From the NCBI RefSeq assembly GCF_900107995.1, contig NZ_FNUM01000007.1:64501-128500 (forward strand): 64,000 bases of DNA. Reading direction: 5' to 3'. The notes under the pieces are model-generated. The model was not told the DNA's origin and did not search any database. It saw only the letters and a program-made list of their open reading frames with translations. Shown here piece by piece: positions 1 through 64,000 of the stretch; within the stretch, counting starts at the first letter, position 1; every line of letters starts with the position of its first letter. The DNA is from Alcanivorax sp. DSM 26293 (GTDB lineage: Bacteria; Pseudomonadota; Gammaproteobacteria; Pseudomonadales; Alcanivoracaceae). A program made the translations under genes and the position numbers.

Positions 1-71
1 GGGTTGGCCAGAGTGGCCTCAATCAGAATCCGGCCCATGCGACCGGCCGCACCGATAATGCCTACTTTCAT
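1..71 (-). CDS. dapB: 4-hydroxy-tetrahydrodipicolinate reductase, N-terminal fragment (partial)
   Basis: Only the first 23 codons are inside the window; the gene runs off the left edge. They read MKVGIIGAAGRMGRILIEAT, the N-terminal Rossmann strand and GxxGxxG nucleotide-binding loop of DapB, the NAD(P)H-dependent reductase of the lysine/diaminopimelate pathway. The ATG (69-71, complement) follows an AGGAAG ribosome site. dnaJ followed by dapB is a common gammaproteobacterial order; here one extra gene lies between them. The call rests on a short fragment, but motif and context agree. Confidence 0.85.
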   Translation of the reverse strand, partial: MKVGIIGAAGRMGRILIEATLAN

Positions 72-141
72 GCTACTTCCTTGGAAATTGCACTGCGGCA
101 GACTCCTTCGAGCCCGGCCACAGCAAAACGACTGAAGGCCG

Positions 142-1302
142 CTAGTCTACCAGAAAGGGCGGGCGGGTCACCGCGTAGAGATTGATGTTCTCCTTGCGCA
201 TGAACTTGCGCCGCTTGCGGTCAAAACGCCGGAAACTCATACCGCTGTCACGCCAGGCCTGCACCTCCTGCAGGCGCTTGCGGGCATAGGCCCGATCCAG
301 CCACTCCATGGAAAACCGTGCTGGCAAATCGGCGGCCTTCTGTAATTGTGCCAACGCCCGCCCCGCAGCCTCATCCTGGTAGGTATAAAGCAGGCTGTTG
401 GCATACTCATACCGCACAATCGCCAGATCCGGCACTGCCGCCAGCGACAACTCAAAAGGCTGCGTGGCATCCTCGCTATCCGCCGCCAGTGTCAGCCTGC
501 CCGCCGCTTTGCCCACCCGGCGCAGCACATTGGCCTCAAAGGCGGCGCTCAGCGACAGCGCCAACGGATGGGACGGCTCCACTGCCAGAATCTCGGTAGC
601 TGCATTGATCACCATGGCCGCGTAATTACGCTGCAATGTGGCCGGCACCGACTCATCCTCCGCCAGCCGCGCCACCGCATAACCAAACCCCAGACGCAGC
701 ATGCAGTAATCCGCTGTCAGGGACTCTTCCCCCGGCAGGATCGCCACCTGCTCACCAAACCAGGCCATCTGATCAATGGCCTCCTGGAGCAGCTGCTGTT
801 TCTCGGTGTGGCTCGGCGCCAGGTAGGTGGCATAGATAATCTGCGCCACCAGCCCCGGCACCCGGGCATACCCCCCATAGCGTTTGCCGAGCTCGCGGGC
901 ATGGCGGAAGTCGCCCCGGAAAAAGGCCTGCCAGACCTCGAGCACATTGCGGCTGTGCTGCTCCCAGTTGTCATCCTGGTAACGCAGATCCCGATAGAGG
1001 GAGGGGAACCGCTGATAACGTACCTTCAAGTAGTCCGGCGACGGGAACGGGATGCCCAGGCCCCGCATAAAGATGGACCAGTGTTGACGAATTTCATCGA
1101 AGGTGTAGGTGTACGCGGAAGCCTCGAAGGGCGCCGACACCCAGGGCGCATCCAGCACCTGATCATCCAGCGCCAGCGGCGCCTTCTGGGCAAAGGTAGC
1201 CCGTGCACGCTGGTGAGCCTGATCCACAGGCGCCGAATATAAAGAAAGGGGAAGACAACACAACATAGTCCCCAGCATCCCTGCCAGTCGCCGCGCAGCC
1301 AT
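142..1302 (-). CDS. Unrecognised exported protein, 386 aa
   Basis: I do not recognise the family. The chosen ATG at 1302 follows a GAGGT ribosome site and starts a classic signal peptide: two Arg, a hydrophobic stretch ending CCLPLSLYSA, probable cleavage before PVDQ. An upstream in-frame start at 1374 would add residues before the signal and overlaps the terminator side. The mature protein is mostly helical and Ala/Leu/Arg-rich, with stretches that could be TPR-like helical pairs (about residues 120-200 and 245-340), and a basic C-terminus (RKRRKF). It lies between dnaJ and dapB but is separated from dnaJ by a strong terminator, so it is probably expressed independently. Periplasmic location is inferred from the signal. 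Confidence 0.7.
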   Translation of the reverse strand: MAARRLAGMLGTMLCCLPLSLYSAPVDQAHQRARATFAQKAPLALDDQVLDAPWVSAPFEASAYTYTFDEIRQHWSIFMRGLGIPFPSPDYLKVRYQRFPSLYRDLRYQDDNWEQHSRNVLEVWQAFFRGDFRHARELGKRYGGYARVPGLVAQIIYATYLAPSHTEKQQLLQEAIDQMAWFGEQVAILPGEESLTADYCMLRLGFGYAVARLAEDESVPATLQRNYAAMVINAATEILAVEPSHPLALSLSAAFEANVLRRVGKAAGRLTLAADSEDATQPFELSLAAVPDLAIVRYEYANSLLYTYQDEAAGRALAQLQKAADLPARFSMEWLDRAYARKRLQEVQAWRDSGMSFRRFDRKRRKFMRKENINLYAVTRPPFLVD

Positions 1303-1400
1303 GATTACCTCTGTTATTGTTGTTTTTATGCACAATATCGCAGGGAGGGATAAAGCGGCAACGAAAGCGGTCAAATTTCAGACTATTGCCTGATCACCAC

Positions 1401-1435
1401 AAAAAAAGCCCGGGCTTGGGGCACCGGGCTTTTTT
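1401..1435 (-). terminator. Intrinsic terminator after dnaJ
   Basis: Stem AGCCCGG / CCGGGCT with a 10-nt loop and runs of A on one side and T on the other, just beyond the dnaJ stop. Its symmetry would allow it to work in both directions. It separates the heat-shock genes from the exported-protein gene at 142-1302. Confidence 0.85.
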
Positions 1436-1454
1436 ATCAGGCTGGGAGAAAGGA

Positions 1455-2582
1455 TTATTTGGCGTCGAAGAAACGCTTCACCCCTTCGAACCAGCTGCTC
1501 TTGCGCGGGTTATGGCGATTGCCCCCGCTTTCCAGGGATTCCTGGAATTTGCGCAACAGGTCTTTCTGCTCACCGGACAGTTTCACCGGTGTTTCGATTA
1601 CTACCTTGCAGAGCAGATCCCCCGGGCCACCGCCGCGCACCGGAGTCACCCCCTTGCCGCGCAAACGGAACAGCTTGCCACTCTGGGTTTCCGCCGGGAC
1701 TTTCAGTTTCACCTTGCCATTCAGGGTGGGCACATCGAGCTCCCCCCCCAGGGTGGCATCGACAAAACTGATCGGCACTTCGCAGAACAGGTTGGCCCCA
1801 TCGCGCTGGAAGATATCGTGCTCGCGCACTGCCACCTGAACATACAGATCGCCGGCCGGGGCACCGTGCATACCCGCTTCGCCTTCCCCCGCCAGACGGA
1901 TCCGGTCACCGGTGTCCACACCGGCAGGGATTTTCACCGACAGGGTCTTGGTGTTCTGCACCCGGCCCTGGCCACCACAATTAGTGCAGGGGTCCTTGAT
2001 GATCTGCCCCTCACCCTTACAGGTTGGGCAGGTCTGCTGCACGGTAAAGAAACCCTGCTGCATGCGCACCTGGCCCATGCCACCACAGGTGTTACAGGTA
2101 ACTGGCTGGGCCCCCTCTTTCGCACCACTGCCGTGACAGACCTCGCAGCTATCCCAGGTGGGGATGCGAATTTTCTCTTCGCAGCCGCGCACTGCCTGTT
2201 CCAGGGTTAGCTCCAGGGTATAACGCAGATCCGCACCCCGAGCCGGGCCACGACGACCACCGCCGCCGCCACCGAAGATGTCGCCGAAAATATCGCCGAA
2301 GATGTCACCAAAGCCACCCCCGCCGAAGCCGCCGGCTCCGCCAGCACCGGCCTGGCCATCCACACCGGCATGGCCGAACTGGTCATAGGCTGCCCGCTTC
2401 TGCTCATCGGCGAGCACCTCGTAGGCTTCCTTGGCTTCCTTGAACTTGGCCAACGCCTCCTGATCATCCGGGTTACGGTCCGGATGGTATTTCATGGCCA
2501 GACGTCGATAGGCCTTTTTCAAATCCTGCTGACTGGCATCCTTGGACGCCCCCAGCACTTCATAATAATCACGTTTGGACAT
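1455..2582 (-). CDS. dnaJ: Chaperone protein DnaJ (Hsp40)
   Basis: 375 aa, full length. Co-chaperone that stimulates the ATPase of DnaK and delivers unfolded clients. Visible parts in order: J domain with HPD at 33-35, a Gly/Phe-rich linker with repeated GDIFGDIF units (about 75-115), four CxxCxGxG zinc motifs ([32 protein letters not shown]), then the C-terminal substrate domains. The start [11 protein letters not shown] matches the family; the longer reading to 2615 adds unrelated residues. It lies downstream of dnaK with a 119-bp spacer that holds hairpins. Confidence 0.98.
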
Positions 2583-2613
2583 AGTGGGCCTTTTTGAATC
2601 AGTCCCGTCACAC

Positions 2614-2636
2614 AAAAACGCCGGCAGGTCGCCGGC
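2614..2636 (-). terminator. Terminator-like hairpin in the dnaK-dnaJ spacer
   Basis: On the minus strand GCCGGC-GACCT-GCCGGC is followed by GTTTTTG, the shape of an intrinsic terminator, placed 32 nt before the dnaJ start. A second larger hairpin (CCCGG...CCGCGCC/GGCGCGG...CCGGG) lies at 2659-2689. These could lower dnaJ output relative to dnaK or act as RNA processing sites; which one is inference. Confidence 0.55.
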
Positions 2637-2701
2637 AATAAAGAAGTTGCGCGGATCTCCCGGCTACCGCGCCTGGGCGCGGCACCGGGATGTCCGACGG
2701 C

Positions 2702-4630
2702 TTACTTCTTCTTGTCGTCGTCCACTTCTTCAAACTCGGCGTCGACCACGTCATCACCGGACGCTTTCTGCTGACCGGCTCCCGCATCGGCAGCGCCCTC
2801 GGCCTGCTGCGCCTGTTCGGCGTACAGCTTCTCGGCCAGCGGCGCAGAGACCTCGGACAGCGCCTTGATCTTGGCTTCGATGTCATCCTTGTCGCTGCCT
2901 TTGGCGGCGGCTTCCAGCTCGTCAGCGGCCTTGGTGATGGCTTCCTTCTCTTCGTCGGTGGCCTTGTCACCGGCCTCTTCCAGGGTCTTCTTGGTGGCGT
3001 GCACCAAGTGGTCCGCCTGGTTGCGGGTCTGCACCAGCTCTTCGAACTTCTTGTCTTCGTCCGCGTGGGCTTCGGCGTCCTTCACCATTTGATCAATTTC
3101 CTCATCGGTCAGACCGGAGGAGGCCTTGATCTGGATGGACTGCTCTTTGCCGGTGGCCTTGTCTTTCGCGCCCACGTGCAGAATACCGTTGGCGTCGATG
3201 TCGAAGGTCACTTCGATCTGCGGCATGCCGCGCGGTGCCGGCGGAATGTCTTCCAGGTTGAACTGGCCCAGCGACTTGTTCTGTGCCGCCTGCTTACGCT
3301 CACCCTGCAACACATGCACGGTCACGGCGGTCTGGTTGTCATCCGCAGTGGAGAACACCTGGGACGCATTGGTCGGGATGGTGGTGTTCTTCTCGATCAG
3401 CGGCGTCATCACACCGCCCATGGTTTCGATACCCAGGGTCAGCGGCGTCACGTCCAGCAGCAGCACGTCGGTGACATCACCGCTCAGTACCGCACCCTGA
3501 ATGGCAGCGCCCATGGCAACGGCTTCATCCGGATTCACGTCCTTGCGCGGCTCTTTGCCGAAGAACTCGGTCACTTTCTTCTGCACCAGCGGCATACGGG
3601 TCTGACCACCCACCAGAATCACGTCGGTAATATCGGCAGTTTTCACGCCCGCATCAGTCAGTGCCGTCTTGCACGGTTCCAGAGAACGGCTCACCAGGTC
3701 ACCCACCAGGGATTCCAGCTTGGCACGGGTCACTTTCACCACCAGGTGCTTGGGACCAGTGCTGTCTGCGGTGATGTACGGCAGGTTCACTTCGGTCTGC
3801 TCGGCGGAGGACAGCTCGATCTTGGCTTTCTCGGCCGCTTCCTTCAGACGCTGCATGGCCAGCGGATCACCGCCCAGGTCGATACCGGAATCTGCTTTGA
3901 ACTGATCCGCCAGGAAGTTGATCAGCGCCAGGTCGAAATCCTCACCGCCCAGGAAGGTGTCACCGTTGGTGGCCAGCACTTCAAACTGGTGCTCGCCGTC
4001 CACTTCGGCAATCTCGATGATGGAAATATCGAAGGTACCCCCACCCAGGTCGTAGACCGCGATGGTGCGATCGCCACCTTTCTTGTCCAGGCCATAGGCC
4101 AGGGCAGCCGCGGTGGGCTCGTTGATAATACGCTTCACGTCCAGGCCGGCGATGCGACCGGCATCCTTGGTGGCCTGACGCTGGGAATCGTTGAAGTACG
4201 CGGGCACGGTGATGACGGCCTCGGTAACGGCCTCACCCAGATAGTCTTCCGCGGTCTTCTTCATTTTCTTCAGCACCTGCGCAGAAATCTGCGGCGGCGC
4301 CATTTTCTCGCCCTTCACTTCCACCCAGGCGTCGCCATTGTCGGCCTTGGTGATCTTGTAGGGGACCATTTTGATGTCTTTCTGAACGACGCTGTCTTCA
4401 AAGCGACGGCCGATCAGACGCTTCACCGCGTACAGGGTATTTTCCGGGTTGGTCACCGCCTGACGCTTGGCAGACTGACCGACCAGGGTTTCCTTGTCGT
4501 CGGTGTAGGCGATGATGGACGGCGTGGTACGCGCGCCTTCAGCGTTTTCAATAACCTTGGCTTTATCCCCTTCCAGTACGGCCACACAGCTGTTGGTCGT
4601 ACCCAGGTCAATACCGATAATCTTACCCAT
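2702..4630 (-). CDS. dnaK: Chaperone protein DnaK (Hsp70)
   Basis: 642 aa, typical full length. ATP-driven chaperone working with DnaJ and GrpE. The N-terminus [18 protein letters not shown] holds the phosphate-1 loop; [15 protein letters not shown] and [14 protein letters not shown] are the other Hsp70 ATPase signatures; the substrate domain starts near [16 protein letters not shown]; the acidic tail ends [12 protein letters not shown] sigma-32-type promoter lies 78-105 bp upstream of the start. Gene order hrcA-grpE-dnaK-dnaJ. Confidence 0.99.
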
Positions 4631-4707
4631 GTCTCTCTTTCTCCTTCACACCAGCCGGTTCCCTGACGGCAAACCGGGCAGTTGAATTGTCAACTCGTCT
4701 GGCCTCT

Positions 4708-4735
4708 ATATGGCGGTGCTTCATGCCGTTTCAAG
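4708..4735 (-). promoter_or_regulatory. Sigma-32-type heat-shock promoter of dnaK
   Basis: Minus strand CTTGAAA (4729-4735), 13-bp spacer, CGCCATAT (4708-4715). This fits the heat-shock consensus CTTGAA-N13/17-CCCCATNT closely. It lies in the grpE-dnaK gap, so dnaK can be induced independently of grpE. A small inverted repeat GTTGA-ATTG-TCAAC (4681-4694) lies between promoter and start. Confidence 0.75.
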
Positions 4736-4755
4736 GGGCCAGAGTGCCTTTTTGC

Positions 4756-5358
4756 TTACTCGGCAGCCTTGCTGACCACCACCCTGGCCGGACGGATCAG
4801 GCGACCATTCAGCTGATAGCCTTTTTCCAGCACCTCAATCACGGTATTGGGCTCCACATTGGGCACCGGCACCATGGTCATGGCCTCGTGCAACTCGGGA
4901 TTGAACGGCTCGTCCGACGGACTGATCTGCTCCAGGTTGTACTTGGCAAAGGCATCCAGCAGGGATTTGAGGGTCAGCTCGATACCTTCACGGGCGCCTT
5001 GCAGGGCATCGTCGTTGGCATCCAGGGCAGCCAGGCCACGCTCCAGGTTGTCCGCCACGCTCAGCAGATCGCCGGCAAATTTCTCCAGGGCGAACTTGTG
5101 GGCGTGCTGCACATCCCGCTCGGCGCGCTTGCGCACATTCTGGATTTCCGCCTGGGCACGGATATCCGCCTCACCCAGGGCTTTTTTCACCTTGGCCAGC
5201 TCAGCTTCCACTTCAGCCAGCTGTTCTTCAGCCGAGGGCTGCTCAGGCGCAGGGGCCTCGGCTTCCGCATTGGCAGCCTCAGCCTGGGCCGCCTGCTGCT
5301 CTTCGGCAGTCTCTACCTGCGGCTCGGCGTTTTTCGGGTCTTTTTCCTGCTCACTCAT
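4756..5358 (-). CDS. grpE: Nucleotide exchange factor GrpE
   Basis: 200 aa. Releases ADP from DnaK. A long acidic, Ala/Glu/Gln-rich N-terminal segment (about 1-45) leads to the coiled-coil region (EEQLAEVEAELAKVKKALGE) and the conserved core ENVRKRAERD / FAGDLLSVADNLERGL, ending in the beta-domain EKGYQLNGRLIRPARVVV. The ATG at 5358 (MSEQEKD) follows GGAGTTAACA; the longer reading to 5433 would run through the heat-shock promoter. Confidence 0.97.
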   Translation of the reverse strand: MSEQEKDPKNAEPQVETAEEQQAAQAEAANAEAEAPAPEQPSAEEQLAEVEAELAKVKKALGEADIRAQAEIQNVRKRAERDVQHAHKFALEKFAGDLLSVADNLERGLAALDANDDALQGAREGIELTLKSLLDAFAKYNLEQISPSDEPFNPELHEAMTMVPVPNVEPNTVIEVLEKGYQLNGRLIRPARVVVSKAAE

Positions 5359-5405
5359 TGTTAACTCCACATCCCAATCCGGGCTTTTCCAGGAAAGCGG
5401 GCAAA

Positions 5406-5436
5406 GATATGGGAACAAACGGGCGGGATTCAAGGG
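5406..5436 (-). promoter_or_regulatory. Sigma-32-type heat-shock promoter of grpE
   Basis: Minus strand CCCTTGAAT (5428-5436), 14-bp spacer, CCCATATC (5406-5413), with the extra C-run before CTTGAA that strong sigma-32 promoters have. It lies 48-78 bp upstream of the grpE start, between grpE and the repeat element that separates it from hrcA. Confidence 0.8.
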
Positions 5437-5445
5437 GGAGGAAGG

Positions 5446-5612
5446 CAGTTAACAGTTGATAGTGGACAGTTGACAGCGTCGCGGGATAAGCCCGGTCAGC
5501 TTCTGAGACGCAAGAGGCCGCGCCCATAAGCCTGGGCGCGGCCTCATACGTTCCAAAATCAACAACCTCGCCCGCGCAGCTGTCAATTATCAACTGTCCA
5601 CTGTCAACTGAG
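5446..5612. repeat. Bipartite heptad-repeat/hairpin element between hrcA and grpE
   Basis: Left arm of four 7-bp units (CAGTTAA, CAGTTGA, TAGTGGA, CAGTTGA) at 5446-5473. A 13-bp perfect GC-rich stem (GAGGCCGCGCCCA / complement, loop TAAGCC) at 5514-5545. Right arm of inverted units (TGTCAAT, TATCAAC, TGTCCAC, TGTCAAC) at 5581-5608, starting one base triplet after the hrcA stop. The hairpin core and its ACGCAAGAGG flank are nearly identical to the element at 40640-40800. It fills most of the hrcA-grpE gap and probably limits read-through. Confidence 0.8.
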
Positions 5613-5613
5613 G

Positions 5614-6663
5614 TTAAAGCTGGGTCAGGGCCGCCGAAAGGATTTTGGCGGTGATATCCACGGTGGGAATGACCTTTTCGTAATCCATGCGCGTGGGGCC
5701 GACCACGGCGAGGACGCCCACCGGGCCGTTATCCGCCTTGTAGGGGGCGGAAATCAGCGAGTAATCCTCGAACGGCTGGAAGCCGGATTCCCGGCCGATG
5801 AAAATCTGCACCCCGTCCGCCTTCATGGAGCGCTCCAGCAGATGCAGGATATCGCGCTTGTGATTAAAGGCGTCGAACAGGTCCCGCAATTGATGCAGAT
5901 TGTCCGCTTCCGCGGACTTGAGCAGGTTGGATTCGCCAGAGACCACATAATCCGAGCTCTCCGGCTCACTGCGCAGGGCCTTGTCGGCTACCTCCATGGC
6001 AGTACGCATCAACACATCCATCTGCGCCCGGTCCGCGTTCATGGTGTTCAGCAGGCCATCGCAGATGCTGTTCAGATCGCAGCCGCCATAGGTGTGATTG
6101 ATATAGTTGGCGGCCTGGCGCAATTCTGCTTCGTCGTAGTCCCGATCGGTATGAATGATGCGGTTCTGCACCTCGGAGCGGTTGACCACCAGCACCACCA
6201 GCACCCGCTTGCCCGATAACGGCAAGAATTCCACCTGCCGAAGGGTGGTCACCTCCCGGCGTGGCACCGCCACCAACCCGGCCATGCGGGTCAGCTCCGC
6301 CAGGGTCCGTGACGCCTGGGCAATCAGCTCCTGGGGGGATTGCTCCGGGGCCAGCAGCTGGCGCAACTCCTTTTTCAGGGACTTGTGATCCGGGCGCTCC
6401 ATGACACTGGAGGCCAGCAAGGAATCCACATACAGCCGGTAGCCCAGTTCCGTGGGGACACGACCGGCAGAGGTATGAGGGCTGGCCAGTACGCCCAGAT
6501 CCTCCAGCTCCGCCATGATGTTACGGACAGTGGCCGGGCTCACCGTCAGTCCGCTACCCGCTGCCAGCGTCTTGGAACCCACCGGCTGCCCATCGCGGAT
6601 ATGACGCTCCACCAGCGCCATCAGCAGTCGTTGTTTGCGTTCGTTGAGATCCAGCTTCGTCAT
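5614..6663 (-). CDS. hrcA: Heat-inducible transcription repressor HrcA
   Basis: 349 aa, normal length. HrcA represses heat-shock genes at CIRCE operators and needs GroE to stay folded. The N-terminal winged helix contains LTVSPATVRNIMAELEDLG and the following HTSAGRVPTELGYRLYVD, both family signatures; the C-terminal end reads GPTRMDYEKVIPTVDITAKIL. A TATAAT -10 candidate lies 32-37 bp upstream (6695-6700). No CIRCE motif (TTAGCACTC-N9-GAGTGCTAA) is visible upstream of hrcA, grpE or dnaK, so its targets here may lie elsewhere, such as groESL. Confidence 0.97.
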   Translation of the reverse strand: MTKLDLNERKQRLLMALVERHIRDGQPVGSKTLAAGSGLTVSPATVRNIMAELEDLGVLASPHTSAGRVPTELGYRLYVDSLLASSVMERPDHKSLKKELRQLLAPEQSPQELIAQASRTLAELTRMAGLVAVPRREVTTLRQVEFLPLSGKRVLVVLVVNRSEVQNRIIHTDRDYDEAELRQAANYINHTYGGCDLNSICDGLLNTMNADRAQMDVLMRTAMEVADKALRSEPESSDYVVSGESNLLKSAEADNLHQLRDLFDAFNHKRDILHLLERSMKADGVQIFIGRESGFQPFEDYSLISAPYKADNGPVGVLAVVGPTRMDYEKVIPTVDITAKILSAALTQL

Positions 6664-6804
6664 AGCGGTATATGTAACAGAAAATCAGGACGACATTATA
6701 TAGGGTTATCGTCAGGAGTTGAGCGGGGCTTACACTCACGCCCGGAATCCCCTACTATTGGAAACACTGACCAAACGAACAGTTGTTACCACAAGGATGT
6801 CACC

Positions 6805-7323
6805 ATGACCGACAGCAACAACCCCTACCAGAGCCCCGCCGCCGAAGCGCCACCTCACCGGTCGGCGGACAATGCGGTGTTAGCCAGCCGCTGGCACCGA
6901 TTTTTCGGCGCCCTCATTGATGGCCTGGTCCAGCTTGCCATTATTGCCCCCATCGTGTTTTTTTCCGGCGCCTGGGCCGACATGATGGCCAATAGCGGCG
7001 TGCTCGATCTGACCACCACCCTGGTCTGGTTTATCGTCGGCGAAGTGATCTTCCTGGCCGTGCAGGGCTGGCTGCTGTTCAATCGCCAGCAGACAATCGG
7101 CAAATGGCTGCTGGGCATGAAAATCGTCGGCATGGAGCAGAACGCGGTGCCTGTCGGTAAACTGTATGGCCTGCGCTACCTGCTGTTTCACGTGCTGGCT
7201 CAGGTGCCCGGCGTCAATCTGATCATGCTGATTGACCCGCTAATGATCTTCCGCGGTGATCGCCGCTGCCTGCATGACTTACTGGCCGGCACCCAGGTAA
7301 TACAGGCCCCGGCCAACCGCTAG
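6805..7323 (+). CDS. RDD family membrane protein, 172 aa
   Basis: The start MTDSNNPYQSPAAE follows AAGGATG. After a soluble Pro-rich leader, RWHRFFGALIDGLVQLAIIAP carries the Arg and Asp signature of the RDD domain, followed by three or more hydrophobic segments (about 40-65, 80-100, 125-150) and the second conserved GKWLLGMKIVG box. RDD proteins are inner-membrane proteins of varied or unknown function, some linked to ion transport. It is divergent from hrcA and 34 bp upstream of recN, so it may share transcription with recN. Confidence 0.85.
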   Translation: MTDSNNPYQSPAAEAPPHRSADNAVLASRWHRFFGALIDGLVQLAIIAPIVFFSGAWADMMANSGVLDLTTTLVWFIVGEVIFLAVQGWLLFNRQQTIGKWLLGMKIVGMEQNAVPVGKLYGLRYLLFHVLAQVPGVNLIMLIDPLMIFRGDRRCLHDLLAGTQVIQAPANR

Positions 7324-7357
7324 TCGCCACACTGTCTGCCCGTTTCGGAGAGATACC

Positions 7358-9025
7358 ATGCTGACCCATTTGAGCGTTCGTCACTTTGCCACCGTGGACC
7401 AGTTGGAGCTGGAGCCGGAAAACGGTCTCACCGTGATCAGCGGGGAAACCGGGGCGGGCAAATCGGTAATCATTGATGCCCTGGGCCTGACCCTCGGCGA
7501 CCGGGCCGACTCCAGCATTGTCCGTCACGGCCATGACCGGGCGGAAGTGCTCGCCACCTTTGATCTCAGCGACAACCCGGCCGCTCGCCAATGGCTGGCC
7601 GACCGGGAGCTGGACGATGATAACCAGTGTCTGCTGCGCCGCACCGTGCGTGCCGATGGACGCTCACGGGCCTACGTGAATGGCACCCCCACCCCCCTGG
7701 CGGAAGTGCGTGAGCTCGGCGAACGGCTGATCAGCATCCACAGCCAGCACGAGCACCAGGCACTGATGAAAAAGGACGCTCACCGGCAGCTTCTCGACAA
7801 CTTCGCCGAGGCCCGGGAGCTGGCCAACACCGTCCGCGATCACTGGCGCACCTGGCAAAAAGCTCGCCGCGCCCACGACGACGCCCTGAATCAGGCCCGC
7901 GAGCAGAACGAAAAGGAGGAGCTGCTGCGCTTCCAGCTGGAAGAGCTGGATAGTCTGGCCCTGCAGGAAGGCGAACTGGAGCAGCTGGAACAGGAACAAC
8001 AACGGCTTGGCAATGCGGAAAGTCTGATTCGTACTTGCCAGCAGTCCCTGAACGCGCTTTATGAGGGCGAGGACGGCACCTGCAACGACCATCTGAGCCA
8101 GGTCAGCCACTGGCTGGACGAGGCCCGCAATCAGGATGAAGCCCTGGCCACCATTGCCGACACCGTGGAGTCTGCCCGCCTGCAGGTGGAGGCCGCCGCC
8201 GACGACCTGCGGCATTACCTGGAACGGCTGGACCTGGATCCGGAACGCCTGGCCCAGGTGGAAGAACGGTTGAGCCAGAGCTACACCCTGGCACGCAAGC
8301 ACCGCATCCGCCCGGAAGAGCTGGTGGAACACCATCGCCAACTGCTGGCGGAATCCGACGCCCTGGGCAATGTGGACGCGCACCTGCATGCCCTGTCTGA
8401 GCAAGAAGCTGCGGCCCAGCAGCAGTACATGGACAGCGCCCGCAAGCTCAGCAAGGCCCGCCGCACCGCCGCCCAGACTCTTACCCAGCAGGTTCAGAAA
8501 CAGCTCACCGCCCTGGGCATGAAAGCGGCCAAACTGGACGCCCAGCTAGGCGAATGCGCCCCTGGCGCCGATGGTCTGGAAGAGGTGGAGTTCCTGTTCT
8601 CTGCCAACCCCGGCCAACCCCTGAAACCGCTTGGCAAAGTGGCCTCCGGCGGGGAACTGTCACGGGTAAGCCTGGCCATCCAGGTGATCTGCGCCCGCAA
8701 CCTGACCGTGCCGAGCCTGGTGTTCGATGAGGTGGATGTGGGCGTGGGCGGCGGCGTGGCCGAGATCGTCGGCCGCCTGCTGCGCGAACTGGGCGGCCAC
8801 GCCCAGGTGCTGTGCATCACCCACCAGCCCCAGGTAGCCAGCCAGGGTCACCAGCACTGGCAGGTGCACAAGATTCAGGGGGACGACACCACCCACACCC
8901 GTATCCAGGGGCTGGACGACAACGCGAGAATCGAAGAGCTGGCGCGCATGCTGGGCGGCGTGGAAATCACCGAATCCACCCGCAACCACGCCAAAGAGAT
9001 GCTGAGCAAGGCCCAGGCAGCCTAG
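7358..9025 (+). CDS. recN: DNA repair protein RecN
   Basis: 555 aa, full length. SMC-like ATPase for double-strand break repair by homologous recombination. Walker A GETGAGKS at about residues 29-36, coiled-coil arms rich in Glu/Gln/Leu (about 150-370), then the ABC signature SGGELSRVSLAIQVI and Walker B LVFDEVDVGVGG in the C-terminal lobe. RBS GGAGA precedes the ATG. Its TAG stop is followed directly by a heptad-repeat element. recN beside fur and bamE is the Pseudomonas-type order. Confidence 0.98.
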   Translation: MLTHLSVRHFATVDQLELEPENGLTVISGETGAGKSVIIDALGLTLGDRADSSIVRHGHDRAEVLATFDLSDNPAARQWLADRELDDDNQCLLRRTVRADGRSRAYVNGTPTPLAEVRELGERLISIHSQHEHQALMKKDAHRQLLDNFAEARELANTVRDHWRTWQKARRAHDDALNQAREQNEKEELLRFQLEELDSLALQEGELEQLEQEQQRLGNAESLIRTCQQSLNALYEGEDGTCNDHLSQVSHWLDEARNQDEALATIADTVESARLQVEAAADDLRHYLERLDLDPERLAQVEERLSQSYTLARKHRIRPEELVEHHRQLLAESDALGNVDAHLHALSEQEAAAQQQYMDSARKLSKARRTAAQTLTQQVQKQLTALGMKAAKLDAQLGECAPGADGLEEVEFLFSANPGQPLKPLGKVASGGELSRVSLAIQVICARNLTVPSLVFDEVDVGVGGGVAEIVGRLLRELGGHAQVLCITHQPQVASQGHQHWQVHKIQGDDTTHTRIQGLDDNARIEELARMLGGVEITESTRNHAKEMLSKAQAA

Positions 9026-9075
9026 AAAGGCAGTGAACAGTTAATAGTGAATCGTTAACAGCGGCGCGCGGGCAG
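9026..9075. repeat. Half heptad-repeat element after recN
   Basis: Directly after the recN stop: AAAGG, then 7-bp units CAGTGAA, CAGTTAA, TAGTGAA, TCGTTAA (9031-9058), then CAGCGGCGCGCGGGC. This matches one arm of the elements near hrcA, leuA and serB. The usual hairpin and second arm are missing here; a different palindrome (9128-9163) follows. Confidence 0.75.
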
Positions 9076-9127
9076 AGGGTCAGATAACCGGCAGCGCCCA
9101 GGCAGCGCACAAACGTCGGCGCACCAC

Positions 9128-9163
9128 GTAGGGTGGATGACGCCTGCGGCTAATCCACCCTAC
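9128..9163. repeat. Short dispersed palindrome, GTAGGGTGGAT type
   Basis: 11-bp perfect arms GTAGGGTGGAT / ATCCACCCTAC around GACGCCTGCGGCTA. Palindromes of this kind recur between genes in many bacterial genomes (recollection, not a search). It lies in the convergent recN-fur gap, where a hairpin could end transcripts from both sides. Confidence 0.65.
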
Positions 9164-9190
9164 CCAGGCCACCTGGGCCCGGGCGCGGGA

Positions 9191-9592
9191 TCACTTCTTC
9201 GGCTTGACGTACAGTACCAGCGAGTGGTCCATGATTTCGTAGCCGTGTTCCTCGGCGATGGCGTGCTGGCGCTTCTCGATCACCTCATCCATGAACTCGA
9301 TCACCTGACCGGTTTCCATGCACACCATGTGGTCGTGGTGGTCTTCGTCCGCCAACTCGAACACGGCGGAGCCGCCCTCGAAGTTGTGGCGCAGCACCAT
9401 GCCCGCCTGCTCGAACTGGGTCAGTACCCGGTAGACGGTGGCCAGTCCCACATCCTCGCCGGCGTCCATCAGCGACTTGTAGATGTCTTCCGCGCTCAGG
9501 TGGCGCTCTTCGGACTTCTCCAGTTGCTGCAGGATTTTCACCCGCGGCAGGGTCACTTTAAGGCCCGCTTTTCTGAGATCCTGATTATCCAA
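9191..9592 (-). CDS. fur: Ferric uptake regulator Fur
   Basis: 133 aa, the length of Pseudomonas Fur. Iron-dependent repressor of uptake genes; a TonB-dependent receptor at the end of this window is a plausible target class. N-terminal winged helix with LTLPRVKILQ-like start and the recognition region VGLATVYRVLTQFEQAGMV; metal-site residues in the HHDHMVC segment. Only one Cys is kept where E. coli has CxxC, as in Pseudomonas Fur. The reading begins at TTG (9590-9592) after GGAG; no in-frame ATG lies just upstream, so the TTG start appears real. Confidence 0.96.
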   Translation of the reverse strand: MDNQDLRKAGLKVTLPRVKILQQLEKSEERHLSAEDIYKSLMDAGEDVGLATVYRVLTQFEQAGMVLRHNFEGGSAVFELADEDHHDHMVCMETGQVIEFMDEVIEKRQHAIAEEHGYEIMDHSLVLYVKPKK

Positions 9593-9709
9593 TGCGTATG
9601 CTCCAATATGCCAAAAGGTGGCGATGCCCCTGAATCCGTCACTTTACCGCGGCGCCGGACCCAAGTCCGGGCCGCCCCAGATCCAGGGCGATGAAAAAAA
9701 GCGGGAAAC

Positions 9710-9737
9710 TTGTACCGCTACTGCAAGTCTGTATTAT
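9710..9737 (+). promoter_or_regulatory. Sigma-70-like promoter of bamE
   Basis: TTGTAC (9710-9715), 16-bp spacer, TATTAT (9732-9737), 30 bp before the bamE start and divergent from fur. Found by eye. Confidence 0.5.
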
Positions 9738-9767
9738 CGCCCGAACACTTAGTGAAGTCGAAAAACC

Positions 9768-10265
9768 ATGCCACGAATTCCAGTTGCCCTCATTCTGACA
9801 ACCCTGCTGACCGTCACTGGCTGCAGCAGCCTGCGCTTTCCCGGTGTCTACCGGATCGATATCCCGCAGGGTAACTTTGTCACCGAGGAAATGCTCGGCG
9901 AGTTGCAGCCTGGCATGAGCCCGGAGCAGGTGCGCTATGTGCTGGGCGCCCCAACCCTGGTAGACCCTTTCACGCCTGACAAATGGTTTTATCTGATGAC
10001 CTACCGCCCCGGCAAGGGCGACAACGTGAGTCAGCAGATTGTGTTGCACTTCGAAAACGGCAGTTATAGCCGGCACGAAGGCGAAGTCATCGACGACTTC
10101 CGCAAGAAAACCAGCTCGCAACAGGACCGGGAGTTGCAGCGCAAACTGGAAGAGCGCAAGCGGGAAGACGTCACCCCGGAGCCGGCCCCTGCCACCCAGC
10201 AACAGGCCCCGGATCCGGAAACCCAACCCCAGGAACCCAGCGACCCGGGCCAGCCTGCAGCCTGA
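9768..10265 (+). CDS. bamE: Outer membrane assembly lipoprotein BamE (OmlA/SmpA)
   Basis: 165 aa. Lipoprotein of the BAM complex that folds outer-membrane beta-barrels. Signal peptide with lipobox LTVTGC (acylated Cys near residue 19), then the BamE fold: FPGVYRIDIPQGNFV, the GMSPEQVRYVLGAP box and the PDKWFYLMTY strand. The C-terminal tail (about 115-165) is Gln/Pro/Glu-rich and longer than the E. coli protein, with likely disorder. Divergent from fur, as in Pseudomonas (omlA-fur), and convergent with rnfH, 9 bp away. Confidence 0.95.
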   Translation: MPRIPVALILTTLLTVTGCSSLRFPGVYRIDIPQGNFVTEEMLGELQPGMSPEQVRYVLGAPTLVDPFTPDKWFYLMTYRPGKGDNVSQQIVLHFENGSYSRHEGEVIDDFRKKTSSQQDRELQRKLEERKREDVTPEPAPATQQQAPDPETQPQEPSDPGQPAA

Positions 10266-10274
10266 CAGCCTGGA

Positions 10275-10574
10275 TCAACGGGCCTTTTCCGCCGCCCGCT
10301 TCTTGCGATTCAGCTTCGGATCCGCCTGCAGCGGGCGGTAAATCTCCACCCGCTCACCGGGTTTGAGCACCTGCCCAGCCGGATTGGCCACCACCTTGCC
10401 AAAAATCCCCATGGGCGCCTTGTCCAGTACCAGCCCCTCGAACTGCTCCTCAATACCGGACAGCTTGGCCGCTTCCAGCATGGTGGTACCCTCCGGCACA
10501 TCCAGGCCAATCAGACGCTGCTTGTCCGGCAGGGCATAAGCCACTTCCACATGAATTCGCGCATCGTCCGCCAT
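10275..10574 (-). CDS. rnfH: RnfH/RatB family ubiquitin-like protein
   Basis: 99 aa. UPF0125/RnfH family, small beta-grasp proteins of unclear role, usually next to ratA, smpB and bamE. Recognisable: IHVEVAYALPDKQRLIGLDVPEG, GIFGKVV and the end GERVEIYRPLQADPKLNRKKRA. The start overlaps the stop of the upstream transporter gene (TGATG), so the two are probably translated together. The usual partner ratA is not present here; the sodium symporter occupies its place. Confidence 0.9.
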   Translation of the reverse strand: MADDARIHVEVAYALPDKQRLIGLDVPEGTTMLEAAKLSGIEEQFEGLVLDKAPMGIFGKVVANPAGQVLKPGERVEIYRPLQADPKLNRKKRAAEKAR

Positions 10575-12112
10575 CAGGGAGACTCCTGCTCCACGGGCAC
10601 TTCGGTGCCACCCTCTTCCGGCAAAGACGCAGCAGAGGCCTGTGCCGGCGCGTCCCCAGTGGCCGCCTCCGTCTGCTCCTGAGCCGGAGGCTCTTCGGCC
10701 CGGGCCTCTTCCTCCGGCGTAAAGGTCGCCCAGATGGAATAGACAAACAGCACCACAACCGCTGCCGGAGAGAAAATCCGCACCAGTGCCCGCCATACCA
10801 GATACAGCTTGAAGTTCTGCATGGCCAGCTCCTTGCGCGCCTGGGTTTCCTTCATCACCCAGCCGGCAAAGATGGCGATCAGCAGCCCACCCAGCGGCAG
10901 CATCACCGTAGTGGACAGGAACTCCATATTGTCGAAGAAGGTGCCCACCAGGAAGGTATGGTCTTTCCAGACATTGAAGGACAACACCGATCCCACACCC
11001 AGCAGCCAGGCCCCCAGGCCCACAACCAGCGCAGCCATTGACCGCTTCAGCCCGCGCTCCACCAGCCAGGCCACCACCGGCTCACCAAGACTGATGGACG
11101 AGCTCCAGGCGGCACACACCACCAGCACAAAGAACAGGGAACCGAACAGCAGCCCACCCGGCATCTGACCAAAGGCCAGCGGCAGGGTCACAAACATCAT
11201 CCCCGGGCCCTGACTCACTTCCAGCCCGCTGGAGAATAACAGGGGGAACATGGCCACACCGGCACCCAGCGCCACAAGCGTATCCAGCAGGGCAATGATC
11301 GCCACCGTGGACATGATCGACACGGGTTTGCTGCGACCGGTCTTCTTGTCCTTCACCGCCTTGGGCATATAGGCCCCGTAGGCCATGATCGCGCCCATAC
11401 CCAGACTCAGGGTAAAGAAGGCCTGCCCCACGGCCACGATGATCGCCTGCCCGGTGAGTTTGGAAAAATCAAAGGCGAACAGGAAGCTCACCCCTTCGTT
11501 GAACCCCGGTGTGGTGGCTGCGTACCCCACCAGCACCACCAGCAGCACGAACAGCAGCGGCATGAGAATCTGCACCGCCTTTTCCAGCCCGCCTTTCACG
11601 CCCCGGGCCACCACCACCATGGTCAGCACCATAAAGAGCGTGTGGTATCCCAACAGCAAACCCGGGTTGGCCAGCATATCGTTGAAATGGGCTTCCGACT
11701 GGGTGGCGGTAATGCCTTCAAACACACCCCGCGCGGCTTCCCAGGCGTAATACAGCGCCCAGCTTGCCACCGCGGAATAGAATGACAGGATCAGAAACGC
11801 CGACAGCGCGCCCAGGTAGCCAATGCCGGCCCAGCGCTGACTTACCTTGCTGTCCGCCGCCACCTTGCGCATGGAGTTGATCGGGCTCAGCCCGCCCTTG
11901 CGACCCAGCATTACCTCTGCCGCCATGATGGGAATCCCCACCACCGCAATACAAAGCAGGTAGAGCAACACAAAGGCACCACCGCCGTTCTCGCCGGTGA
12001 TATACGGGAAACGCCAGATATTTCCCAGGCCCACGGCCGACCCGGTCGCCGCCAGAATAAACACCCAACGGCTGGCCCACATGCCATGGACCGGCTTGAT
12101 CTCTTGCTTCAT
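10574..12112 (-). CDS. Neurotransmitter:sodium symporter (NSS/SNF) family transporter
   Basis: 512 aa. Sodium-coupled uptake of an amino acid or related solute, LeuT fold. TM1 carries WASRWVFILAATGSAVGLGNIWRFPY, the unwound sodium/substrate-binding helix; GENGGGAF follows in TM2, and about 11-12 hydrophobic segments can be counted. The C-terminal tail (about 455-512) is Glu/Ala/Pro-rich and not part of the transport core. The substrate cannot be read from sequence. The gene overlaps rnfH by one base and lies where ratA is found in Pseudomonas. Confidence 0.92.
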   Translation of the reverse strand: MKQEIKPVHGMWASRWVFILAATGSAVGLGNIWRFPYITGENGGGAFVLLYLLCIAVVGIPIMAAEVMLGRKGGLSPINSMRKVAADSKVSQRWAGIGYLGALSAFLILSFYSAVASWALYYAWEAARGVFEGITATQSEAHFNDMLANPGLLLGYHTLFMVLTMVVVARGVKGGLEKAVQILMPLLFVLLVVLVGYAATTPGFNEGVSFLFAFDFSKLTGQAIIVAVGQAFFTLSLGMGAIMAYGAYMPKAVKDKKTGRSKPVSIMSTVAIIALLDTLVALGAGVAMFPLLFSSGLEVSQGPGMMFVTLPLAFGQMPGGLLFGSLFFVLVVCAAWSSSISLGEPVVAWLVERGLKRSMAALVVGLGAWLLGVGSVLSFNVWKDHTFLVGTFFDNMEFLSTTVMLPLGGLLIAIFAGWVMKETQARKELAMQNFKLYLVWRALVRIFSPAAVVVLFVYSIWATFTPEEEARAEEPPAQEQTEAATGDAPAQASAASLPEEGGTEVPVEQESP

Positions 12113-12253
12113 AACAGGATTACCCTCGATAGCGTGGCGCTATTGTCTTTTTTTTAACTGGGCGGCTCAAGTAAGGGGCTGTCACAACTCTCACCCGCTC
12201 AGACAGACAAAGCCCTGTCAGCCGCCAAACGCATGCTCTATAATCGCCCGCCT

Positions 12254-12736
12254 ATGGGAAACGCCAAGAAAAAAGCCAAAGCGCCGTCGGCCACCATTGC
12301 GCAAAACCGCAAGGCACGCCACGAATATCATCTGGAAGAGCACTTCGAAGCCGGCCTGGTTCTGGAAGGCTGGGAGGTGAAGTCACTGCGTGCCGGTAAA
12401 GGCAACCTGACCGAAGCCTATGTGCTGTTAAAGGATGGAGAAGCCTTCCTGTTCGGCGCCCGCTTCGAGCCCCTGATCACCGCCAGCACCCACGTCAATC
12501 CGGATCCGGTACGCAGCCGCAAGCTGCTGCTGCACCGTCGCGAACTGGGGCGCATCTTTGGTGGCGTACAGAAAGAGGGCTACACCTGTGTACCGGTGAG
12601 CCTGTATTGGAAAAAAGGGTTCGCCAAGTGCGATATCGCATTGGCCAAGGGTAAGCAGAAGTTTGACAAGCGCGCCACCGAAAAGGAGCGCGACTGGAAC
12701 CGTCAGAAGCAGCGTCTGATGCGGCAGGGTGGCTGA
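12254..12736 (+). CDS. smpB: SsrA-binding protein SmpB
   Basis: 160 aa. Binds tmRNA and carries it to stalled ribosomes for trans-translation. Signatures: [29 protein letters not shown], then the OB-fold strands, and the basic tail [20 protein letters not shown] that enters the mRNA channel. The ATG at 12254 (MGNAKKKAK) is preferred over the longer reading at 12233. Its RNA partner ssrA begins 746 bp downstream on the same strand, a common pairing. Confidence 0.98.
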
Positions 12737-12799
12737 CCCGGGTTAACGGGCCGCCCCCTGCACGCGTGACACTGTCTTCAGACTGTACCGGTTACGGCG

Positions 12800-13084
12800 T
12801 TACACCGACTGGTGGGGGTTTACACCCTGAGCCCGGCTGTCGCCGCGCAGCTGCCAGTAAAACTGCAGCCAGGCGCGGAGCACCGCTGGCAGGAAGTAAA
12901 CGGCGAACAGTACAACCGGAAGACGGGCTTCCGGCGTCGCCATTTCCACCAGGTACACACCGCCAGCATACGCAGCCAGCGCGAATACCAGTTGCAACGC
13001 TCTGTAGAGCAGCGGCTGAGCCTTCAAAGGCGACAGTGCCTTCTCGGAAACTTGCCCTGCTGACCGAAAGATCGTGTTCATCAT
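12800..13084 (-). CDS. Small membrane protein, 94 aa, unknown function
   Basis: A strong AAAGGAG site lies 5-6 nt before tandem ATG codons (13082-13084 and 13079-13081), which supports a real gene. There are two hydrophobic segments, YRALQLVFALAAYAGGVYLV (about 29-48) and LPVVLFAVYFLPAVLRAWL (about 54-73). I do not recognise the family. It is transcribed toward smpB, between smpB and ssrA; a 7+7 palindrome lies 78-94 bp upstream. Confidence 0.65.
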   Translation of the reverse strand: MMNTIFRSAGQVSEKALSPLKAQPLLYRALQLVFALAAYAGGVYLVEMATPEARLPVVLFAVYFLPAVLRAWLQFYWQLRGDSRAQGVNPHQSV

Positions 13085-13441
13085 CTTTCTCCTTTAATGA
13101 ACGACAATGCTTTGATCAGCGGCCTTCATATAACGTCTATTTCAAGGCTCGCTGTAAAGCCATTGTGTGGTACACAATTTTGAGCAGGATGTTTCGTGGT
13201 GGCTTATGGCTACCTGAGCATCGCTTGCTCAACCTCACCATCGGACAATGACACAATGCCGCGGTGACACTCGTATAGTGCGCCTGAAAAATGACAAAAC
13301 AAGCATTCCGGGTCTGATTGTCAGACAAGAGATGTGTATTCGGGTAACACTTTTCACAATCTGATTACATTTCGAATCTTATTCATGCCGTTTACCCCCA
13401 CAACATGGTCGATTCGGAACGGCTCCGCCCCCACTTGTTAA
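13085..13441. other. Intergenic region between small membrane protein gene and ssrA promoter
   Basis: About 350 bp with no convincing gene. The one sizeable reading (13137-13328, minus) has no ribosome site or recognisable product. It contains a palindrome ATTGTGT-GGT-ACACAAT at 13162-13178, a possible operator for the gene starting at 13084, and a small hairpin GAGCA-TCGCT-TGCTC near 13216-13230. Confidence 0.5.
13162..13178. promoter_or_regulatory. Palindrome ATTGTGT-N3-ACACAAT, possible operator
   Basis: Perfect 7-bp arms around GGT, in the promoter region of the small membrane protein gene. The bound regulator is unknown. Confidence 0.4.
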
Positions 13442-13470
13442 TCGACTTCACCGCCCCCATCACCTACAAT
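13442..13470 (+). promoter_or_regulatory. Candidate ssrA promoter
   Basis: TCGACT (13442-13447), 17-bp spacer, TACAAT (13465-13470), 12 bp before the mature tmRNA 5' end. This would give a short leader for RNase P to trim. The -35 box is weak. Confidence 0.5.
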
Positions 13471-13482
13471 GAGACCATCACA

Positions 13483-13839
13483 GGGGCCGACCTGGATTCG
13501 ACGCCGGTACTGAATTCTGTGGTGCATGCCGAGAAGGTCACGAGTCTCGTAAAACATTTGTGGCACACTAAAGTAATCGCAAACGACGATTCTTACGCAC
13601 TAGCAGCTTAAACCCTGCTTATCGCCAATCGACCCTGCCTGTGGGGAAGAGCGGCGAGCATCGCAACACAGGCTCGCAGCAAAGTCCGCCCCGGATGGCG
13701 CTGTTAAAACCCTTAGGGGCTCGGCTTTCACGTCCTGCCAGTTGGGCTGTGAAGGCTTAAATCAATAAACATGGCTAAGCATGTAGATCTGCAGATGGAT
13801 TGCTGACGGACGCGGGTTCGATTCCCGCCGGCTCCACCA
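13483..13839 (+). ncRNA. ssrA: tmRNA (SsrA)
   Basis: 357 nt. The 5' end GGGGCCGACCTGGATTCGACG pairs with the 3' end CGGCTCC before an encoded ACCA, forming the tRNA-like acceptor stem with one G-U pair; GGTTCGATTCCCGCC is the T-arm. The tag frame starts at 13579 and reads ANDDSYALAA, stop 13609-13611, the typical proteobacterial tag ending recognised by ClpXP. The RNA works with SmpB, encoded upstream, to rescue stalled ribosomes. The 3' end is a frequent integration site, but no integrase or attL-like duplication is visible here. Confidence 0.97.
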
Positions 13840-13886
13840 AACAAAGAAAAGGGCTATCCCGCGAGGGGTAGCCCTTTTTCTTTGTT
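13840..13886 (+). terminator. Intrinsic terminator of ssrA
   Basis: GGGCTATCCC / GGGGTAGCCC stem with loop GCGA, followed by TTTTTC. The outer AACAAAGAAAA and TTTCTTTGTT also pair. It lies directly after the tmRNA 3' end. Confidence 0.9.
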
Positions 13887-14016
13887 AATCTTGTCAACTC
13901 GCTTCCATCCTCGTCACGACCATAAGAAACATCATTGGGCACGCCGTCCTCCTTCCTAGCCCGCAATCCATAACCCACAATAAAGACTGATAATCTCCCA
14001 CGGGAAGGGAAGACAA

Positions 14017-14298
14017 ATGCCTACAGTCAGCCTGAAAGCCGTATTGCTATTCGTCCTCGTATTCGCCGCGTCTGCTCTCTTTGCCAACGACCCGGCCAAG
14101 GAGCAGCCAGACGCCCACATCGACCCTGCGGTGATCGAAAACCTGCTAACCCCGGATCATTCCCTGCTGGATATCATCGATACGGATATGGCGGCGGGCT
14201 GCTGCAAGGTGTGCCGTAAAGGCAAAGCCTGCGGCGATTCCTGCATTAGCCGGAAATACAGCTGCACCCGGGGCAAGGGGTGCGCTTGCGACGGCTGA
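14017..14298 (+). CDS. Cys-rich small exported protein
   Basis: 93 aa. GGAAGGGAAG lies 6 nt before the ATG. A signal peptide (LLFVLVFAASALFA) is followed by a linker of about 40 residues and a C-terminal domain with eight Cys in 30 residues, CCKVCRKGKACGDSCISRKY then CTRGKGCAC. The spacing CCxxC-x5-C-x3-C-x6-C-x5-CxC suggests a metal-binding or disulfide knot. I have seen similar GKACGDSCIS tails on marine proteobacterial exported proteins, but know no established function. It stands alone between ssrA and the exchanger gene. Confidence 0.75.
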   Translation: MPTVSLKAVLLFVLVFAASALFANDPAKEQPDAHIDPAVIENLLTPDHSLLDIIDTDMAAGCCKVCRKGKACGDSCISRKYSCTRGKGCACDG

Positions 14299-14524
14299 CT
14301 GTGTTGCAATCAATACGGTCTCGACACCGGGCGCCTCCGCCTCTGACGAAACTCCATTAATCGCTTTAATTCCGGCGCCTCTCAGCCTTAAGCTAGCGGG
14401 CAGACTGACAGCTTTGGAGCGCACTTCGGTTTCTGTCCTTTGCGCAGCAAGCGGTGAACGCTTGCCCATCCAGTGGCTGGCACAACCCGTCTGTCCACCA
14501 ATGCTTAAAGGAGCGCCTGTCCCC

Positions 14525-15493
14525 ATGGTTCTGGCCACTGCCGCTATCGCTGTTGGTTTGCTGCTCTTGGTATGGAGCGCTAACCGCTTTGTGGAAGGCT
14601 CCGCCTCCACCGCTTCCCATTTCGGTATGCCACCGTTGTTGATCGGCATGGTGGTGGTCGGTTTCGGCACCTCCGCGCCGGAGATGGTGGTATCCGCGCT
14701 GGCGGCTTCCCAGGGCAATCCGGGCATCGCTTTGGGTAACGCCTACGGCTCGAACATCACCAACATTGCCCTGATCCTGGGGATTACCGCGCTGATCAGT
14801 CCCATCGCGGTGCATTCGCAGGTCCTGCGCAAGGAGCTGCCCATCCTTGCGCTGGTCACTGGCCTTGCCGCGTGGCAGCTGCTGGACGGCGAAATCACAC
14901 GGCTTGATGCGCTGGTGCTGCTCGGTGTGTTTGGTGCGCTGATGGCCTGGACGATCTGGCAGGGGATGAAGAAGAAAGAGGATGCGCTGGCCAGCGAGAT
15001 AGAACAGGAACTGGACGTGCGGGCCATGCCCCTGCGACAGGCCATTTTCTGGCTGGTGGCGGGACTGGTGCTGCTGATTGTCAGCTCCCGCGTGCTGGTC
15101 TGGGGGGCGGTAGAGATCGCCCATGGTTTCGGGGTCAGCGACCTGATTATCGGCCTGACCATTATCGCGGTGGGCACGTCGCTTCCGGAGCTGGCGTCGT
15201 CGATCATTGCCGCCAGGAAGGGCGAGCACGATATCGCTCTCGGCAACATTCTGGGATCCAACCTGTTCAACACCCTTGCCGTGGTGGGGATCGCCGGGAC
15301 CATTCAGCCATTGGCGGTAGGGCCCGAGGTGTTCAATCGGGACATGCTGGTCATGGCGGCGCTGACCCTGTCGTTGTTCGTCATCGGTTACGGGTTCCGG
15401 GGGCAAGGTCGCATCAACCGCATTGAGGGCGCATTACTGCTGACCGCTTATGTGGGGTATACGGCCTACCTGATCAGTACCGTTTTCGGGTAG
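14525..15493 (+). CDS. CaCA-family sodium/calcium (cation) exchanger, YrbG-like
   Basis: 322 aa, about 10 membrane segments. The two family alpha-repeats are visible: GFGTSAPEMVVSALAA...GNAYGSNITNIALILG near residues 40-80 and AVGTSLPELASSIIAA...GNILGSNLFNTLAVVG near 215-260, inverted halves that form the ion path. An acidic cytosolic loop (KKKEDALASEIEQELD) separates them. The start at 14525 is preferred, with AAAGGAG 12-18 nt upstream; an in-frame ATG at 14501 overlaps that site. Ion specificity (calcium or other cation) is inferred from the family. Confidence 0.92.
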   Translation: MVLATAAIAVGLLLLVWSANRFVEGSASTASHFGMPPLLIGMVVVGFGTSAPEMVVSALAASQGNPGIALGNAYGSNITNIALILGITALISPIAVHSQVLRKELPILALVTGLAAWQLLDGEITRLDALVLLGVFGALMAWTIWQGMKKKEDALASEIEQELDVRAMPLRQAIFWLVAGLVLLIVSSRVLVWGAVEIAHGFGVSDLIIGLTIIAVGTSLPELASSIIAARKGEHDIALGNILGSNLFNTLAVVGIAGTIQPLAVGPEVFNRDMLVMAALTLSLFVIGYGFRGQGRINRIEGALLLTAYVGYTAYLISTVFG

Positions 15494-15542
15494 CCGTCAT
15501 TCAGGATGTCGTCCCGGTGGCCAAGCCAGCCTCTGAAACAGA

Positions 15543-15567
15543 AAGCGAAGGCAGAGAGCCTTCGCTT
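15543..15567 (+). terminator. Hairpin after the exchanger gene
   Basis: 10-bp perfect stem AAGCGAAGGC / GCCTTCGCTT with loop AGAGA, 50 bp past the stop. The T-tract is poor, so it may be a weak or factor-assisted terminator. Confidence 0.5.
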
Positions 15568-15641
15568 CCCACGTCAGGCTCTCCCCCATCTGGCCGCTAT
15601 GCAGCCCTTATGCATGCCCTCTCTCCCGTCCTCTTTCCCTC

Positions 15642-15657
15642 ATTCCCGATCGGGATT
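15642..15657. promoter_or_regulatory. Palindromic operator 1 of hipBA
   Basis: ATTCCCGATCGGGATT with a 12-bp perfect core TCCCGATCGGGA centred on GATC. Followed by ATTTCTGGGG, a sequence similar to that after site 3. Candidate autorepressor (HipB) site. Confidence 0.65.
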
Positions 15658-15687
15658 ATTTCTGGGGCAAGTCAGTTAATTCGCCAA

Positions 15688-15709
15688 TTTATTACCGATC
15701 GGTAATAAA
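15688..15709. promoter_or_regulatory. Palindromic operator 2 of hipBA (22-bp perfect)
   Basis: A perfect 22-bp palindrome, half-site TTTATTACCGA, centred on GATC. It shares the CCGATCGG core with site 1. Centre-to-centre distance from site 1 is about 49 bp and to site 3 about 50 bp, so the three sites are evenly spaced. Confidence 0.75.
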
Positions 15710-15739
15710 GCATGGAAAATTCCCACAATTCATGTAAAT

Positions 15740-15757
15740 GTTACCGCTCGGGATTAT
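15740..15757. promoter_or_regulatory. Imperfect operator 3 of hipBA
   Basis: GTTACCGCTCGGGATTAT combines a TTACCG half-site like site 2 and a CGGGATTAT half-site like site 1; the central GATC has become GCTC. It ends 14 bp before the hipB start, so a bound protein would block translation signals or the promoter. Confidence 0.6.
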
Positions 15758-15771
15758 TTCAGGTCATTCAC

Positions 15772-16017
15772 ATGAAACCGGATCAAGACCACTCTCTGGT
15801 ACGCTCACCCGCCGATTTCGGCCAGCAGATTCGCCAGGCCCGCAAAAACCAGGGACTGACCCAAGCGGAGCTGGCCGCCATTGCCGGTGTGGGCCCCCGG
15901 TTTGTGTCCGAGCTGGAGCGCGGCAAGGACACCGCCCGCCTGGGACTGGCGCTGGAACTGGCCCGGCTAGTGGGTGTGGATCTACTTGCCAGGCCACGCA
16001 GGAACCCGGCGTCATGA
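15772..16017 (+). CDS. hipB: HipB-like helix-turn-helix antitoxin/repressor
   Basis: 81 aa from the ATG at 15772 (MKPDQDHS); an in-frame ATG at 15712 would run through operator 3. XRE-type HTH: FGQQIRQARKNQGLTQAELAAIAGVGPRFVSELERGKDTARLG, followed by LALELARLVGVDLL. HipB-type proteins bind their own promoter and the HipA kinase. The stop overlaps the hipA start as ATGA. Three GATC-centred palindromes lie upstream, consistent with autoregulation (inference). Confidence 0.9.
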   Translation: MKPDQDHSLVRSPADFGQQIRQARKNQGLTQAELAAIAGVGPRFVSELERGKDTARLGLALELARLVGVDLLARPRRNPAS

Positions 16018-17267
16018 GTCAGGCATTGACCGTCTGGTATGACCAGCAGCGGGTGGGCCGGCTTATTGCGACGCCGTCGCGGCAGATGGCCTTTGTCTAT
16101 GACGAGGCCTGGCTTGCCAGCGGCTGGGCGATTTCCTGCTCACTGCCATTGAATGAAACCGGCGATTTTCTGCCTCCCGACCTGCGTGGGCATCATTTTT
16201 TTGCCAACCTGCTACCGGAAGGGGGAGCCAGGGATCGTCTGGTCCGCCGCCTGGGTGTGGCGGATGATGACTTTCTGCTGCTCGAGAAACTGGGGGGCGA
16301 TTGTGCTGGCGCCCTGCAGTTGCTTCCGGAAAATCAGGCGCCTGCTGCCGATGCAGAGACACTGCAGCCCCTTGAAGACAGCCTGCTGGAAGAGGCTATC
16401 CACTCTGGTCGTGGACAATGGGTTACTGGCGATACACCGCCACGCCTGTCGCTGGCCGGCGCTCAGGACAAGCTGGCGGTCAGAGCAAACCGGGTGAACG
16501 GAAAGTGGCTGTTCTCTCTGCCAACATCCGGAACGCCCTCCACGCATATCCTCAAATTGCCCGTTCAGGATCTGAAAAACGTGCCGCTCTACGAGGCCTA
16601 TACAACGTACCTGGCGACACGGCTCGAACTCCCCGCTGCACCGGTGGAACTGGTTACCCTGGGTGACCACCTGCTCTCGGTCAGCCAGCGTTTTGATCGA
16701 AGCCATCAAAGCGATCGTGTTGTTCGGACACACCAGGAAGACCTTTGCCAGGCACAAGGACTATCCCGCGCCGACAAGTACACCACGTCCCCCCAGGTCT
16801 TTACGAAAGTCGGCGATCTGCTGCGCGAACATTCGGTACAGCCTGCAAAAGATCTAAGGGCACTGGCGAACTGGCAGGTCTTTAATGCCCTGACCGGCAA
16901 TGCGGACGGCCACCTGAAGAATCTGTCACTGCTTGCTGTGGACGGTGGCTGGCAACTGGCACCCTACTATGACCTTGTCTGCACGCTGGCCATTCCCCGC
17001 GTGAGTCATCGCCTGGCGTTGCCGGTGGGCACCCTCGATGATCCGCAAAACCTGCACAACAATCACTGGGAGGCCTTTGCCGGGCAGCTTGCTGTATCCC
17101 CCAGACTCATAAAAAACCTAGTGCAGCAACAGGCCGGCAGGCTCCACGATGAAGTGGACAACTGGCTCAATGACTTCCGCGATCAGTACGGTCAGCTGCC
17201 TGCTCTGGAGGGAGTACAAAAGGTGGTTACGCGACAAACCAGAAAGGCACTGCGCGACTGGACCTAG
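16014..17267 (+). CDS. hipA: HipA-family serine/threonine kinase toxin
   Basis: 417 aa, full length. HipA of E. coli phosphorylates glutamyl-tRNA synthetase and causes growth arrest and persistence; target here unknown. N-terminal couple domain with HHFFANLLPEG and the LGGDCAGALQL loop; SLAGAQDKLAV is the ATP-binding Ser/Lys motif; FNALTGNADGHLKNLSLL contains the catalytic Asp and Asn; YDLVCT is the metal-binding segment. All key residues look intact, so the kinase is probably active. ATGA overlap with hipB. Confidence 0.95.
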   Translation: MSQALTVWYDQQRVGRLIATPSRQMAFVYDEAWLASGWAISCSLPLNETGDFLPPDLRGHHFFANLLPEGGARDRLVRRLGVADDDFLLLEKLGGDCAGALQLLPENQAPAADAETLQPLEDSLLEEAIHSGRGQWVTGDTPPRLSLAGAQDKLAVRANRVNGKWLFSLPTSGTPSTHILKLPVQDLKNVPLYEAYTTYLATRLELPAAPVELVTLGDHLLSVSQRFDRSHQSDRVVRTHQEDLCQAQGLSRADKYTTSPQVFTKVGDLLREHSVQPAKDLRALANWQVFNALTGNADGHLKNLSLLAVDGGWQLAPYYDLVCTLAIPRVSHRLALPVGTLDDPQNLHNNHWEAFAGQLAVSPRLIKNLVQQQAGRLHDEVDNWLNDFRDQYGQLPALEGVQKVVTRQTRKALRDWT

Positions 17268-17394
17268 GGGCGCCGCGAATCAGGATGGTATACCCATTGT
17301 TCTGTCATGCCTGACGAAATCGCCCGAACAACCTTGATTCCCGCCACTCCATCGCTAAGCTGATTCTTTAGGTCATCACGGATAGATAACAATA

Positions 17395-17751
17395 ATGAAA
17401 CTCAGCACCCTCACTCCCCCCCTGCAGGCGCTTCACGATTCCTCCGATGACATCCTGCTGGTGTCGCTGATCAGCAGTGACGGCATGCCGGTGCTGCATA
17501 TCGGTGAGGGGCTGGATTACGACGAGCAAAGCGCCCTGTTCTTCGAGATGAAAAAGGCCTGCGACCGGGTGCTGGACGGGCTACGCCAGGGACACAGCGA
17601 GGAAATCTTTATCCGCTGCCGGGAAGGCTGCATCTGCATCTGGCCGGTGGGAGATATGGTTTTTGCCTGCCTGGCTCGCCCCTCGGTGAACTCCCAGCGG
17701 ATGCAGATGCTGGCCTGGAAAACCGTATCCGCACTGAGAAACCTGCTTTAA
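17395..17751 (+). CDS. Roadblock/LC7-like protein, 118 aa
   Basis: The protein has an alternating beta-alpha pattern of a roadblock fold: an N-terminal helix, ILLVSLISSDGMPVLHIG as paired strands, a helix with EMKKACDRVLDGL, then EIFIRCREGCICIWPVGDMVFACLA and a closing helix. The family includes small dimeric regulators of GTPases and motility. No MglA-like GTPase gene is near. The fold call is from pattern only. A hairpin with 8-bp stem GCCCGCGT lies at 17793-17816 after the gene. Confidence 0.55.
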   Translation: MKLSTLTPPLQALHDSSDDILLVSLISSDGMPVLHIGEGLDYDEQSALFFEMKKACDRVLDGLRQGHSEEIFIRCREGCICIWPVGDMVFACLARPSVNSQRMQMLAWKTVSALRNLL

Positions 17752-17924
17752 CCTGCCGCTCACTCCGCCTTCACATCCAGATCACAAAACGGGCCCGCGT
17801 CAGCTATCACGCGGGCTCCGCCTGCCTGAACCCGTTTCAACGCAACAAAAAAATACAGCGGCACCATAGAGAGATACCTGCGTTCTGATTAGCGTCGGGG
17901 CACGACTTTCTGGAGGGATATTTT

Positions 17925-19745
17925 ATGCATAGGAAAACAGGTCTTGGCGCCCTGTTGGCCGCGCTGTTGGGTGGCAGTGTGCTTAACCCGGTATGGGCCG
18001 ACGACACACCATCATATGCTGCGCAAACGCAGAACCAGGTCATTGATAATCAATATATTGTGACCCTGGCCCCGAACATCATAGAGCAGCTGGGGGTGAC
18101 CGATCTGACCACCGCCATCCGCACCCTGCTGGCCACCGTGGGTGGCGGCGAAGTGATTTATACCTACCAGCATGCACTCACAGGCATGACCGTGCGGCTG
18201 ACGGATCTACAGGCAAGCTTGCTGGGCCTGGTGCCCGGAGTGATCGGACTGGAACCGGACCGTCGGGTGCAGGCCATCGCCACCCAGGCAAATGCCACCT
18301 GGGGCCTGGACCGGGTGGATCAGCCCGCACTGCCCCTGGACGGCAGCTATCAGTACCCCAACAGCGCCGGCAACGATGTCACCGTTTATGTGATCGACAC
18401 CGGCCTGCGCGCCAGCCACACCGAATTCAGCGGGCGGGTCAGCCCGGGCCGTAACTTCGTCAGCAGCGGCGGCGGCTTCCTGTTTGGTGGCGGCAGCGTG
18501 GACCCGGCCAACACCAACGACTGTAATGGCCACGGCACCCATGTGGCCGGCACCGCCGTGGGCACCGTTTACGGGGTGGCCAAGCAGGCAAAGATTGCCC
18601 CCGTGCGTGTCCTGGGCTGTAACGGTAGCGGTAGCAACTCCGGCGTGATCGCCGGGGTGGACTGGGTGGCCGGCAATCACCGCAAACCCGCGGTGGCCAA
18701 TATGTCCCTGGGCGGCGGCGCGTCCAGCGCCCTGGACACTGCGGTGCGTAACGCCGTGGCCGCCGGTGTCAGCATGGTGGTGGCCGCCGGTAACGATAAC
18801 ACCAACGCCTGTAACGGCTCTCCCAACCGGGTGGCCGAGGCTCTGACCGTGGGGTCCACCACCCGCACGGACCAGCGCTCCTCGTTTTCCAATTTCGGCG
18901 CCTGTGTGGATCTGTTTGCGCCGGGTAGCGACATCACCTCGGCCTGGTATCAGTCCGATAGCCAGACCGCACGTCTGAACGGCACCTCCATGGCAGCGCC
19001 CCACGCCGCCGGTGCCGCCGCCCTGTATCTGGCCGCCAACCCCAGTGCCAGCCCACAGCAGGTTTTCACCGCGCTGGTGGATGGCAGTGCGACCGGCATG
19101 ATCAGTAATGCGGGCAACCAGTCCCCCAATCGCCTGTTGCAGGTGGATGAAGACGATGGCGGTACCGTGACGGACCGCCTGCCCACGGCCGCGTTCACCG
19201 CCCAGTGCAGCGGCACGGTGTGCCAGTTCGATGCCAGCGGCAGCAGCGATGACAATGGCGTGGCGGCCTGGGACTGGACCCTGGGTGATGGCAACGTGGC
19301 CAGTGGCGAGCAAATCAGTCACGACTACGGCACTGCCGGCAGCTTTACCGTGACCCTGACCGTCACCGACACCGCCAACCAGACCGCCAGCATTGATAAA
19401 GGCGTGATCAGCGAGGACACCAGCAACCCCTGCCCAAGCTGCACACGCTATGAGGGCAGCCTGGGGAATGGCAGCTCGGTCACCTTGCCTTCCGGTGGCT
19501 TCAGCTACGGTGGCGGCAATGTGGAAGCCTTCCTGTACAGCCCTGCCGGTGGTGCCTTCTCGCTGGCCCTGGAGCAACGTAGCTGCTTCCTCTTTTTCGG
19601 CTGTAGCTGGTCCCAGGTGGGCAGCGCCCAGCCGCAGAACGGCGTGGCGACCCTGAACGGCTCGGTGGGCAGCGGTACCTACCGCTGGCGCGTCACAGCG
19701 CAAAGCGGCTCCGGCGCTTATACGCTGTTGGCAAACCCGCGTTAA
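17925..19745 (+). CDS. Secreted subtilisin-family (S8, proteinase K-like) serine protease with PKD domain
   Basis: 606 aa pre-pro-protein. Signal peptide ending near VWA; I9-type propeptide (about 40-118, [10 protein letters not shown]...GVIGLEPDR); catalytic domain with Asp near 158 (VIDTGL), His near 203 (GHGTHVAGT), oxyanion Asn near 290 (AAGN) and Ser near 355 (GTSMAAPH); PKD-like domain (about 412-495, [17 protein letters not shown]); C-terminal beta domain resembling a pre-peptidase C-terminal domain (about 505-606). Paired Cys suggest disulfides and export. GGAGGG precedes the ATG. Probably a nutrient-scavenging extracellular protease. Confidence 0.93.
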
Positions 19746-19762
19746 CCCCACCCCCGGACACG

Positions 19763-19790
19763 AAAAAACCACCGCTTGCGGTGGTTTTTT
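19763..19790. terminator. Bidirectional intrinsic terminator
   Basis: ACCACCGC-TT-GCGGTGGT with A6 before and T6 after, between the convergent protease and ahpF genes. It can serve both strands. Confidence 0.9.
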
Positions 19791-19816
19791 CGTTCTACCG
19801 GTAAGCGTCAGCAGGA

Positions 19817-21439
19817 TCAGGCCACGGCAGCATCCTGTTGCGCGTCGCGATTCTGCTCAGCTTCGTACAAGTCTTCCAGACGGTCGCCCTGGGTCATCAG
19901 ATATTCGAAGGCCGCCAGGGACGCCTTGGAACCCTCGCCCATGGCAATGACGATCTGCTTGTAGGGCACCGTGGTCACATCGCCGCAGGCATAGATGCCT
20001 TCCTCTGAGGTCTGGCATTTCTCATTGATCACAATCTCGCCGAAGCGGGAGCGTTCCACTACCCCGTCCAGGAAATCACTGTTGGGCACCAGTCCGATCT
20101 GCACGAACACCCCTTCCAGCGGCAATTCATGGACGGTTTCCGTGGCCCGGTCCTGATACTCAATGGCACTGACCTTGCCGTTGCTGGCCTTGATTTCACG
20201 GGTGGCCGCGTTGCGGTGAATGGTGATATTGGCCTTCTGCTCGGCCTTGTCCACCAGCACCTTGTCCGCCTTCAGTTCGGGCATGAATTCAAACACGGTG
20301 ACGGATTTGACGATGCCGGCCAGATCCAGTGCCGCTTCAATACCGGAGTTACCGCCGCCGATTACCGCCACGTCCTTGCCCTTGAAGAAGGGACCGTCGC
20401 AATGCGGGCAGTAGGCCACACCGTTACCGATGTTCTCTTTCTCGCCGGGCACACCCAGCTCACGCCATTTGGCACCGGTGGCCACGATCACGGTCTTGGT
20501 GTCGATTTCCTCGCCGGAGGACAGCACCACGGTCTTGATCTGGCCGTTGCGCACCTCGGCCACTTTCAGGTGTTCCTTCACGGTCACATCGTATTCGTTC
20601 ATGTGGGCGTGCAGGGCACCGGACAGTTCCGGGCCGGTGGTTTTCTTCACCGAGATCAGGTTCTCGATATCCATGGTGTCTTTCACCTGGCCGCCAATAC
20701 GGTCGGCAATCAGGGTGACTTTCAGACCCTTGCGGGCACTGTAGATGGCCGACGCCACGCCGGCGGGGCCGCCGCCGATCACGGTCACGTCCTGCAGCGG
20801 CAGTTTTTCCCCGGCGCTTGCCTGGGCGATGGCCGGATCAAACGCCAGCAGTTTGTCGATCAGCTCGGCGGCGGTGACCTTGCCATTGGCGAACAGCTCG
20901 CCATTCAGGTACACGCTGGGAACACCCTGGATGTCCCGGGCCTTCACGGTGTCCTGGAACAGGCCGCCGTCGATCATTTCAGTCTTGATGCGCGGATTGA
21001 GCAAGGCGAACTGATTGAGCGCCTGCACCACGTCCGGACAGTTGTGACAGCTCAGGCTGATGAACACCTCGAAATGCAGGTCGTCTTTCACGTTGGCGAC
21101 CATGCGCTGCAGGCTGTCATCCAGCTTGATGTCGGTACCTGATGCATGCAGAAACGCCAGCACCAGGGAGTTGAATTCGTGGCCGGCCGGAATACCGGAA
21201 AAACGGATACCGGTGTCCTCGCCGTCCGCCTCCAGCAGGAAGGAAAGGGGGCTGCGCAGGGCATCACCCAGGTCCCGTTCCTCGAAGGCCAGGTTGTCAC
21301 TGACACCGGCGATGTCGGAGAGAAACGTCACCAGTTCATCGCGCTTTTCGTGCGCACCGGTCTGCAGCACGAAGGTGATTTTTTTCTGCATGTTGGCTGC
21401 ATAGCCTTTCAGGGCTTGCAGGATGTCATTCGTGAGCAT
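19817..21439 (-). CDS. ahpF: Alkyl hydroperoxide reductase subunit F
   Basis: 540 aa. FAD-dependent disulfide reductase that passes electrons from NADH to AhpC. The N-terminal double thioredoxin fold carries the redox pair [12 protein letters not shown]; then the FAD loop [19 protein letters not shown], the second redox centre [10 protein letters not shown], the NAD loop [17 protein letters not shown], and the end [24 protein letters not shown]. The C-terminal tail is about 20 residues longer than in E. coli. Downstream of ahpC on the same strand, 99 bp apart, so likely cotranscribed. Confidence 0.98.
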
Positions 21440-21538
21440 GTCTGTTCCTTTCCTTGTTCATGGGTGACAGTGCAAAGGGATGGGCGCCCCCAACCCTCCT
21501 CCCGGTGAGGGAGAAGGACAGGGAGGCAACGGACTGGT

Positions 21539-22102
21539 TTAGATCTTGCCGACCAGGTCCAGGGAAGGCGCCAGGGTCTGCTCGCCTTCTTTCCACTTGG
21601 CCGGGCACACTTCACCGGGGTGGTTGCGAACGTATTGGGCGGCTTTCACCTTGCGCATCAGGTCGTCGGCGTCACGGCCGATGCCTTCGGCGGTGATTTC
21701 CATGGCCTGGATCACGCCATCCGGATCGATCAGGAAGGTGGCACGATCTGCCAGGCCCTGACCTTCACGCATCACACCGAAATTGTTGGTGATGGTGCCG
21801 GTCTGGTCGCCGACCATGTAGTAGTTGATCTTGCCGATGGTCTCGGAGGTGTCGTGCCAGGCCTTGTGGGTGAAGTGGGTATCGGTGGATACGGAGAACA
21901 CTTCCACGCCCAGCTTCTGCAGCTCGTCATATTTGTCAGCCACATCACCCAGTTCGGTGGGGCACACAAAGGTAAAGTCGGCGGGATAGAAGAAAAAGAT
22001 GGCCCACTTGCCTTTCACATCCGCTTCGGAGATGTCGACAAACTCGCCCTGCTTGAAGGCGGTGGCGTTGAACGGTTGGATTTCGCTGTTGATCAGTGCC
22101 AT
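21539..22102 (-). CDS. ahpC: Alkyl hydroperoxide reductase subunit C (2-Cys peroxiredoxin)
   Basis: 187 aa, standard length. Reduces hydrogen peroxide and organic peroxides. Peroxidatic Cys47 in DFTFVCPTE, resolving Cys near 166 in GEVCPAKW, and the C-terminal end [22 protein letters not shown] lies before the ATG. An OxyR-type four-element site lies 79-115 bp upstream. With ahpF it forms the usual peroxide-defence pair, next to the photolyase genes. Confidence 0.98.
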
Positions 22103-22180
22103 GTGGTTAAGACTCCCTAGGTTGGCTTATCGATTCGTTTCGACGAGCAATAGAATGGGGAATCTGCCCTGATAGTTAAA

Positions 22181-22217
22181 TTTGAAACTTCTTATCATGG
22201 CGATAGGGAATATCTAA
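22181..22217 (-). promoter_or_regulatory. OxyR-type binding site upstream of ahpC
   Basis: Minus strand TTAG-N7-CTAT-N7-ATAA-N7-CAAA. The OxyR consensus is ATAG-N7-CTAT-N7-ATAG-N7-CTAT; the spacing is exact and 12 of 16 positions match. It lies where an activator of ahpC would bind. No oxyR gene is in this window. Confidence 0.7.
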
Positions 22218-22235
22218 CGAACCTACCGTGCCCTC

Positions 22236-23741
22236 TCAAAACAGGGACAGCTGGGAATCATCCGCCTTGCGGCCGCGGCGAGGGCGACGCCGGCGGCTGC
22301 CATGGCGTTGATTGACGGCCCGGCTCTCGTCCCGGAAACCGGCCTGCTGTCGGGCCTGGGCCAGTCGTTGACGGGCCTCGCGCACGGCCGTGTCGAAACA
22401 CACCAGCGGTGCCGGGTAATCCTGCCCGATCACCACGCCGGCGTCCCGTTGCTGGCGCGGCCCCATCTGCCAGGGCTGATGAATCCAGGTGGACGAGACC
22501 TTGCCCAGCTCCGGCACCCAACGGCGAATAAAGGTGCCCTCCGGGTCCAGTTTGCGGGCCTGCAAGGTGGGGTTGTACATGCGCAGCGCATTGATGCCGG
22601 TGACACCGGCCTGCATCTGCACCTGGGGAAAATGGATGCCCGGCTCGTAATCCACAAACAGGCGCGCCAGATGCAACGCCGGTTGCCGCCAGTGCAGCCA
22701 GAGCGGATAACAGGCCATGGACACCAGCATGGCGCGCATGCGGAAGTTGATCCAGCCATGGTGGTGCAGATAACGCATGGCCGCATCCACCAGCGGCCAG
22801 CCGGTATGGCCGCTCTGCCAGGCCGCCAACCACTGCGGGTTGCCCGGTTCATCACGCAGGTTACGCAACAGCGGGTGCACGCTGCAGGTCTCCATGGACA
22901 CCTGGTCTTCCAGTTTCTGGATAAAGTGGCAGTGCCACCACAGGCGTGACTCGAAGGCGGACAGACCGGCTCGCAGGGCCGGATCCTCCTCCTGCTCCAG
23001 CGCTTCCCAGGTCTCCTGCACGACCCGGCGCAGGCTCAGACAGCCCCAGGCCAGATAGGGGCTGATACGCGCGCCGCAGTGCTCCGCTTTCTGCGGGGCA
23101 CTGATGCCACCGCGATAACCCCGTGCCCGCCGCTCCAGAAAACTCTGCCAGACCGGTTCCGCCGTATCGGTGCCACCATGCTGACGCCCCGGGCAGTCGG
23201 AACGGTCTGCACCTCGGGCAGTGCGCAAATCCGGCCAGGGATCGGCGGGGACTGCCGCCTGGATACGGGACGGCAGCGTGGCCAGGGGACGGGTCATGAA
23301 TTGCTGCCAGTGGGCGCCCCAGTGATCCCGGTCCAGACAGGGGCGCTGGACGCCAAAAGGCGCTTCCTCATGCCAGGGCACCCGCTGCTCCCGGCACCAC
23401 TGCTTCACGGCCCGGTCGCGGGCGTAGGTCCAGGCGCCGCCGTATTCCTCATGACTGTGCAGCACCATGTCACCAAGCCGGTGTTGCAGACCCGCCAGCA
23501 CGGAAACGGCCTCCCCTTCCACCACCCACAGCGGCAACCCCAGCCGGGCCAGTTGCCCGCGCAGATCCCGCAGGCTTTCCGCCACAAAACGCCATTGCCG
23601 CAGGCTGGTGTCCGGCTGCTGCCAGTACGCGGGCTCCAGGATATACAGCGGCAACACCGGGCCTTCCCGGCAGGCTCGGGCCAGCGGGCCGTGATCGTGT
23701 GCGCGCAGGTCGCGCTTGAACCAGACCACTTGCACCGTCAT
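22236..23741 (-). CDS. Photolyase/cryptochrome family protein, class uncertain
   Basis: 501 aa. N-terminal alpha/beta domain ([18 protein letters not shown]) for an antenna pigment and C-terminal FAD domain: [47 protein letters not shown]. Where CPD photolyases have GTDAAPYFRIFNP it has [20 protein letters not shown], so it is a divergent branch. The C-terminus is very basic ([12 protein letters not shown]), suggesting DNA or RNA contact. The ATG at 23741 overlaps the CRY-DASH stop as ATGA. Repair activity or a light-sensing role cannot be decided from sequence. Confidence 0.85.
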
Positions 23742-25162
23742 GCCAGTTTCCGGTCCGCAGCGGGGAGCGGCAGCATGGCCGCCGGGTAATCGGGCAGCGG
23801 ATCCGCCTGGCCAAAGGTGAAATGCAGTGACAAACACTGACGCGCAGAGAGTGGCCGCAGGGCGGGCAACCAGTAATGCAGATGCTCGCCCCGGGGATCG
23901 TACTGCCGGCACTGGCGGGTGGGACTGAAGCGTCGACCGCCACGGGCGTCGTGCCCCACGCCGGCGATGTAGGCCCAGTTGCCCCAGTTGGAAGCCACAT
24001 CATCGTCCACCAGGTAATGCTGAAACCAGCGGGCGCCCCGACGCCAATCCAGCCCCATATCGTTCACCCAGAAGCTGGCCAGGTTCTGCCGCCCCCGGTT
24101 GGAGGCATAGCCTGTGGCCATTAGTTCGCGCAGGTTGGCATCGATAAAGGGGAGCCCGGTCTCGGCCTGACACCAACGCTGCCAGTATTCCCGGGCCAAT
24201 AACGATGTCGGTTCTGGCTGTCCCGGTCCCTCGTCATTGAGACCGGCATACTGAAACACCCGCGCCCCATGCTCCCGCAGCGACCAGTGGTAAAACTCCC
24301 GCCACAGCAATTCCACCCGCAGCCATTCACTGCCCGGGTTGGCACCCTCAACGGCCTCATAGTCGAGAATGCGCTGCCAGACCCGCCTCACAGACACATT
24401 GCCCCAGGCCAGGTAGGCGCTCAGACGGCTGGAGTAATGTTCGCCGATCAGTTGATTCCGGGTCTGCTTGTAGTGGTCCACGCTGCGGGTTTCAAACAGA
24501 TAATGTTCCAGCCACTGCAGACCGGCCTGCTCTCCCCCGCTCAGGGAAAAGTAGTCCCGGGAGTTTCGCTGCCAATGCTGGCAGCGTAACGCCAATAGTT
24601 CGCGGGCCGGTTCGGCAAAGGCTGGGGGCAGCAGGGGTTGGGCGGCTAGAAGAGACGGCGCAGGACCGTCCGGCGATGTGACCGGCTCGCCGTCCCGGCT
24701 CTCCACCTTGCGCCGGAAACGGCTGAAGGTGGCCGGGAACGATCCTTCCCAGGGCAAGGCCTCGGCGGCAAGCAAGGTCTGGGTCTCTTCCTCGACAACC
24801 CGGATGCCGGCCTGTCGCAGTGCGGCAATCATGGCGGCTTCTTCCGGGGCCTGGGCCACCGCGGTCACCACCTGCAAAGACTGGCTGGCATGCCAGTGGC
24901 CAAACAGGGTCACCGGGTCCGCCCGCAGACACTGCAGGGCCACCCCCAATTGGGCCAGCCGCGCCTGCAAATCGTCGAGGCTTTCCAGCAGAAAGGCAGA
25001 CTTGGCCGACCCCAGCCGATCCATGCCGTCCGCGTCCGCTTGCAACCAATGATCGGGCAACAGGTACAGGCCCAGCACCGGCTGCGACAGGCTGGCCGCC
25101 CGCTGCAGCAGCGGCTGGTCTGCCACGCGTAAATCCTGCCGGAACCAGACCACGGTAATCAT
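23738..25162 (-). CDS. DASH-family cryptochrome (CRY-DASH)
   Basis: 474 aa. [19 protein letters not shown] starts the antenna domain. DASH features are [64 protein letters not shown] and [15 protein letters not shown], ending with [31 protein letters not shown] proteins repair CPDs in single-stranded DNA and some act as blue-light sensors. It overlaps genes on both sides by 4 bp, the sign of a tightly coupled operon. Confidence 0.95.
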
Positions 25163-25314
25163 TGTGGCCTCCCCTGACGGCGACAGCGTTCACTGCAGTA
25201 CACCACCTGCTCCCAGTGCCGCGCCCATTTGCGACGCCAACTGAAAGGTCGCTGGCAGACCGGGCAGGTTTTCTCCGGCAGCGCCGCCTTGTTGCCCTTC
25301 CAGCCGCGGCTCAC
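25159..25314 (-). CDS. DUF2256 zinc-ribbon-like protein, 51 aa
   Basis: Too short for usual gene finders. It starts at GTG (25312-25314) inside the stop of the upstream photolyase (GTGA) and ends in ATGA with CRY-DASH. The protein begins [19 protein letters not shown] and continues [20 protein letters not shown], then SERCRRQ. The CPVC and CSERC pairs form a four-Cys zinc site (three of the four residues unmistakable, fourth in SERC). The family is often found beside photolyase/cryptochrome genes; its function is not known to me. Confidence 0.88.
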
Positions 25315-26831
25315 AGAGCCTCCGGGTCTGCCAGCAACTGCTCTGCGCGATCCAGCATGGCGTTCACCTTGGCGGGATCCATGCGATCAAGGTTGCGATA
25401 GATCATCCGCATGCGGTGGTTGTGCTGGAACTGGCCGCGATGACGATGAATGAAATGCCAGTAGAGGGAGTTGAACGGGCAGCTGTCCGATTCGCTGGCG
25501 GTCTTGACGTTGTACTGGCAGTGCTTGCAATAGTCGGACATGCGATTGATGTAACTGCCGGACGCTGCGTAGGGTTTGCTACCCAGATAGCCGCCATCCG
25601 CATGCATCACCATCCCCAGGGTGTTGGGCAACTCCACCCAGTCGTAGGCATCCACATACACCTCCAGGTACCACTGACAAATGGCCTCCGGCAGCACCCC
25701 CAGCAGCAGGGCAAAATTGCCGGTGACCATCAGCCTCTGGATATGATGGGCGTAGGCATGATCCAGCGTGTTGCGCAGTGATTCCGACATGCAGTGCATG
25801 CGCGTGTCGCCGCTCCAGTAATAACCGGGCAGTGGACGCTGATTGTTGAGCCGGTTTTCTGCGGCGTAATCCGGCATCAGCAGCCAGTAGATTCCCCGCA
25901 CATATTCCCGCCAGCCCAGTATCTGGCGAATAAACCCCTCCACCGCATTGAGCGGCGCCAGACCATCCCACCAGGCCTGCTCGGCGGCCTGGCAGACCGC
26001 CAGCGGGTCCAGCAGGCCAATGTTCAGATACGGCGACAGCAGGCTGTGGAACAGGGTGTCTTCGCCGGTGACCATGGCATCCTGGAAATCACCGAAGTGC
26101 GGCAGGCGCTGTTGGATAAAGTGCGCCAGCGCCTGTTGCGCCTGGGCGGCGGTGGTGCCCCAGCGAAAATCCGTCAGGTTGCCGAGGTGTTCCGGAAACG
26201 CCTGCTCCACCAGCGCCAGCACCTCCCTGTCGATGGCATCGCGGGGGAAGGAAAGGTCCACGGGCAAGGGGACCTCCCCCTTGTAGGCCTTGCGGTTGCT
26301 GGCATCGAAATTCCATTGGCCACCCACCGGTTCATCCCCTTCCATGAGCAGGCCGGTGTGGCGACGCATTTCCCGGTAGAAAAACTCCATGCGCAGCTGT
26401 TTCTTGCCACTGGCCCAGCGCTGGAAGAACGCCGGCGAGCAGAGAAACCGACTGTCCTGCAGGCAGGTGACCGGACAGGGCAACTGGCGGGGCCACTGCG
26501 CCTCAATCTGCTGCTGCAAACGGTATTCGCCGCAGTGGGTCACCACCAGCTCTTCGGCGGATTCACAGACCGGCACCAGCACATCCAGCAGGCTGGTGTG
26601 GTCATGCTCGCCATAGGCAAGGTAGTCCAGTTGCCAGCCCGCTTCGCGCAGGTCCGCGGCAAAGTGGCGCATGGCACTGAAGATAAAGGCAATCTTCTGC
26701 TTGTGGTGACCCACGTAGGTGGCCTCGGCGGGCACCTCCGCCATCACCAGCCGGTCGCGGGTTTTGTCCAGCGCCTGCAACGTGGGCAGGGACAGGCTGA
26801 GCTGGTCACCCAGAATGATTCCGACTTTCAC
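25311..26831 (-). CDS. Bacterial (6-4) photolyase-type, iron-sulfur photolyase-related protein (FeS-BCP group)
   Basis: 506 aa. Starts [16 protein letters not shown] at GTG (26829-26831) after GGGAGAGG; an ATG at 26921 would cross the nested palindrome. Matches the prokaryotic group that includes Agrobacterium Phr[49 protein letters not shown], and four Cys suited to a [4Fe-4S] cluster (one in [11 protein letters not shown], then YCKHC and DSCPFN). These enzymes repair (6-4) photoproducts with FAD and a lumazine antenna. First gene of the four-gene light operon. Confidence 0.93.
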
Positions 26832-26881
26832 GACCTCTCCCGCAACATCTGAAAGTTCAAGAATGCCGTCATGGGAGTGGC

Positions 26882-26927
26882 TGCCGGGTGAAGGAACCCG
26901 GCCCGGGTCAATCTGTCTCACCCGGCA
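26882..26927. promoter_or_regulatory. Nested palindromes in the photolyase promoter region
   Basis: Outer arms TGCCGGGTGA / TCACCCGGCA (10 bp, perfect), with ACCCGG-C-CCGGGT inside. The structure lies between two divergent starts (26831 minus, 26951 plus). It could be an operator pair or an RNA hairpin in either transcript. Confidence 0.45.
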
Positions 26928-26950
26928 AGGCAGCGACAGGGAGAAAACCC

Positions 26951-27259
26951 ATGGTGCGAATCGTACTGATGGCGACCATTCTGCTGGCCGGCATGGTGCA
27001 TGCCGAGGGTTACGACTATATCCGTGGTGATGATGTCTATGAGGAGGACTATCACTACGGGGTAGATTATGACGGCCTGAGCAGTGTTCCGCAGACCCGG
27101 CTCGGCGGCAGCAGCAGAAGCGATGATGCCGGCGGGCGGCTCAAGCAACAGGCCCGGGACCTGCAGAAAGAGACCACCCAGCCCTCCATGACGCGGGAGC
27201 TGGAAAAGTGGCAGGCGGATGACAGCCTGACACCGCCCACCCCGGTCGAGAAGCCATAA
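26951..27259 (+). CDS. Small exported protein, 102 aa, unknown
   Basis: ATG at 26951 (MVRIVLMATILLAGMVHAEG) begins a clear signal peptide with AHA/VHA-type cleavage site before EGYDYIRG. The mature part is acidic and Tyr-rich (DDVYEEDYHYGVDYD), then a hydrophilic helix (RLKQQARDLQKET) and a Pro/Thr tail. No family recognised. It is divergent from the photolyase operon. A reading from 26888 would add residues through the palindromes and is rejected. Confidence 0.6.
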   Translation: MVRIVLMATILLAGMVHAEGYDYIRGDDVYEEDYHYGVDYDGLSSVPQTRLGGSSRSDDAGGRLKQQARDLQKETTQPSMTRELEKWQADDSLTPPTPVEKP

Positions 27260-27308
27260 AGGATTGCTGGCGCCTTGTTCACAAGGTGCCAACGGCTTTT
27301 TCGCCGTA

Positions 27309-29891
27309 TCAGGCGTCCCGATTGACCAGCCGCAGTTGCCGGTGGCGCGACAGGGACAACCCTTCAAGCTGCTCGAACAACAGAGACAGGGGCTGGGGCC
27401 GGCCTATGGCGTAGCCCTGTACGAAATCCACCCCCGCCTCCTGCAGCACCGGAATCATGGCGATGTCCTCCACGTACTCCGCCACGGTTTTCACCCCGAG
27501 CCGATGAGCCACTTCGCTGATGGATTCAACGATGGTGCGGTCAACGCTGGAATACAGCAGGTTGCGGACGAAACTGCCGTCGATCTTGATGAAATCCACC
27601 TGGAAGTGCTTGAGGTAATTGAAGGAACTGAAACCACTGCCAAAGTCATCCAGGGCCACCTTGCTGCCCTTCTCACGAATCCGCGCCAGTAATTCGCTGG
27701 CACTGGAAAGCTGGTTGACCACGGTGGTTTCGGTGATCTCGAAGGTCAGCCGCTCCGGCGCCACCGTGCTGCGATCGAGCAGATCCTCCAAGAACGGTAT
27801 AAAGGTGGGGTCATCCAGGGAAGTGGCTGACAGATTCACCGCCAGATGCAAATTGGGCAGCGCAGCCAGCTCGTCACTGAGCGTCACCAGCAGCTGGGTG
27901 AGCACCCAACGGTCGATGTGCGTCATCATCTGGTAACGCTCTGCCGCCGGGATAAAGGCCCCCGGGTTGAGAATGTCGCCGTTGCGATCGCGCAGGCGCA
28001 GGAGAATCTCATAATGAGAGGCAGCGGTTTCGCCCCCGATGGGACGGATTTCCTGGGCATAGAGCAGAAAACGGTCTGACTCCAGGGACTCGCGCAGCCC
28101 GGCGGCCATCTGCAGCTCCAGGTGCCGGCGAGAGGCCTCACTGTCATCCGGGGTGTACACGGAGACCTGGTTACGGCCCCGGTGTTTGGCCGCATAGCAG
28201 GCCACATCCGCCCGGCTCATGGCCTCTTCCACGCTGATCAGGTTGCCGTCCAGTTGCACCAGCCCCACGCTGGCACCGATATCGTAGAGAGAATCCTTCC
28301 AGGCAAAGCGGATCTCACCCAGGGCGGCAATCAGGCGTTCGGCAATCTGGACCGCCCGGTCTGCCGGGCAGTTGTGCAGCAGCAGGCCAAACTCGTCGCC
28401 CCCCAGCCGGGCCACCACATCCTCATCCCGTATCTGTCGGCCAATCACCCGGGCGCACTCTCGCAACAGGGCATCGCCGGCCACATGGCCGGCGGTGTCG
28501 TTGACGACCTTGAAGCGGTCCAGATCGATAAAGCACAGGACGCTCTGTTCCACCCCCCCTTCATCCAGAGTCTGTTGCAGGGTGTTTTCGAATTCCCGCC
28601 GGTTAGTCAGGCCGGTAAGGGCGTCATGGGTGGCGTGGTAACGGAGCTTTTTCTGCATGGCCCGGCGGGCGCTCACATCACGGAACACCATCACCGCGCC
28701 TTTCACTTCGCCGTCGCCGGTCTTCACCGGGGCTGCGGAATCCTGGATTTCATAGCGGCTGCCATCGCGGCTCAGCAGAAAGCAATCCTCGCGCAGAAAG
28801 CACATGTCACCGCCGCGCAGGGCCACGGCGATGGGGTTGGTCCGCGTCGGTCGCCCCTCTTCATCGGTGAGCTGCAACACGGTATCCACGGGGGCCCCTT
28901 CTGCCTCCCTTTCCCGCCAGCCGGTAAGCGATTCCGCCACCGGGTTCATGAAGGTAATCCGCCCATCATGATCCGTGGCAATGACCCCATCGGCGATGGA
29001 ATTCAGGGTCACCCGCAGGCTTTCCTTTTCATGGGCCAGGGAATGTTGCATGGCCCGTTCGGCGGTCACATCCCAGTTGGTGCCCACCATCAGCGGGATT
29101 TTGTCCGGGCCGATCAGGGTGGTTTCCGCCCGGGCGCGGATATAACGTTCTTCCCCGGCAGGGGTGAGGATGCGAAATTCGCCGTCCAGCTCGCCCGGGG
29201 CCTGCATCACCTGTTGCAGACGGGGGCGCAGCAGGGCCAGATCATCCGGATGAATGCGGTCGTACCAGATTTTCAGGGTGCCATCCCCCTCCTGCCCGGG
29301 TTTGACGCCATACATCTCGTAGATGCGCTCATCCCAGTCCAGTCGGCCGGTGACGGTGTTGTACTGCCAGATGCCCACACCGCCGGCGGAAAGAGCCAGT
29401 TGCAGCTGACGACGGCTTTCTGCCAGGGCATGCTCCGCCTCTTTGGCGGCCTGGATATCCTCGCATTGAACGATCAGATAGCGAACACGCCCGTCCTCTG
29501 ATACTCCGGCAATAGACAGGCGAACCCAGACCAGCTCACCGGTCCGGGTGATATATCGCTTTTCCAGCCGCAGGCTGTCGACCCGACCGGACAGCAACGA
29601 CCCCAGTTGCTGCAGATCATTCTGCAGGTCATCCGGATAGATCAACTGCTGGAAAGAACTCTGCAGCAGTTCCTCCTCCCGATATCCACTCAGCTGGCAA
29701 AGCGCCCGGTTTACCGCCAACCAGCGGCCATCCGGCCCCATCAACGCCATGGGGATGGCCGAATGCTCCATGGTCAGACGGTAGCGTTTTTCCCGTGCCG
29801 CCAGCACAGTTCGGGCGGCCCGCTCGCGGCGGAATAAAATGGCCACCAGGGCCAGCACCCCCATGGCTGCCCCAATCAGCAAAGCCTGCAT
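27309..29891 (-). CDS. Membrane-linked PAS-GGDEF-EAL protein (c-di-GMP turnover)
   Basis: 860 aa. One N-terminal membrane helix (ALLIGAAMGVLALVAILF), three PAS/PAC modules (about 35-150, 165-280, 290-410), GGDEF domain with intact RLGGDEFGLLL (about 425-580), and EAL domain with EILLRL at the motif position and DDFGSGFSSFNYLKHF (about 605-850). The EAL signature reads EIL, which is tolerated in some active enzymes, so it may be a synthase, a phosphodiesterase or both. The multiple PAS domains suggest redox, light or oxygen sensing. Monocistronic, divergent from mtgA. Confidence 0.95.
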   Translation of the reverse strand: MQALLIGAAMGVLALVAILFRRERAARTVLAAREKRYRLTMEHSAIPMALMGPDGRWLAVNRALCQLSGYREEELLQSSFQQLIYPDDLQNDLQQLGSLLSGRVDSLRLEKRYITRTGELVWVRLSIAGVSEDGRVRYLIVQCEDIQAAKEAEHALAESRRQLQLALSAGGVGIWQYNTVTGRLDWDERIYEMYGVKPGQEGDGTLKIWYDRIHPDDLALLRPRLQQVMQAPGELDGEFRILTPAGEERYIRARAETTLIGPDKIPLMVGTNWDVTAERAMQHSLAHEKESLRVTLNSIADGVIATDHDGRITFMNPVAESLTGWREREAEGAPVDTVLQLTDEEGRPTRTNPIAVALRGGDMCFLREDCFLLSRDGSRYEIQDSAAPVKTGDGEVKGAVMVFRDVSARRAMQKKLRYHATHDALTGLTNRREFENTLQQTLDEGGVEQSVLCFIDLDRFKVVNDTAGHVAGDALLRECARVIGRQIRDEDVVARLGGDEFGLLLHNCPADRAVQIAERLIAALGEIRFAWKDSLYDIGASVGLVQLDGNLISVEEAMSRADVACYAAKHRGRNQVSVYTPDDSEASRRHLELQMAAGLRESLESDRFLLYAQEIRPIGGETAASHYEILLRLRDRNGDILNPGAFIPAAERYQMMTHIDRWVLTQLLVTLSDELAALPNLHLAVNLSATSLDDPTFIPFLEDLLDRSTVAPERLTFEITETTVVNQLSSASELLARIREKGSKVALDDFGSGFSSFNYLKHFQVDFIKIDGSFVRNLLYSSVDRTIVESISEVAHRLGVKTVAEYVEDIAMIPVLQEAGVDFVQGYAIGRPQPLSLLFEQLEGLSLSRHRQLRLVNRDA

Positions 29892-30090
29892 GGTTCACGT
29901 CCGTTGTCGGTTATTGTTATCCCCTGCTCACTTTTTGAACTGGCCACTACGGACTTGCCAGCATCACCTGACAAAGCCGGAACTTTCACCGACAATTGGG
30001 TGACTATCAGTGAGCCTCTGACCCGAACATTTGTCCGGCTTGCTACTTGCTGGCCCGCTAAGGAGTATCGCCGACCCGGCTTTGCAGACC

Positions 30091-30825
30091 ATGACGCTCC
30101 GCTACCGCGCCCTACAATGCCTGGCCCTGCTGTTCGTGGCCTTTGCCCTGTCCCAGCTCTGGTATCTGGGACAGGTCCTGCGCCTGCAGCACCACAACCC
30201 GCAAGGCAGTGCCTATATGGAGCGGGCCAAGGCCCAGGGACAGGTACAGCAATACTGGCGGGACTACGACCAGATCAGCGATTACCTGAAGCGCTCGGTA
30301 CTGATTTCCGAGGATGCCCAGTTCACCAGCCACAGCGGCTTTGACTGGCAGGGCATCCGTTACGCCCTGCAACGCAATCTGGAAGCCGGCAAGCCGGTGG
30401 CTGGCGGCTCCACCATCACCCAGCAGCTTGCCAAGAATCTGTATCTCTCCGGCAAGCGCAGCTATGTGCGCAAGGTTCAGGAAGCCCTGATCGCCATGAT
30501 GCTGGAAATGGGCCTGAGCAAACGCCGCATTCTGGAGCTCTATCTGAATGTGGCCCAGTGGGGCCACCAGATATACGGAGCGGAAGCCGCTGCCCGACAT
30601 TATTTTCAGGTCAGCGCCGCCGACCTGAGCATGGTCCAGGCAGCACAACTGGCAGCCATGCTGCCGCGCCCCAACTACTACGATTTCAAGGGCCCCACCG
30701 ATTACGTCCAACAACGGGCCCAATGGATTCAGGAGCAAATGGCGATAGTGCGCATTCCCGACCCGGGCAACCTGCCACTGCCCCCCGCCTCTGACCCGGA
30801 ACACCGCCAAGGAACCTCGCAATGA
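30091..30825 (+). CDS. mtgA: Monofunctional biosynthetic peptidoglycan transglycosylase
   Basis: 244 aa, typical. Polymerises lipid II glycan strands at the inner membrane. One N-terminal membrane anchor (ALQCLALLFVAFALSQLWYL), then GT51 motifs SEDAQFTSHSGFDWQGI (catalytic Glu), GGSTITQQLAKNLYLSGKRS, RKVQEALIAMMLE and ELYLNVAQWG. The ATG at 30091 places the anchor at the start; the reading from 30031 adds unlikely residues. It overlaps the next gene as ATGA. Confidence 0.96.
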   Translation: MTLRYRALQCLALLFVAFALSQLWYLGQVLRLQHHNPQGSAYMERAKAQGQVQQYWRDYDQISDYLKRSVLISEDAQFTSHSGFDWQGIRYALQRNLEAGKPVAGGSTITQQLAKNLYLSGKRSYVRKVQEALIAMMLEMGLSKRRILELYLNVAQWGHQIYGAEAAARHYFQVSAADLSMVQAAQLAAMLPRPNYYDFKGPTDYVQQRAQWIQEQMAIVRIPDPGNLPLPPASDPEHRQGTSQ

Positions 30826-32150
30826 AGCAGTTTGCAGTACTTTGTCTGACCAGCCTGACCCTGCTGGCTTGCAGCGACAACGACAGCACTCCGGTCTCAC
30901 CGCCGGCCACCCAGGAAACCGGCAATCCGCTGGTGGGGGCCTGGCAAAACGGTGAACAGATACTGGTGCTGGAAGAAAACGGTGACTTTTATCTTCCCGC
31001 CGACGAGCAACGCCAGGGCCTGACCTGGGAAAACAACGATGGCACCTTCACCTTCCGCTATCTGGATAACAGTCGACTGGCCGTAGAAACCCAGAGTGCC
31101 AGCGGCGAACAGCAACAGAATACTCTTAGCCTGACCTCATCCACTCCTTCCAGCGAAGAGCAGGACCCCGACGCCCTCCCCCTGTTCAGCGGTGACTACC
31201 AACGGGCCAACAACGCTGTGGGCCACCTGAGTGGCAAGGTGGAACTGCCTGTGGAGAGCGAGCTCCCCGACAAGGCCGTGCTGACCGTATCCCTGCTCTC
31301 CAGCGACAACAACACCGTGATCCGTCGGCTGATGCCCCTCACCAGCGACGCAGACAGCGTGCCTTTTCGCCTCTATTACCCGGCCACCGCAGTGACCGCG
31401 GGCAACACCTATCAGGTGAGCAGTCAGATCCTCTCCGATGGCGGCCTGTTCTTCCAGTCGGAGCCCACCCCCCTGACCGTTAACCAGAACCAGTTTGCGG
31501 ATATCACCCTGCCGCTCAGTGCGGTGATGACCGCCAGCGAAACCCTGCGCGGCGCTCTGGTATACCAGTACGGCACCACCAGCCTGATGCTCTGCAATAC
31601 CGATCGCCGCCTGCAGCTGGCTGGCCCCCAACGCGAGGACCTGATCGACGCCTACCGGGGTGCCCGCAACTACCCCCTGCAACCCCGCGTGGTCACTGTC
31701 AGCGGCCTGCTGCGCAAGATCCCCGACGAGCAGGAAGGCAGCACCCAGAATGGCATCATTGTGGAAAGCTTTTCCCTGGAAAACAGCAATGACAACTGCC
31801 GCCTGCCCGGCGCAGATCTGATCAACACCCGCTGGCAGCTCAGCGCTCTGGGCAACGAGATCCTGGACCTGGCCTCGCAGCAAGCGCCCTATCTGACCCT
31901 GGACAGCGAAGGCAAGGTCCGCGGCCATGCCGGCTGCAATGGTCTCAACGGGAGCTACCAGCACGACGACGACAGCCTGTCCTTCGGCGCCATTGCCACC
32001 ACCCGCAAGGCGTGTCCTGACATGGAGGGAGAGCAGGCCTTCCTGCAGGCCCTGAAAGCCTCCCGCCAGTTCCGTATCGACGGCGAGTTGCTCACCCTGT
32101 TCGATGCCAACAACCAGCCCCTGGCCGGGTTCCAGGCCATCGCACTGTAA
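30822..32150 (+). CDS. Multi-domain lipoprotein: YbaY-like plus META (HslJ-like) domains
   Basis: 442 aa. Lipobox LTLLAC (Cys near 17). After a short N-terminal beta segment comes a YbaY/type III-chaperone-like domain (about 130-230: SGKVELPVESELPDKAVLTVSL, IRRLMPLTSDADSVPFRLYY), a middle part with MLCNTDRRLQLAGP, and a C-terminal META domain (about 335-440: NTRWQLSALGN, GHAGCNGLNGSY, TTRKACPDMEGEQAFLQAL). META and YbaY domains occur in stress-related envelope lipoproteins. Start overlaps mtgA (ATGA), linking it to envelope work. Exact role unknown. Confidence 0.85.
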   Translation: MKQFAVLCLTSLTLLACSDNDSTPVSPPATQETGNPLVGAWQNGEQILVLEENGDFYLPADEQRQGLTWENNDGTFTFRYLDNSRLAVETQSASGEQQQNTLSLTSSTPSSEEQDPDALPLFSGDYQRANNAVGHLSGKVELPVESELPDKAVLTVSLLSSDNNTVIRRLMPLTSDADSVPFRLYYPATAVTAGNTYQVSSQILSDGGLFFQSEPTPLTVNQNQFADITLPLSAVMTASETLRGALVYQYGTTSLMLCNTDRRLQLAGPQREDLIDAYRGARNYPLQPRVVTVSGLLRKIPDEQEGSTQNGIIVESFSLENSNDNCRLPGADLINTRWQLSALGNEILDLASQQAPYLTLDSEGKVRGHAGCNGLNGSYQHDDDSLSFGAIATTRKACPDMEGEQAFLQALKASRQFRIDGELLTLFDANNQPLAGFQAIAL

Positions 32151-32180
32151 CCGCCCGCTGGCGTGTTGGAGGGAACGATC

Positions 32181-32870
32181 ATGCGTGTCCATTACCTGTC
32201 CCATGTGCCTTTCGAGCAACTGGGCGCCATGGAAACCTGGTTCCGGGAGCGTGACGTCAGTATCAGCCGGTCACTGCTGTTTCAGGGCGACCCACTCCCT
32301 GACATCAGCGAGTTTGACGCATTGGTCGTCATGGGCGGCCCCATGGGAGCGGATGATGATTGCGACCATACCTGGATGGCGCCGGAAAAGGCCCTGATCC
32401 GCCACAGCATCGCCGCGGGCAAGAAAGTGCTGGGAATCTGTCTGGGCGCGCAACTGATAGCGCGCGTGCTGGGCGCCCCGGTAACCGCCAACCCGGACAA
32501 GGAAATCGGCTGGTTTCCGGTCTACCCCACCAGCGCTGGCCAGTCTGACAGCATCGGCAAACTGTTTGCCGGTGCCCCGCCGGTGCTGCACTGGCACGGC
32601 GACACCTTTGCCATTCCTGACGGCGCCGTACACCTGCTGGAGAGCAAAGGCTGCGCCAATCAGGCATTTCGTTACGGGGATAACGTGCTGGGCTTGCAGT
32701 TTCACCTGGAGCTGCAGACCGACAATGCCGCCGCCCTGTGCGATGCCTGCCCGGAGGATCTGGCCGACGGCCCCTGGGTGGAACCCCGCGCCAGCATGCT
32801 GGCGGACGGACAACGGTTTGAGGATGCCCGACAGTTGCTGGGGCGGGTGTTAAGCGCTTTTCTACGCTAG
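32181..32870 (+). CDS. Class I glutamine amidotransferase-like protein
   Basis: 229 aa. GATase1 fold: VVMGGPMGADDD, the nucleophile elbow GICLGAQLIARVLGA with catalytic Cys (near 87), and the His/Glu pair in GLQFHLELQ. No synthase domain is attached. Stand-alone members of this kind (YfeJ-like) are annotated as GMP-synthase-like but rarely have a proven substrate. GGAGGG precedes ATG 32181. A large hairpin follows before the convergent leuA. Confidence 0.9.
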   Translation: MRVHYLSHVPFEQLGAMETWFRERDVSISRSLLFQGDPLPDISEFDALVVMGGPMGADDDCDHTWMAPEKALIRHSIAAGKKVLGICLGAQLIARVLGAPVTANPDKEIGWFPVYPTSAGQSDSIGKLFAGAPPVLHWHGDTFAIPDGAVHLLESKGCANQAFRYGDNVLGLQFHLELQTDNAAALCDACPEDLADGPWVEPRASMLADGQRFEDARQLLGRVLSAFLR

Positions 32871-32900
32871 GCCGATCAAACTCCGTTCTCCCACGAAAAC

Positions 32901-32998
32901 AAGAAGCCGCGCCCTGCCAGGGGCGCGGCTTCTTCTTCTCGGCTCAATCAACGCGAGCCCGCGCCGCTGTTAACTATTCACTATTAACTGTTCACTGC
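32901..32998. repeat. Hairpin plus heptad arm overlapping the leuA 3' end
   Basis: 14-bp perfect stem AAGAAGCCGCGCCC / complement, loop TGCCAG (32901-32934), then GCGAGCCCGCGCCGC and inverted heptads TGTTAAC, TATTCAC, TATTAAC, TGTTCAC (32968-32995). The leuA stop (32970-32972) lies within the first unit, so the repeat encodes the last residues of LeuA. The hairpin probably terminates transcripts from both sides. Confidence 0.8.
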
Positions 32999-34649
32999 CT
33001 TCCTGTACCCGGCCCACCGCCGACAGGATCGCCTGCAAGGCAGCCGCAGTGGTATCCGCCGCGGTGGCCACGGCACTCTGCACCGTGTCCCCCACCTGCA
33101 CCCGCACACAGGCCATGGCGTTGGCTTCGGTATTGTCACCCAATGAATACTCATCGAAGGACACTACCTTCACCTCGCCACCGATACGCCGGTTGAGCGC
33201 ATCCACCAATGCCGACATGGCCCCATCTCCGCGGCCGGACAACAGGGTCACCGGCTGGCTGGCATCGCCAATGCTGATCTGGGCCTGCACCTGGTCGTTG
33301 CTGCGGTTCAGGTCATAGGAGCGCAACATCCACCCCATGGGCACGTTCAGGTAATCACTGTTGAAGCGACGATGTACCCGCTCGCTGGTGATCTCGCCAC
33401 CATCTTCCTCCGCATCTTTCTGCACCACCCCGGCCAGTTCCTGCTGCAACCAGCGCGGCAGGTCGATACCGAAATCCCGCTCCAGCACGTGGGCGACACC
33501 GCCCTTGCCGGACTGGGAATTGATCCGCACCACTTCCTCGTAGCGACGGCCCACATCCGCCGGGTCGATGGGCAGATAGGCCACCTGCCAGATATCCCCC
33601 TCTTGATAGCGGGCCAGGCACTTGCGGATAGCATCCTGATGACTGCCGGAGAAAGCGCTGAAGACCAGATCGCCCGCATAGGGATGGCGCGGGTGGGTCT
33701 GGATATCGGTGATCTCCTCCACCAGGGCAACAATCTCCTTCATCCGCGAAAAGTCGATTTGCGGATCGATGCCCTGGCTGTACAGGTTCATCCCGGCGGT
33801 GACCAGATCCATGTTACCGGTCCGTTCGCCGTTGCCCAGCAAGGTGCCTTCCACCCGATCCGCACCGGCCATGACAGCCATTTCCGCCGCCGCCACACCA
33901 CAGCCCCGGTCATCGTGGGTATGCACGCTGATGATCACGTGCTCGCGATGCTGAATGTTTTCATGCACCAGTTCCACCTGGTCGGCAAACACATTGGGCG
34001 TGCTCACCTCCACCGTGGCCGGCAAGTTGATGATCACCCGCTGACCCTGGTCCGGGCGCCATACCGCATTCACCGCATCGATCACTTCGATGGCGAATTC
34101 GGTTTCCGTGGCACTGAAGGTTTCCGGGGAATACTGGAAGCTCCAGTGGGTTTCCGGCTGCTTCTCGGCACAGGCTTTCACCCAGCCGGCAGCACGCTCG
34201 GCAATGGTCTTGCAGCCGGCCTTGTCCACGCTGAACACCTGCTCGCGGAAGGTGGGCGAGGTGGCGTTGTAGATATGCACGATGGCATTTTTTGCGCCCT
34301 TGAGTGACTCAAAGGTACGGGCAATCAATTCTTCCCGGGCCTGGGTGAGCACCTGAATGTGCACGTCATCCGGCACCAGGTCTTCCTCAATCAGGGCCCG
34401 GCAGAAATCAAAATCAATCTGGCTGGCCGAGGGGAAGCCCACCTCGATTTCCTTGAAACCCAGCTCCACCAGCATCTGGAAGAAGCGGCGCTTCTGCGCC
34501 ACGGACATGGGCTTGATCAGCGCCTGGTTGCCATCACGCAGATCCACCGCCGCCCACAGCGGCGCTTTCTCGATACGCTGGCTGGGCCAGCGACGGTCGG
34601 GTTTGTAGATGACCGGAAAGGGCTGGTATTTGCGATGATCAAAGCTCAT
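32970..34649 (-). CDS. leuA: 2-isopropylmalate synthase
   Basis: 559 aa, long form as in Pseudomonas. Condenses acetyl-CoA and 2-ketoisovalerate, first step of leucine synthesis. AVDLRDGNQALIKPM is the metal/substrate loop, HTHDDRGCGVAAAEMAVMAGADRVEGTLLGNGERTGN is the second signature, and the C-terminal leucine-feedback domain follows GGEVKVVSFDEYSLG. The last residues, SEQLIVNS, come from the heptad repeat, so the natural C-terminus was replaced or extended. A terminator-like hairpin lies just before the start. A Lrp-type gene is divergent. Confidence 0.98.
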   Translation of the reverse strand: MSFDHRKYQPFPVIYKPDRRWPSQRIEKAPLWAAVDLRDGNQALIKPMSVAQKRRFFQMLVELGFKEIEVGFPSASQIDFDFCRALIEEDLVPDDVHIQVLTQAREELIARTFESLKGAKNAIVHIYNATSPTFREQVFSVDKAGCKTIAERAAGWVKACAEKQPETHWSFQYSPETFSATETEFAIEVIDAVNAVWRPDQGQRVIINLPATVEVSTPNVFADQVELVHENIQHREHVIISVHTHDDRGCGVAAAEMAVMAGADRVEGTLLGNGERTGNMDLVTAGMNLYSQGIDPQIDFSRMKEIVALVEEITDIQTHPRHPYAGDLVFSAFSGSHQDAIRKCLARYQEGDIWQVAYLPIDPADVGRRYEEVVRINSQSGKGGVAHVLERDFGIDLPRWLQQELAGVVQKDAEEDGGEITSERVHRRFNSDYLNVPMGWMLRSYDLNRSNDQVQAQISIGDASQPVTLLSGRGDGAMSALVDALNRRIGGEVKVVSFDEYSLGDNTEANAMACVRVQVGDTVQSAVATAADTTAAALQAILSAVGRVQEGSEQLIVNS

Positions 34650-34665
34650 GTCGAATCCTCAAACG

Positions 34666-34687
34666 AAAAAGGGGCATGGCCTGCCCC
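34666..34687 (-). terminator. Terminator-like hairpin in the leuA leader
   Basis: Minus strand GGGGCA-GGCCA-TGCCCC followed by TTTTTCG, ending 16 nt before the leuA ATG. Its place inside the 5' leader suggests transcription attenuation. I find no Leu-rich leader peptide in the 170 nt upstream, so the sensing mechanism is unclear. Confidence 0.65.
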
Positions 34688-34866
34688 CCGGGTGAACTCC
34701 TAATCCAATCCGAAGGGTGTCGGCAGGATTGAACTAACAACTCGTTGTCTGTGATCTCGGGTATCGATCAGCGCGCCGGTAGGCACGGATGGCAGCGAAG
34801 AGTGGCGGCCCGCTTTTGACGGTTCGCATCATCGCCCCACGAGAGATACTTTACGGCAGCAAACCG

Positions 34867-34919
34867 GCAATGTGCTTGCTTTTTTCATCCATAATCGGCT
34901 TTATTGGCAATAATATTGC
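34867..34919. promoter_or_regulatory. Paired GCAA-N5-TTGC sites upstream of the Lrp-type gene
   Basis: GCAATGTGCTTGC at 34867-34879 and GCAATAATATTGC at 34907-34919, the same 13-bp arrangement 40 bp apart, about four helical turns. Lrp/AsnC octamers wrap DNA with sites on one face. A third weaker match (GCAAAAAATGC) follows. Likely autoregulatory and perhaps also for leuA. Confidence 0.5.
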
Positions 34920-34950
34920 GCAAAAAATGCAAAACAGGACGGATATAATC

Positions 34951-35445
34951 ATGAGCAAGCAGGCATTGGCAAAACTGGACCGCACCGACCTGCGCATCCT
35001 GGAAGCGCTGCAGCACAACGGCGGGCTGACCAACCAGCAGCTGGCGGAAACCGTGGGGCTGTCCCCTTCCCCCTGTTCCCGGCGGGTACAGAAGCTGGAA
35101 GCTGCTGGCATTATTCTCAAGAGGGAGACCGTGCTGGACGCACGCAAACTGGGCCTGGACCTGACCGTGATCATCCAGATCAGCATGGACCGCCATACAC
35201 CGGAACGCTTTGCCAATTTTGAGGAAAAGGTCGCCAGTTACCCGGAAGTGCAGCAGTGCTACCTGGTCACCGGCCAGGAGGCCGACTATCTACTGAAAGT
35301 GGTGGTGCCGGATATCGATGGCTACCAGCATTTCCTGCTCAACAAGATCACTCGCATCGAAGGGGTCAGTGGTGTGCATTCCAGCTTTGTCATGCGGCGG
35401 GTGGTGGATACGGCGGCGTTGCCGTTGAATTATGTTGAGACATAA
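34951..35445 (+). CDS. Lrp/AsnC family transcriptional regulator
   Basis: 164 aa from ATG 34951 (MSKQALAKLDRTD). N-terminal HTH LDRTDLRILEALQHNGGLTNQQLAETVGLSPSPCSRRVQKLEAAGII; C-terminal RAM domain with VQQCYLVTGQEADYLLKVVV and FVMRRVVDTAALPL. Typical of Lrp-type regulators of amino-acid metabolism that bind an amino acid ligand. Divergent from leuA, so leucine or a branched-chain acid is a reasonable ligand (inference). The longer reading from 34789 crosses the paired operators. Confidence 0.95.
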   Translation: MSKQALAKLDRTDLRILEALQHNGGLTNQQLAETVGLSPSPCSRRVQKLEAAGIILKRETVLDARKLGLDLTVIIQISMDRHTPERFANFEEKVASYPEVQQCYLVTGQEADYLLKVVVPDIDGYQHFLLNKITRIEGVSGVHSSFVMRRVVDTAALPLNYVET

Positions 35446-35472
35446 CTCTCGCACTCGCAAACCATGGTTCCC

Positions 35473-35632
35473 TTGTAGGAGCACCTCTCTCTGTGCTCTG
35501 CGAGTATCAGGTGCGAAAAAGACGTAATGCAAAGAATCAGCATGAAACAGCAGTACTTCCAGAATGCATTGCCATCGACATACCGCCTCCTTCGCCCAGG
35601 CTCGGATTCGCACCTCAAGAGGTGCTCCTACC
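35473..35632. repeat. Paired REP-like palindromes, GTAGGAGCACCTC type
   Basis: TTGTAGGAGCACCTC (from 35473) runs to CAGGTGCGAA near 35517; the inverse TTCGCACCTCAAGAGGTGC and TCCTACC lies at 35607-35632. The two units point toward each other with 90 bp between. This looks like a REP pair of the Pseudomonas kind in the gap after the Lrp-type gene. The rest of the 290-bp gap holds no gene. Confidence 0.65.
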
Positions 35633-35737
35633 GTTGCTTCGTGGCTAGGGCCTTGTCATGCGTCAAGCGACGCGCCTACAGATAGCCCGGCCCAAACTGA
35701 TATGCTGGCATCATCGACCGCGTTGAATTGCGAGACC

Positions 35738-36199
35738 ATGAAAAACCTGCTGATCGTCGCCCACGCCCCCTCACCGAACACGCTGAAGCTCCGTGACGCT
35801 GCCGCCCGGGGCGCTGGTCATGAGGATATCGAGAACGTGTCCGTGACCGTAAAGGCACCGCTGGAAGCAGGGCCCGAGGATGTGATGGCCTGTGATGCCA
35901 TCCTGCTCGGCACCACCGAAAACCTGGGCTACATGAGTGGCGCCCTGAAGGATTTTTTTGACCGAAGCTACTACCCGATTCTGGAAGAAAAGCAGGGCCT
36001 GCCCTGCGCCCTCTATATCCGCGCGGGCCAGGACGGCACCGGCACTCGCCGGGCGGTGGAAAGCATCGTTACCGGCCTGCGCTGGAACTGGGTGCAGGAC
36101 CCGATGGTGCTGCGCGGGGACTGGCAGGATGATTTCGAGCAACAGGCGGAAGAGTTGGGGATGTATCTGGCGGCGGGGTTGGATGCGGGGATTTTTTAG
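35738..36199 (+). CDS. Flavodoxin-family protein
   Basis: 153 aa from ATG 35738 (MKNLLIVAHAPSPNTLKLRD). Flavodoxin-like fold: first strand plus phosphate loop (HAPSPNT), then CDAILLGTTENLGYMSGALKDFFDRSYYP, the FMN-side loop of this subgroup, and CALYIRAGQDGTG. Resembles small NAD(P)H-dependent FMN proteins of unknown partner. It is followed by an inverted repeat and the convergent enoyl-CoA hydratase gene. Confidence 0.85.
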   Translation: MKNLLIVAHAPSPNTLKLRDAAARGAGHEDIENVSVTVKAPLEAGPEDVMACDAILLGTTENLGYMSGALKDFFDRSYYPILEEKQGLPCALYIRAGQDGTGTRRAVESIVTGLRWNWVQDPMVLRGDWQDDFEQQAEELGMYLAAGLDAGIF

Positions 36200-36241
36200 C
36201 TGCTCGCTCTGGAGCGAGGACGAGCAACCAGACGCGAGGCC

Positions 36242-36306
36242 CGAGTTTCGAGTTGCGAAAACACCAAACAGGAAACCCTTATTTGCCTTTCGCGTCTCGA
36301 AACTCG
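36242..36306. repeat. 19-bp inverted repeat between flavodoxin and enoyl-CoA hydratase genes
   Basis: CGAGTTTCGAGTTGCGAAA (36242-36260) and its inverse with 2 mismatches (36288-36306). The arms are built of 7-bp steps (CGAGTTT, CGAGTTG, CGAAAAC), like the other heptad elements but with a different unit. It lies 17 bp from the hydratase stop. Confidence 0.65.
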
Positions 36307-36322
36307 CTTCCCGCTACTGCTG

Positions 36323-37090
36323 TTACCCTTTGCTCTTGTTCACCATGGCCGCCAACACTGCCTTGGCCTCATCCCCCTGCAGCATCTCGCCAAACAGCGC
36401 CAGATCTTCCTCCAGCACATCCTGCAGCGGCTTGCTGATCGCCTGGCGCATCAGGCGCTTGCTCTCTCGCAGGGCCCGGGGCGGCTTCTTTGCCAAGGTG
36501 GCCGCCCAGCCGCGAGCGGTGGCTTGCAGTTCCTCACGGCTCACGACCTTGGCGATCAGGCCGGCCTCGAAGGCTTCCTGTGCCAGCATGGGCTCGCCCA
36601 GTAGCAACATGCGGGCAGCCCGCTGGTAGCCCAGCCAATCCGGCAGCAGCTTGGCAGAACCGGCTTCCGGCACCGCGCCAAGATCCGCAAAGGGGGTAAT
36701 AAACTTGGCATCTTCGGATGCCACCACCATATCCATGTGCAGCAACATGGTGGTGCCGACGCCCACCGCATTACCCTGCACAGCGGCCACCACCACTTTC
36801 GGGAAGGCATAGATGGCCTTGATGAAATTGGCTGCCTCGCCCACTTCACCGGGTTTCGCATTGAGGAAGTCCACCAGGTCGTTACCGGCGCTGAAGGATT
36901 TGCCTTCGGCGGCAAACAGCACCACGCGGATGTCGTCGCTTTCCTCTGCCGCGTTCAGCAGGGCAATCAGGTCCCGGTACATGGCGCCGGTGAGGGCGTT
37001 CAGTTTGTCCGGGCGGTTCAGGGTAATTTCCATCACCGATTCGGTGTGAGTCACCAGAATCAGATCACTTTCCAGTGTCGGCAAGATCAC
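36323..37090 (-). CDS. Enoyl-CoA hydratase/isomerase family protein
   Basis: 255 aa from GTG (37088-37090), chosen because GGGAGAG lies 6 nt upstream; in-frame ATGs at 37108 and 37150 are possible. Crotonase fold: ITLNRPDKLNALTGAMYRDL, the oxyanion segment SFSAGNDLVDFL, VVVAAVQGNAVGVGTTMLLHMDMVVASEDAKFITPFADLGAVPEAGS. Acts on acyl-CoA esters; isomerase or hydratase cannot be told apart. Divergent from the ATP-grasp gene across a TetR-type palindrome, which may mean fatty-acid-linked regulation. Confidence 0.92.
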   Translation of the reverse strand: MILPTLESDLILVTHTESVMEITLNRPDKLNALTGAMYRDLIALLNAAEESDDIRVVLFAAEGKSFSAGNDLVDFLNAKPGEVGEAANFIKAIYAFPKVVVAAVQGNAVGVGTTMLLHMDMVVASEDAKFITPFADLGAVPEAGSAKLLPDWLGYQRAARMLLLGEPMLAQEAFEAGLIAKVVSREELQATARGWAATLAKKPPRALRESKRLMRQAISKPLQDVLEEDLALFGEMLQGDEAKAVLAAMVNKSKG

Positions 37091-37172
37091 GACAGCTCTC
37101 CCAATCATTATTTGTCGGGCAAGGCTAGCCGCCCGCACCGTCCATGCCAAGGACGAATCCCGACAAAGGGTA

Positions 37173-37188
37173 TTGACCGGCTGGTCAA
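37173..37188. promoter_or_regulatory. Palindrome TTGACC-GGCT-GGTCAA, TetR-type operator candidate
   Basis: Perfect 6-bp arms in the divergent promoter region of the hydratase (start 37090) and ATP-grasp (start 37228) genes. The form resembles operators of TetR regulators that respond to acyl-CoA. No regulator gene is adjacent. Confidence 0.5.
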
Positions 37189-37227
37189 AGCACCTTAAAA
37201 AAGCGCACCTCTTCTGAGATCGTCTCC

Positions 37228-38025
37228 GTGAAACTGATCACTTTCGATCCTTTCCGCACCCTGGGTCTGCCCGGCGTGCGGTATATCAAGCCGGAACACA
37301 TGAACCAGCATCGCGACGCCCTGGCGGAAGCGGACTGGTTGCTGTTCCCGGGCTACTGGCAGATCAACAGCCTGCATTACGTGCTCAAGCGGCCGATCTT
37401 CCCCAGCCTGAGTAGCTACCACCTCGGTCATGACAAGGTGGAGATGACCCGCGCCCTGCAGACTGCCTGCCCGGAGCATGTGCCGGAGACGCTGATTCTG
37501 GCATCCGACAAGTACGGCATCGCCCAGGTTCTGGACCAGTGGCGCTTTCCGTTTGTGGCCAAGTCGGTCCGGTCCAGCCAGGGCATGGGGGTCTATCTCA
37601 TCGAGAACCGTCAGCAACTACTGGACTACGCTGAGCGAGAATCCGTGCTGTATATCCAGAAGCTGCTACCGATCGTGCGCGACCTTCGTGTGGTGGTGGT
37701 CGGCGAACAAGTGGTGGCCAGTTACTGGCGTGAGGGAGTGGGCTTCCTGAATAACGTGAGCCAGGGAGGGCGCGTACGCACCGACCTGACAGTGCCGGAC
37801 AATGCGATTTCACTGGTGGAAGGCATGGCTCGCTATCTGGGGATCAACCATGCCGGGTTCGACGTGGCCATGGTGGATGGCCACCCCTACATCCTGGAAT
37901 TCAATCGCCTGTTCGGCAATACCGGCATCCCGGATCTCAACCAGCGGGTGCAGCGTGCCATGAGCCTCTACCTGCTGGGGGATCCGTCTTCGCCGCCCTC
38001 TTCGGACAACAAGGTCTCCGCCTGA
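37228..38025 (+). CDS. ATP-grasp family protein (RimK-like)
   Basis: 265 aa. ATP-grasp core: VAKSVRSSQGMGVYLIEN holds the first nucleotide-binding Lys and glycine loop, LYIQKLLPIVRDLRVVVVG and NHAGFDVAMVDGHPYILEFNRLFGNTG hold the metal-binding Asp/Glu/Asn. RimK-type ligases join amino acids to proteins or peptides; the substrate here is unknown. The 3' end overlaps the convergent gene at 37968 by 58 bp. RBS weak before ATG. Confidence 0.88.
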   Translation: MKLITFDPFRTLGLPGVRYIKPEHMNQHRDALAEADWLLFPGYWQINSLHYVLKRPIFPSLSSYHLGHDKVEMTRALQTACPEHVPETLILASDKYGIAQVLDQWRFPFVAKSVRSSQGMGVYLIENRQQLLDYAERESVLYIQKLLPIVRDLRVVVVGEQVVASYWREGVGFLNNVSQGGRVRTDLTVPDNAISLVEGMARYLGINHAGFDVAMVDGHPYILEFNRLFGNTGIPDLNQRVQRAMSLYLLGDPSSPPSSDNKVSA

Positions 38026-39161
38026 GTCCGAAGCAGGTTCTGGTAGCGGTGGGCCAGCTGTTCCACCGGCTGTAATCGCACCTTGTGGTCACCGGCGGTG
38101 ACCACCTGGGCCTTCTCGGGTTGATACAGGGCTTTCACATCCAGCTCGGTGGCGGCCAACTGCCCTTCCGGGACATTGAGCCGACCAGGCACCCCGGCCA
38201 CGCACAGGGACCAGGCTTCCTGCTGGTCTCCATCAGTGGTCACCAGCGCCTTGAACTCCAGTGCCGGCTTGCCCTGCTGCTTGCGCAACGGGGCCAGCAG
38301 GCGCACCACCCGCAGAAACAGAAGACCGGCACAGAGTGCCGAAAAGGCACAACGAGACGCCGGCTCCTGGTAGAAAAACAGCCCGGCCTGGTCCCCCACC
38401 TTCTGGCCAACCCGGCCACCGTAGATACCTGCCACCTTGTCGAGAATCCGCTGATAATCCGCCAGCACCTCGACCATGGCCGCCTGGGTATATCGCTGAC
38501 GAATGTGTTCGAAATTGACGATGCTCAGGCGCAGCTGGGCCAGCGGCTCAGCTCCTTCCGGCAGGGGCTCGGTCAGTGCCTGTCTTGATGCCGGCGTGGC
38601 CAGCGGAGACGGTGCCGGCGGCTCTGCCGGAGCCGCTTCTGCAGGTTCCGGCGGCGCTGGCACCAGGCGTTGCTGGATCAGCGCTGCCGCCACTCGCAAC
38701 AGCAACAGACACAATACCGCCAGCACAAATCCGGCCTCCAGGCGCTGGCGCGGCAGGGCACTGGTATCCCCCAGCAAGGTCAGCGTGCCTGCGAGCTCAC
38801 CATCGGGCAGCGCCACCGGCACCGAGATAACCAGATCGGAACGAGACACCCCGGTCAGACCCACCTGGATATCGGCCGCATCCTGAAAACGCACACCGGC
38901 CACCGGGGCCAGCTGCACGGTTTCCCGGCCGATCAGGTTAATGCTGATGGAATCATCGCTGGCCAGGGCCTCGGCCGCCCGGCGGGCGGTCTGCTCGGCC
39001 AGCGCCTGCAGCTGTATCTTGCGCTCCTGCTCCAGACGCGCGGAGAAGTGCTCAAGAAAATAGACACCGACCACCAGCATGGCCAGCAGCATCAGGATCA
39101 GCTCGCGCAGCAGGCTGCGCTGTTGCCGAATCCATGGCCGCCATTGTTCCCACAGGGTCAT
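37968..39161 (-). CDS. AhpA-like inner-membrane protein next to serB
   Basis: 397 aa from ATG 39161 (MTLWEQWRPWIRQQRSLLRE). Two membrane helices (about 19-36 and 140-160) enclose a periplasmic loop; then an Ala/Pro/Glu-rich linker and a cytosolic domain resembling a nucleotide cyclase or regulator fold: AQLRLSIVNFEHIRQRYTQ, GQKVGDQAGLFFYQ. In Pseudomonas a membrane protein called AhpA lies in the same place, divergent from serB. Similarity of position and architecture is the evidence; the molecular role is not clear. Convergent 58-bp overlap with the ATP-grasp gene. Confidence 0.7.
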   Translation of the reverse strand: MTLWEQWRPWIRQQRSLLRELILMLLAMLVVGVYFLEHFSARLEQERKIQLQALAEQTARRAAEALASDDSISINLIGRETVQLAPVAGVRFQDAADIQVGLTGVSRSDLVISVPVALPDGELAGTLTLLGDTSALPRQRLEAGFVLAVLCLLLLRVAAALIQQRLVPAPPEPAEAAPAEPPAPSPLATPASRQALTEPLPEGAEPLAQLRLSIVNFEHIRQRYTQAAMVEVLADYQRILDKVAGIYGGRVGQKVGDQAGLFFYQEPASRCAFSALCAGLLFLRVVRLLAPLRKQQGKPALEFKALVTTDGDQQEAWSLCVAGVPGRLNVPEGQLAATELDVKALYQPEKAQVVTAGDHKVRLQPVEQLAHRYQNLLRTQAETLLSEEGGEDGSPSR

Positions 39162-39410
39162 AGAGTTGCATTCCGTAGTATTGCGCTCGCGCGCAGTATA
39201 GCGTGACAAACCAACAGGGCGTTGACCGAATCGGCGAACCTTAGCAGCGATGGTGCATCAGCGGACGATTGGCAATGTAAAACATCGCCAATTCCTGATC
39301 CCCCAAGACACTGCCGCATGCGGTACCATTTCTGCTACCCTTACGCGGTTTTCGCGGGAGCCACAGCTTCCGCGCTCCGCTTGTCCAGACTTGCCCCCGG
39401 GAGCCCATGC

Positions 39411-40646
39411 GTGCGCGAGATCATTCTGATTCAGGTATCCGGCAGTGACCGCCCCGGTCTGACCGCCGCTTTCACCCGGATTCTGGCCCGTTATCGGCTC
39501 AATATCCTGGATATCGGCCAGGCCGTGATCCACGACACCCTGTCGCTGGGTATCCTGGTGGAAACTCCGCCGGACGCGGAATCCTCAGCGGTGCTCAAGG
39601 ATCTGTTATTTGAAGCCCACAAGCTGAACATCAATGTGCGCTTCCGTCCCATCGATGAGGACCGCTATGAAGAATGGGTGGCCGGCCAGGGCAAGGACCG
39701 GCACATTATCACCCTGTTGGCGCGCAAGATTACCGCTGAGCAACTGTCCGACGTGACCGCCACGGTGGCAGACAACGGCCTCAACATCGACAGCATCGCC
39801 CGCCTCTCCGGCCGGGTGCATCTGGAGGGAGAATCCCTCAACGAGGACAGCCGCGCCTGTATCGAGATATCCGTGCGCGGAGAACCGAGGGACGGCGAAG
39901 CCATGCGTGCAGCCTTCCTCAACATTGCCAACGAACGCAACCTGGACATCGCCTTCCAGCGGGACAGCGCCTTCCGCCGCAACCGGCGTCTGGTGGTGTT
40001 TGATATGGATTCCACCCTGATCCGTTCCGAAGTGATCGACGAGCTGGCCATGGAAGCCGGGGTGGGCGAAGAAGTGGCGGAAATCACCGAGCGCGCCATG
40101 CGCGGCGAACTGGATTTCAATGAGAGCTTCAAGGCCCGGGTGGCCCTGCTCAAGGGGCTGGATGAAGGCGCCCTGGAGCGGGTACGCGAGCGCATCCAGC
40201 TCACCGAAGGGGCGCAACGGCTGATCAGCACCCTGCGCGCCCTGGGCTATCGCACGGCCATCCTGTCCGGCGGTTTCACCTGGTTCGGGCAATGGCTGCA
40301 ACAGTTGCTGGGCATCGACTATGTCTACGCCAACGAGCTGGAAATCGAGAACGGCCAGGTCACTGGCCGGGTGGTCGGCCAGATCGTCAATGGCCAGCGC
40401 AAGGCCGACCTGCTCAAGCAGATCGCCACCCAGGAAGGCATCAGCCTGGAGCAGGTGATCGCCGTGGGCGACGGCGCCAACGACCTGCCCATGCTCGGCG
40501 AAGCCGGCCTGGGCATCGCCTTCCGCGCCAAACCCCTGGTCAAACAAAACGCCGAACAGGCCATCTCGACCCTGGGCCTGGACGGGATTCTCTATCTGAT
40601 CGGGGTCAGGGACAAGGATCAGGCGGAGCTGCTTAAGAGCAATTAA
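39411..40646 (+). CDS. serB: Phosphoserine phosphatase SerB
   Basis: 411 aa. Last step of serine synthesis. The start is GTG at 39411 (VREIILIQVSGSDRPGLTAA) after GGGAG, matching the Pseudomonas start MREI; the longer reading from 39222 is not family-like. Two N-terminal ACT domains (about 1-180), then the HAD phosphatase: VVFDMDSTLIRSEVIDELA with nucleophile Asp, ILSGGFTWF, and AVGDGANDLPML. The stop codon lies inside a heptad repeat unit. Confidence 0.97.
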   Translation: MREIILIQVSGSDRPGLTAAFTRILARYRLNILDIGQAVIHDTLSLGILVETPPDAESSAVLKDLLFEAHKLNINVRFRPIDEDRYEEWVAGQGKDRHIITLLARKITAEQLSDVTATVADNGLNIDSIARLSGRVHLEGESLNEDSRACIEISVRGEPRDGEAMRAAFLNIANERNLDIAFQRDSAFRRNRRLVVFDMDSTLIRSEVIDELAMEAGVGEEVAEITERAMRGELDFNESFKARVALLKGLDEGALERVRERIQLTEGAQRLISTLRALGYRTAILSGGFTWFGQWLQQLLGIDYVYANELEIENGQVTGRVVGQIVNGQRKADLLKQIATQEGISLEQVIAVGDGANDLPMLGEAGLGIAFRAKPLVKQNAEQAISTLGLDGILYLIGVRDKDQAELLKSN

Positions 40647-40800
40647 TAGTTAATAATTAATAATTCGCGGTTTTGGTCTGTCTTTTCTGAAACGCAAGAG
40701 GCCGCGCCCATAGCTTGGGCGCGGCCTCTTATGTTTAAAGACAAGGCAAAGCTGTTTCGCGCAACTATTAATTATTCATTATTAACTATTCATTGCCTTT
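40640..40800. repeat. Complete heptad-repeat/hairpin element between serB and fimX-like gene
   Basis: Left units CAATTAA, TAGTTAA, TAATTAA, TAATTCG (40640-40667; the first contains the serB stop). 15-bp perfect stem AAGAGGCCGCGCCCA / complement, loop TAGCT (40696-40730). Inverted units AACTATT, AATTATT, CATTATT, AACTATT, CATTGCC (about 40763-40797), ending against the fimX-like stop. Convergent genes both end in the element. Hairpin and flank match the hrcA-grpE element. Confidence 0.85.
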
Positions 40801-42888
40801 CTACGCCGACTCCGGAATTTGCAACGAATCCATCGGTGCCTGCAGATAGTAGCCCTGCAGGTAATCCACTCCACCCAGGCTCCACAGGGCCTGCATCTGG
40901 GCGGCGGATTCGACGAAACCTACCACGGTCCTGCGGTTGCTTTCTTTTACCTGTTTGACGATATCGGTGAGCCGTTGGCGGCCTTCCGCCTTGGACACGT
41001 CCTGGGTGAAAGAGCCTTCGAATTTCACCATGGTGGCCGGAATATGCTGGAACAGCTTGAACGGATCCAGGCCGCCACCAAAGCGACTGATGGAGATACC
41101 GCAACCGGCACTTTTCATCTTCTCGGCAAACACGCCCGCCTGTTTCAGGTAGGTGGTGGCATCGCCCTCGGTTAGCTGGAAGGTCAGCCGTGAACCATCC
41201 ATCTTGGCCGCACGCATGGCCTTGAGCAGCCAGTCCGCCAGGGATACATCCGCCAGGGAGCCCCCGTTGATGTTGAACACCAGCTTGACGGGCTCACTCA
41301 TCGCAGCCGCCGCCCGCATGGCGTTGAGTACCACCCAGCGATCAATCTTGCCTACCAGGCCCTGCTCAGCGGCCACCGGCATGAACTCCCCGGCTTCCAT
41401 GGCTTCACCCTGCTTCTGCGGCAGATCCACAAACACCTCGAAGAGATGCTCACTGTCATCTTCAAGGTTCATCAGCGGTTGATAATGCAGTTTGAAACTG
41501 CCTTGCTCCAACGCCTGACGCAGCAACATGACAATGGCTTCGGAAGAGCCTGCAGCCACCTCGTCCATGGGATCATGCACCTTGATGCTGTTGCCCTGGC
41601 CACCGTTTTCCCGCTGGGCCTGGTTACAGCATTTCAGTGCCGTGGTCAGGGTGCCCTGGCCACTGCGGGCATCCTCGCGAACAAAGGCGACCCCCACACT
41701 GGCCGTCACATGGATCGTCTTGGCCGCCACTTCCGGCATCAGCCCTTCAATACCGGCGCGCAGACTCTCGGCCAGTGCCTCGGCCTCATCGGTATCCGCA
41801 ACCGGCAACAAGACGGCAAAATCCTCACCGTCTACCCGGGCCAGTTTGGCATCTCCCACCTGGCCACCCAGCCAGTTGGCAACCGCACGGAGAATATCAT
41901 CGGCACCATCGATACCCACCGAAGACTGGTGTTGCTCAAAGTCGTCCAGGCGGAGATACAGCACCGTCGCCAGTTGCCCTTCGCGAGCCGCCTCGGCCAC
42001 CGCATCATCAAGCTGGTCCATAAACCACTTGCGGGCAAACAGGCCGGTAACCTGGTCTTTCTGGCTCATTTCCTGGAGCCGTTCCTGCATTTCGCTCTCG
42101 TCCACGCCGCCGGCGCGAATCACGATCTGGGTGCAGGCCTCACCATCATAGGTGCTGGGCGAGAAGGTAAAGGACGCATCAAACTCTTCGCCATCGGTAT
42201 TGACGCCCTTGCATTCCAGTTCCTGGGTCTGGCTTTCATCCTGGGCACGACTACGCAGTAGCTGTTTGAGCTTGTCATGGTCCGCCGCCGACACCATGTC
42301 CATGATAGGAACGCCGGCCAGATCGTCAGCGCTCTCATAGCCAAACAGCTCCACATAGTTGTCGTTGGCGTGAATATGCATGCCATCGAGCACATAGGCG
42401 ATGGCGTCACGGCTCTGATCCATCAACAGGGCCAACCGCTTTTCCGCATCGTGACGGGCAATCTCGGAGTGCTGGAGCTCCTTGCGCAGACGCAGGTTCT
42501 CGACCACCCGGTCCACCATCAGGGTAAGCATATCCCTGTCATTACCGGGCACCACGCCGCTGGCCCCCTGCTGGAGGGCCGCCTTTACGGTCTCGGCAGA
42601 AAAGGTATTTTCCAGCAGGATCACTGGCACCGCCTTGCCCAAACGCTTGAGGTGGGCCATGGCAGATTCAAAACTGCCATCGCCGAAGGAAGGCCTGCAC
42701 AGCATCAACTCCCAGGCGCCACCTTTCAACGCGCGCAGCAAATCATCTTCGCCCAGGGCCAGTTGTGCCCGGGTTGCCCGGCCGGCATTGCGCAGCATAT
42801 TCATCAGCTGCTCGGCCTCATCTTGGGAATCATGGGCGATCAGTAGGCGGAGATTGTCCAGGGCATAGCTCATGGTGTGACGACTCAT
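40801..42888 (-). CDS. FimX-like protein: REC-PAS-degenerate GGDEF-degenerate EAL
   Basis: 695 aa (or 690 from the second ATG at 42873). N-terminal response-regulator-like domain without a clear phosphoacceptor (about 5-135), PAS (about 150-270), GGDEF domain with DGEDF instead of GGDEF (about 285-425), and EAL domain with EVF at the EAL site (about 440-685) and SRFGGGLDPFKLF. Both catalytic motifs are altered, as in Pseudomonas FimX, a c-di-GMP receptor for type IV pilus assembly. serB next to fimX is the Pseudomonas order. Function by analogy. Confidence 0.88.
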   Translation of the reverse strand: MSRHTMSYALDNLRLLIAHDSQDEAEQLMNMLRNAGRATRAQLALGEDDLLRALKGGAWELMLCRPSFGDGSFESAMAHLKRLGKAVPVILLENTFSAETVKAALQQGASGVVPGNDRDMLTLMVDRVVENLRLRKELQHSEIARHDAEKRLALLMDQSRDAIAYVLDGMHIHANDNYVELFGYESADDLAGVPIMDMVSAADHDKLKQLLRSRAQDESQTQELECKGVNTDGEEFDASFTFSPSTYDGEACTQIVIRAGGVDESEMQERLQEMSQKDQVTGLFARKWFMDQLDDAVAEAAREGQLATVLYLRLDDFEQHQSSVGIDGADDILRAVANWLGGQVGDAKLARVDGEDFAVLLPVADTDEAEALAESLRAGIEGLMPEVAAKTIHVTASVGVAFVREDARSGQGTLTTALKCCNQAQRENGGQGNSIKVHDPMDEVAAGSSEAIVMLLRQALEQGSFKLHYQPLMNLEDDSEHLFEVFVDLPQKQGEAMEAGEFMPVAAEQGLVGKIDRWVVLNAMRAAAAMSEPVKLVFNINGGSLADVSLADWLLKAMRAAKMDGSRLTFQLTEGDATTYLKQAGVFAEKMKSAGCGISISRFGGGLDPFKLFQHIPATMVKFEGSFTQDVSKAEGRQRLTDIVKQVKESNRRTVVGFVESAAQMQALWSLGGVDYLQGYYLQAPMDSLQIPESA

Positions 42889-43110
42889 ACTGTTTTCGTA
42901 CGGCTTACCATTGTGCCTGACAACCTTGTCTTGGCAACTTTCCCACAGAAAAAGAGAGAACTGACCGACCTTTCCGGGGAAAGCCGTCTTCTTTTCCGTC
43001 TTTTCTGATTATGGAAAGCCGCCCGGCCAATGGCAGAAAACCATCACACAGCATCCTCGCTGTGGCCTTGATAACGGGTCAGAAACGCAACGTCGCGTCC
43101 CATTGAATCC

Positions 43111-44874
43111 TTACAGAGTGGACCAGATGGAATCCAGATCCCCTTCATCATTATCGCTTGCCGGCCTCACCGGTGTGGGGGTTGCCATATCGCGGAATGG
43201 ATACTGGCTGAACCCGGACGCCCCCTGGGTGCGACGCAACAACTGTACACGACGGGGCTCGCCAGCCTCTACCAGCTCCACTTTGACCCCCTCATTGAAA
43301 CCCACCGTGGGCAACAACAGGGTGGCGGGCTGACCGACGCCGGCCAGCTCAGGCAACAGGATGGCGCGCATGAAATCACTGTCTTCACCCTGCTTGCGCA
43401 GAGCCCGGGCAGCCACCGGCCGCCCCCCGGGAGCCAGTAATTCCACCCCGAAGCGGGCACCATGGTTGGGTAGCTGGGTCACCCAGCGCACCACCGCCAG
43501 CATCCAGTGGCTGTCCGGGTGGTCCCTCAATCCCAGTAATTCGCCGGTACGCATCAGGCTCGGCGTATTCCCCTGCCAGGACAGGCAATAGCCGCCGGGG
43601 CTGGCATTGACCTTCTGGCAGTGATAACTCTCCGGCAAAGTCGCTTCGCTGCGAAGGGAGGAATCCGGCTTGCCGATATCAATGGTTTCATTGGGAAAGT
43701 CGGATTGATAGGCCGTCGCCCAGGGGTCTTCCTTCTGCTGCTTTTGCCGGCTACTGACTTTGATATTGCGCAGGAAAGGATTGTTTTCTTCCCCCTCGCC
43801 CATCACCGACAAGCTGCCTCGCTCAATCAGGGTTTCAAACGGCACCTTGCCGGAAAGGAAATAGTGCACCCCCACCAGTCCGAAGCACAGTTCGACCTCA
43901 CCGCTTTCAGCCATGCGCTTGAAGGCCCGCTCCGTCAGCGCCCCCCACACCTGCTGCAGGTGGGACATCATGCTTTCATCCAGCCCTTTGGGAACCTGCA
44001 GATCGCTCTCCTCGGGGTCATCTTTCCAGGCACTGATTGCCTGCACCAGCCGGACGGAATCGATATAGCGCCAGCTGTCCGTCGCCTGGGAGGCATGGGT
44101 GCGGTAAATGGGAGGACGGTCCGCCTGGAGGTCGAACACGAAGAGGTCTTCATCATCACTGGCGGTCTTGATCTCGATCAGGTCCCCCCAGGTGAATGCG
44201 GCCTTGTACAAGGCCGCCAGTTCCTGTTGACGTAACTGATTGGGCTTGGCGGTGGCCAGCAACAAGCAACGGGCATAGGCAGACTGGATACTGGAATTGC
44301 CTTTTTCATCATCCACCGGCGTCGCGGAAATGCCGTGCAGTTCCGCCAGCAGATAAAGCTGGTGCAGTTCCAGCCACAGGTGGCGAGGGCTGGGAAAATA
44401 CAACTGATAACAACGCAACAGGGTATCGCCAAGGGCGCTGATGGCGCGATGAATTGCCATGGTCACCGCACGCCGGACTGCCTTGTCCTTCAGCTTGCGC
44501 ATGCCTCGCACCGCCACCAGTTTATAGCCGTTGGCCAGATGCCCTTGCAGGGCCTGAGCCAGACTGGCCACTCGCCGCGCCTTGTCCGGTAATACCAGGG
44601 ATTGATTCAGGTAATGTTTCTGCAGGGAATCACTGACATGCAAAATGGAAGGACGAACCACTTCCAGCAACTGGAAACGCTGTTTGGAATCGATTTGCAG
44701 CCGGTTCAGTTCCTGAATGAACTGATAAAGCTGACGAGCCGTTTCCCCCATGTTCATGATCGGGAGAGCGTCGACCCACTGTTGCAGCTTTTTCGGCTGA
44801 TCAGCGCCAAGTGTCAGGTGCGGCAAATCCTGCTCGGGCAGTTTCAAGCGCACCGTCTGGGCTGGTTGCTCCAT
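43111..44874 (-). CDS. Large conserved protein beside the fimX-like gene, possible c-di-GMP effector
   Basis: 587 aa, no signal peptide. Helical N-terminal part (about 1-300; PALPIMNMGETARQLYQFIQ, ALGDTLLRCYQLYF), then about 440-587 a beta-rich end: CLSWQGNTPSLMRTGELLGL, WMLAVVRWVTQLPNHGARFGVELL, RVQLLRRTQGASGFSQYPF, which looks like a PilZ-type barrel though the RxxxR motif is not certain. In Pseudomonas a homologous conserved gene follows fimX. Same strand as fimX-like, 222 bp apart. Role in pili or surface behaviour is inference. Confidence 0.6.
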   Translation of the reverse strand: MEQPAQTVRLKLPEQDLPHLTLGADQPKKLQQWVDALPIMNMGETARQLYQFIQELNRLQIDSKQRFQLLEVVRPSILHVSDSLQKHYLNQSLVLPDKARRVASLAQALQGHLANGYKLVAVRGMRKLKDKAVRRAVTMAIHRAISALGDTLLRCYQLYFPSPRHLWLELHQLYLLAELHGISATPVDDEKGNSSIQSAYARCLLLATAKPNQLRQQELAALYKAAFTWGDLIEIKTASDDEDLFVFDLQADRPPIYRTHASQATDSWRYIDSVRLVQAISAWKDDPEESDLQVPKGLDESMMSHLQQVWGALTERAFKRMAESGEVELCFGLVGVHYFLSGKVPFETLIERGSLSVMGEGEENNPFLRNIKVSSRQKQQKEDPWATAYQSDFPNETIDIGKPDSSLRSEATLPESYHCQKVNASPGGYCLSWQGNTPSLMRTGELLGLRDHPDSHWMLAVVRWVTQLPNHGARFGVELLAPGGRPVAARALRKQGEDSDFMRAILLPELAGVGQPATLLLPTVGFNEGVKVELVEAGEPRRVQLLRRTQGASGFSQYPFRDMATPTPVRPASDNDEGDLDSIWSTL

Positions 44875-44907
44875 TGAAGATAATCCTTATCCCGGTGGCA
44901 CCCAGAT

Positions 44908-44966
44908 AGGGAACCCTTAACGATTTCTTTAGCGTTTGCTATGCAAGGAATTGTTAAGGGTTCCCT
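44908..44966. repeat. 14-bp perfect inverted repeat upstream of the 43111-44874 gene
   Basis: AGGGAACCCTTAAC (44908-44921) and its exact inverse (44953-44966) around a 31-nt loop. It lies 34-92 bp before the ATG at 44874, after epmB on the same strand. It lacks a T-tract, so a terminator role is doubtful; an RNA switch or operator is possible. The rest of the epmB gap is AT-rich with no gene. Confidence 0.6.
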
Positions 44967-45073
44967 CTAGTTATTAAGTATTAGTTCTTGTTTTGCATGT
45001 GTCCTTCGTCACATGACTTTACGATACCGTTACAAGCCTGTAAACGTTGTGTTGGCAGCGACAGACGGATGCT

Positions 45074-46102
45074 CTAGCCCGCCAATACGGTCTTTGCCGG
45101 CTTCCCCGGCTCTTCCCGTGACAACCTCGGCACCAGAAAGCCGGGTAAGCGGCCACGCAGCTGCTCATGAAGTTGCATAGCGCGCGAATCTGCCACGGCA
45201 AAATGCGCCGCCCCCTGCACGGCATCCAGTTGATGCAGGTAATACGGCATCACACCCGCCTCATGGAGGCGATCCGACAACGCTTCCAGCGTATCAACAC
45301 AATCATTCACTCCGGCAAGCAACACACTCTGATTCAGCAGGGTGATCCCTTCACGCCGCCACTGACGGCAGCGCTCCACCAGCGCAGGACTGATTTCCCG
45401 GGGATGATTGGCATGCAGTACCAGGGCCGTCTGCCAGCGGGGGGCCGACAGCAATGTCAGCAACGATTCATCCAGCCGTTCCGGAATCACTACCGGGGTA
45501 CGGCTGTGAATGCGCAGCCGACGCAGATGGGGAATCTCCGCCAGCGCCGCCAGCAGTTCCTGTAAACGGCGATTGTTCAGGGTCAGGGGGTCGCCGCCAC
45601 TGAGGATCACCTCGCGGATATCCGGGCGTGACGCCAGCCATTCCAGCGACTGATCCCAACGCTTGCCGCTGAGGTGACTCTGATAGGGAAAATGCCGGCG
45701 AAAACAGTAACGGCAGTGGACTGCGCAAGCGCCGGTGACCACCAGCAGTGCGCGGCCATGGTACTTGTGCAGTAGACCGGGAACCGGAGTGTGGGCAGCT
45801 TCCTCCAGCGGATCACTGCTGTATCCCTCCTCCTCGCGCAGCTCCGCCGGCACACTCATCACCTGCCGCAACAGCGGATCATCCGGGTTGCCCGGCTCCA
45901 TCAGGCGCACATAACCACGGGGCACACGCAGGGGGAAATCCTGCGCCGCTTCCAGCATCTCGGGCAGGGATTCCGCCTCCAGCTGAAGCAGGCCGAGAAG
46001 CTCCGCCGGATCAGTAATCAGGTCCGCCTGCTGGCGCTGCCAGCCGGGCAACTCCCAACCGTCCCTTTCCTGCGTTATCATGGGGGTCTGCTGATGTTTC
46101 AT
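45074..46102 (-). CDS. epmB: EF-P (R)-beta-lysylation protein EpmB, lysine 2,3-aminomutase
   Basis: 342 aa. Radical-SAM, PLP enzyme that turns L-alpha-lysine into (R)-beta-lysine for EF-P. GDCAVHCRYC-type cluster here TGACAVHCRYCFRRHFPY with CxxxCxxC; LSGGDPLTLNN and HANHPREI are family segments; ADLITDPAELLGLL is the usual N-terminus. The ATG at 46102 is kept; ATG 46081 is an alternative. Divergent from efp-epmA, so all three pathway genes share one region. Confidence 0.96.
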   Translation of the reverse strand: MKHQQTPMITQERDGWELPGWQRQQADLITDPAELLGLLQLEAESLPEMLEAAQDFPLRVPRGYVRLMEPGNPDDPLLRQVMSVPAELREEEGYSSDPLEEAAHTPVPGLLHKYHGRALLVVTGACAVHCRYCFRRHFPYQSHLSGKRWDQSLEWLASRPDIREVILSGGDPLTLNNRRLQELLAALAEIPHLRRLRIHSRTPVVIPERLDESLLTLLSAPRWQTALVLHANHPREISPALVERCRQWRREGITLLNQSVLLAGVNDCVDTLEALSDRLHEAGVMPYYLHQLDAVQGAAHFAVADSRAMQLHEQLRGRLPGFLVPRLSREEPGKPAKTVLAG

Positions 46103-46350
46103 TTGCGTCTCTGCTGGAGTTCATTTTTTCGTCCGGCAAGGCGGAAGGCGTGCGGCATAGTCTTTCATATGTAAGTGACTGACAACGCAGCTGGGCGGAA
46201 AAAGGGGCCCAGCCCTTCGGGTTGTGCCTGCAAGCGCACCACTCGTCGTTACAAGTCGTTCATTTGAATAAAACCAAACATCTCTCCTTGTGCCTAGATT
46301 GGTACGCTTGCAGGCACAACAGAGACGCAAATGAAACATTAGCAAACCCC
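46083..46350. repeat. Nested inverted duplications in the epmB/efp divergent region
   Basis: Outer pair: 31 bp at 46320-46350 match the inverse of 46083-46113 with 2 mismatches (includes the ATGAAACAT of the epmB start). Inner pair: 21 bp at 46300-46320 match the inverse of 46221-46241 with 1 mismatch (GTTGTGCCTGCAAGC). On the efp side the two matches form one continuous 51-bp block; on the epmB side they are split by 107 bp. This suggests duplication of the epmB 5' region in reverse, then an insertion in one copy. Confidence 0.8.
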
Positions 46351-46393
46351 GCACCCTCTGCGACGCCATACATCAACCTTTGGAACAACATTT

Positions 46394-46963
46394 ATGGCCA
46401 ACTATTCTACCAGTGAATTCAAGTCCGGCTTGAAAGTGATGCTCGATGGCGACCCCTGCGCCATCATCGAGAACGAATTCGTCAAGCCCGGCAAGGGGCA
46501 GGCGTTCAGCCGTGTCAGACTGCGCAACCTGAAAACCGGCAAAGTCTGGGATCGCACCTTCAAGTCCGGCGACTCCCTGGAAGGCGCCGACGTGATGGAT
46601 GTGTCCATGCAGTACATCTTCAGCGATGGCGAATTCTGGCATTTCATGGATCAGACCACCTTCGAACAGAAGCAGGCCGACGATGCCGCCGTGGGCGATG
46701 CCAAGAAGTGGCTGAAAGAGGAAGACATCTGCGAGGTCACCCTCTACAACGGTGAACCCCTGTCCGTCACCCCGCCAAACTTCGTGGAACTGCAGATTGT
46801 GGAAACCGATCCGGGCCTGAAAGGCGACACTGCCGGCACCGGCGGCAAGCCTGCCACCCTGAGCACCGGCGCTGTCGTCCGTGTGCCGCTGTTCGTACAG
46901 GAAGGCGAGATCGTCAAGGTAGACACCCGCACCGGCGATTACGTGGGTCGCATCAAGAACTAG
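46394..46963 (+). CDS. efp: Translation elongation factor P
   Basis: 189 aa. Rescues ribosomes stalled at polyproline. [20 protein letters not shown] begins the KOW-like domain; Lys34 in VKPGKGQAF is the residue that receives beta-lysine; the second and third OB domains end [19 protein letters not shown]. epmA follows after only 2 bp, and epmB is divergent, so the full modification module is here. Confidence 0.99.
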
Positions 46964-46965
46964 TC

Positions 46966-47901
46966 GTGACCGACTGGCAACCCACCGCCTCCCTGGCGGC
47001 CATCAAGGCGCGCGCCGAGCTGCTGAGCACGGTGCGCGCTTTTTTTGCTGCCCGCCAGGTGCTGGAAGTGGACACGCCGCAACTGGCCCGCTTCGGCGTC
47101 AGCGATCCGCACATCCAGTGCATCGCCGTGCCCGGCTACGGCTATTTGCAGAGCTCACCGGAATACCACATGAAGCGGCTGCTGGCCGCTGGCAGCGGCG
47201 CCATCTACCAGATCTGCAAAGCCTACCGGGATGGCGAAGCCGGCGGCCGCCACAATCCGGAATTCACCATGCTGGAATGGTACCGGCCCGGCTTCGAACT
47301 GAATGATCTGGTGCAGGAATGTCTGGCGTTATTCGCCGAGCTCTTTCCCGACGCCCACTCAAAGACCTACCGCTTCCGCGACCTGTTCCGCCACGTCACC
47401 GGCCTGGACCCTCTCACCGCCAATGATTCAGACCTGATCGCCCATGCTGAATCCCGGGGCGCACCGAAAGGCCTGAACAAGACCGCCGCCGTGGACTACC
47501 TGATGGCCACCCGGATAGAAGACGCGCTTCCCGCTGAACAGCTTTCCGTGGTCACCGACTTCCCCGGCTGGGCCGCCGCCCTGGCACAGACCCGTACGGA
47601 CAACGATGGTGTCACCGTCGCGCAACGCTTTGAAATCTATTATCGGGGCCTGGAACTGGCCAATGGGTATCAGGAGCTGACCGATGCGGGAGAACAAAAG
47701 CGACGCTTTGAACAGGACAATATTCAGCGTGAGGCACATGGCCTGAACCCCATGGACGCCGACCCCTATTTGCTCGACGCCATGAACGCCGGCCTGCCCG
47801 CCTGCAGCGGCGTCGCCATGGGCGTGGAGCGACTGTTGATGGCACAACAGGGCAGCGGCAAAATCCACGACATCATCGCCTTCCCCTGGCCCCGCGCCTG
47901 A
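46966..47901 (+). CDS. epmA: EF-P beta-lysine ligase EpmA (PoxA/GenX)
   Basis: 311 aa. Class II lysyl-tRNA synthetase-like enzyme without the anticodon domain; attaches beta-lysine to Lys34 of EF-P. Motif 2 region FTMLEWYRPGFELNDLVQE, LQSSPEYHMKRLLAAGSG, and motif 3 GVAMGVERLLMAQQG. The start is GTG (46966-46968), 2 bp after the efp stop, so translation is coupled. Confidence 0.97.
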   Translation: MTDWQPTASLAAIKARAELLSTVRAFFAARQVLEVDTPQLARFGVSDPHIQCIAVPGYGYLQSSPEYHMKRLLAAGSGAIYQICKAYRDGEAGGRHNPEFTMLEWYRPGFELNDLVQECLALFAELFPDAHSKTYRFRDLFRHVTGLDPLTANDSDLIAHAESRGAPKGLNKTAAVDYLMATRIEDALPAEQLSVVTDFPGWAAALAQTRTDNDGVTVAQRFEIYYRGLELANGYQELTDAGEQKRRFEQDNIQREAHGLNPMDADPYLLDAMNAGLPACSGVAMGVERLLMAQQGSGKIHDIIAFPWPRA

Positions 47902-47910
47902 ACGCCCCGC

Positions 47911-48075
47911 CGTAGGAGCGTCGCTGGCGGCGCGATTCCAGAGCAAGGATCAAAAAAACCGTTCTCCACAGAACACACAGAGAAAACCTGCTTCTTCTCG
48001 GTGAATTTTGTGGGCTCTGCCGTAAACCATCTTTTCCGGTTTTGGGTTATCGCGCCGCGAGCGACGCTCCTACGG
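47911..48075. repeat. Paired REP-like palindromes, CGTAGGAGCGTCGCT type
   Basis: CGTAGGAGCGTCGCTGGCGG at 47911-47930 (plus CGCGA) and its near-inverse, ending GCGACGCTCCTACGG, at 48050-48075. A BIME-like pair in the epmA-hydrolase convergent gap. The 114 bp between contain no gene. Confidence 0.75.
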
Positions 48076-48100
48076 CGAAATCCCGGCACGGGAAGCCATA

Positions 48101-48190
48101 AAAAAGCCGCCCCAACTTCCGGGCGTGGCCTCTTTCCTTTCAGCTCGCAACACGATCGCCCGCGTTGCAACTTTTAACTTGCAACTGCCC
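48101..48190. repeat. Heptad-type element after the 48191 hydrolase gene
   Basis: Inverted 7-bp units GTTGCAA, CTTTTAA, CTTGCAA then CTGCCC (48164-48190), adjoining the hydrolase stop, next to GATCGCCCGCG and an imperfect GC-rich stem with AAAAAAGCCGCCCC (48101-48137). A sequence-diverged member of the family seen near hrcA, recN, leuA and serB. Confidence 0.65.
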
Positions 48191-49108
48191 TTACGCCACC
48201 GCCGGCTGCGCCACTGAATTCGCTCTGGCCGCCGTCTCCGCAATCAGGTCGCCAATCCGGTCAATGGCTGACGGCGGGAAGTCGTGGCCCATGCCGGGAA
48301 TAATCACCAGCTTGGCGCCGCGAATATGGCGGGCGGAGGCCTTGCCGCCGGCGGGACGGATCAGCGGGTCGGCGCCGCCGTGGATCACAGTGGCCGGACA
48401 GCGGATCTGTTTAAGGTGTTTGGTCAGGGCACCAGTGGCCAGCACGGCCAGGAACTGATTGCGAATCCCGCGCGGGTTGATGCCGCGGGCCCAACACTCC
48501 CGATACATGGCTTCCAGTTCGTCACGGCCCTGGGGCAGGGTGCCGGCCAGCTTGCCCATCATCTCCAGACCAAACGCCACAAACTGGTCTTCCGTTTCCA
48601 CCTTCACTCCGGGGGCCACCAGGGTCTTGAGGGCGGCGGGTTTTGGTAACGGCAGGTAGGGGCTGTTGTTACTGGACATGATGGAGGTCAACGACAGCAC
48701 CCGGTCAGGATGGGTGGCCGCCATCAACTGGCTGATCATGCCACCCATGGAGGCACCCACAAAATGCGCCCGTTCGATGTTCAACGCATCCAGCAGCCCC
48801 ACGGTGTCGGCCACCATGTCGTGCAGGGTATAGGCACTGTCTACCGACATCCCCACGGTATAACGCAGCAACGCCACCAGCGGCCCCTGCTTGAACGGTT
48901 TGCGAATGCGGGTGGATTTGCCCACATCCCGGTTATCGAAACGGATCACCCGATAGCCACGCTCAACCAGGATATCCAGCAGCGGTTCCGGCCAGAACAC
49001 CATCTGTGCCGAGAGCCCCATGACAAAGACAATGGGCTCCCCGTTTTCCGGGCCACGACTCTCGTAAAAAAGCTCGATTCCGTTACTGCTCACCGTGCCA
49101 GACTGCAT
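48191..49108 (-). CDS. Alpha/beta hydrolase
   Basis: 305 aa. Lid-bearing hydrolase: PIVFVMGLSAQMVFW oxyanion strand, RVIRFDNRDVGKSTR, nucleophile elbow VGASMGGMISQLMA (Ser near 122), Asp in HGGADPLIRPAGG and His in IPGMGHDFPP. Substrate unknown; perhaps an ester or a lipid. Downstream of the TetR gene by 95 bp on the same strand, so probably under its control. Confidence 0.92.
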   Translation of the reverse strand: MQSGTVSSNGIELFYESRGPENGEPIVFVMGLSAQMVFWPEPLLDILVERGYRVIRFDNRDVGKSTRIRKPFKQGPLVALLRYTVGMSVDSAYTLHDMVADTVGLLDALNIERAHFVGASMGGMISQLMAATHPDRVLSLTSIMSSNNSPYLPLPKPAALKTLVAPGVKVETEDQFVAFGLEMMGKLAGTLPQGRDELEAMYRECWARGINPRGIRNQFLAVLATGALTKHLKQIRCPATVIHGGADPLIRPAGGKASARHIRGAKLVIIPGMGHDFPPSAIDRIGDLIAETAARANSVAQPAVA

Positions 49109-49203
49109 ATGTGACCTCTTCTTTGTTCTACTGCGAGCTGCTCAACATAGAAAAGCTCCAGGCAAACCACAAGCATACCCACTCCGATTGGCCCGATGGC
49201 CCC

Positions 49204-49824
49204 TTACACAGTGATGGCACGCCACAGCATATCGAACAGCACCCCGTGCTGATCCGCCATGCGGCCGGGGCGACCCCGGAGCAGGTGCATCTGGGAAATG
49301 CGCAACAAGACCCCGTAAAAGAAGTCCAGCAGGATCGGCGTGGCCACCTGACTGTTGAGGATGCCCTGCTCCTGACCCTCGCGCAGCACACTCAGGAACA
49401 GCTCGGTCAAGCGCTGCTGCCCCGGGGTGGTATCGCTGCCCCAGCGGCCCGGGTACACCGAGTTGATCATCATCCGGCCCATCTGCGGATTGCGGTCGAA
49501 AAAGTCCAGCACCACCCAGAACACCTTGCTGAGCCGATCGCGGAAGGTATCAATGCCGGCCAGGTGATCCAGCATACGCTCAGCCAGTTGCTCCAGGCCG
49601 TGATGCAGGCAGGCGCTGAGCAGCGCCTCTTTGCTTCCCTGCGTCTCATCACCGTAGTAACGGTACAGGGTCTGCAGGCTGCAGCGGGCAGCGCGGGCGA
49701 TTTGCTGCAACGTCACCTGATGGAATTCCGAATCCGCAAACACCTGTACGGCAGCCCATTCAATGCGCTGCCGCACCGCCGGGTCCTGGCGGGATTCGGG
49801 AAGCACTGCCGTCCCGTTTTTCAC
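49204..49824 (-). CDS. TetR/AcrR family transcriptional regulator
   Basis: 206 aa from GTG (49822-49824), which has AAAGGAA 8 nt upstream; the GTG at 49842 has no ribosome site and abuts the operator. HTH: RQRIEWAAVQVFADSEFHQVTLQQIARAARCSLQTLYRYYG. The C-terminal ligand domain is helical. Divergent from fadI-fadJ with two matching palindromes between them, so it most likely controls beta-oxidation in response to an acyl-CoA (inference). Confidence 0.92.
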   Translation of the reverse strand: MKNGTAVLPESRQDPAVRQRIEWAAVQVFADSEFHQVTLQQIARAARCSLQTLYRYYGDETQGSKEALLSACLHHGLEQLAERMLDHLAGIDTFRDRLSKVFWVVLDFFDRNPQMGRMMINSVYPGRWGSDTTPGQQRLTELFLSVLREGQEQGILNSQVATPILLDFFYGVLLRISQMHLLRGRPGRMADQHGVLFDMLWRAITV

Positions 49825-49842
49825 CGGTTCATTTCCTTTCAC

Positions 49843-49858
49843 TGTAATTATTATTACA
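49843..49858. promoter_or_regulatory. Operator 1 of the TetR-fad region, TGTAAT-N4-ATTACA
   Basis: TGTAATTATTATTACA, 6-bp arms, 18 bp upstream of the likely TetR GTG start, where it would block its own transcript. Confidence 0.65.
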
Positions 49859-49949
49859 CCACTGTCAGACAGCGTCCGCTGCGACGTTGACTCACTGCCA
49901 AGAGCCTTCTAGTCTCGACACACTTTGTCACCATTCAATGTCACATTTT

Positions 49950-49967
49950 GTGTAATAAAAATTACAC
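49950..49967. promoter_or_regulatory. Operator 2 of the TetR-fad region, GTGTAAT-N4-ATTACAC
   Basis: Perfect 7-bp arms around AAAA, 31 bp before the fadI start. Same half-site as operator 1, 107 bp away. Two copies in one divergent gap make a TetR site likely. Confidence 0.7.
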
Positions 49968-49998
49968 CGTGACCGGCAACCCCTGCAAGGAGTCTGGA

Positions 49999-51303
49999 AT
50001 GCCTGTTCGCAAAATGAAGCTGGCCGGCCGCAGCGGCCGCGTGGCCGTGGTGGATGGTCTGCGCACCCCGTTCGCCCGGATCGCCACCCACTATAAAGAC
50101 CTGAACGCCATCGACCTGGGCGCCATGGTCGTGAAAGAACTGATGGCCCGCAACAACCTGGACCAGCGCGATATCGAGCAACTGGTATTCGGCATGACGG
50201 TGATGATCCCGGAAGCCCCCTTTATCGCCCGGGAAATCGCCCTGGCGCTGGGGATGAATACGGTGGACGCCTACTCCATCACCCGCGCCTGTGCCACCAG
50301 CTTCCAGACCGCCGCCAGCGTGGCCGACAACATTGTCGCCGGTTACACCGACGTGGCTATTGCCGGCGGCACCGACTCCACCAGCTGCGCCCGGGTGCCG
50401 CTGTCCTCCGAACTGAGCGCCGTGCTGCGCGATGTGAGTTTTGCCAAGAGCATGAAAGATCGCATCAAGCTGCTCAGCCAATTGAAGGCCAAAGACCTGC
50501 TGCCCCAGGCGCCGTCCATTACCGAATACTCGGTGGGCGAAACCATGGGCGAAAGCACCGAGAAAATGGTCAAGAAATGGGGCATCAGCCGCCAGGAACA
50601 GGACGATCTGGCCCATGCCTCCCACAGCAATGCCGCCCGCGCCTGGGCGGAAGGCCGTCTGGACAAGCAGGTAATGACCGCCTTCCTGCCGCCCAAGGCC
50701 ACTCCGCTGAAGGACGACAACCTGGTGCGCAAGAACTCCGAACGGGCCGGCTACAGCAAACTCAAACCGGTCTTCGACAAGGTATCCGGCAGCGTCACCG
50801 CCGGCAACAGCAGCCCCCTCACCGACGGTGCCGGCGCCCTGTTGATGATGAGCGAAAAGAAAGCCAAGGCCCTGGGCTACGAGCCGCTGGGTTACATCCG
50901 CTCCTACGCCTTTGCCGCGCGCACCCCGAAAGACGATCTGCTCATGGGCCCGGTGCTCGCCGCCCCCATGGCCATGGCTCGTGCTGGCCTCTCCCTGGAC
51001 GACCTGACCCTGGTGGACATGCATGAGGCCTTTGCCGGCCAGGTGGCCTGTAACCTGAAAGGGCTGGCCGACGACGACTATGTCCGCAGCCAGACCGGCC
51101 TCGCCGCCCTGGGCGAAGTGGACCGCAGCAAGCTCAACGTGAACGGCGGCTCCATCGCCTATGGCCATCCCTTCGGCGCCACCGGCGCCCGCGTCATCAG
51201 CCAGGCCCTGTATGAACTGCAGCGTCGCGGTGGCGGCCTGGCCCTGACCACCGCCTGCGCCGCCGGCGGCATCGGTGCCGCCATGGTGCTGGAAGCGGAA
51301 TAA
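49999..51303 (+). CDS. fadI: Acetyl-CoA acyltransferase (3-ketoacyl-CoA thiolase) FadI
   Basis: 434 aa. Thiolytic step of beta-oxidation. Active Cys in RACATSFQTAASVA, DMHEAFAGQVACN, YGHPFGATGARVISQ with active His, and the second Cys in CAAGGIGAAMVLE. Longer, FadI-type rather than FadA. ATG 49999 after AAGGAG; the reading from 49948 crosses the operator. fadJ follows after 22 bp. Confidence 0.95.
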   Translation: MPVRKMKLAGRSGRVAVVDGLRTPFARIATHYKDLNAIDLGAMVVKELMARNNLDQRDIEQLVFGMTVMIPEAPFIAREIALALGMNTVDAYSITRACATSFQTAASVADNIVAGYTDVAIAGGTDSTSCARVPLSSELSAVLRDVSFAKSMKDRIKLLSQLKAKDLLPQAPSITEYSVGETMGESTEKMVKKWGISRQEQDDLAHASHSNAARAWAEGRLDKQVMTAFLPPKATPLKDDNLVRKNSERAGYSKLKPVFDKVSGSVTAGNSSPLTDGAGALLMMSEKKAKALGYEPLGYIRSYAFAARTPKDDLLMGPVLAAPMAMARAGLSLDDLTLVDMHEAFAGQVACNLKGLADDDYVRSQTGLAALGEVDRSKLNVNGGSIAYGHPFGATGARVISQALYELQRRGGGLALTTACAAGGIGAAMVLEAE

Positions 51304-51325
51304 ACAGCGGAACAAGGAGATTCCC

Positions 51326-53491
51326 ATGAGCAAGACACAACGTGCCTTTACTCTCAAACCGCTGGATAACGGTGTGGCCGTACTGGAAATCAATGTGCCC
51401 GGCGATACCCAGAACACCCTGAAAGCGGAGTTCGCCGACGATTTCAACGCGGCCTTTGCCGACATCGAAAAAGCCGCCCCCAAGGCCCTGGTGCTCTACT
51501 CCACCAAGGCAGGCTCTTTCATGGCCGGCGCCGATATCAAGCTGTTTGAAAATGCAAAGACCGCCAAGGAAGTGAGCGACCTGTCCATACTGTGTCAGCA
51601 GACGTTCCAGAAACTGGAAGACCTGGATATCCCGGTAGTGGCCGCCATCAAGGGTGCCTGCCTGGGCGGCGGCATGGAGCTGGCGCTGGCCTGCTCCTAC
51701 CGTATCGCCGCCAGCAGCAGCGATACCGTACTGGGCCTGCCGGAAGTGATGCTGGGCCTGCTGCCCGCCGGCGGCGGCACCCAGCGCATGCCGCGTCTGG
51801 TGGGTATCGCCTCCGCCCTGGACCTGATGCTCACCGGTCGGCAACTGAAAGCCAAGCCGGCGAAAAAAATCGGTCTGGTGGATGAAGTGGTGGAAGCCGT
51901 GGCGGTCTACGACCGGGCCGTGGCACGGGCGCTGGAACTGGCGGATGCCAAGGAAGAAAGCGGCGTCAATTTTGCCAGTTACTTCAGCAAGGATGGCATT
52001 ACCAAAGCGGCGCTGGAACAGAACAGCCTGGGCCGCAAGATGGTCTTCGATCAGGCCCGCAAACAGACCGCCAAGAAAACCCACGGCCTCTACCCGGCCC
52101 CGCCAGCCATCATTGATGCGGTGGAAGCGGGCTTCGAGGACGGCATCGAACAGGGGTACGCCACTGAAGCGCGGCTGTTTGGCGAGCTGGCCATGTCACC
52201 GCAGTCGAAACAGTTGCGCGGCATCTTCCACGCCACCAACACCCTCAAGAAAGAGACCTTTGTGGCCGACGGCGTGAAAGCCCGGAACATGGAAAAAGTC
52301 GGTGTCCTCGGTGCCGGCCTGATGGGGGCCGGCATCGCGCTGACCACCATCAACAAGGCCAAGCTGCCGGTACGCCTGAAAGACCGGGACGACAAAGGCC
52401 TGGCCCACGGCGTGAAATACGTCAGCGAGTTCTACAACAAGCGCATCAAGAAAGGCGCCATGAGCGCCGCCGATGCCAGCACCGAACAGGGCCGCATTTC
52501 CTACACCGCCGATTACAGCGGTTTCAAGGGCCTGGACCTGGTGGTGGAAGCCGTATTCGAAGACCTGGGCCTGAAACACAGGATGCTCAAGGACGTGGAA
52601 GCCAACGGCAACAAGCACACGGTCTTTGCTTCCAACACCTCTTCCATTCCCATCACCGAGATTGCCAGTGCCGCCGAGCGTCCGGAAAACGTGATCGGCC
52701 TGCACTACTTCTCGCCGGTGGAAAAGATGCCCCTGCTGGAAATCATCACCACGGACAAGACCGCCCCGGAAGTGACCGCCGGCTGCGTGGCCTTCGGCAA
52801 GGCCCAGGGCAAGACCGTGATCGTGGTGAAGGACGGCCCGGGCTTCTATACCACCCGTATTCTTGCGCCCTACCTGAATGAATCCACCCGTCTGCTAACA
52901 GAAGGCGTGGATGTAAAAGCCGTGGACAAGGCGCTGGTGCGCTTTGGCTTCCCGGTGGGCCCCATCACCCTGCTCGACGAAGTGGGTGTGGATGTGGGCA
53001 CCAAGGTGGGCCCGGTACTGGAAAAGGCCTTCGGTGAACGTATGGCGTCACCGGATGCCGCCGGCCTGATGATCGAAAACGATTATCTGGGTCGCAAGAG
53101 TGGCCGCGGTTTCTATATTTATGAAGGCGTGGCCAAGGCCAAGGGTGAAAAGCCGGTGAATACCGCGCTCTACGAGCTGATGAATGTGAGCCAGGAAAAG
53201 GACGCGGACGACGAGGAAATCGTCAGCCGTTGCGTCTGGCTGATGATCAACGAAGCCGCCTACTGCCTGCAGGACGGCATTATCAGCGATCCCATGCACG
53301 GCGACATAGGTGCCATCTTCGGTCTGGGCTTCCCCCCCTTCCGCGGCGGCCCGTTCCGGTACATGGACAGCCTGGGTCTTACCAATTCGGTACGCACTCT
53401 GGAGCGACTTGCCGAACAGTTTGGCGACCGCTTCACACCGGCTCCGCTATTGATAGACATGGCGAAAAAGAAACAACGCTTTTACCCGTAA
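51326..53491 (+). CDS. fadJ: Fatty acid oxidation complex alpha subunit FadJ (hydratase/3-hydroxyacyl-CoA dehydrogenase)
   Basis: 721 aa. N-terminal crotonase domain (about 1-190) with SFMAGADIKLFEN and GGGMELALACSYRIA; central NAD-binding domain starting VGVLGAGLMGAGIALTT (about 325) and AVFEDLGLKHRMLKDVE; then FSPVEKMPLLEI and the C-terminal dimer domain. Both hydratase and dehydrogenase parts are intact. Pairs with the thiolase upstream as the FadIJ complex. Confidence 0.97.
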   Translation: MSKTQRAFTLKPLDNGVAVLEINVPGDTQNTLKAEFADDFNAAFADIEKAAPKALVLYSTKAGSFMAGADIKLFENAKTAKEVSDLSILCQQTFQKLEDLDIPVVAAIKGACLGGGMELALACSYRIAASSSDTVLGLPEVMLGLLPAGGGTQRMPRLVGIASALDLMLTGRQLKAKPAKKIGLVDEVVEAVAVYDRAVARALELADAKEESGVNFASYFSKDGITKAALEQNSLGRKMVFDQARKQTAKKTHGLYPAPPAIIDAVEAGFEDGIEQGYATEARLFGELAMSPQSKQLRGIFHATNTLKKETFVADGVKARNMEKVGVLGAGLMGAGIALTTINKAKLPVRLKDRDDKGLAHGVKYVSEFYNKRIKKGAMSAADASTEQGRISYTADYSGFKGLDLVVEAVFEDLGLKHRMLKDVEANGNKHTVFASNTSSIPITEIASAAERPENVIGLHYFSPVEKMPLLEIITTDKTAPEVTAGCVAFGKAQGKTVIVVKDGPGFYTTRILAPYLNESTRLLTEGVDVKAVDKALVRFGFPVGPITLLDEVGVDVGTKVGPVLEKAFGERMASPDAAGLMIENDYLGRKSGRGFYIYEGVAKAKGEKPVNTALYELMNVSQEKDADDEEIVSRCVWLMINEAAYCLQDGIISDPMHGDIGAIFGLGFPPFRGGPFRYMDSLGLTNSVRTLERLAEQFGDRFTPAPLLIDMAKKKQRFYP

Positions 53492-53570
53492 GCGTCCGGC
53501 GCTTGTTTGTTCGCGCCCGTAAACGTTCGTCCTGCCCTGCAGGGCCTAACAACCTCAAAGGAACCACAGC

Positions 53571-55874
53571 ATGTTTCAACAAGTGATGAACTGGATGCGG
53601 GACAACAAGATTCTCCCGCAGATTTCCGACACCGAACGCCAGGCCCTGGAAGCCGGCGATGTCTGGATTGATGGTCAATTCTTCGGCGGCAAGGTGGACT
53701 TTGAAAAAATCCTCGCCGAAAACTATGACCAGCTCCCCGCCCACGAACAGGCATTCCTGGACGGCCCGGTGGAAGAGCTGCTGAAGATGGCCGACAGCTA
53801 TGAGCTGTCCCGTACCCGCAAGCTGCCGGACGATATCTTCAAGTTCATGGCCGACAATGGCTTCTTTGCCATGCAGATCGCCAAGGAATACGGCGGCATG
53901 CCCATGTCCACCCAGGCGAAATCCTGCATCATGGCCAAGGTCAGCTCCTACTCCGGCCTGCTCAGCGCCATGGTGGTGATTCCCAATTCCCTGGGCGCCG
54001 CAGAGCTGCTCGGTCACTACGGCACCGATGAGCAGAAGAACTACTATCTGCCCAAGCTGGCCAAGGGTGATTTCATTCCTTGCTTCGGCCTCACCGAACC
54101 CACCGCGGGTTCCGACGCGGCCTCCCTGAAAGCGGAAGGGGTGGTGTTCAAGGACGATGACGGCGAAGTGAAATTCAAGCTGAATTTCCGCAAGCGCTAT
54201 ATCACTCTGGCGCCGGTGGCCAACCTGATTTCCCTGGCCGTGCGCCTGCACGATCCGGAGAACCTGCTGGGCAAGGGTGAAGAGCCGGGCATCACCGTGG
54301 TATTGATTGAAAAAGGCGCCAAGGGCACTGAAGGCCTGCACATCGGCGACCACCACCAACCCATCGGTGAACACTTCCCCAACGGCCCCATTGTCGGCCG
54401 TGATGTGATCGTGCCGGCCGGCAACGTGCTGGGTGGCGTGGAATACACCGGCATGGGCTGGAAGATGCTCATGGAAGCCCTGGCGGGTGGACGCATGGTG
54501 TCCCTGCCGGCCACCGGTGTCTGCGGTGTACGCCACGGCGCCATGATTGCCGGCGCCTACTCCATGGTGCGCCAGCAGTTCGGGATTCCCGTGGGTCGCA
54601 TGGAAGGCGTGGAACACAAGATCGGCAAGGCCGCGGGTATGACCTACGCCTTTGACGCTGCCCGGGTATTCGGTTGCTCCGCCGTCGACAACGGTATCCA
54701 GCCGCCGGTGATGTCCGCGGTGATGAAAGCCTACTCCACGGAAATGGGCCGCGAGATCGGCACCGATGCCATGGACGTGACTGCTGGCTACGGCGTCATG
54801 CAGGGCCCCAACAACACCATGGGTCGCCTGTACAACTCCGCCCCGGTGAGTGTCACCGTGGAAGGTGCCAACATCATGACCCGCACCCTGATGATCTTCG
54901 GTCAGGGCGCCACCCGCTGCCACCCCTACGCCTACAAGGTTGTCCAGGCCGTGGAAAACGAGGACGTGGCCAGCTTCCGCAAGAATCTCACTGGCTGGAT
55001 GGTGCAGTTCCTGCTCGGCATGGTAATGACCCTGGTACGCGGCGTTACCCGCGGCTGGTTCACCGTGAAGGTGCCGAATGTGGAGCCGAAGACCAAGAGT
55101 ATCTACCGTCGTCTGGGCTGGGCCGCCACCCGCTTTGGCCTGCTCACCAACCTGGCCATGTTCTTCGTGGGCGGCAAACTGAAAGCCCGTGGCAACCTGA
55201 CCGGTCGTTATGCGGATGCGGTTGCCTGGTTGTACATCACCACCTCTGCCCTGCGTCGTTTTGAAGCCGAAGGCCGCAAGGCGGAAGACCTGGCGCTGGT
55301 GCAGTATGCCGGTGAATACGGTTTGACCCAGATCCAGAAAGCCTTCGAAGGCATCTATGAAAACTTCGGCGGCCCGGTGGGTGTGATCCTGAAAACCGTG
55401 GGCCGTATCTGGCTGGGTCTGAACCCGCTGGCCAAGCTGCCCGATGATCAGCTCAGCCACAAGGCCGCGCTGGCTCTGCAAAGCTACGGCGATCAGTACA
55501 AGCGCCTTGTCGGCGGCAACTACATGCCGGAAGAAAGCGATGAGGGTCTGGGTCGCCTGCTCAAGGCCTTCCGTCTGACCACCGAAGCCGAGCCGGTTCG
55601 CAACAAGATCCGCGCTGCCCAGAAAGCCCGCAAACTGGGCCGTGGCAAGGTGGAGGAAATCGCTGCCGAGGCGGCCCAGCAAGGTGTGATCAGCGATGCG
55701 GAACTGGCTCTGCTGAATGACGCCACCGCCGCCTGCATGCTGGCCATTGAGGTGGATGTGTTCACCAAGGATGAGTACTACGGCGCCGGCGGCATCCCCG
55801 CCATGAGCGCCACCGGTGACGGTGGTGTGGAACAGCCGCCGGAGTACGAGCTGGCCAAAGCCGTAGGCCAGTAA
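53571..55874 (+). CDS. fadE: Acyl-CoA dehydrogenase FadE
   Basis: 767 aa, the long gammaproteobacterial FadE form with an extra C-terminal domain (DUF1974 type, about 480-760). First oxidation of acyl-CoA with FAD. Core: FKFMADNGFFAMQIAKEYGG, CFGLTEPTAGSDAASL, GWKMLMEALAGGRMVSLPA, FGIPVGRMEGVEHKIGK, VTVEGANIMTRTLMIFGQGA. 79 bp after fadJ on the same strand, probably one operon. A terminator follows. Confidence 0.97.
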   Translation: MFQQVMNWMRDNKILPQISDTERQALEAGDVWIDGQFFGGKVDFEKILAENYDQLPAHEQAFLDGPVEELLKMADSYELSRTRKLPDDIFKFMADNGFFAMQIAKEYGGMPMSTQAKSCIMAKVSSYSGLLSAMVVIPNSLGAAELLGHYGTDEQKNYYLPKLAKGDFIPCFGLTEPTAGSDAASLKAEGVVFKDDDGEVKFKLNFRKRYITLAPVANLISLAVRLHDPENLLGKGEEPGITVVLIEKGAKGTEGLHIGDHHQPIGEHFPNGPIVGRDVIVPAGNVLGGVEYTGMGWKMLMEALAGGRMVSLPATGVCGVRHGAMIAGAYSMVRQQFGIPVGRMEGVEHKIGKAAGMTYAFDAARVFGCSAVDNGIQPPVMSAVMKAYSTEMGREIGTDAMDVTAGYGVMQGPNNTMGRLYNSAPVSVTVEGANIMTRTLMIFGQGATRCHPYAYKVVQAVENEDVASFRKNLTGWMVQFLLGMVMTLVRGVTRGWFTVKVPNVEPKTKSIYRRLGWAATRFGLLTNLAMFFVGGKLKARGNLTGRYADAVAWLYITTSALRRFEAEGRKAEDLALVQYAGEYGLTQIQKAFEGIYENFGGPVGVILKTVGRIWLGLNPLAKLPDDQLSHKAALALQSYGDQYKRLVGGNYMPEESDEGLGRLLKAFRLTTEAEPVRNKIRAAQKARKLGRGKVEEIAAEAAQQGVISDAELALLNDATAACMLAIEVDVFTKDEYYGAGGIPAMSATGDGGVEQPPEYELAKAVGQ

Positions 55875-55885
55875 CGTCCCCGATA

Positions 55886-55919
55886 CCGAACGCCCGCTCC
55901 GGGCGTTCGGTTTTCTTTT
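55886..55919 (+). terminator. Intrinsic terminator after fadE
   Basis: CCGAACGCCCG / CGGGCGTTCGG stem with loop CTC, then TTTTCTTTT. Ends the fadIJE transcript. Confidence 0.9.
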
Positions 55920-55928
55920 GCCCGGTTC

Positions 55929-55966
55929 CATTCCTTTGCACTGCCACCCGGCAATGCAAAGGAATG
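55929..55966. repeat. 12-bp perfect inverted repeat upstream of the CoA-transferase gene
   Basis: CATTCCTTTGCA (55929-55940) and its exact inverse (55955-55966) with a 14-bp spacer, 28-65 bp before the start at 55994. A possible operator or leader hairpin. Confidence 0.5.
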
Positions 55967-55993
55967 CTGCCGCCACAACCCACAGGATAATCC

Positions 55994-57196
55994 ATGAACC
56001 CACTATTGGACGGCCTGAAGGTCCTTGACCTGTCCCGGCTGCTGCCCGGCCCCTTCTGCTCCCTGACCCTGGCCCAGCTGGGTGCCGAGGTAATCAAGAT
56101 CGAGGAGCCGGATGGCGGCGATTATGCCCGGGAACTGTCCCCGGAATTGTTCGATATCGTCAACCGGGGCAAACAGTCCCTGACCCTGGATCTTCGCCAG
56201 CCCGACGACGTGGAACGGTTCAAGGCACTGGTAAAAGGCGCTGACGTGGTCCTGGAATCCTTTCGCCCTGGCGTCATGGATAAGCTGGGCTGTGGCTACG
56301 ACACTCTCAAGGCCATCAACCCGCAACTGGTCTATGCCTCTCTCACCGGTTACGGCCAGACCGGCCCCTATGCAGACCGCCCCGGCCATGATCTGAATTA
56401 CCTGGGCTATGCCGGCGTGCTGGACCAGACCGGTCTGCCCGGCAAACGCCCGGCCATGTCCAACGTGCAGATCGCCGACCTGGCCGGCGGCGCCCAGAAC
56501 TGCGCCATCGGCATTCTTGCGGCGGTGATGGGCGCCCGTCAGAGTGGCGAAGGCTGCTGGGTGGATGTGGCCATGCTGGACGGTGCCCTGGCGCTGCAGA
56601 GCATGGCCCTGGCCACCCACCACCAGCACGGCAACAGCCAGCCCCGTGGCAAGGACATGCTCACTGGCGCCCTGGCCAACTACAACGTGTACCGCTGCCG
56701 GGACGGCAAGTACCTAGCCGTGGGCTCCCTGGAGCCCAAGTTCTTCATGGCATTCCTGAAGGAAATCACGCCAGGATTTCTCTGGAAGAAAAAAACCGGA
56801 AAGAAGAGAAAGACATCGGGGCATTCCAGTGAAAAACCACAATCTTCCAGCGGCGGCAACGATGCCCTGACCAAACTGGCCGCCGACCCGAAGAAACTAC
56901 GCCGCCTGATGGTGCCGGTGCGCTGGGCCATTCAACTGATTCTGCTTACCCGCACAAGGGATCAGTGGGATGCGCGCCTCGCCCACAAGGACACCTGCGT
57001 GTCCGGCATCCTCACGCTGGAAGAGGCCCTGGCCAATGAACAGGTGCAGGCCCGCGGTCTGGTCACGAACAACCACAAGGGCCCGGTATTGCGCTCACCC
57101 ATCCGCTTTGTGGGCGCCCAGACCCGGGATGGCGACAGTCCCGCCCTGGGCGAGCATAACCCGCTGTTTACGAATCAGGAAAAACGCCGGGCCTGA
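55994..57196 (+). CDS. CaiB/BaiF-family (class III) CoA-transferase or alpha-methylacyl-CoA racemase, with inserted basic region
   Basis: 400 aa. VLDLSRLLPGPFCSLTLAQLGAEVIKIE and GYGQTGPYADRPGHDLNYLGYAGVL are the AMACR/CaiB core; the Asp in HDLNY matches the racemase/transferase active site. Around residues 259-297 it has a Lys/Ser-rich stretch (WKKKTGKKRKTSGHSSEKPQ) coded by A-rich DNA, unlike the GC-rich flanks, before the domain resumes at TRTRDQWDARL. Likely handles branched-chain acyl-CoA; it follows fadE. Confidence 0.88.
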   Translation: MNPLLDGLKVLDLSRLLPGPFCSLTLAQLGAEVIKIEEPDGGDYARELSPELFDIVNRGKQSLTLDLRQPDDVERFKALVKGADVVLESFRPGVMDKLGCGYDTLKAINPQLVYASLTGYGQTGPYADRPGHDLNYLGYAGVLDQTGLPGKRPAMSNVQIADLAGGAQNCAIGILAAVMGARQSGEGCWVDVAMLDGALALQSMALATHHQHGNSQPRGKDMLTGALANYNVYRCRDGKYLAVGSLEPKFFMAFLKEITPGFLWKKKTGKKRKTSGHSSEKPQSSSGGNDALTKLAADPKKLRRLMVPVRWAIQLILLTRTRDQWDARLAHKDTCVSGILTLEEALANEQVQARGLVTNNHKGPVLRSPIRFVGAQTRDGDSPALGEHNPLFTNQEKRRA

Positions 57197-57278
57197 GCCC
57201 GGTTCTGACCCGATCAACCCTGCTACTGTCTGGCAAAACGTCATACCGTAGTGAAAAAAGAACAAATACGGAAAACCC

Positions 57279-58169
57279 ATGAGCATTCAGGCCAAAATCA
57301 TCAAGGCGGTGACCCGCCGCACCATCAAGCGCCACGGACTCAACCAGGAGCAATTGGTTCGTCACCTGCGCAAGGCGTTTAACAACACGCCAACGGTTAC
57401 CCTGCTGCCCCGCAAGGTGACACTCAAGCAGATCCGCGAGCCCCGGTTCGAGGGTGACCACCTGAGTGTCAGCAATCCGTCCACCACCGTGCTTTACCTG
57501 CATGGTGGCGCCTATATCGGCGGGGTAACCCGGACTTACCACAACCTGGCCGGGCGCCTGGCCAAGCAGCTGCATGGCGAAGTCTATCTGCCGGTATACC
57601 CGTTTGCGCCGGAGCACCCGTTCCCGGAAGCCGTGAACCGGGTCATGGAGGCCTACGAATACCTGCTGGCCCTGGGCAAGAACCCCAGCGACATCGTCAT
57701 CGCCGGGGATTCCGCCGGTGGCGGCCTGACCCTGGCCACCCTGCTGCACATCCGTGACAAGGGCTTGCCCCAGCCTCGCTGTGCGGTGCTGTTTTCTCCG
57801 GCCAGTAATGCGTCACCGGATGACAAGGTCATGGACGCCCTGGACCCCAGCGATGCCATGTTGTCCGCGGATATCATTCGCACCGTGATTGATATCTACA
57901 TCCCCAACAAAGAGGACCGGACACACCCCTATGCCTCTCCTTGCCTGGGCGACTACCAGGGCGTCTGCCCCATGCTGATTACCGCCAGCACCGACGAGGT
58001 GCTCTATGCCGACGGCAAACAGGTTCGAAAGGCTGCGGAAAAAGCCGGGGTGCGGGTGAAATGGATCGAACGGTCGGGGCTGTTTCATGTCTGGCCCATC
58101 ATGGTTCCCTTCCTGCCGGAGGCCAACCGGGACCTGAAACGCGTGGTCGAGTTTATCCGCACCGCCTGA
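57279..58169 (+). CDS. HSL-family (type IV) esterase/lipase
   Basis: 296 aa. Hormone-sensitive-lipase-type hydrolase: oxyanion LYLHGGAYIGG (HGG), nucleophile elbow IAGDSAGGGLTLATLL (Ser in GDSAG), catalytic Asp in STDEVLYAD and His in GLFHVWP. No signal peptide, so cytosolic or membrane-associated. Near the beta-oxidation genes; may release acyl chains from esters (inference). Confidence 0.94.
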   Translation: MSIQAKIIKAVTRRTIKRHGLNQEQLVRHLRKAFNNTPTVTLLPRKVTLKQIREPRFEGDHLSVSNPSTTVLYLHGGAYIGGVTRTYHNLAGRLAKQLHGEVYLPVYPFAPEHPFPEAVNRVMEAYEYLLALGKNPSDIVIAGDSAGGGLTLATLLHIRDKGLPQPRCAVLFSPASNASPDDKVMDALDPSDAMLSADIIRTVIDIYIPNKEDRTHPYASPCLGDYQGVCPMLITASTDEVLYADGKQVRKAAEKAGVRVKWIERSGLFHVWPIMVPFLPEANRDLKRVVEFIRTA

Positions 58170-58236
58170 TTTTTTTGGTCATTGCCGCCACCTGAACACT
58201 GGCGTTAACTGATTATTCCAACAACAGGGAGGCGGC

Positions 58237-59466
58237 ATGACCGAACTGCCCCGCATTCATCAGGACGATTATTGCGACGAGGATCTGCCCCGGCTTACCC
58301 AGCCCTGGTGGCAGACTTTGCCCACGGGTTTTCATGCCCTGCCGGATCACTTTCTGGCAGACAACGATACCCGCTGGCGGATCGACTACACCGCCGGCAT
58401 CGACACAGTGGCGCGGACCGGGCTGGCCAGCATGGCCGGCGCCGCTGCCCTGCCCGCCACACTGAATCTCTCCCGGCAAAAGGAAGAACGGGCGCTGGTG
58501 GATTTTTACCGCCCCTTTCTCCAGGAAGACGATCCCAATACGTTCTTTACCCGGCCCACACAGACGGCAAACATTGAACGTATTCCGGTGGCCCCCTATC
58601 ACTTTCAGCCGGAGGATGGTGAGGCCCATACCCTGCGCTTTCGCTCACCCTTCGAGCCCAGAAACCCGGCGCTGCGTGACCGTTACCTGAGCCATCGCCG
58701 CAACCGCACCGCCTGGGCCCAGCACTGGCGTCACCATGGCGAACCGCGCCCGACACTGATCATGATCCACGGCTTTGTGGCCGACCCCTACTGGCTCAAT
58801 ACCCGCTGGCTGGCGCTGCCCTGGTTTTACAAGCAGGGCTTCGATGTCTTGCTCTACACCCTGCCGTTCCATGGACGCCGCAAGGGCCGCCTTGCCCCGT
58901 TCAGCGGCGCACAGTTTTTCAGCCAGGGCATGGCCCTGCTCAACGAAACGTTCGCCCATGCCATCCATGACCTGCGTCTGTTCATGGATTATTTGCGTGC
59001 CCAGGGCACGCCGGCCATGGGCGCCACGGGGATCTCTCTCGGCGGTTACACCACCGGACTCCTGGCCGCACTGGAAGACGACTTGGCCTTTGCCATCCCC
59101 AATGTGCCACTGGTCAGCATCATGGACCTGATGCAGAGCTGGTTCCCGATCAACCTGCAGGTGGGCCTGATGAAAAAAGTCTACGGCACGGACCTGCAGG
59201 GCCTGCGCGAGATTACCGCCTTGCATTCCCCCCTGACCTGGCCATGCAAGGTGCCGCCCAAAGGGCGTATGGTCATCGGCGGTGCCGGCGATCGCTTCGC
59301 CCCGCCCAAACACAGTCACCTGCTGCACCAGCACTGGGGACATTGCGACCTGCACTGGTTCCCGGGCAACCATCTGCTGCATCTGGATCAGGGGCTTTAT
59401 CTGAAAGCCATGCGGGATTTCATGAAGGCGGCGCTGGGGGAGACGTCAGCGGCGGTGAATGCCTGA
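58237..59466 (+). CDS. Alpha/beta hydrolase, ABHD18/DUF2048-like
   Basis: 409 aa. Long N-terminal region (about 1-165) precedes the hydrolase core: RPTLIMIHGFVADPYWLN, VLLYTLPFHGRRKGR, GATGISLGGYTTGLLAAL (Ser in GISLG), GAGDRFAPP and NHLLHLDQG with His. GGGAGG precedes ATG. Family of poorly known membrane-associated lipases; call by motif. Confidence 0.82.
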   Translation: MTELPRIHQDDYCDEDLPRLTQPWWQTLPTGFHALPDHFLADNDTRWRIDYTAGIDTVARTGLASMAGAAALPATLNLSRQKEERALVDFYRPFLQEDDPNTFFTRPTQTANIERIPVAPYHFQPEDGEAHTLRFRSPFEPRNPALRDRYLSHRRNRTAWAQHWRHHGEPRPTLIMIHGFVADPYWLNTRWLALPWFYKQGFDVLLYTLPFHGRRKGRLAPFSGAQFFSQGMALLNETFAHAIHDLRLFMDYLRAQGTPAMGATGISLGGYTTGLLAALEDDLAFAIPNVPLVSIMDLMQSWFPINLQVGLMKKVYGTDLQGLREITALHSPLTWPCKVPPKGRMVIGGAGDRFAPPKHSHLLHQHWGHCDLHWFPGNHLLHLDQGLYLKAMRDFMKAALGETSAAVNA

Positions 59467-59692
59467 ATCCCCCTTCCCCGTTGGAGCCATGCTTGCCCCC
59501 AAGGGGATCTATGGGGTTGGGGTAGCATCCTGGCGGAGTGCTTTAGGTAGACCTGTCGAGTTTTGAAATGCCTGATCACCCTGCGGGCGATTTCCGCGCA
59601 AGCGCGGTTCGCCATGCAAGCATAGCTCCCACAGCGGCTTCGTAGATATCTCGGAACCTGAGGAACTTTTGGCCTTGCCCCATCCAACCAGC
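59467..59692. other. Intergenic region with a degraded REP-like unit
   Basis: No gene seen. GCCATGCAAGCATAGCTCCC near 59610-59629 resembles a REP unit of the GGGAGC type, and a palindromic CCGCGCAAGCGCGG lies near 59592-59606. The heptad array follows. Confidence 0.5.
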
Positions 59693-59769
59693 GTAGCTTG
59701 TAGCTTGTAGCTTGTAGCTTGTAGCTTGTAGCTTGTAGCTTGTAGCTTGTAGCTTGTAGCTTGTAGCTC
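59693..59769. repeat. Perfect 7-bp tandem array, GTAGCTT x 10 plus one variant
   Basis: Ten exact GTAGCTT units (59693-59762) and GTAGCTC (59763-59769), ending against the stop codon of the DUF502 gene. The long exact run suggests recent expansion by slippage. Same 7-bp period as the other stop-codon-linked elements. Confidence 0.95.
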
Positions 59770-60396
59770 CTACGACTTGTCGGTCTTGAACAAGGCCGCC
59801 GTGCCCGCACCGCAGGACACCACGGTTTTCATCATGCTTTCCACGCCGATTTCCGGGTGCAGCTCCACCAGGCTTTCATGTACGTGGTAGATAAACCCGC
59901 TGGTGGGGTTGGGCCCCGTGGGCACGAACACCGTCACATGACCATCCCCATGTCGTGACGTGACCAGGGCCGTCACCGACACATCCGTGTCCCGGCCATA
60001 CAGCCACACCCGCGCCACTTCTCCGCGACTGAACGGGCTGTCACTGCTGCTGCCCATCAACTGGCCGATCACTTCCTTGACCGTCTTGTAACCCGGCAGC
60101 CGGGTCATCACATTCTCTTCCCACTGCTGCCAAAGCCAGCTTCCCAGACGGGTGGCCACCAGGGTCCCCACCAGAAAGCACAGCACCAGCACCGCCAGCA
60201 CTGACAACCAGTCGGCCACAAACTTGGGCAGATCGAAGGCGCGGATAAAGACCGTGGTAAAGGGGGCGATCATTTCCGTCACCGTCTGGTAAATCCAGCG
60301 GAAGAAAAACACGATGATGGAAATCGGCAGCAGGATGGTCAGACCACCCAACAGGGACTTGCGAATAAAAAACCAGATGCGGCGATTGGCGCTCAT
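59770..60396 (-). CDS. DUF502 family inner-membrane protein
   Basis: 208 aa. Two membrane helices (LLGGLTILLPISIIVFFFRW near 14-33 and VLAVLVLCFLVGTLVATRLG near 65-84), then LPGYKTVKEVIGQLMGSSS and the beta-rich part VTVFVPTGPNPTSGFIYHV, all DUF502 marks. Function unknown; plant homologues are membrane proteins of the secretory system. The stop adjoins a 7-bp tandem array. Same strand as greB, 37 bp downstream. Confidence 0.92.
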   Translation of the reverse strand: MSANRRIWFFIRKSLLGGLTILLPISIIVFFFRWIYQTVTEMIAPFTTVFIRAFDLPKFVADWLSVLAVLVLCFLVGTLVATRLGSWLWQQWEENVMTRLPGYKTVKEVIGQLMGSSSDSPFSRGEVARVWLYGRDTDVSVTALVTSRHGDGHVTVFVPTGPNPTSGFIYHVHESLVELHPEIGVESMMKTVVSCGAGTAALFKTDKS

Positions 60397-60432
60397 GGAT
60401 TATGCCTTCCTTACCGGTTGTATGGGCGACGC

Positions 60433-62482
<2,050 letters not shown>

Positions 62483-62618
62483 TCTCTGTTCACAAACTGA
62501 CCAGTCGGGCAGGCACAGCAGCCAGCCCGGCCAATGTCTTCTTGCTGCCCTGGCATACACTTCCCGGGTTTTCTGCCGATTCTTTCTTTGTGTCGGGTCT
62601 CTGACCCCGGGAGTTGTT

Positions 62619-62747
62619 ATGCGTACTCTGATCCTGATCGCCACCCTGAGCCTGTCGAGCCTGGCCAGCGCGGAAGGCCGCGCTCCCACTGTCCAGGAGA
62701 TGCAGGAGCTGGACATCATCCAGCAATCCTGGATCTTCCAGGGCTAG
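62619..62747 (+). CDS. Tiny exported peptide, 42 aa
   Basis: MRTLILIATLSLSSLASAEG is a complete signal peptide with ASA cleavage site; the mature part is only about 23 residues (EGRAPTVQEMQELDIIQQSW then IFQG). GGGAG lies 5 nt before the ATG and a terminator follows the stop. I know no family. Lack of Cys or lipobox argues against a lipoprotein; a small periplasmic factor is possible. Confidence 0.5.
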   Translation: MRTLILIATLSLSSLASAEGRAPTVQEMQELDIIQQSWIFQG

Positions 62748-62762
62748 AAAATAGCCAGACAC

Positions 62763-62792
62763 AAAAAAGCCGGCGCATGCGCCGGCTTTTTT
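62763..62792. terminator. Bidirectional intrinsic terminator
   Basis: AGCCGGCGCA / TGCGCCGGCT perfect stem with A6 and T6 flanks, between the convergent small peptide gene and the receptor gene. Confidence 0.92.
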
Positions 62793-62808
62793 ATTGCCCT
62801 GAAATCGT

Positions 62809-64000
62809 TCAGAAACGATAACGGGCATTGGCGGTAACGGTACGGGTCTCACCGTAGCCACAGTCATACACGGTTGTCGCGAACTGACCGCGACACCAGG
62901 ACACGTATTCCTTGTCGGTCAGGTTCTGCACGTTGACGCTGAAGTCCCAGTCGTTGACAGCATAACCTAGCATGGCGTCGTAAAGGGTGACAGAAGGTAC
63001 CTTGGGAGCAGCCCCGACACCATCCGCAGAGCCGGCATAATCAAAGCCCACGTTGTCGCCCACGTAACGCACACCGGCACCAAAGCGCAGACCGTTTTCC
63101 AGTTCGTACTTGCCCCAGGCAGAGGCCAGTCGGTCTGCGATATAGGGCAGGCGCTCACCGGACTGGTCATCCACCACACGCAGGTCGGTATAGTTGGCCA
63201 GCAGCTCCAGGTTGCCCAGCTGCTTCTTCACTTCCACTTCCCAGCCTTCGGACTTGGCGCCCACCTGTTCAACGCTGTCTTGACCGGGAGAAGGCACCAC
63301 ACGATTGGTTTCTTCGATATAGAAATAGGCCGCCGAGGCAGACAGATCACCCGCGTCGTTCAGATACTTGAACCCGGCTTCCTGCTGCTCACCGGTGGTG
63401 GCCGCAAGGCTGCTGCCATCGTTCGTCCCCAGATTCGGCACAAACGCTTCGGAATAACTCACATAGGGAGACAGACCGAAATCGAACTGGTACATCAGGC
63501 CCAGGCGACCGGTGGTTTCGCTGTCATCACTTTCCGTATTGGCATCATCCACAACGAAAACCTTGTTGGTGGATTCGTCGTGGCGCAAGGCACCGGACAC
63601 CACCACATTGCCGATTTCCATATGGTCAATCAGGTAAACCCCGGTCTGGCGAATGGCATTATCGTTACGATCTTCCGGGTCCAGGGCGCTGTAGACCACA
63701 TTGCCATACTGGGGGTTGTAGAGGTTGATCGTGGATGTTGCCACAACATCAGAGAAATAGTTGCCCTCTTCCCACAGGGCATCCTGATAATCAACACCCA
63801 GCGCCAGGGTATGGCGGGTCACCCCCAGGTCCATCTTGCCTTCCAGGCGCACATCGAAGTTGCTGACATCGGTGGCACGATCCGCCATGTGCATGGTGCG
63901 CTCAATCGTTCCATCGGCACTGATGGTACCGCCAATGGCCGCCCAGTGCTCCCGGGTTTCCGTCTCGGAACTGGTGTGGCGGGCGGTAGCCGCCAGGTTC
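62809..64000 (-). CDS. TonB-dependent siderophore receptor, C-terminal part (partial)
   Basis: About 397 codons; the gene continues beyond the right edge. Outer-membrane beta-barrel: LALGVDYQDALWEEGNYFSD, LYNPQYGNVVYS, RQTGVYLIDHMEIGNVVVSGALRHDEST, YVSYSEAFVPNLGTNDG, EQQEAGFKYL, WDFSVNVQNLTDKEYVSWC and the final strand TVTANARYRF with terminal Phe. This resembles FhuA/FoxA-type ferric siderophore receptors. The plug and TonB box are outside the window. Fur control is expected from the family but no promoter is visible. Confidence 0.93.
   Translation of the reverse strand, partial: NLAATARHTSSETETREHWAAIGGTISADGTIERTMHMADRATDVSNFDVRLEGKMDLGVTRHTLALGVDYQDALWEEGNYFSDVVATSTINLYNPQYGNVVYSALDPEDRNDNAIRQTGVYLIDHMEIGNVVVSGALRHDESTNKVFVVDDANTESDDSETTGRLGLMYQFDFGLSPYVSYSEAFVPNLGTNDGSSLAATTGEQQEAGFKYLNDAGDLSASAAYFYIEETNRVVPSPGQDSVEQVGAKSEGWEVEVKKQLGNLELLANYTDLRVVDDQSGERLPYIADRLASAWGKYELENGLRFGAGVRYVGDNVGFDYAGSADGVGAAPKVPSVTLYDAMLGYAVNDWDFSVNVQNLTDKEYVSWCRGQFATTVYDCGYGETRTVTANARYRF

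Follow-up and report, generated by a model that had tools for sequence, protein, structure and literature searches.

The genome of Alcanivorax sp. DSM 26293 carries, at 65 distinct sites recovered with two queries, a family of elements in which arrays of 7-bp units (heptads) form inverted arms around a GC-rich hairpin, typically right behind a stop codon. On balance, we think that these are probably mobile, non-autonomous palindromes, about 160 bp long, in which heptad arrays form the ends and a hairpin terminator the middle, and which sit behind stop codons and are replaced in place. The best reading that we can offer is a REPIN- or MITE-like mobile element serving as a putative two-way gene-end terminator. 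The family came to light in an initial annotation of 64,000 nucleotides of this genome (hereafter the window), which proposed a stop-linked family from six places. The number of sites bears this out across the genome, copies being anything but few.

Unit architecture and elements in the window

A unit of about 160 bp runs from about 4.5 heptads through CGCG and a spacer of 20 nt to a GC-rich hairpin, and continues as the mirror image; by inspection, the common stem begins CTGAAACGCAAGAGGCC. Inverted arm pairs number 63 in the genome. In the window we distinguish the following features:

5446..5476, plus strand: left arm, GTTGACA type, first unit GTTAACA, 4.4 heptads
5514..5545, no strand: GC hairpin GAGGCCGCGCCCA/TGGGCGCGGCCTC, 13-bp stem, by eye
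5577..5612, minus strand: right arm, inverted, GTTGACA type
9030..9059, plus strand: solo left arm, GTTAACA type
32901..32934, no strand: GC hairpin, 14 pairs, T-rich tail on the minus strand
32967..32997, minus strand: right arm, GTTAACA type
about 36230..36315 (right end approximate), no strand: small element without hairpin, CGAGTTT-type arms
40635..40672, plus strand: left arm, AATTAAT type
40696..40730, no strand: GC hairpin AAGAGGCCGCGCCCA/TGGGCGCGGCCTCTT, 15-bp stem, 5-nt loop
40761..40795, minus strand: right arm, inverted, AATTAAT type
48108..48125, minus strand: short imperfect hairpin, T-rich tail on the minus strand
48165..48186, minus strand: degenerate right arm, TTGCAAC units
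59693..59769, minus strand: perfect array, 10.9 GTAGCTT heptads

The constant 7-bp period with a changing unit, as first described, is present at all six places. Across the 64-kb window, period 7 gives five strong self-match clusters and the other periods from 3 to 15 give 0 to 2 each, the single period-14 cluster being the 59693 array itself. Two arms around a perfect hairpin of 13-15 bp, given as the complete form, are found at 5446-5612 and 40640-40800 and not at the other four places. The elements were also said to start at or just after a stop codon, which needs correction at 5446-5612. There, the outer end of the left arm lies 86 bp upstream of the start of a minus-strand gene and not at a stop, and a stop codon (5614-5616, of the minus-strand gene 5614-6663) is 1 bp past the right end. 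The solo arm at 9030..9059 follows the stop codon of plus-strand gene 7358-9025 by 4 bp, and the stop (32970) of the minus-strand gene 32970-34649 falls inside the arm at 32967..32997. The complete element at 40640-40800 lies between convergent genes, with the stop of the plus-strand gene 39411-40646 inside its left arm and a minus-strand stop codon at 40801-40803. Minus-strand stop codons also stand at 48191-48193, next to the degenerate arm, and at 59770-59772, adjoining the perfect array, where a hairpin was not seen. The CGAGTTT element is additional to the six places and is likewise flanked by convergent genes. Every convergent gap of more than 80 bp in the window, six in all, has arms (four by the arm scan, which missed two window arms visible in TRF output, and two by TRF and eye), and the scan finds arms in none of the seven gaps of 80 bp or less.

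Placement at gene ends and the hairpin core

Genome-wide, 114 of 127 stop-facing arm ends fall within -25 to +10 bp of a stop codon, where uniform placement expects 8 %, as against 11 of 48 start-facing ends; distances rest on a home-made gene caller, and for 4 of 184 arms no orientation could be assigned. The 63 pairs lie in 31 convergent, 27 tandem and 4 divergent gaps and at 1 edge. At orthologous sites, the element is retained in 24 of 28 convergent cases and in 14 of 28 tandem cases (Fisher p = 0.009). Convergent gene ends may keep their elements since some terminator is needed there, and a single element between convergent genes could end both transcripts.

The provision of stop codons in all frames was considered as a general reason for the arms and rejected as a universal one, because among 29 paired AAGCTAC arms none carries stop codons in each of the three sense frames; even so, 28 of the 32 AAGCTAC arms that face a stop are placed between -25 and +10 bp from it.

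Intrinsic terminators common to convergent genes are GC-rich hairpins after stop codons. The stable GC-rich cores found here behind genes are alike in this respect, with a mean MFE of -38.1 versus -25.3 for base-shuffled sequence over 112 core strands. The family differs from such terminators in its heptad arms and its whole-unit copying. Its T tracts look imperfect, the mean tail T fraction being 0.39 in the 52 of 112 core strands that have an uninterrupted stem of at least 8 pairs. A terminator scan lists 32901-32934 and 48108-48125 and does not list 40696-40730. At the Rfam gathering score the elements are unmatched, tmRNA being the sole match in the window.

Copying within the genome and replacement at orthologous sites

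The arms belong to discrete types that recur in different copies, and the two arms of an element match in type in 57 of 63 cases, versus 13 on average after shuffling. For one 29-mer arm, 19 exact copies are listed for this genome. Identity between the two arms of an element is 0.917 versus 0.923 to same-type arms of other elements. Since within-element identity is no higher than same-type identity, the arms were not copied from each other locally, and local arm-to-arm correction is rejected as the source of matching arms. Two pairs of elements are copies of each other, with 92.2 % identity over 167 bp in one pair and 91.9 % over 160 bp in the other; the spacers are part of the match, and homology stops at the outer heptads. 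With about 92 % identity from arm end to arm end, whole units have been copied. By eye, no target-site duplication is seen in the alignments of these two pairs and of site 16, in which the sequences are strongly diverged.

These observations bear on the origin first proposed, slippage or template switching rather than plain copying, by which replication slippage would build the arms locally and template switching at the hairpin would then copy the first arm into a second. A constant period with a changing unit, long perfect arrays and inverted arms are what such growth would give. Identical multi-variant arrays that recur in many copies, the duplication of whole units and the equal arm identities speak against it. 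Slippage fits long perfect arrays such as 59693-59769 and not the rest of the family; as the main origin, local growth is largely refuted, and we hold it to be highly improbable.

Replacement was followed at 28 orthologous sites in this genome and two congeners, giving 84 non-independent comparisons. The element is absent on one or both sides in 29 of them; relatives thus do lack it at some sites, an outcome that the initial annotation had set against its own proposal. Where both sides carry an element (55 comparisons), cores are unrelated and arms differ in 40, core and arms are both the same in 11, and the core is inverted in 4; unrelated cores with the same arms do not occur. At these sites most elements were replaced where they stood, the arms along with the core. 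A stricter core test finds 12 of 35 cores related, 4 of these inverted, at three sites. By the threshold used for the 55 comparisons, the cores of sites 5 and 23 count as unrelated, yet they appear related on inspection, and the core similarity at site 23 corresponds to only 2.6 % of the null in the stricter test. At both sites, again by eye, arms have changed around a kept core, and at the window site the arms differ around a related core in congeners G005 and G015. Replacement is therefore not always of whole units. The core at 40696..40730 is flipped in some congeners; recombination between the inverted arms may flip it, and strand switching during local growth could also produce core inversions.

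Repeated insertion, independent in each lineage, into gene ends that were empty, so that no resident was overwritten, would likewise give stop-codon linkage, and there are empty or short sites in relatives, namely the window junction 32150/32180 in G016, G003, G004 and G008, and sites 16 and 24. However, the 40646/40800 site is occupied in all 11 congeners examined, and at each of sites 2, 4 and 10 the elements of two genomes are nearly identical and the third genome has an unrelated one in the same place, so we judge this course of events unlikely.

Unlikely as well, in our estimate, is that the elements are non-mobile, selected RNA- or protein-binding parts of 3′ UTRs, whose arms bind a conserved factor and resemble one another through selection on words. 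The strand-specific stop linkage, the high retention at convergent sites and the recurrence of these words in distant phyla, where the hairpins are different ones, agree with this; the copying of spacers together with arms, the type switches and lineage bursts, and the lack of the element in some congeners at sites occupied in others do not.

For the mobile palindromes that we favor, spread would depend on a trans-acting enzyme that recognizes the arms, or on ectopic gene conversion between the numerous copies.

Known repeats, distribution and meaning

REP, REPIN and BIME elements are described in PMC3733652 as GTAG- and CGTC-tagged dispersed extragenic palindromes, mostly in convergent and unidirectional gaps, in which GTAG REP ends often supply the stop codon of a flanking gene; REPs are described as short palindromes of 20-40 bp. 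The family resembles them in its many extragenic palindromes behind genes in convergent or unidirectional gaps, and differs in its unit of about 160 bp, heptad-array arms, several arm types per core and in-place replacement. Inspection shows no GTAG/CGTC tag at the foot of the palindrome, although CTTGTAG arms contain GTAG within the 7-bp array. Separate REP-like GTAGGAGCG repeats are also present in these genomes and, by eye, occupy some of the same sites in congeners.

TAACTGA heptamer repeats are intergenic in Beggiatoaceae, cyanobacteria and Bacteroidetes and, according to PMC4679880, mostly direct and just upstream of start codons, with one inverted repeat reported. Shared features are short intergenic 7-bp sets, mixed related heptamers and a scattered range that includes cyanobacteria. 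Here, the arms are inverted pairs around a hairpin, behind stop codons; unlike the start-linked TAACTGA repeats, their ends face stops in 127 cases and starts in 48, and they are built of other heptads, CAGTTAA-type units being one base off its rotation.

MITEs are short, non-coding, dispersed elements with inverted terminal repeats and several subfamilies. The likeness lies in inverted terminal repeats and dispersed copies with homology ending at them, the difference in 7-bp-array ends and in-place replacement. Integron attC sites were considered as a candidate and set aside. In one library of open-access papers, with subscription papers mostly outside it, we found no description of heptad arms in inverted pairs around a hairpin, and literal heptad strings gave two unrelated papers; the accessible part of a study of the small RNAs of an Alcanivorax (PMC9788540) does not mention such elements.

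All 17 genomes of the genus, this one among them, carry the element, with arm-type copy numbers from 0 to 63. Within this bacterial family, heptads are dense in two genera and were not seen in single genomes from three others. An order-wide pattern gives 229 matches versus 47 for the control in this genome and 191 versus 94 in G197; the control outnumbers the matches in G002 (19 versus 3); the CTTGCAA pattern has 33 matches versus 9 control matches. For one type, exact matches to the 29-bp arm are found in Clostridia, cyanobacteria and an Anaerolineae MAG as well, all in records titled MAG; of 15 arms in Clostridia, 7 are paired with an inverted arm, and the hairpins between them are other ones. 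Carriage by phages or plasmids was considered and rejected: two 29-mer arms have no exact match in viral contigs, there is no phage match, and a cyanobacterial plasmid has one 32-base match.

More tentatively, the heptad arrays might be the recognition ends of an unrecognized class of mobile palindromes, whose putative enzyme, active in several phyla, would leave elements behind stops and overwrite residents, so that distant bacteria would rebuild their gene ends from common 7-bp words, each around its own local hairpins. The mechanism is directly testable, given that positions are conserved while sequences are replaced, that cores are flipped and that arm words cross phyla. If the reading as mobile palindromes is true, interchangeable mobile parts form the ends of many transcription units in these bacteria, and the 7-bp repeats of unrelated bacteria would gain a concrete carrier as mobile-palindrome arms.

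Anatomy and abundance of the heptad-armed elements

The 7-bp repeats that the initial annotation placed at 5446-5612, 9026-9075, 32901-32998, 40640-40800, 48101-48190 and 59693-59769 are present at all six places, and self-matches of the window form five clusters at period 7 vs 0-2 at any other period from 3 to 15. A complete copy runs from a stop codon, often through a few bases (e.g. AAAGGCA), into 31-33 bp of heptad repeats, then CGCG, a spacer of about 20 nt and a short-looped stem, for example CTGAAACGCAAGAGGCCGCGCCCA, followed by the mirror image of the first half. Read from the hairpin outward in a common register, the right arms are CTGTCAA, CTGTTAA/CTATTCA, CTATTAA/TTATTCA, CTTGCAA and CTTGTAG. 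The middle of some copies is a different hairpin or an ordinary terminator, and other copies are solo arms.

Two elements used as queries gave 90 and 63 matches in the genome, a total of 153 at 65 distinct sites. The CTTGTAG pattern (up to three mismatches) matched 143 times, with many matches overlapping inside arrays, vs 0 for its reversed control, and the CTTGCAA pattern 33 times vs 9 in control. A scan of 522,780 bp, a biased sample comprising the window and stretches chosen for holding hits, found 184 intergenic arms at period 7 vs 0-4 at periods 5, 6 and 8-12; 180 could be oriented, and merging left 177, of which 51 are solo and the rest form 63 inverted pairs.

Additional heptad types (GTCGGAC, TGTCGCG, GACGCCT-like, CTAGCTT/CGAGCTA) occur in the same genome (contig:position C20:165609, C15:23653) and at congener junctions 34649 and 36199. 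N runs, probably assembly gaps, interrupt long CTTGTAG arrays at C7:197690, C10:84275 and C18:203465. C18:152229-152524 holds two GC hairpins separated by a REP-like repeat and flanked by a single left arm and a single right arm, possibly a fusion product or an element that was interrupted. The intergenic stretch 46080-46350 matches other loci in congeners (contigs C3 and C5 of G003, C2 of G008), is absent from the orthologous junction in most congeners, and is thus a dispersed repeat in its own right, about 270 bp long. The window also holds:
13483-13839, tmRNA gene

Placement behind stop codons

Of the 63 pairs, 31 lie between convergent genes, 27 between tandem genes and 4 between divergent genes, with one at an edge. 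Outer arm ends facing a stop codon fall within -25 to +10 bp of it in 114 of 127 cases, and those facing a start codon within the same range of the start in 11 of 48; uniform placement in the same gaps would give 8 % (125 arms). Stop codons carried by the arms themselves are ruled out as the sole cause of this proximity, since stops in all three frames are found in none of 29 paired AAGCTAC arms, while 28 of the 32 arms of this type that face a stop fall in the range. CGAGTTT arms are the exception (2/6). Arms occupy all six convergent gaps of the window longer than 80 bp (four by scan, two by TRF and eye) and none of the seven of 80 bp or less.

The core hairpin, a predicted terminator, would end transcription both ways. 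Cores fold at -38.1 vs -25.3 for base-shuffled cores; their T tracts are imperfect, and a terminator scan of the window does not list the hairpin at 40696-40730.

Copying of whole units and turnover at orthologous sites

The two arms of an element match in type in 57 of the 63 cases, compared with 13.2 on average and at most 25 in 10,000 shuffles. Arm-to-arm identity within an element (0.917) equals that of same-type arms in different elements (0.923), against 0.685 for arms of different elements in general; both arms therefore match through the typing of the unit itself and not through in-place copying of one from the other. Comparison of 88 regions yielded two copy pairs, C7:118190 with C7:579918 (92.2 % over 167 bp) and C10:410361 with C10:498279 (91.9 % over 160 bp). 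In both, identity includes the spacers and homology stops at the outer heptads: the units were duplicated whole. At the two sites of the second pair (sites 12 and 14), one congener has elements of another type with unrelated cores, whereas the second congener lacks an element at one site and has a third type at its partner.

All 17 genomes of the genus, the window's own included, have the element. For 28 sites drawn at random from 62 eligible paired sites, both flanks were located in two congeners and the junctions read. In 29 of the 84 comparisons that the three genomes allow, at least one side has no element. The 55 with elements on both comprise 40 in which the cores are unrelated and the arm types differ, 11 with related cores and the same arms, and four with inverted cores (two with the same arms, two with partly different arms); none combines unrelated cores with the same arms. 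When the 35 comparisons with a standard hairpin are tested more strictly, taking as "related" a score reached by less than 1 % of 351 paralogue pairs, 12 are related, four of these inverted, at three sites. Elements are present at 24/28 convergent and 14/28 tandem sites (Fisher p = 0.009), scoring site 21 in one congener, with a single arm detected, as absent. Where they are absent, by eye, relatives often carry a REP-like GTAGGAGCG repeat and once an ordinary terminator. Such repeats (GTAGGAGCG...GCGAA), again by eye, stand in congeners at the heptad-element positions of sites 7, 11, 12, 13, 18 and 19; the junction stretches L180, L182 and L195 are examples.

The window's complete element at 40646/40800 has a counterpart in 11 of 11 congeners examined, disrupted by an insert in one. 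Their arms, by eye, are of AATTAAT, GTTAACA, GTTGACA or TTGATAG type, with a mixed pair once. Among the ten congeners whose cores were compared (all but G008), G016, G014 and G013 have the core in the opposite orientation to the window's and G007, G005, G015 and G011 have it in the same orientation; that of G010, at 1.4 % of the null, is suggestive of relatedness, and those of G003 and G004 are indistinguishable from unrelated cores. In G005 and G015, GTTAACA arms flank a core that is related to the window's; it follows that arms are able to change while the core persists.

Distribution across lineages and relation to known repeats

Three 29-mer arms (up to three mismatches) matched 0-63, 0-43 and 0-62 times per genome in the 17 genomes of the genus, a spread consistent with bursts in particular lineages. 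A three-unit GTKRAYA pattern has any match in 22 of 293 genomes of the order. Dense sets occur in four of five genomes drawn from the window's genus (the fifth, G002, has 3 matches, below its 19 control matches) and three of four of the sister genus, with no match in the one genome sampled from each of three further genera in the family. The core query matches all four sister-genus genomes, including one without heptad matches, and none of three genomes from other genera in the family.

The exact 29-mer GTTGACAGTTGATAGTGGACAGTTGACAG occurs in 93 public-genome stretches. The 80 stretches listed, all scanned by script and 26 inspected as sequence, comprise 58 from Alcanivorax, Alloalcanivorax and other Pseudomonadales, 15 from Clostridia, six from cyanobacteria and one from Anaerolineae.

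Context of GTTGACAGTTGATAGTGGACAGTTGACAG arms in the stretches listed (inverted partner within 220 bp; sense frame of at least 80 codons ending close to the arm, control 137/800 random positions)
Pseudomonadales: partner 50/68; frame 55/68
Clostridia: partner 7/15; frame 11/15
Cyanobacteria: partner 0/7; frame 4/7
Anaerolineae: partner 0/1; frame 0/1

Clostridia show the same plan with other hairpins; stretch L217, for example, reads stop codon, AGGCA, arm, small hairpin, inverted arm. In L220, L227 and L239 (Clostridia CSMAG_113) the solo arms come after a run of T, which in L220 can be seen to end a hairpin; arm and hairpin thus stand in the opposite order to that in Alcanivorax. Mis-binning is possible, because every listed record outside Pseudomonadales is titled MAG, yet the hairpins are unlike the Alcanivorax one. 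A few shared heptads alone would likely produce some exact 29-mer matches, which makes the small common vocabulary the fact to explain. Two 29-mer arms of this kind have no exact match among viral contigs.

The comparisons demonstrate whole-unit copying, typed arms, in-place replacement, core inversion and location behind stop codons. Units may spread through a putative trans-acting enzyme recognising the arms or, alternatively, through gene conversion between their many copies, which breakage at the palindrome may precede; recombination between arms could flip the core. According to PMC3733652, REPs often supply stop codons to flanking genes; the heptad-armed unit shares this habit and the location and differs in REP size and REP tag. 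With the TAACTGA repeats, as described in PMC4679880, it shares heptads and a scattered distribution, but neither the inverted plan nor the position. We classify the heptad-armed elements with mobile extragenic palindromes, as a variant of that kind.
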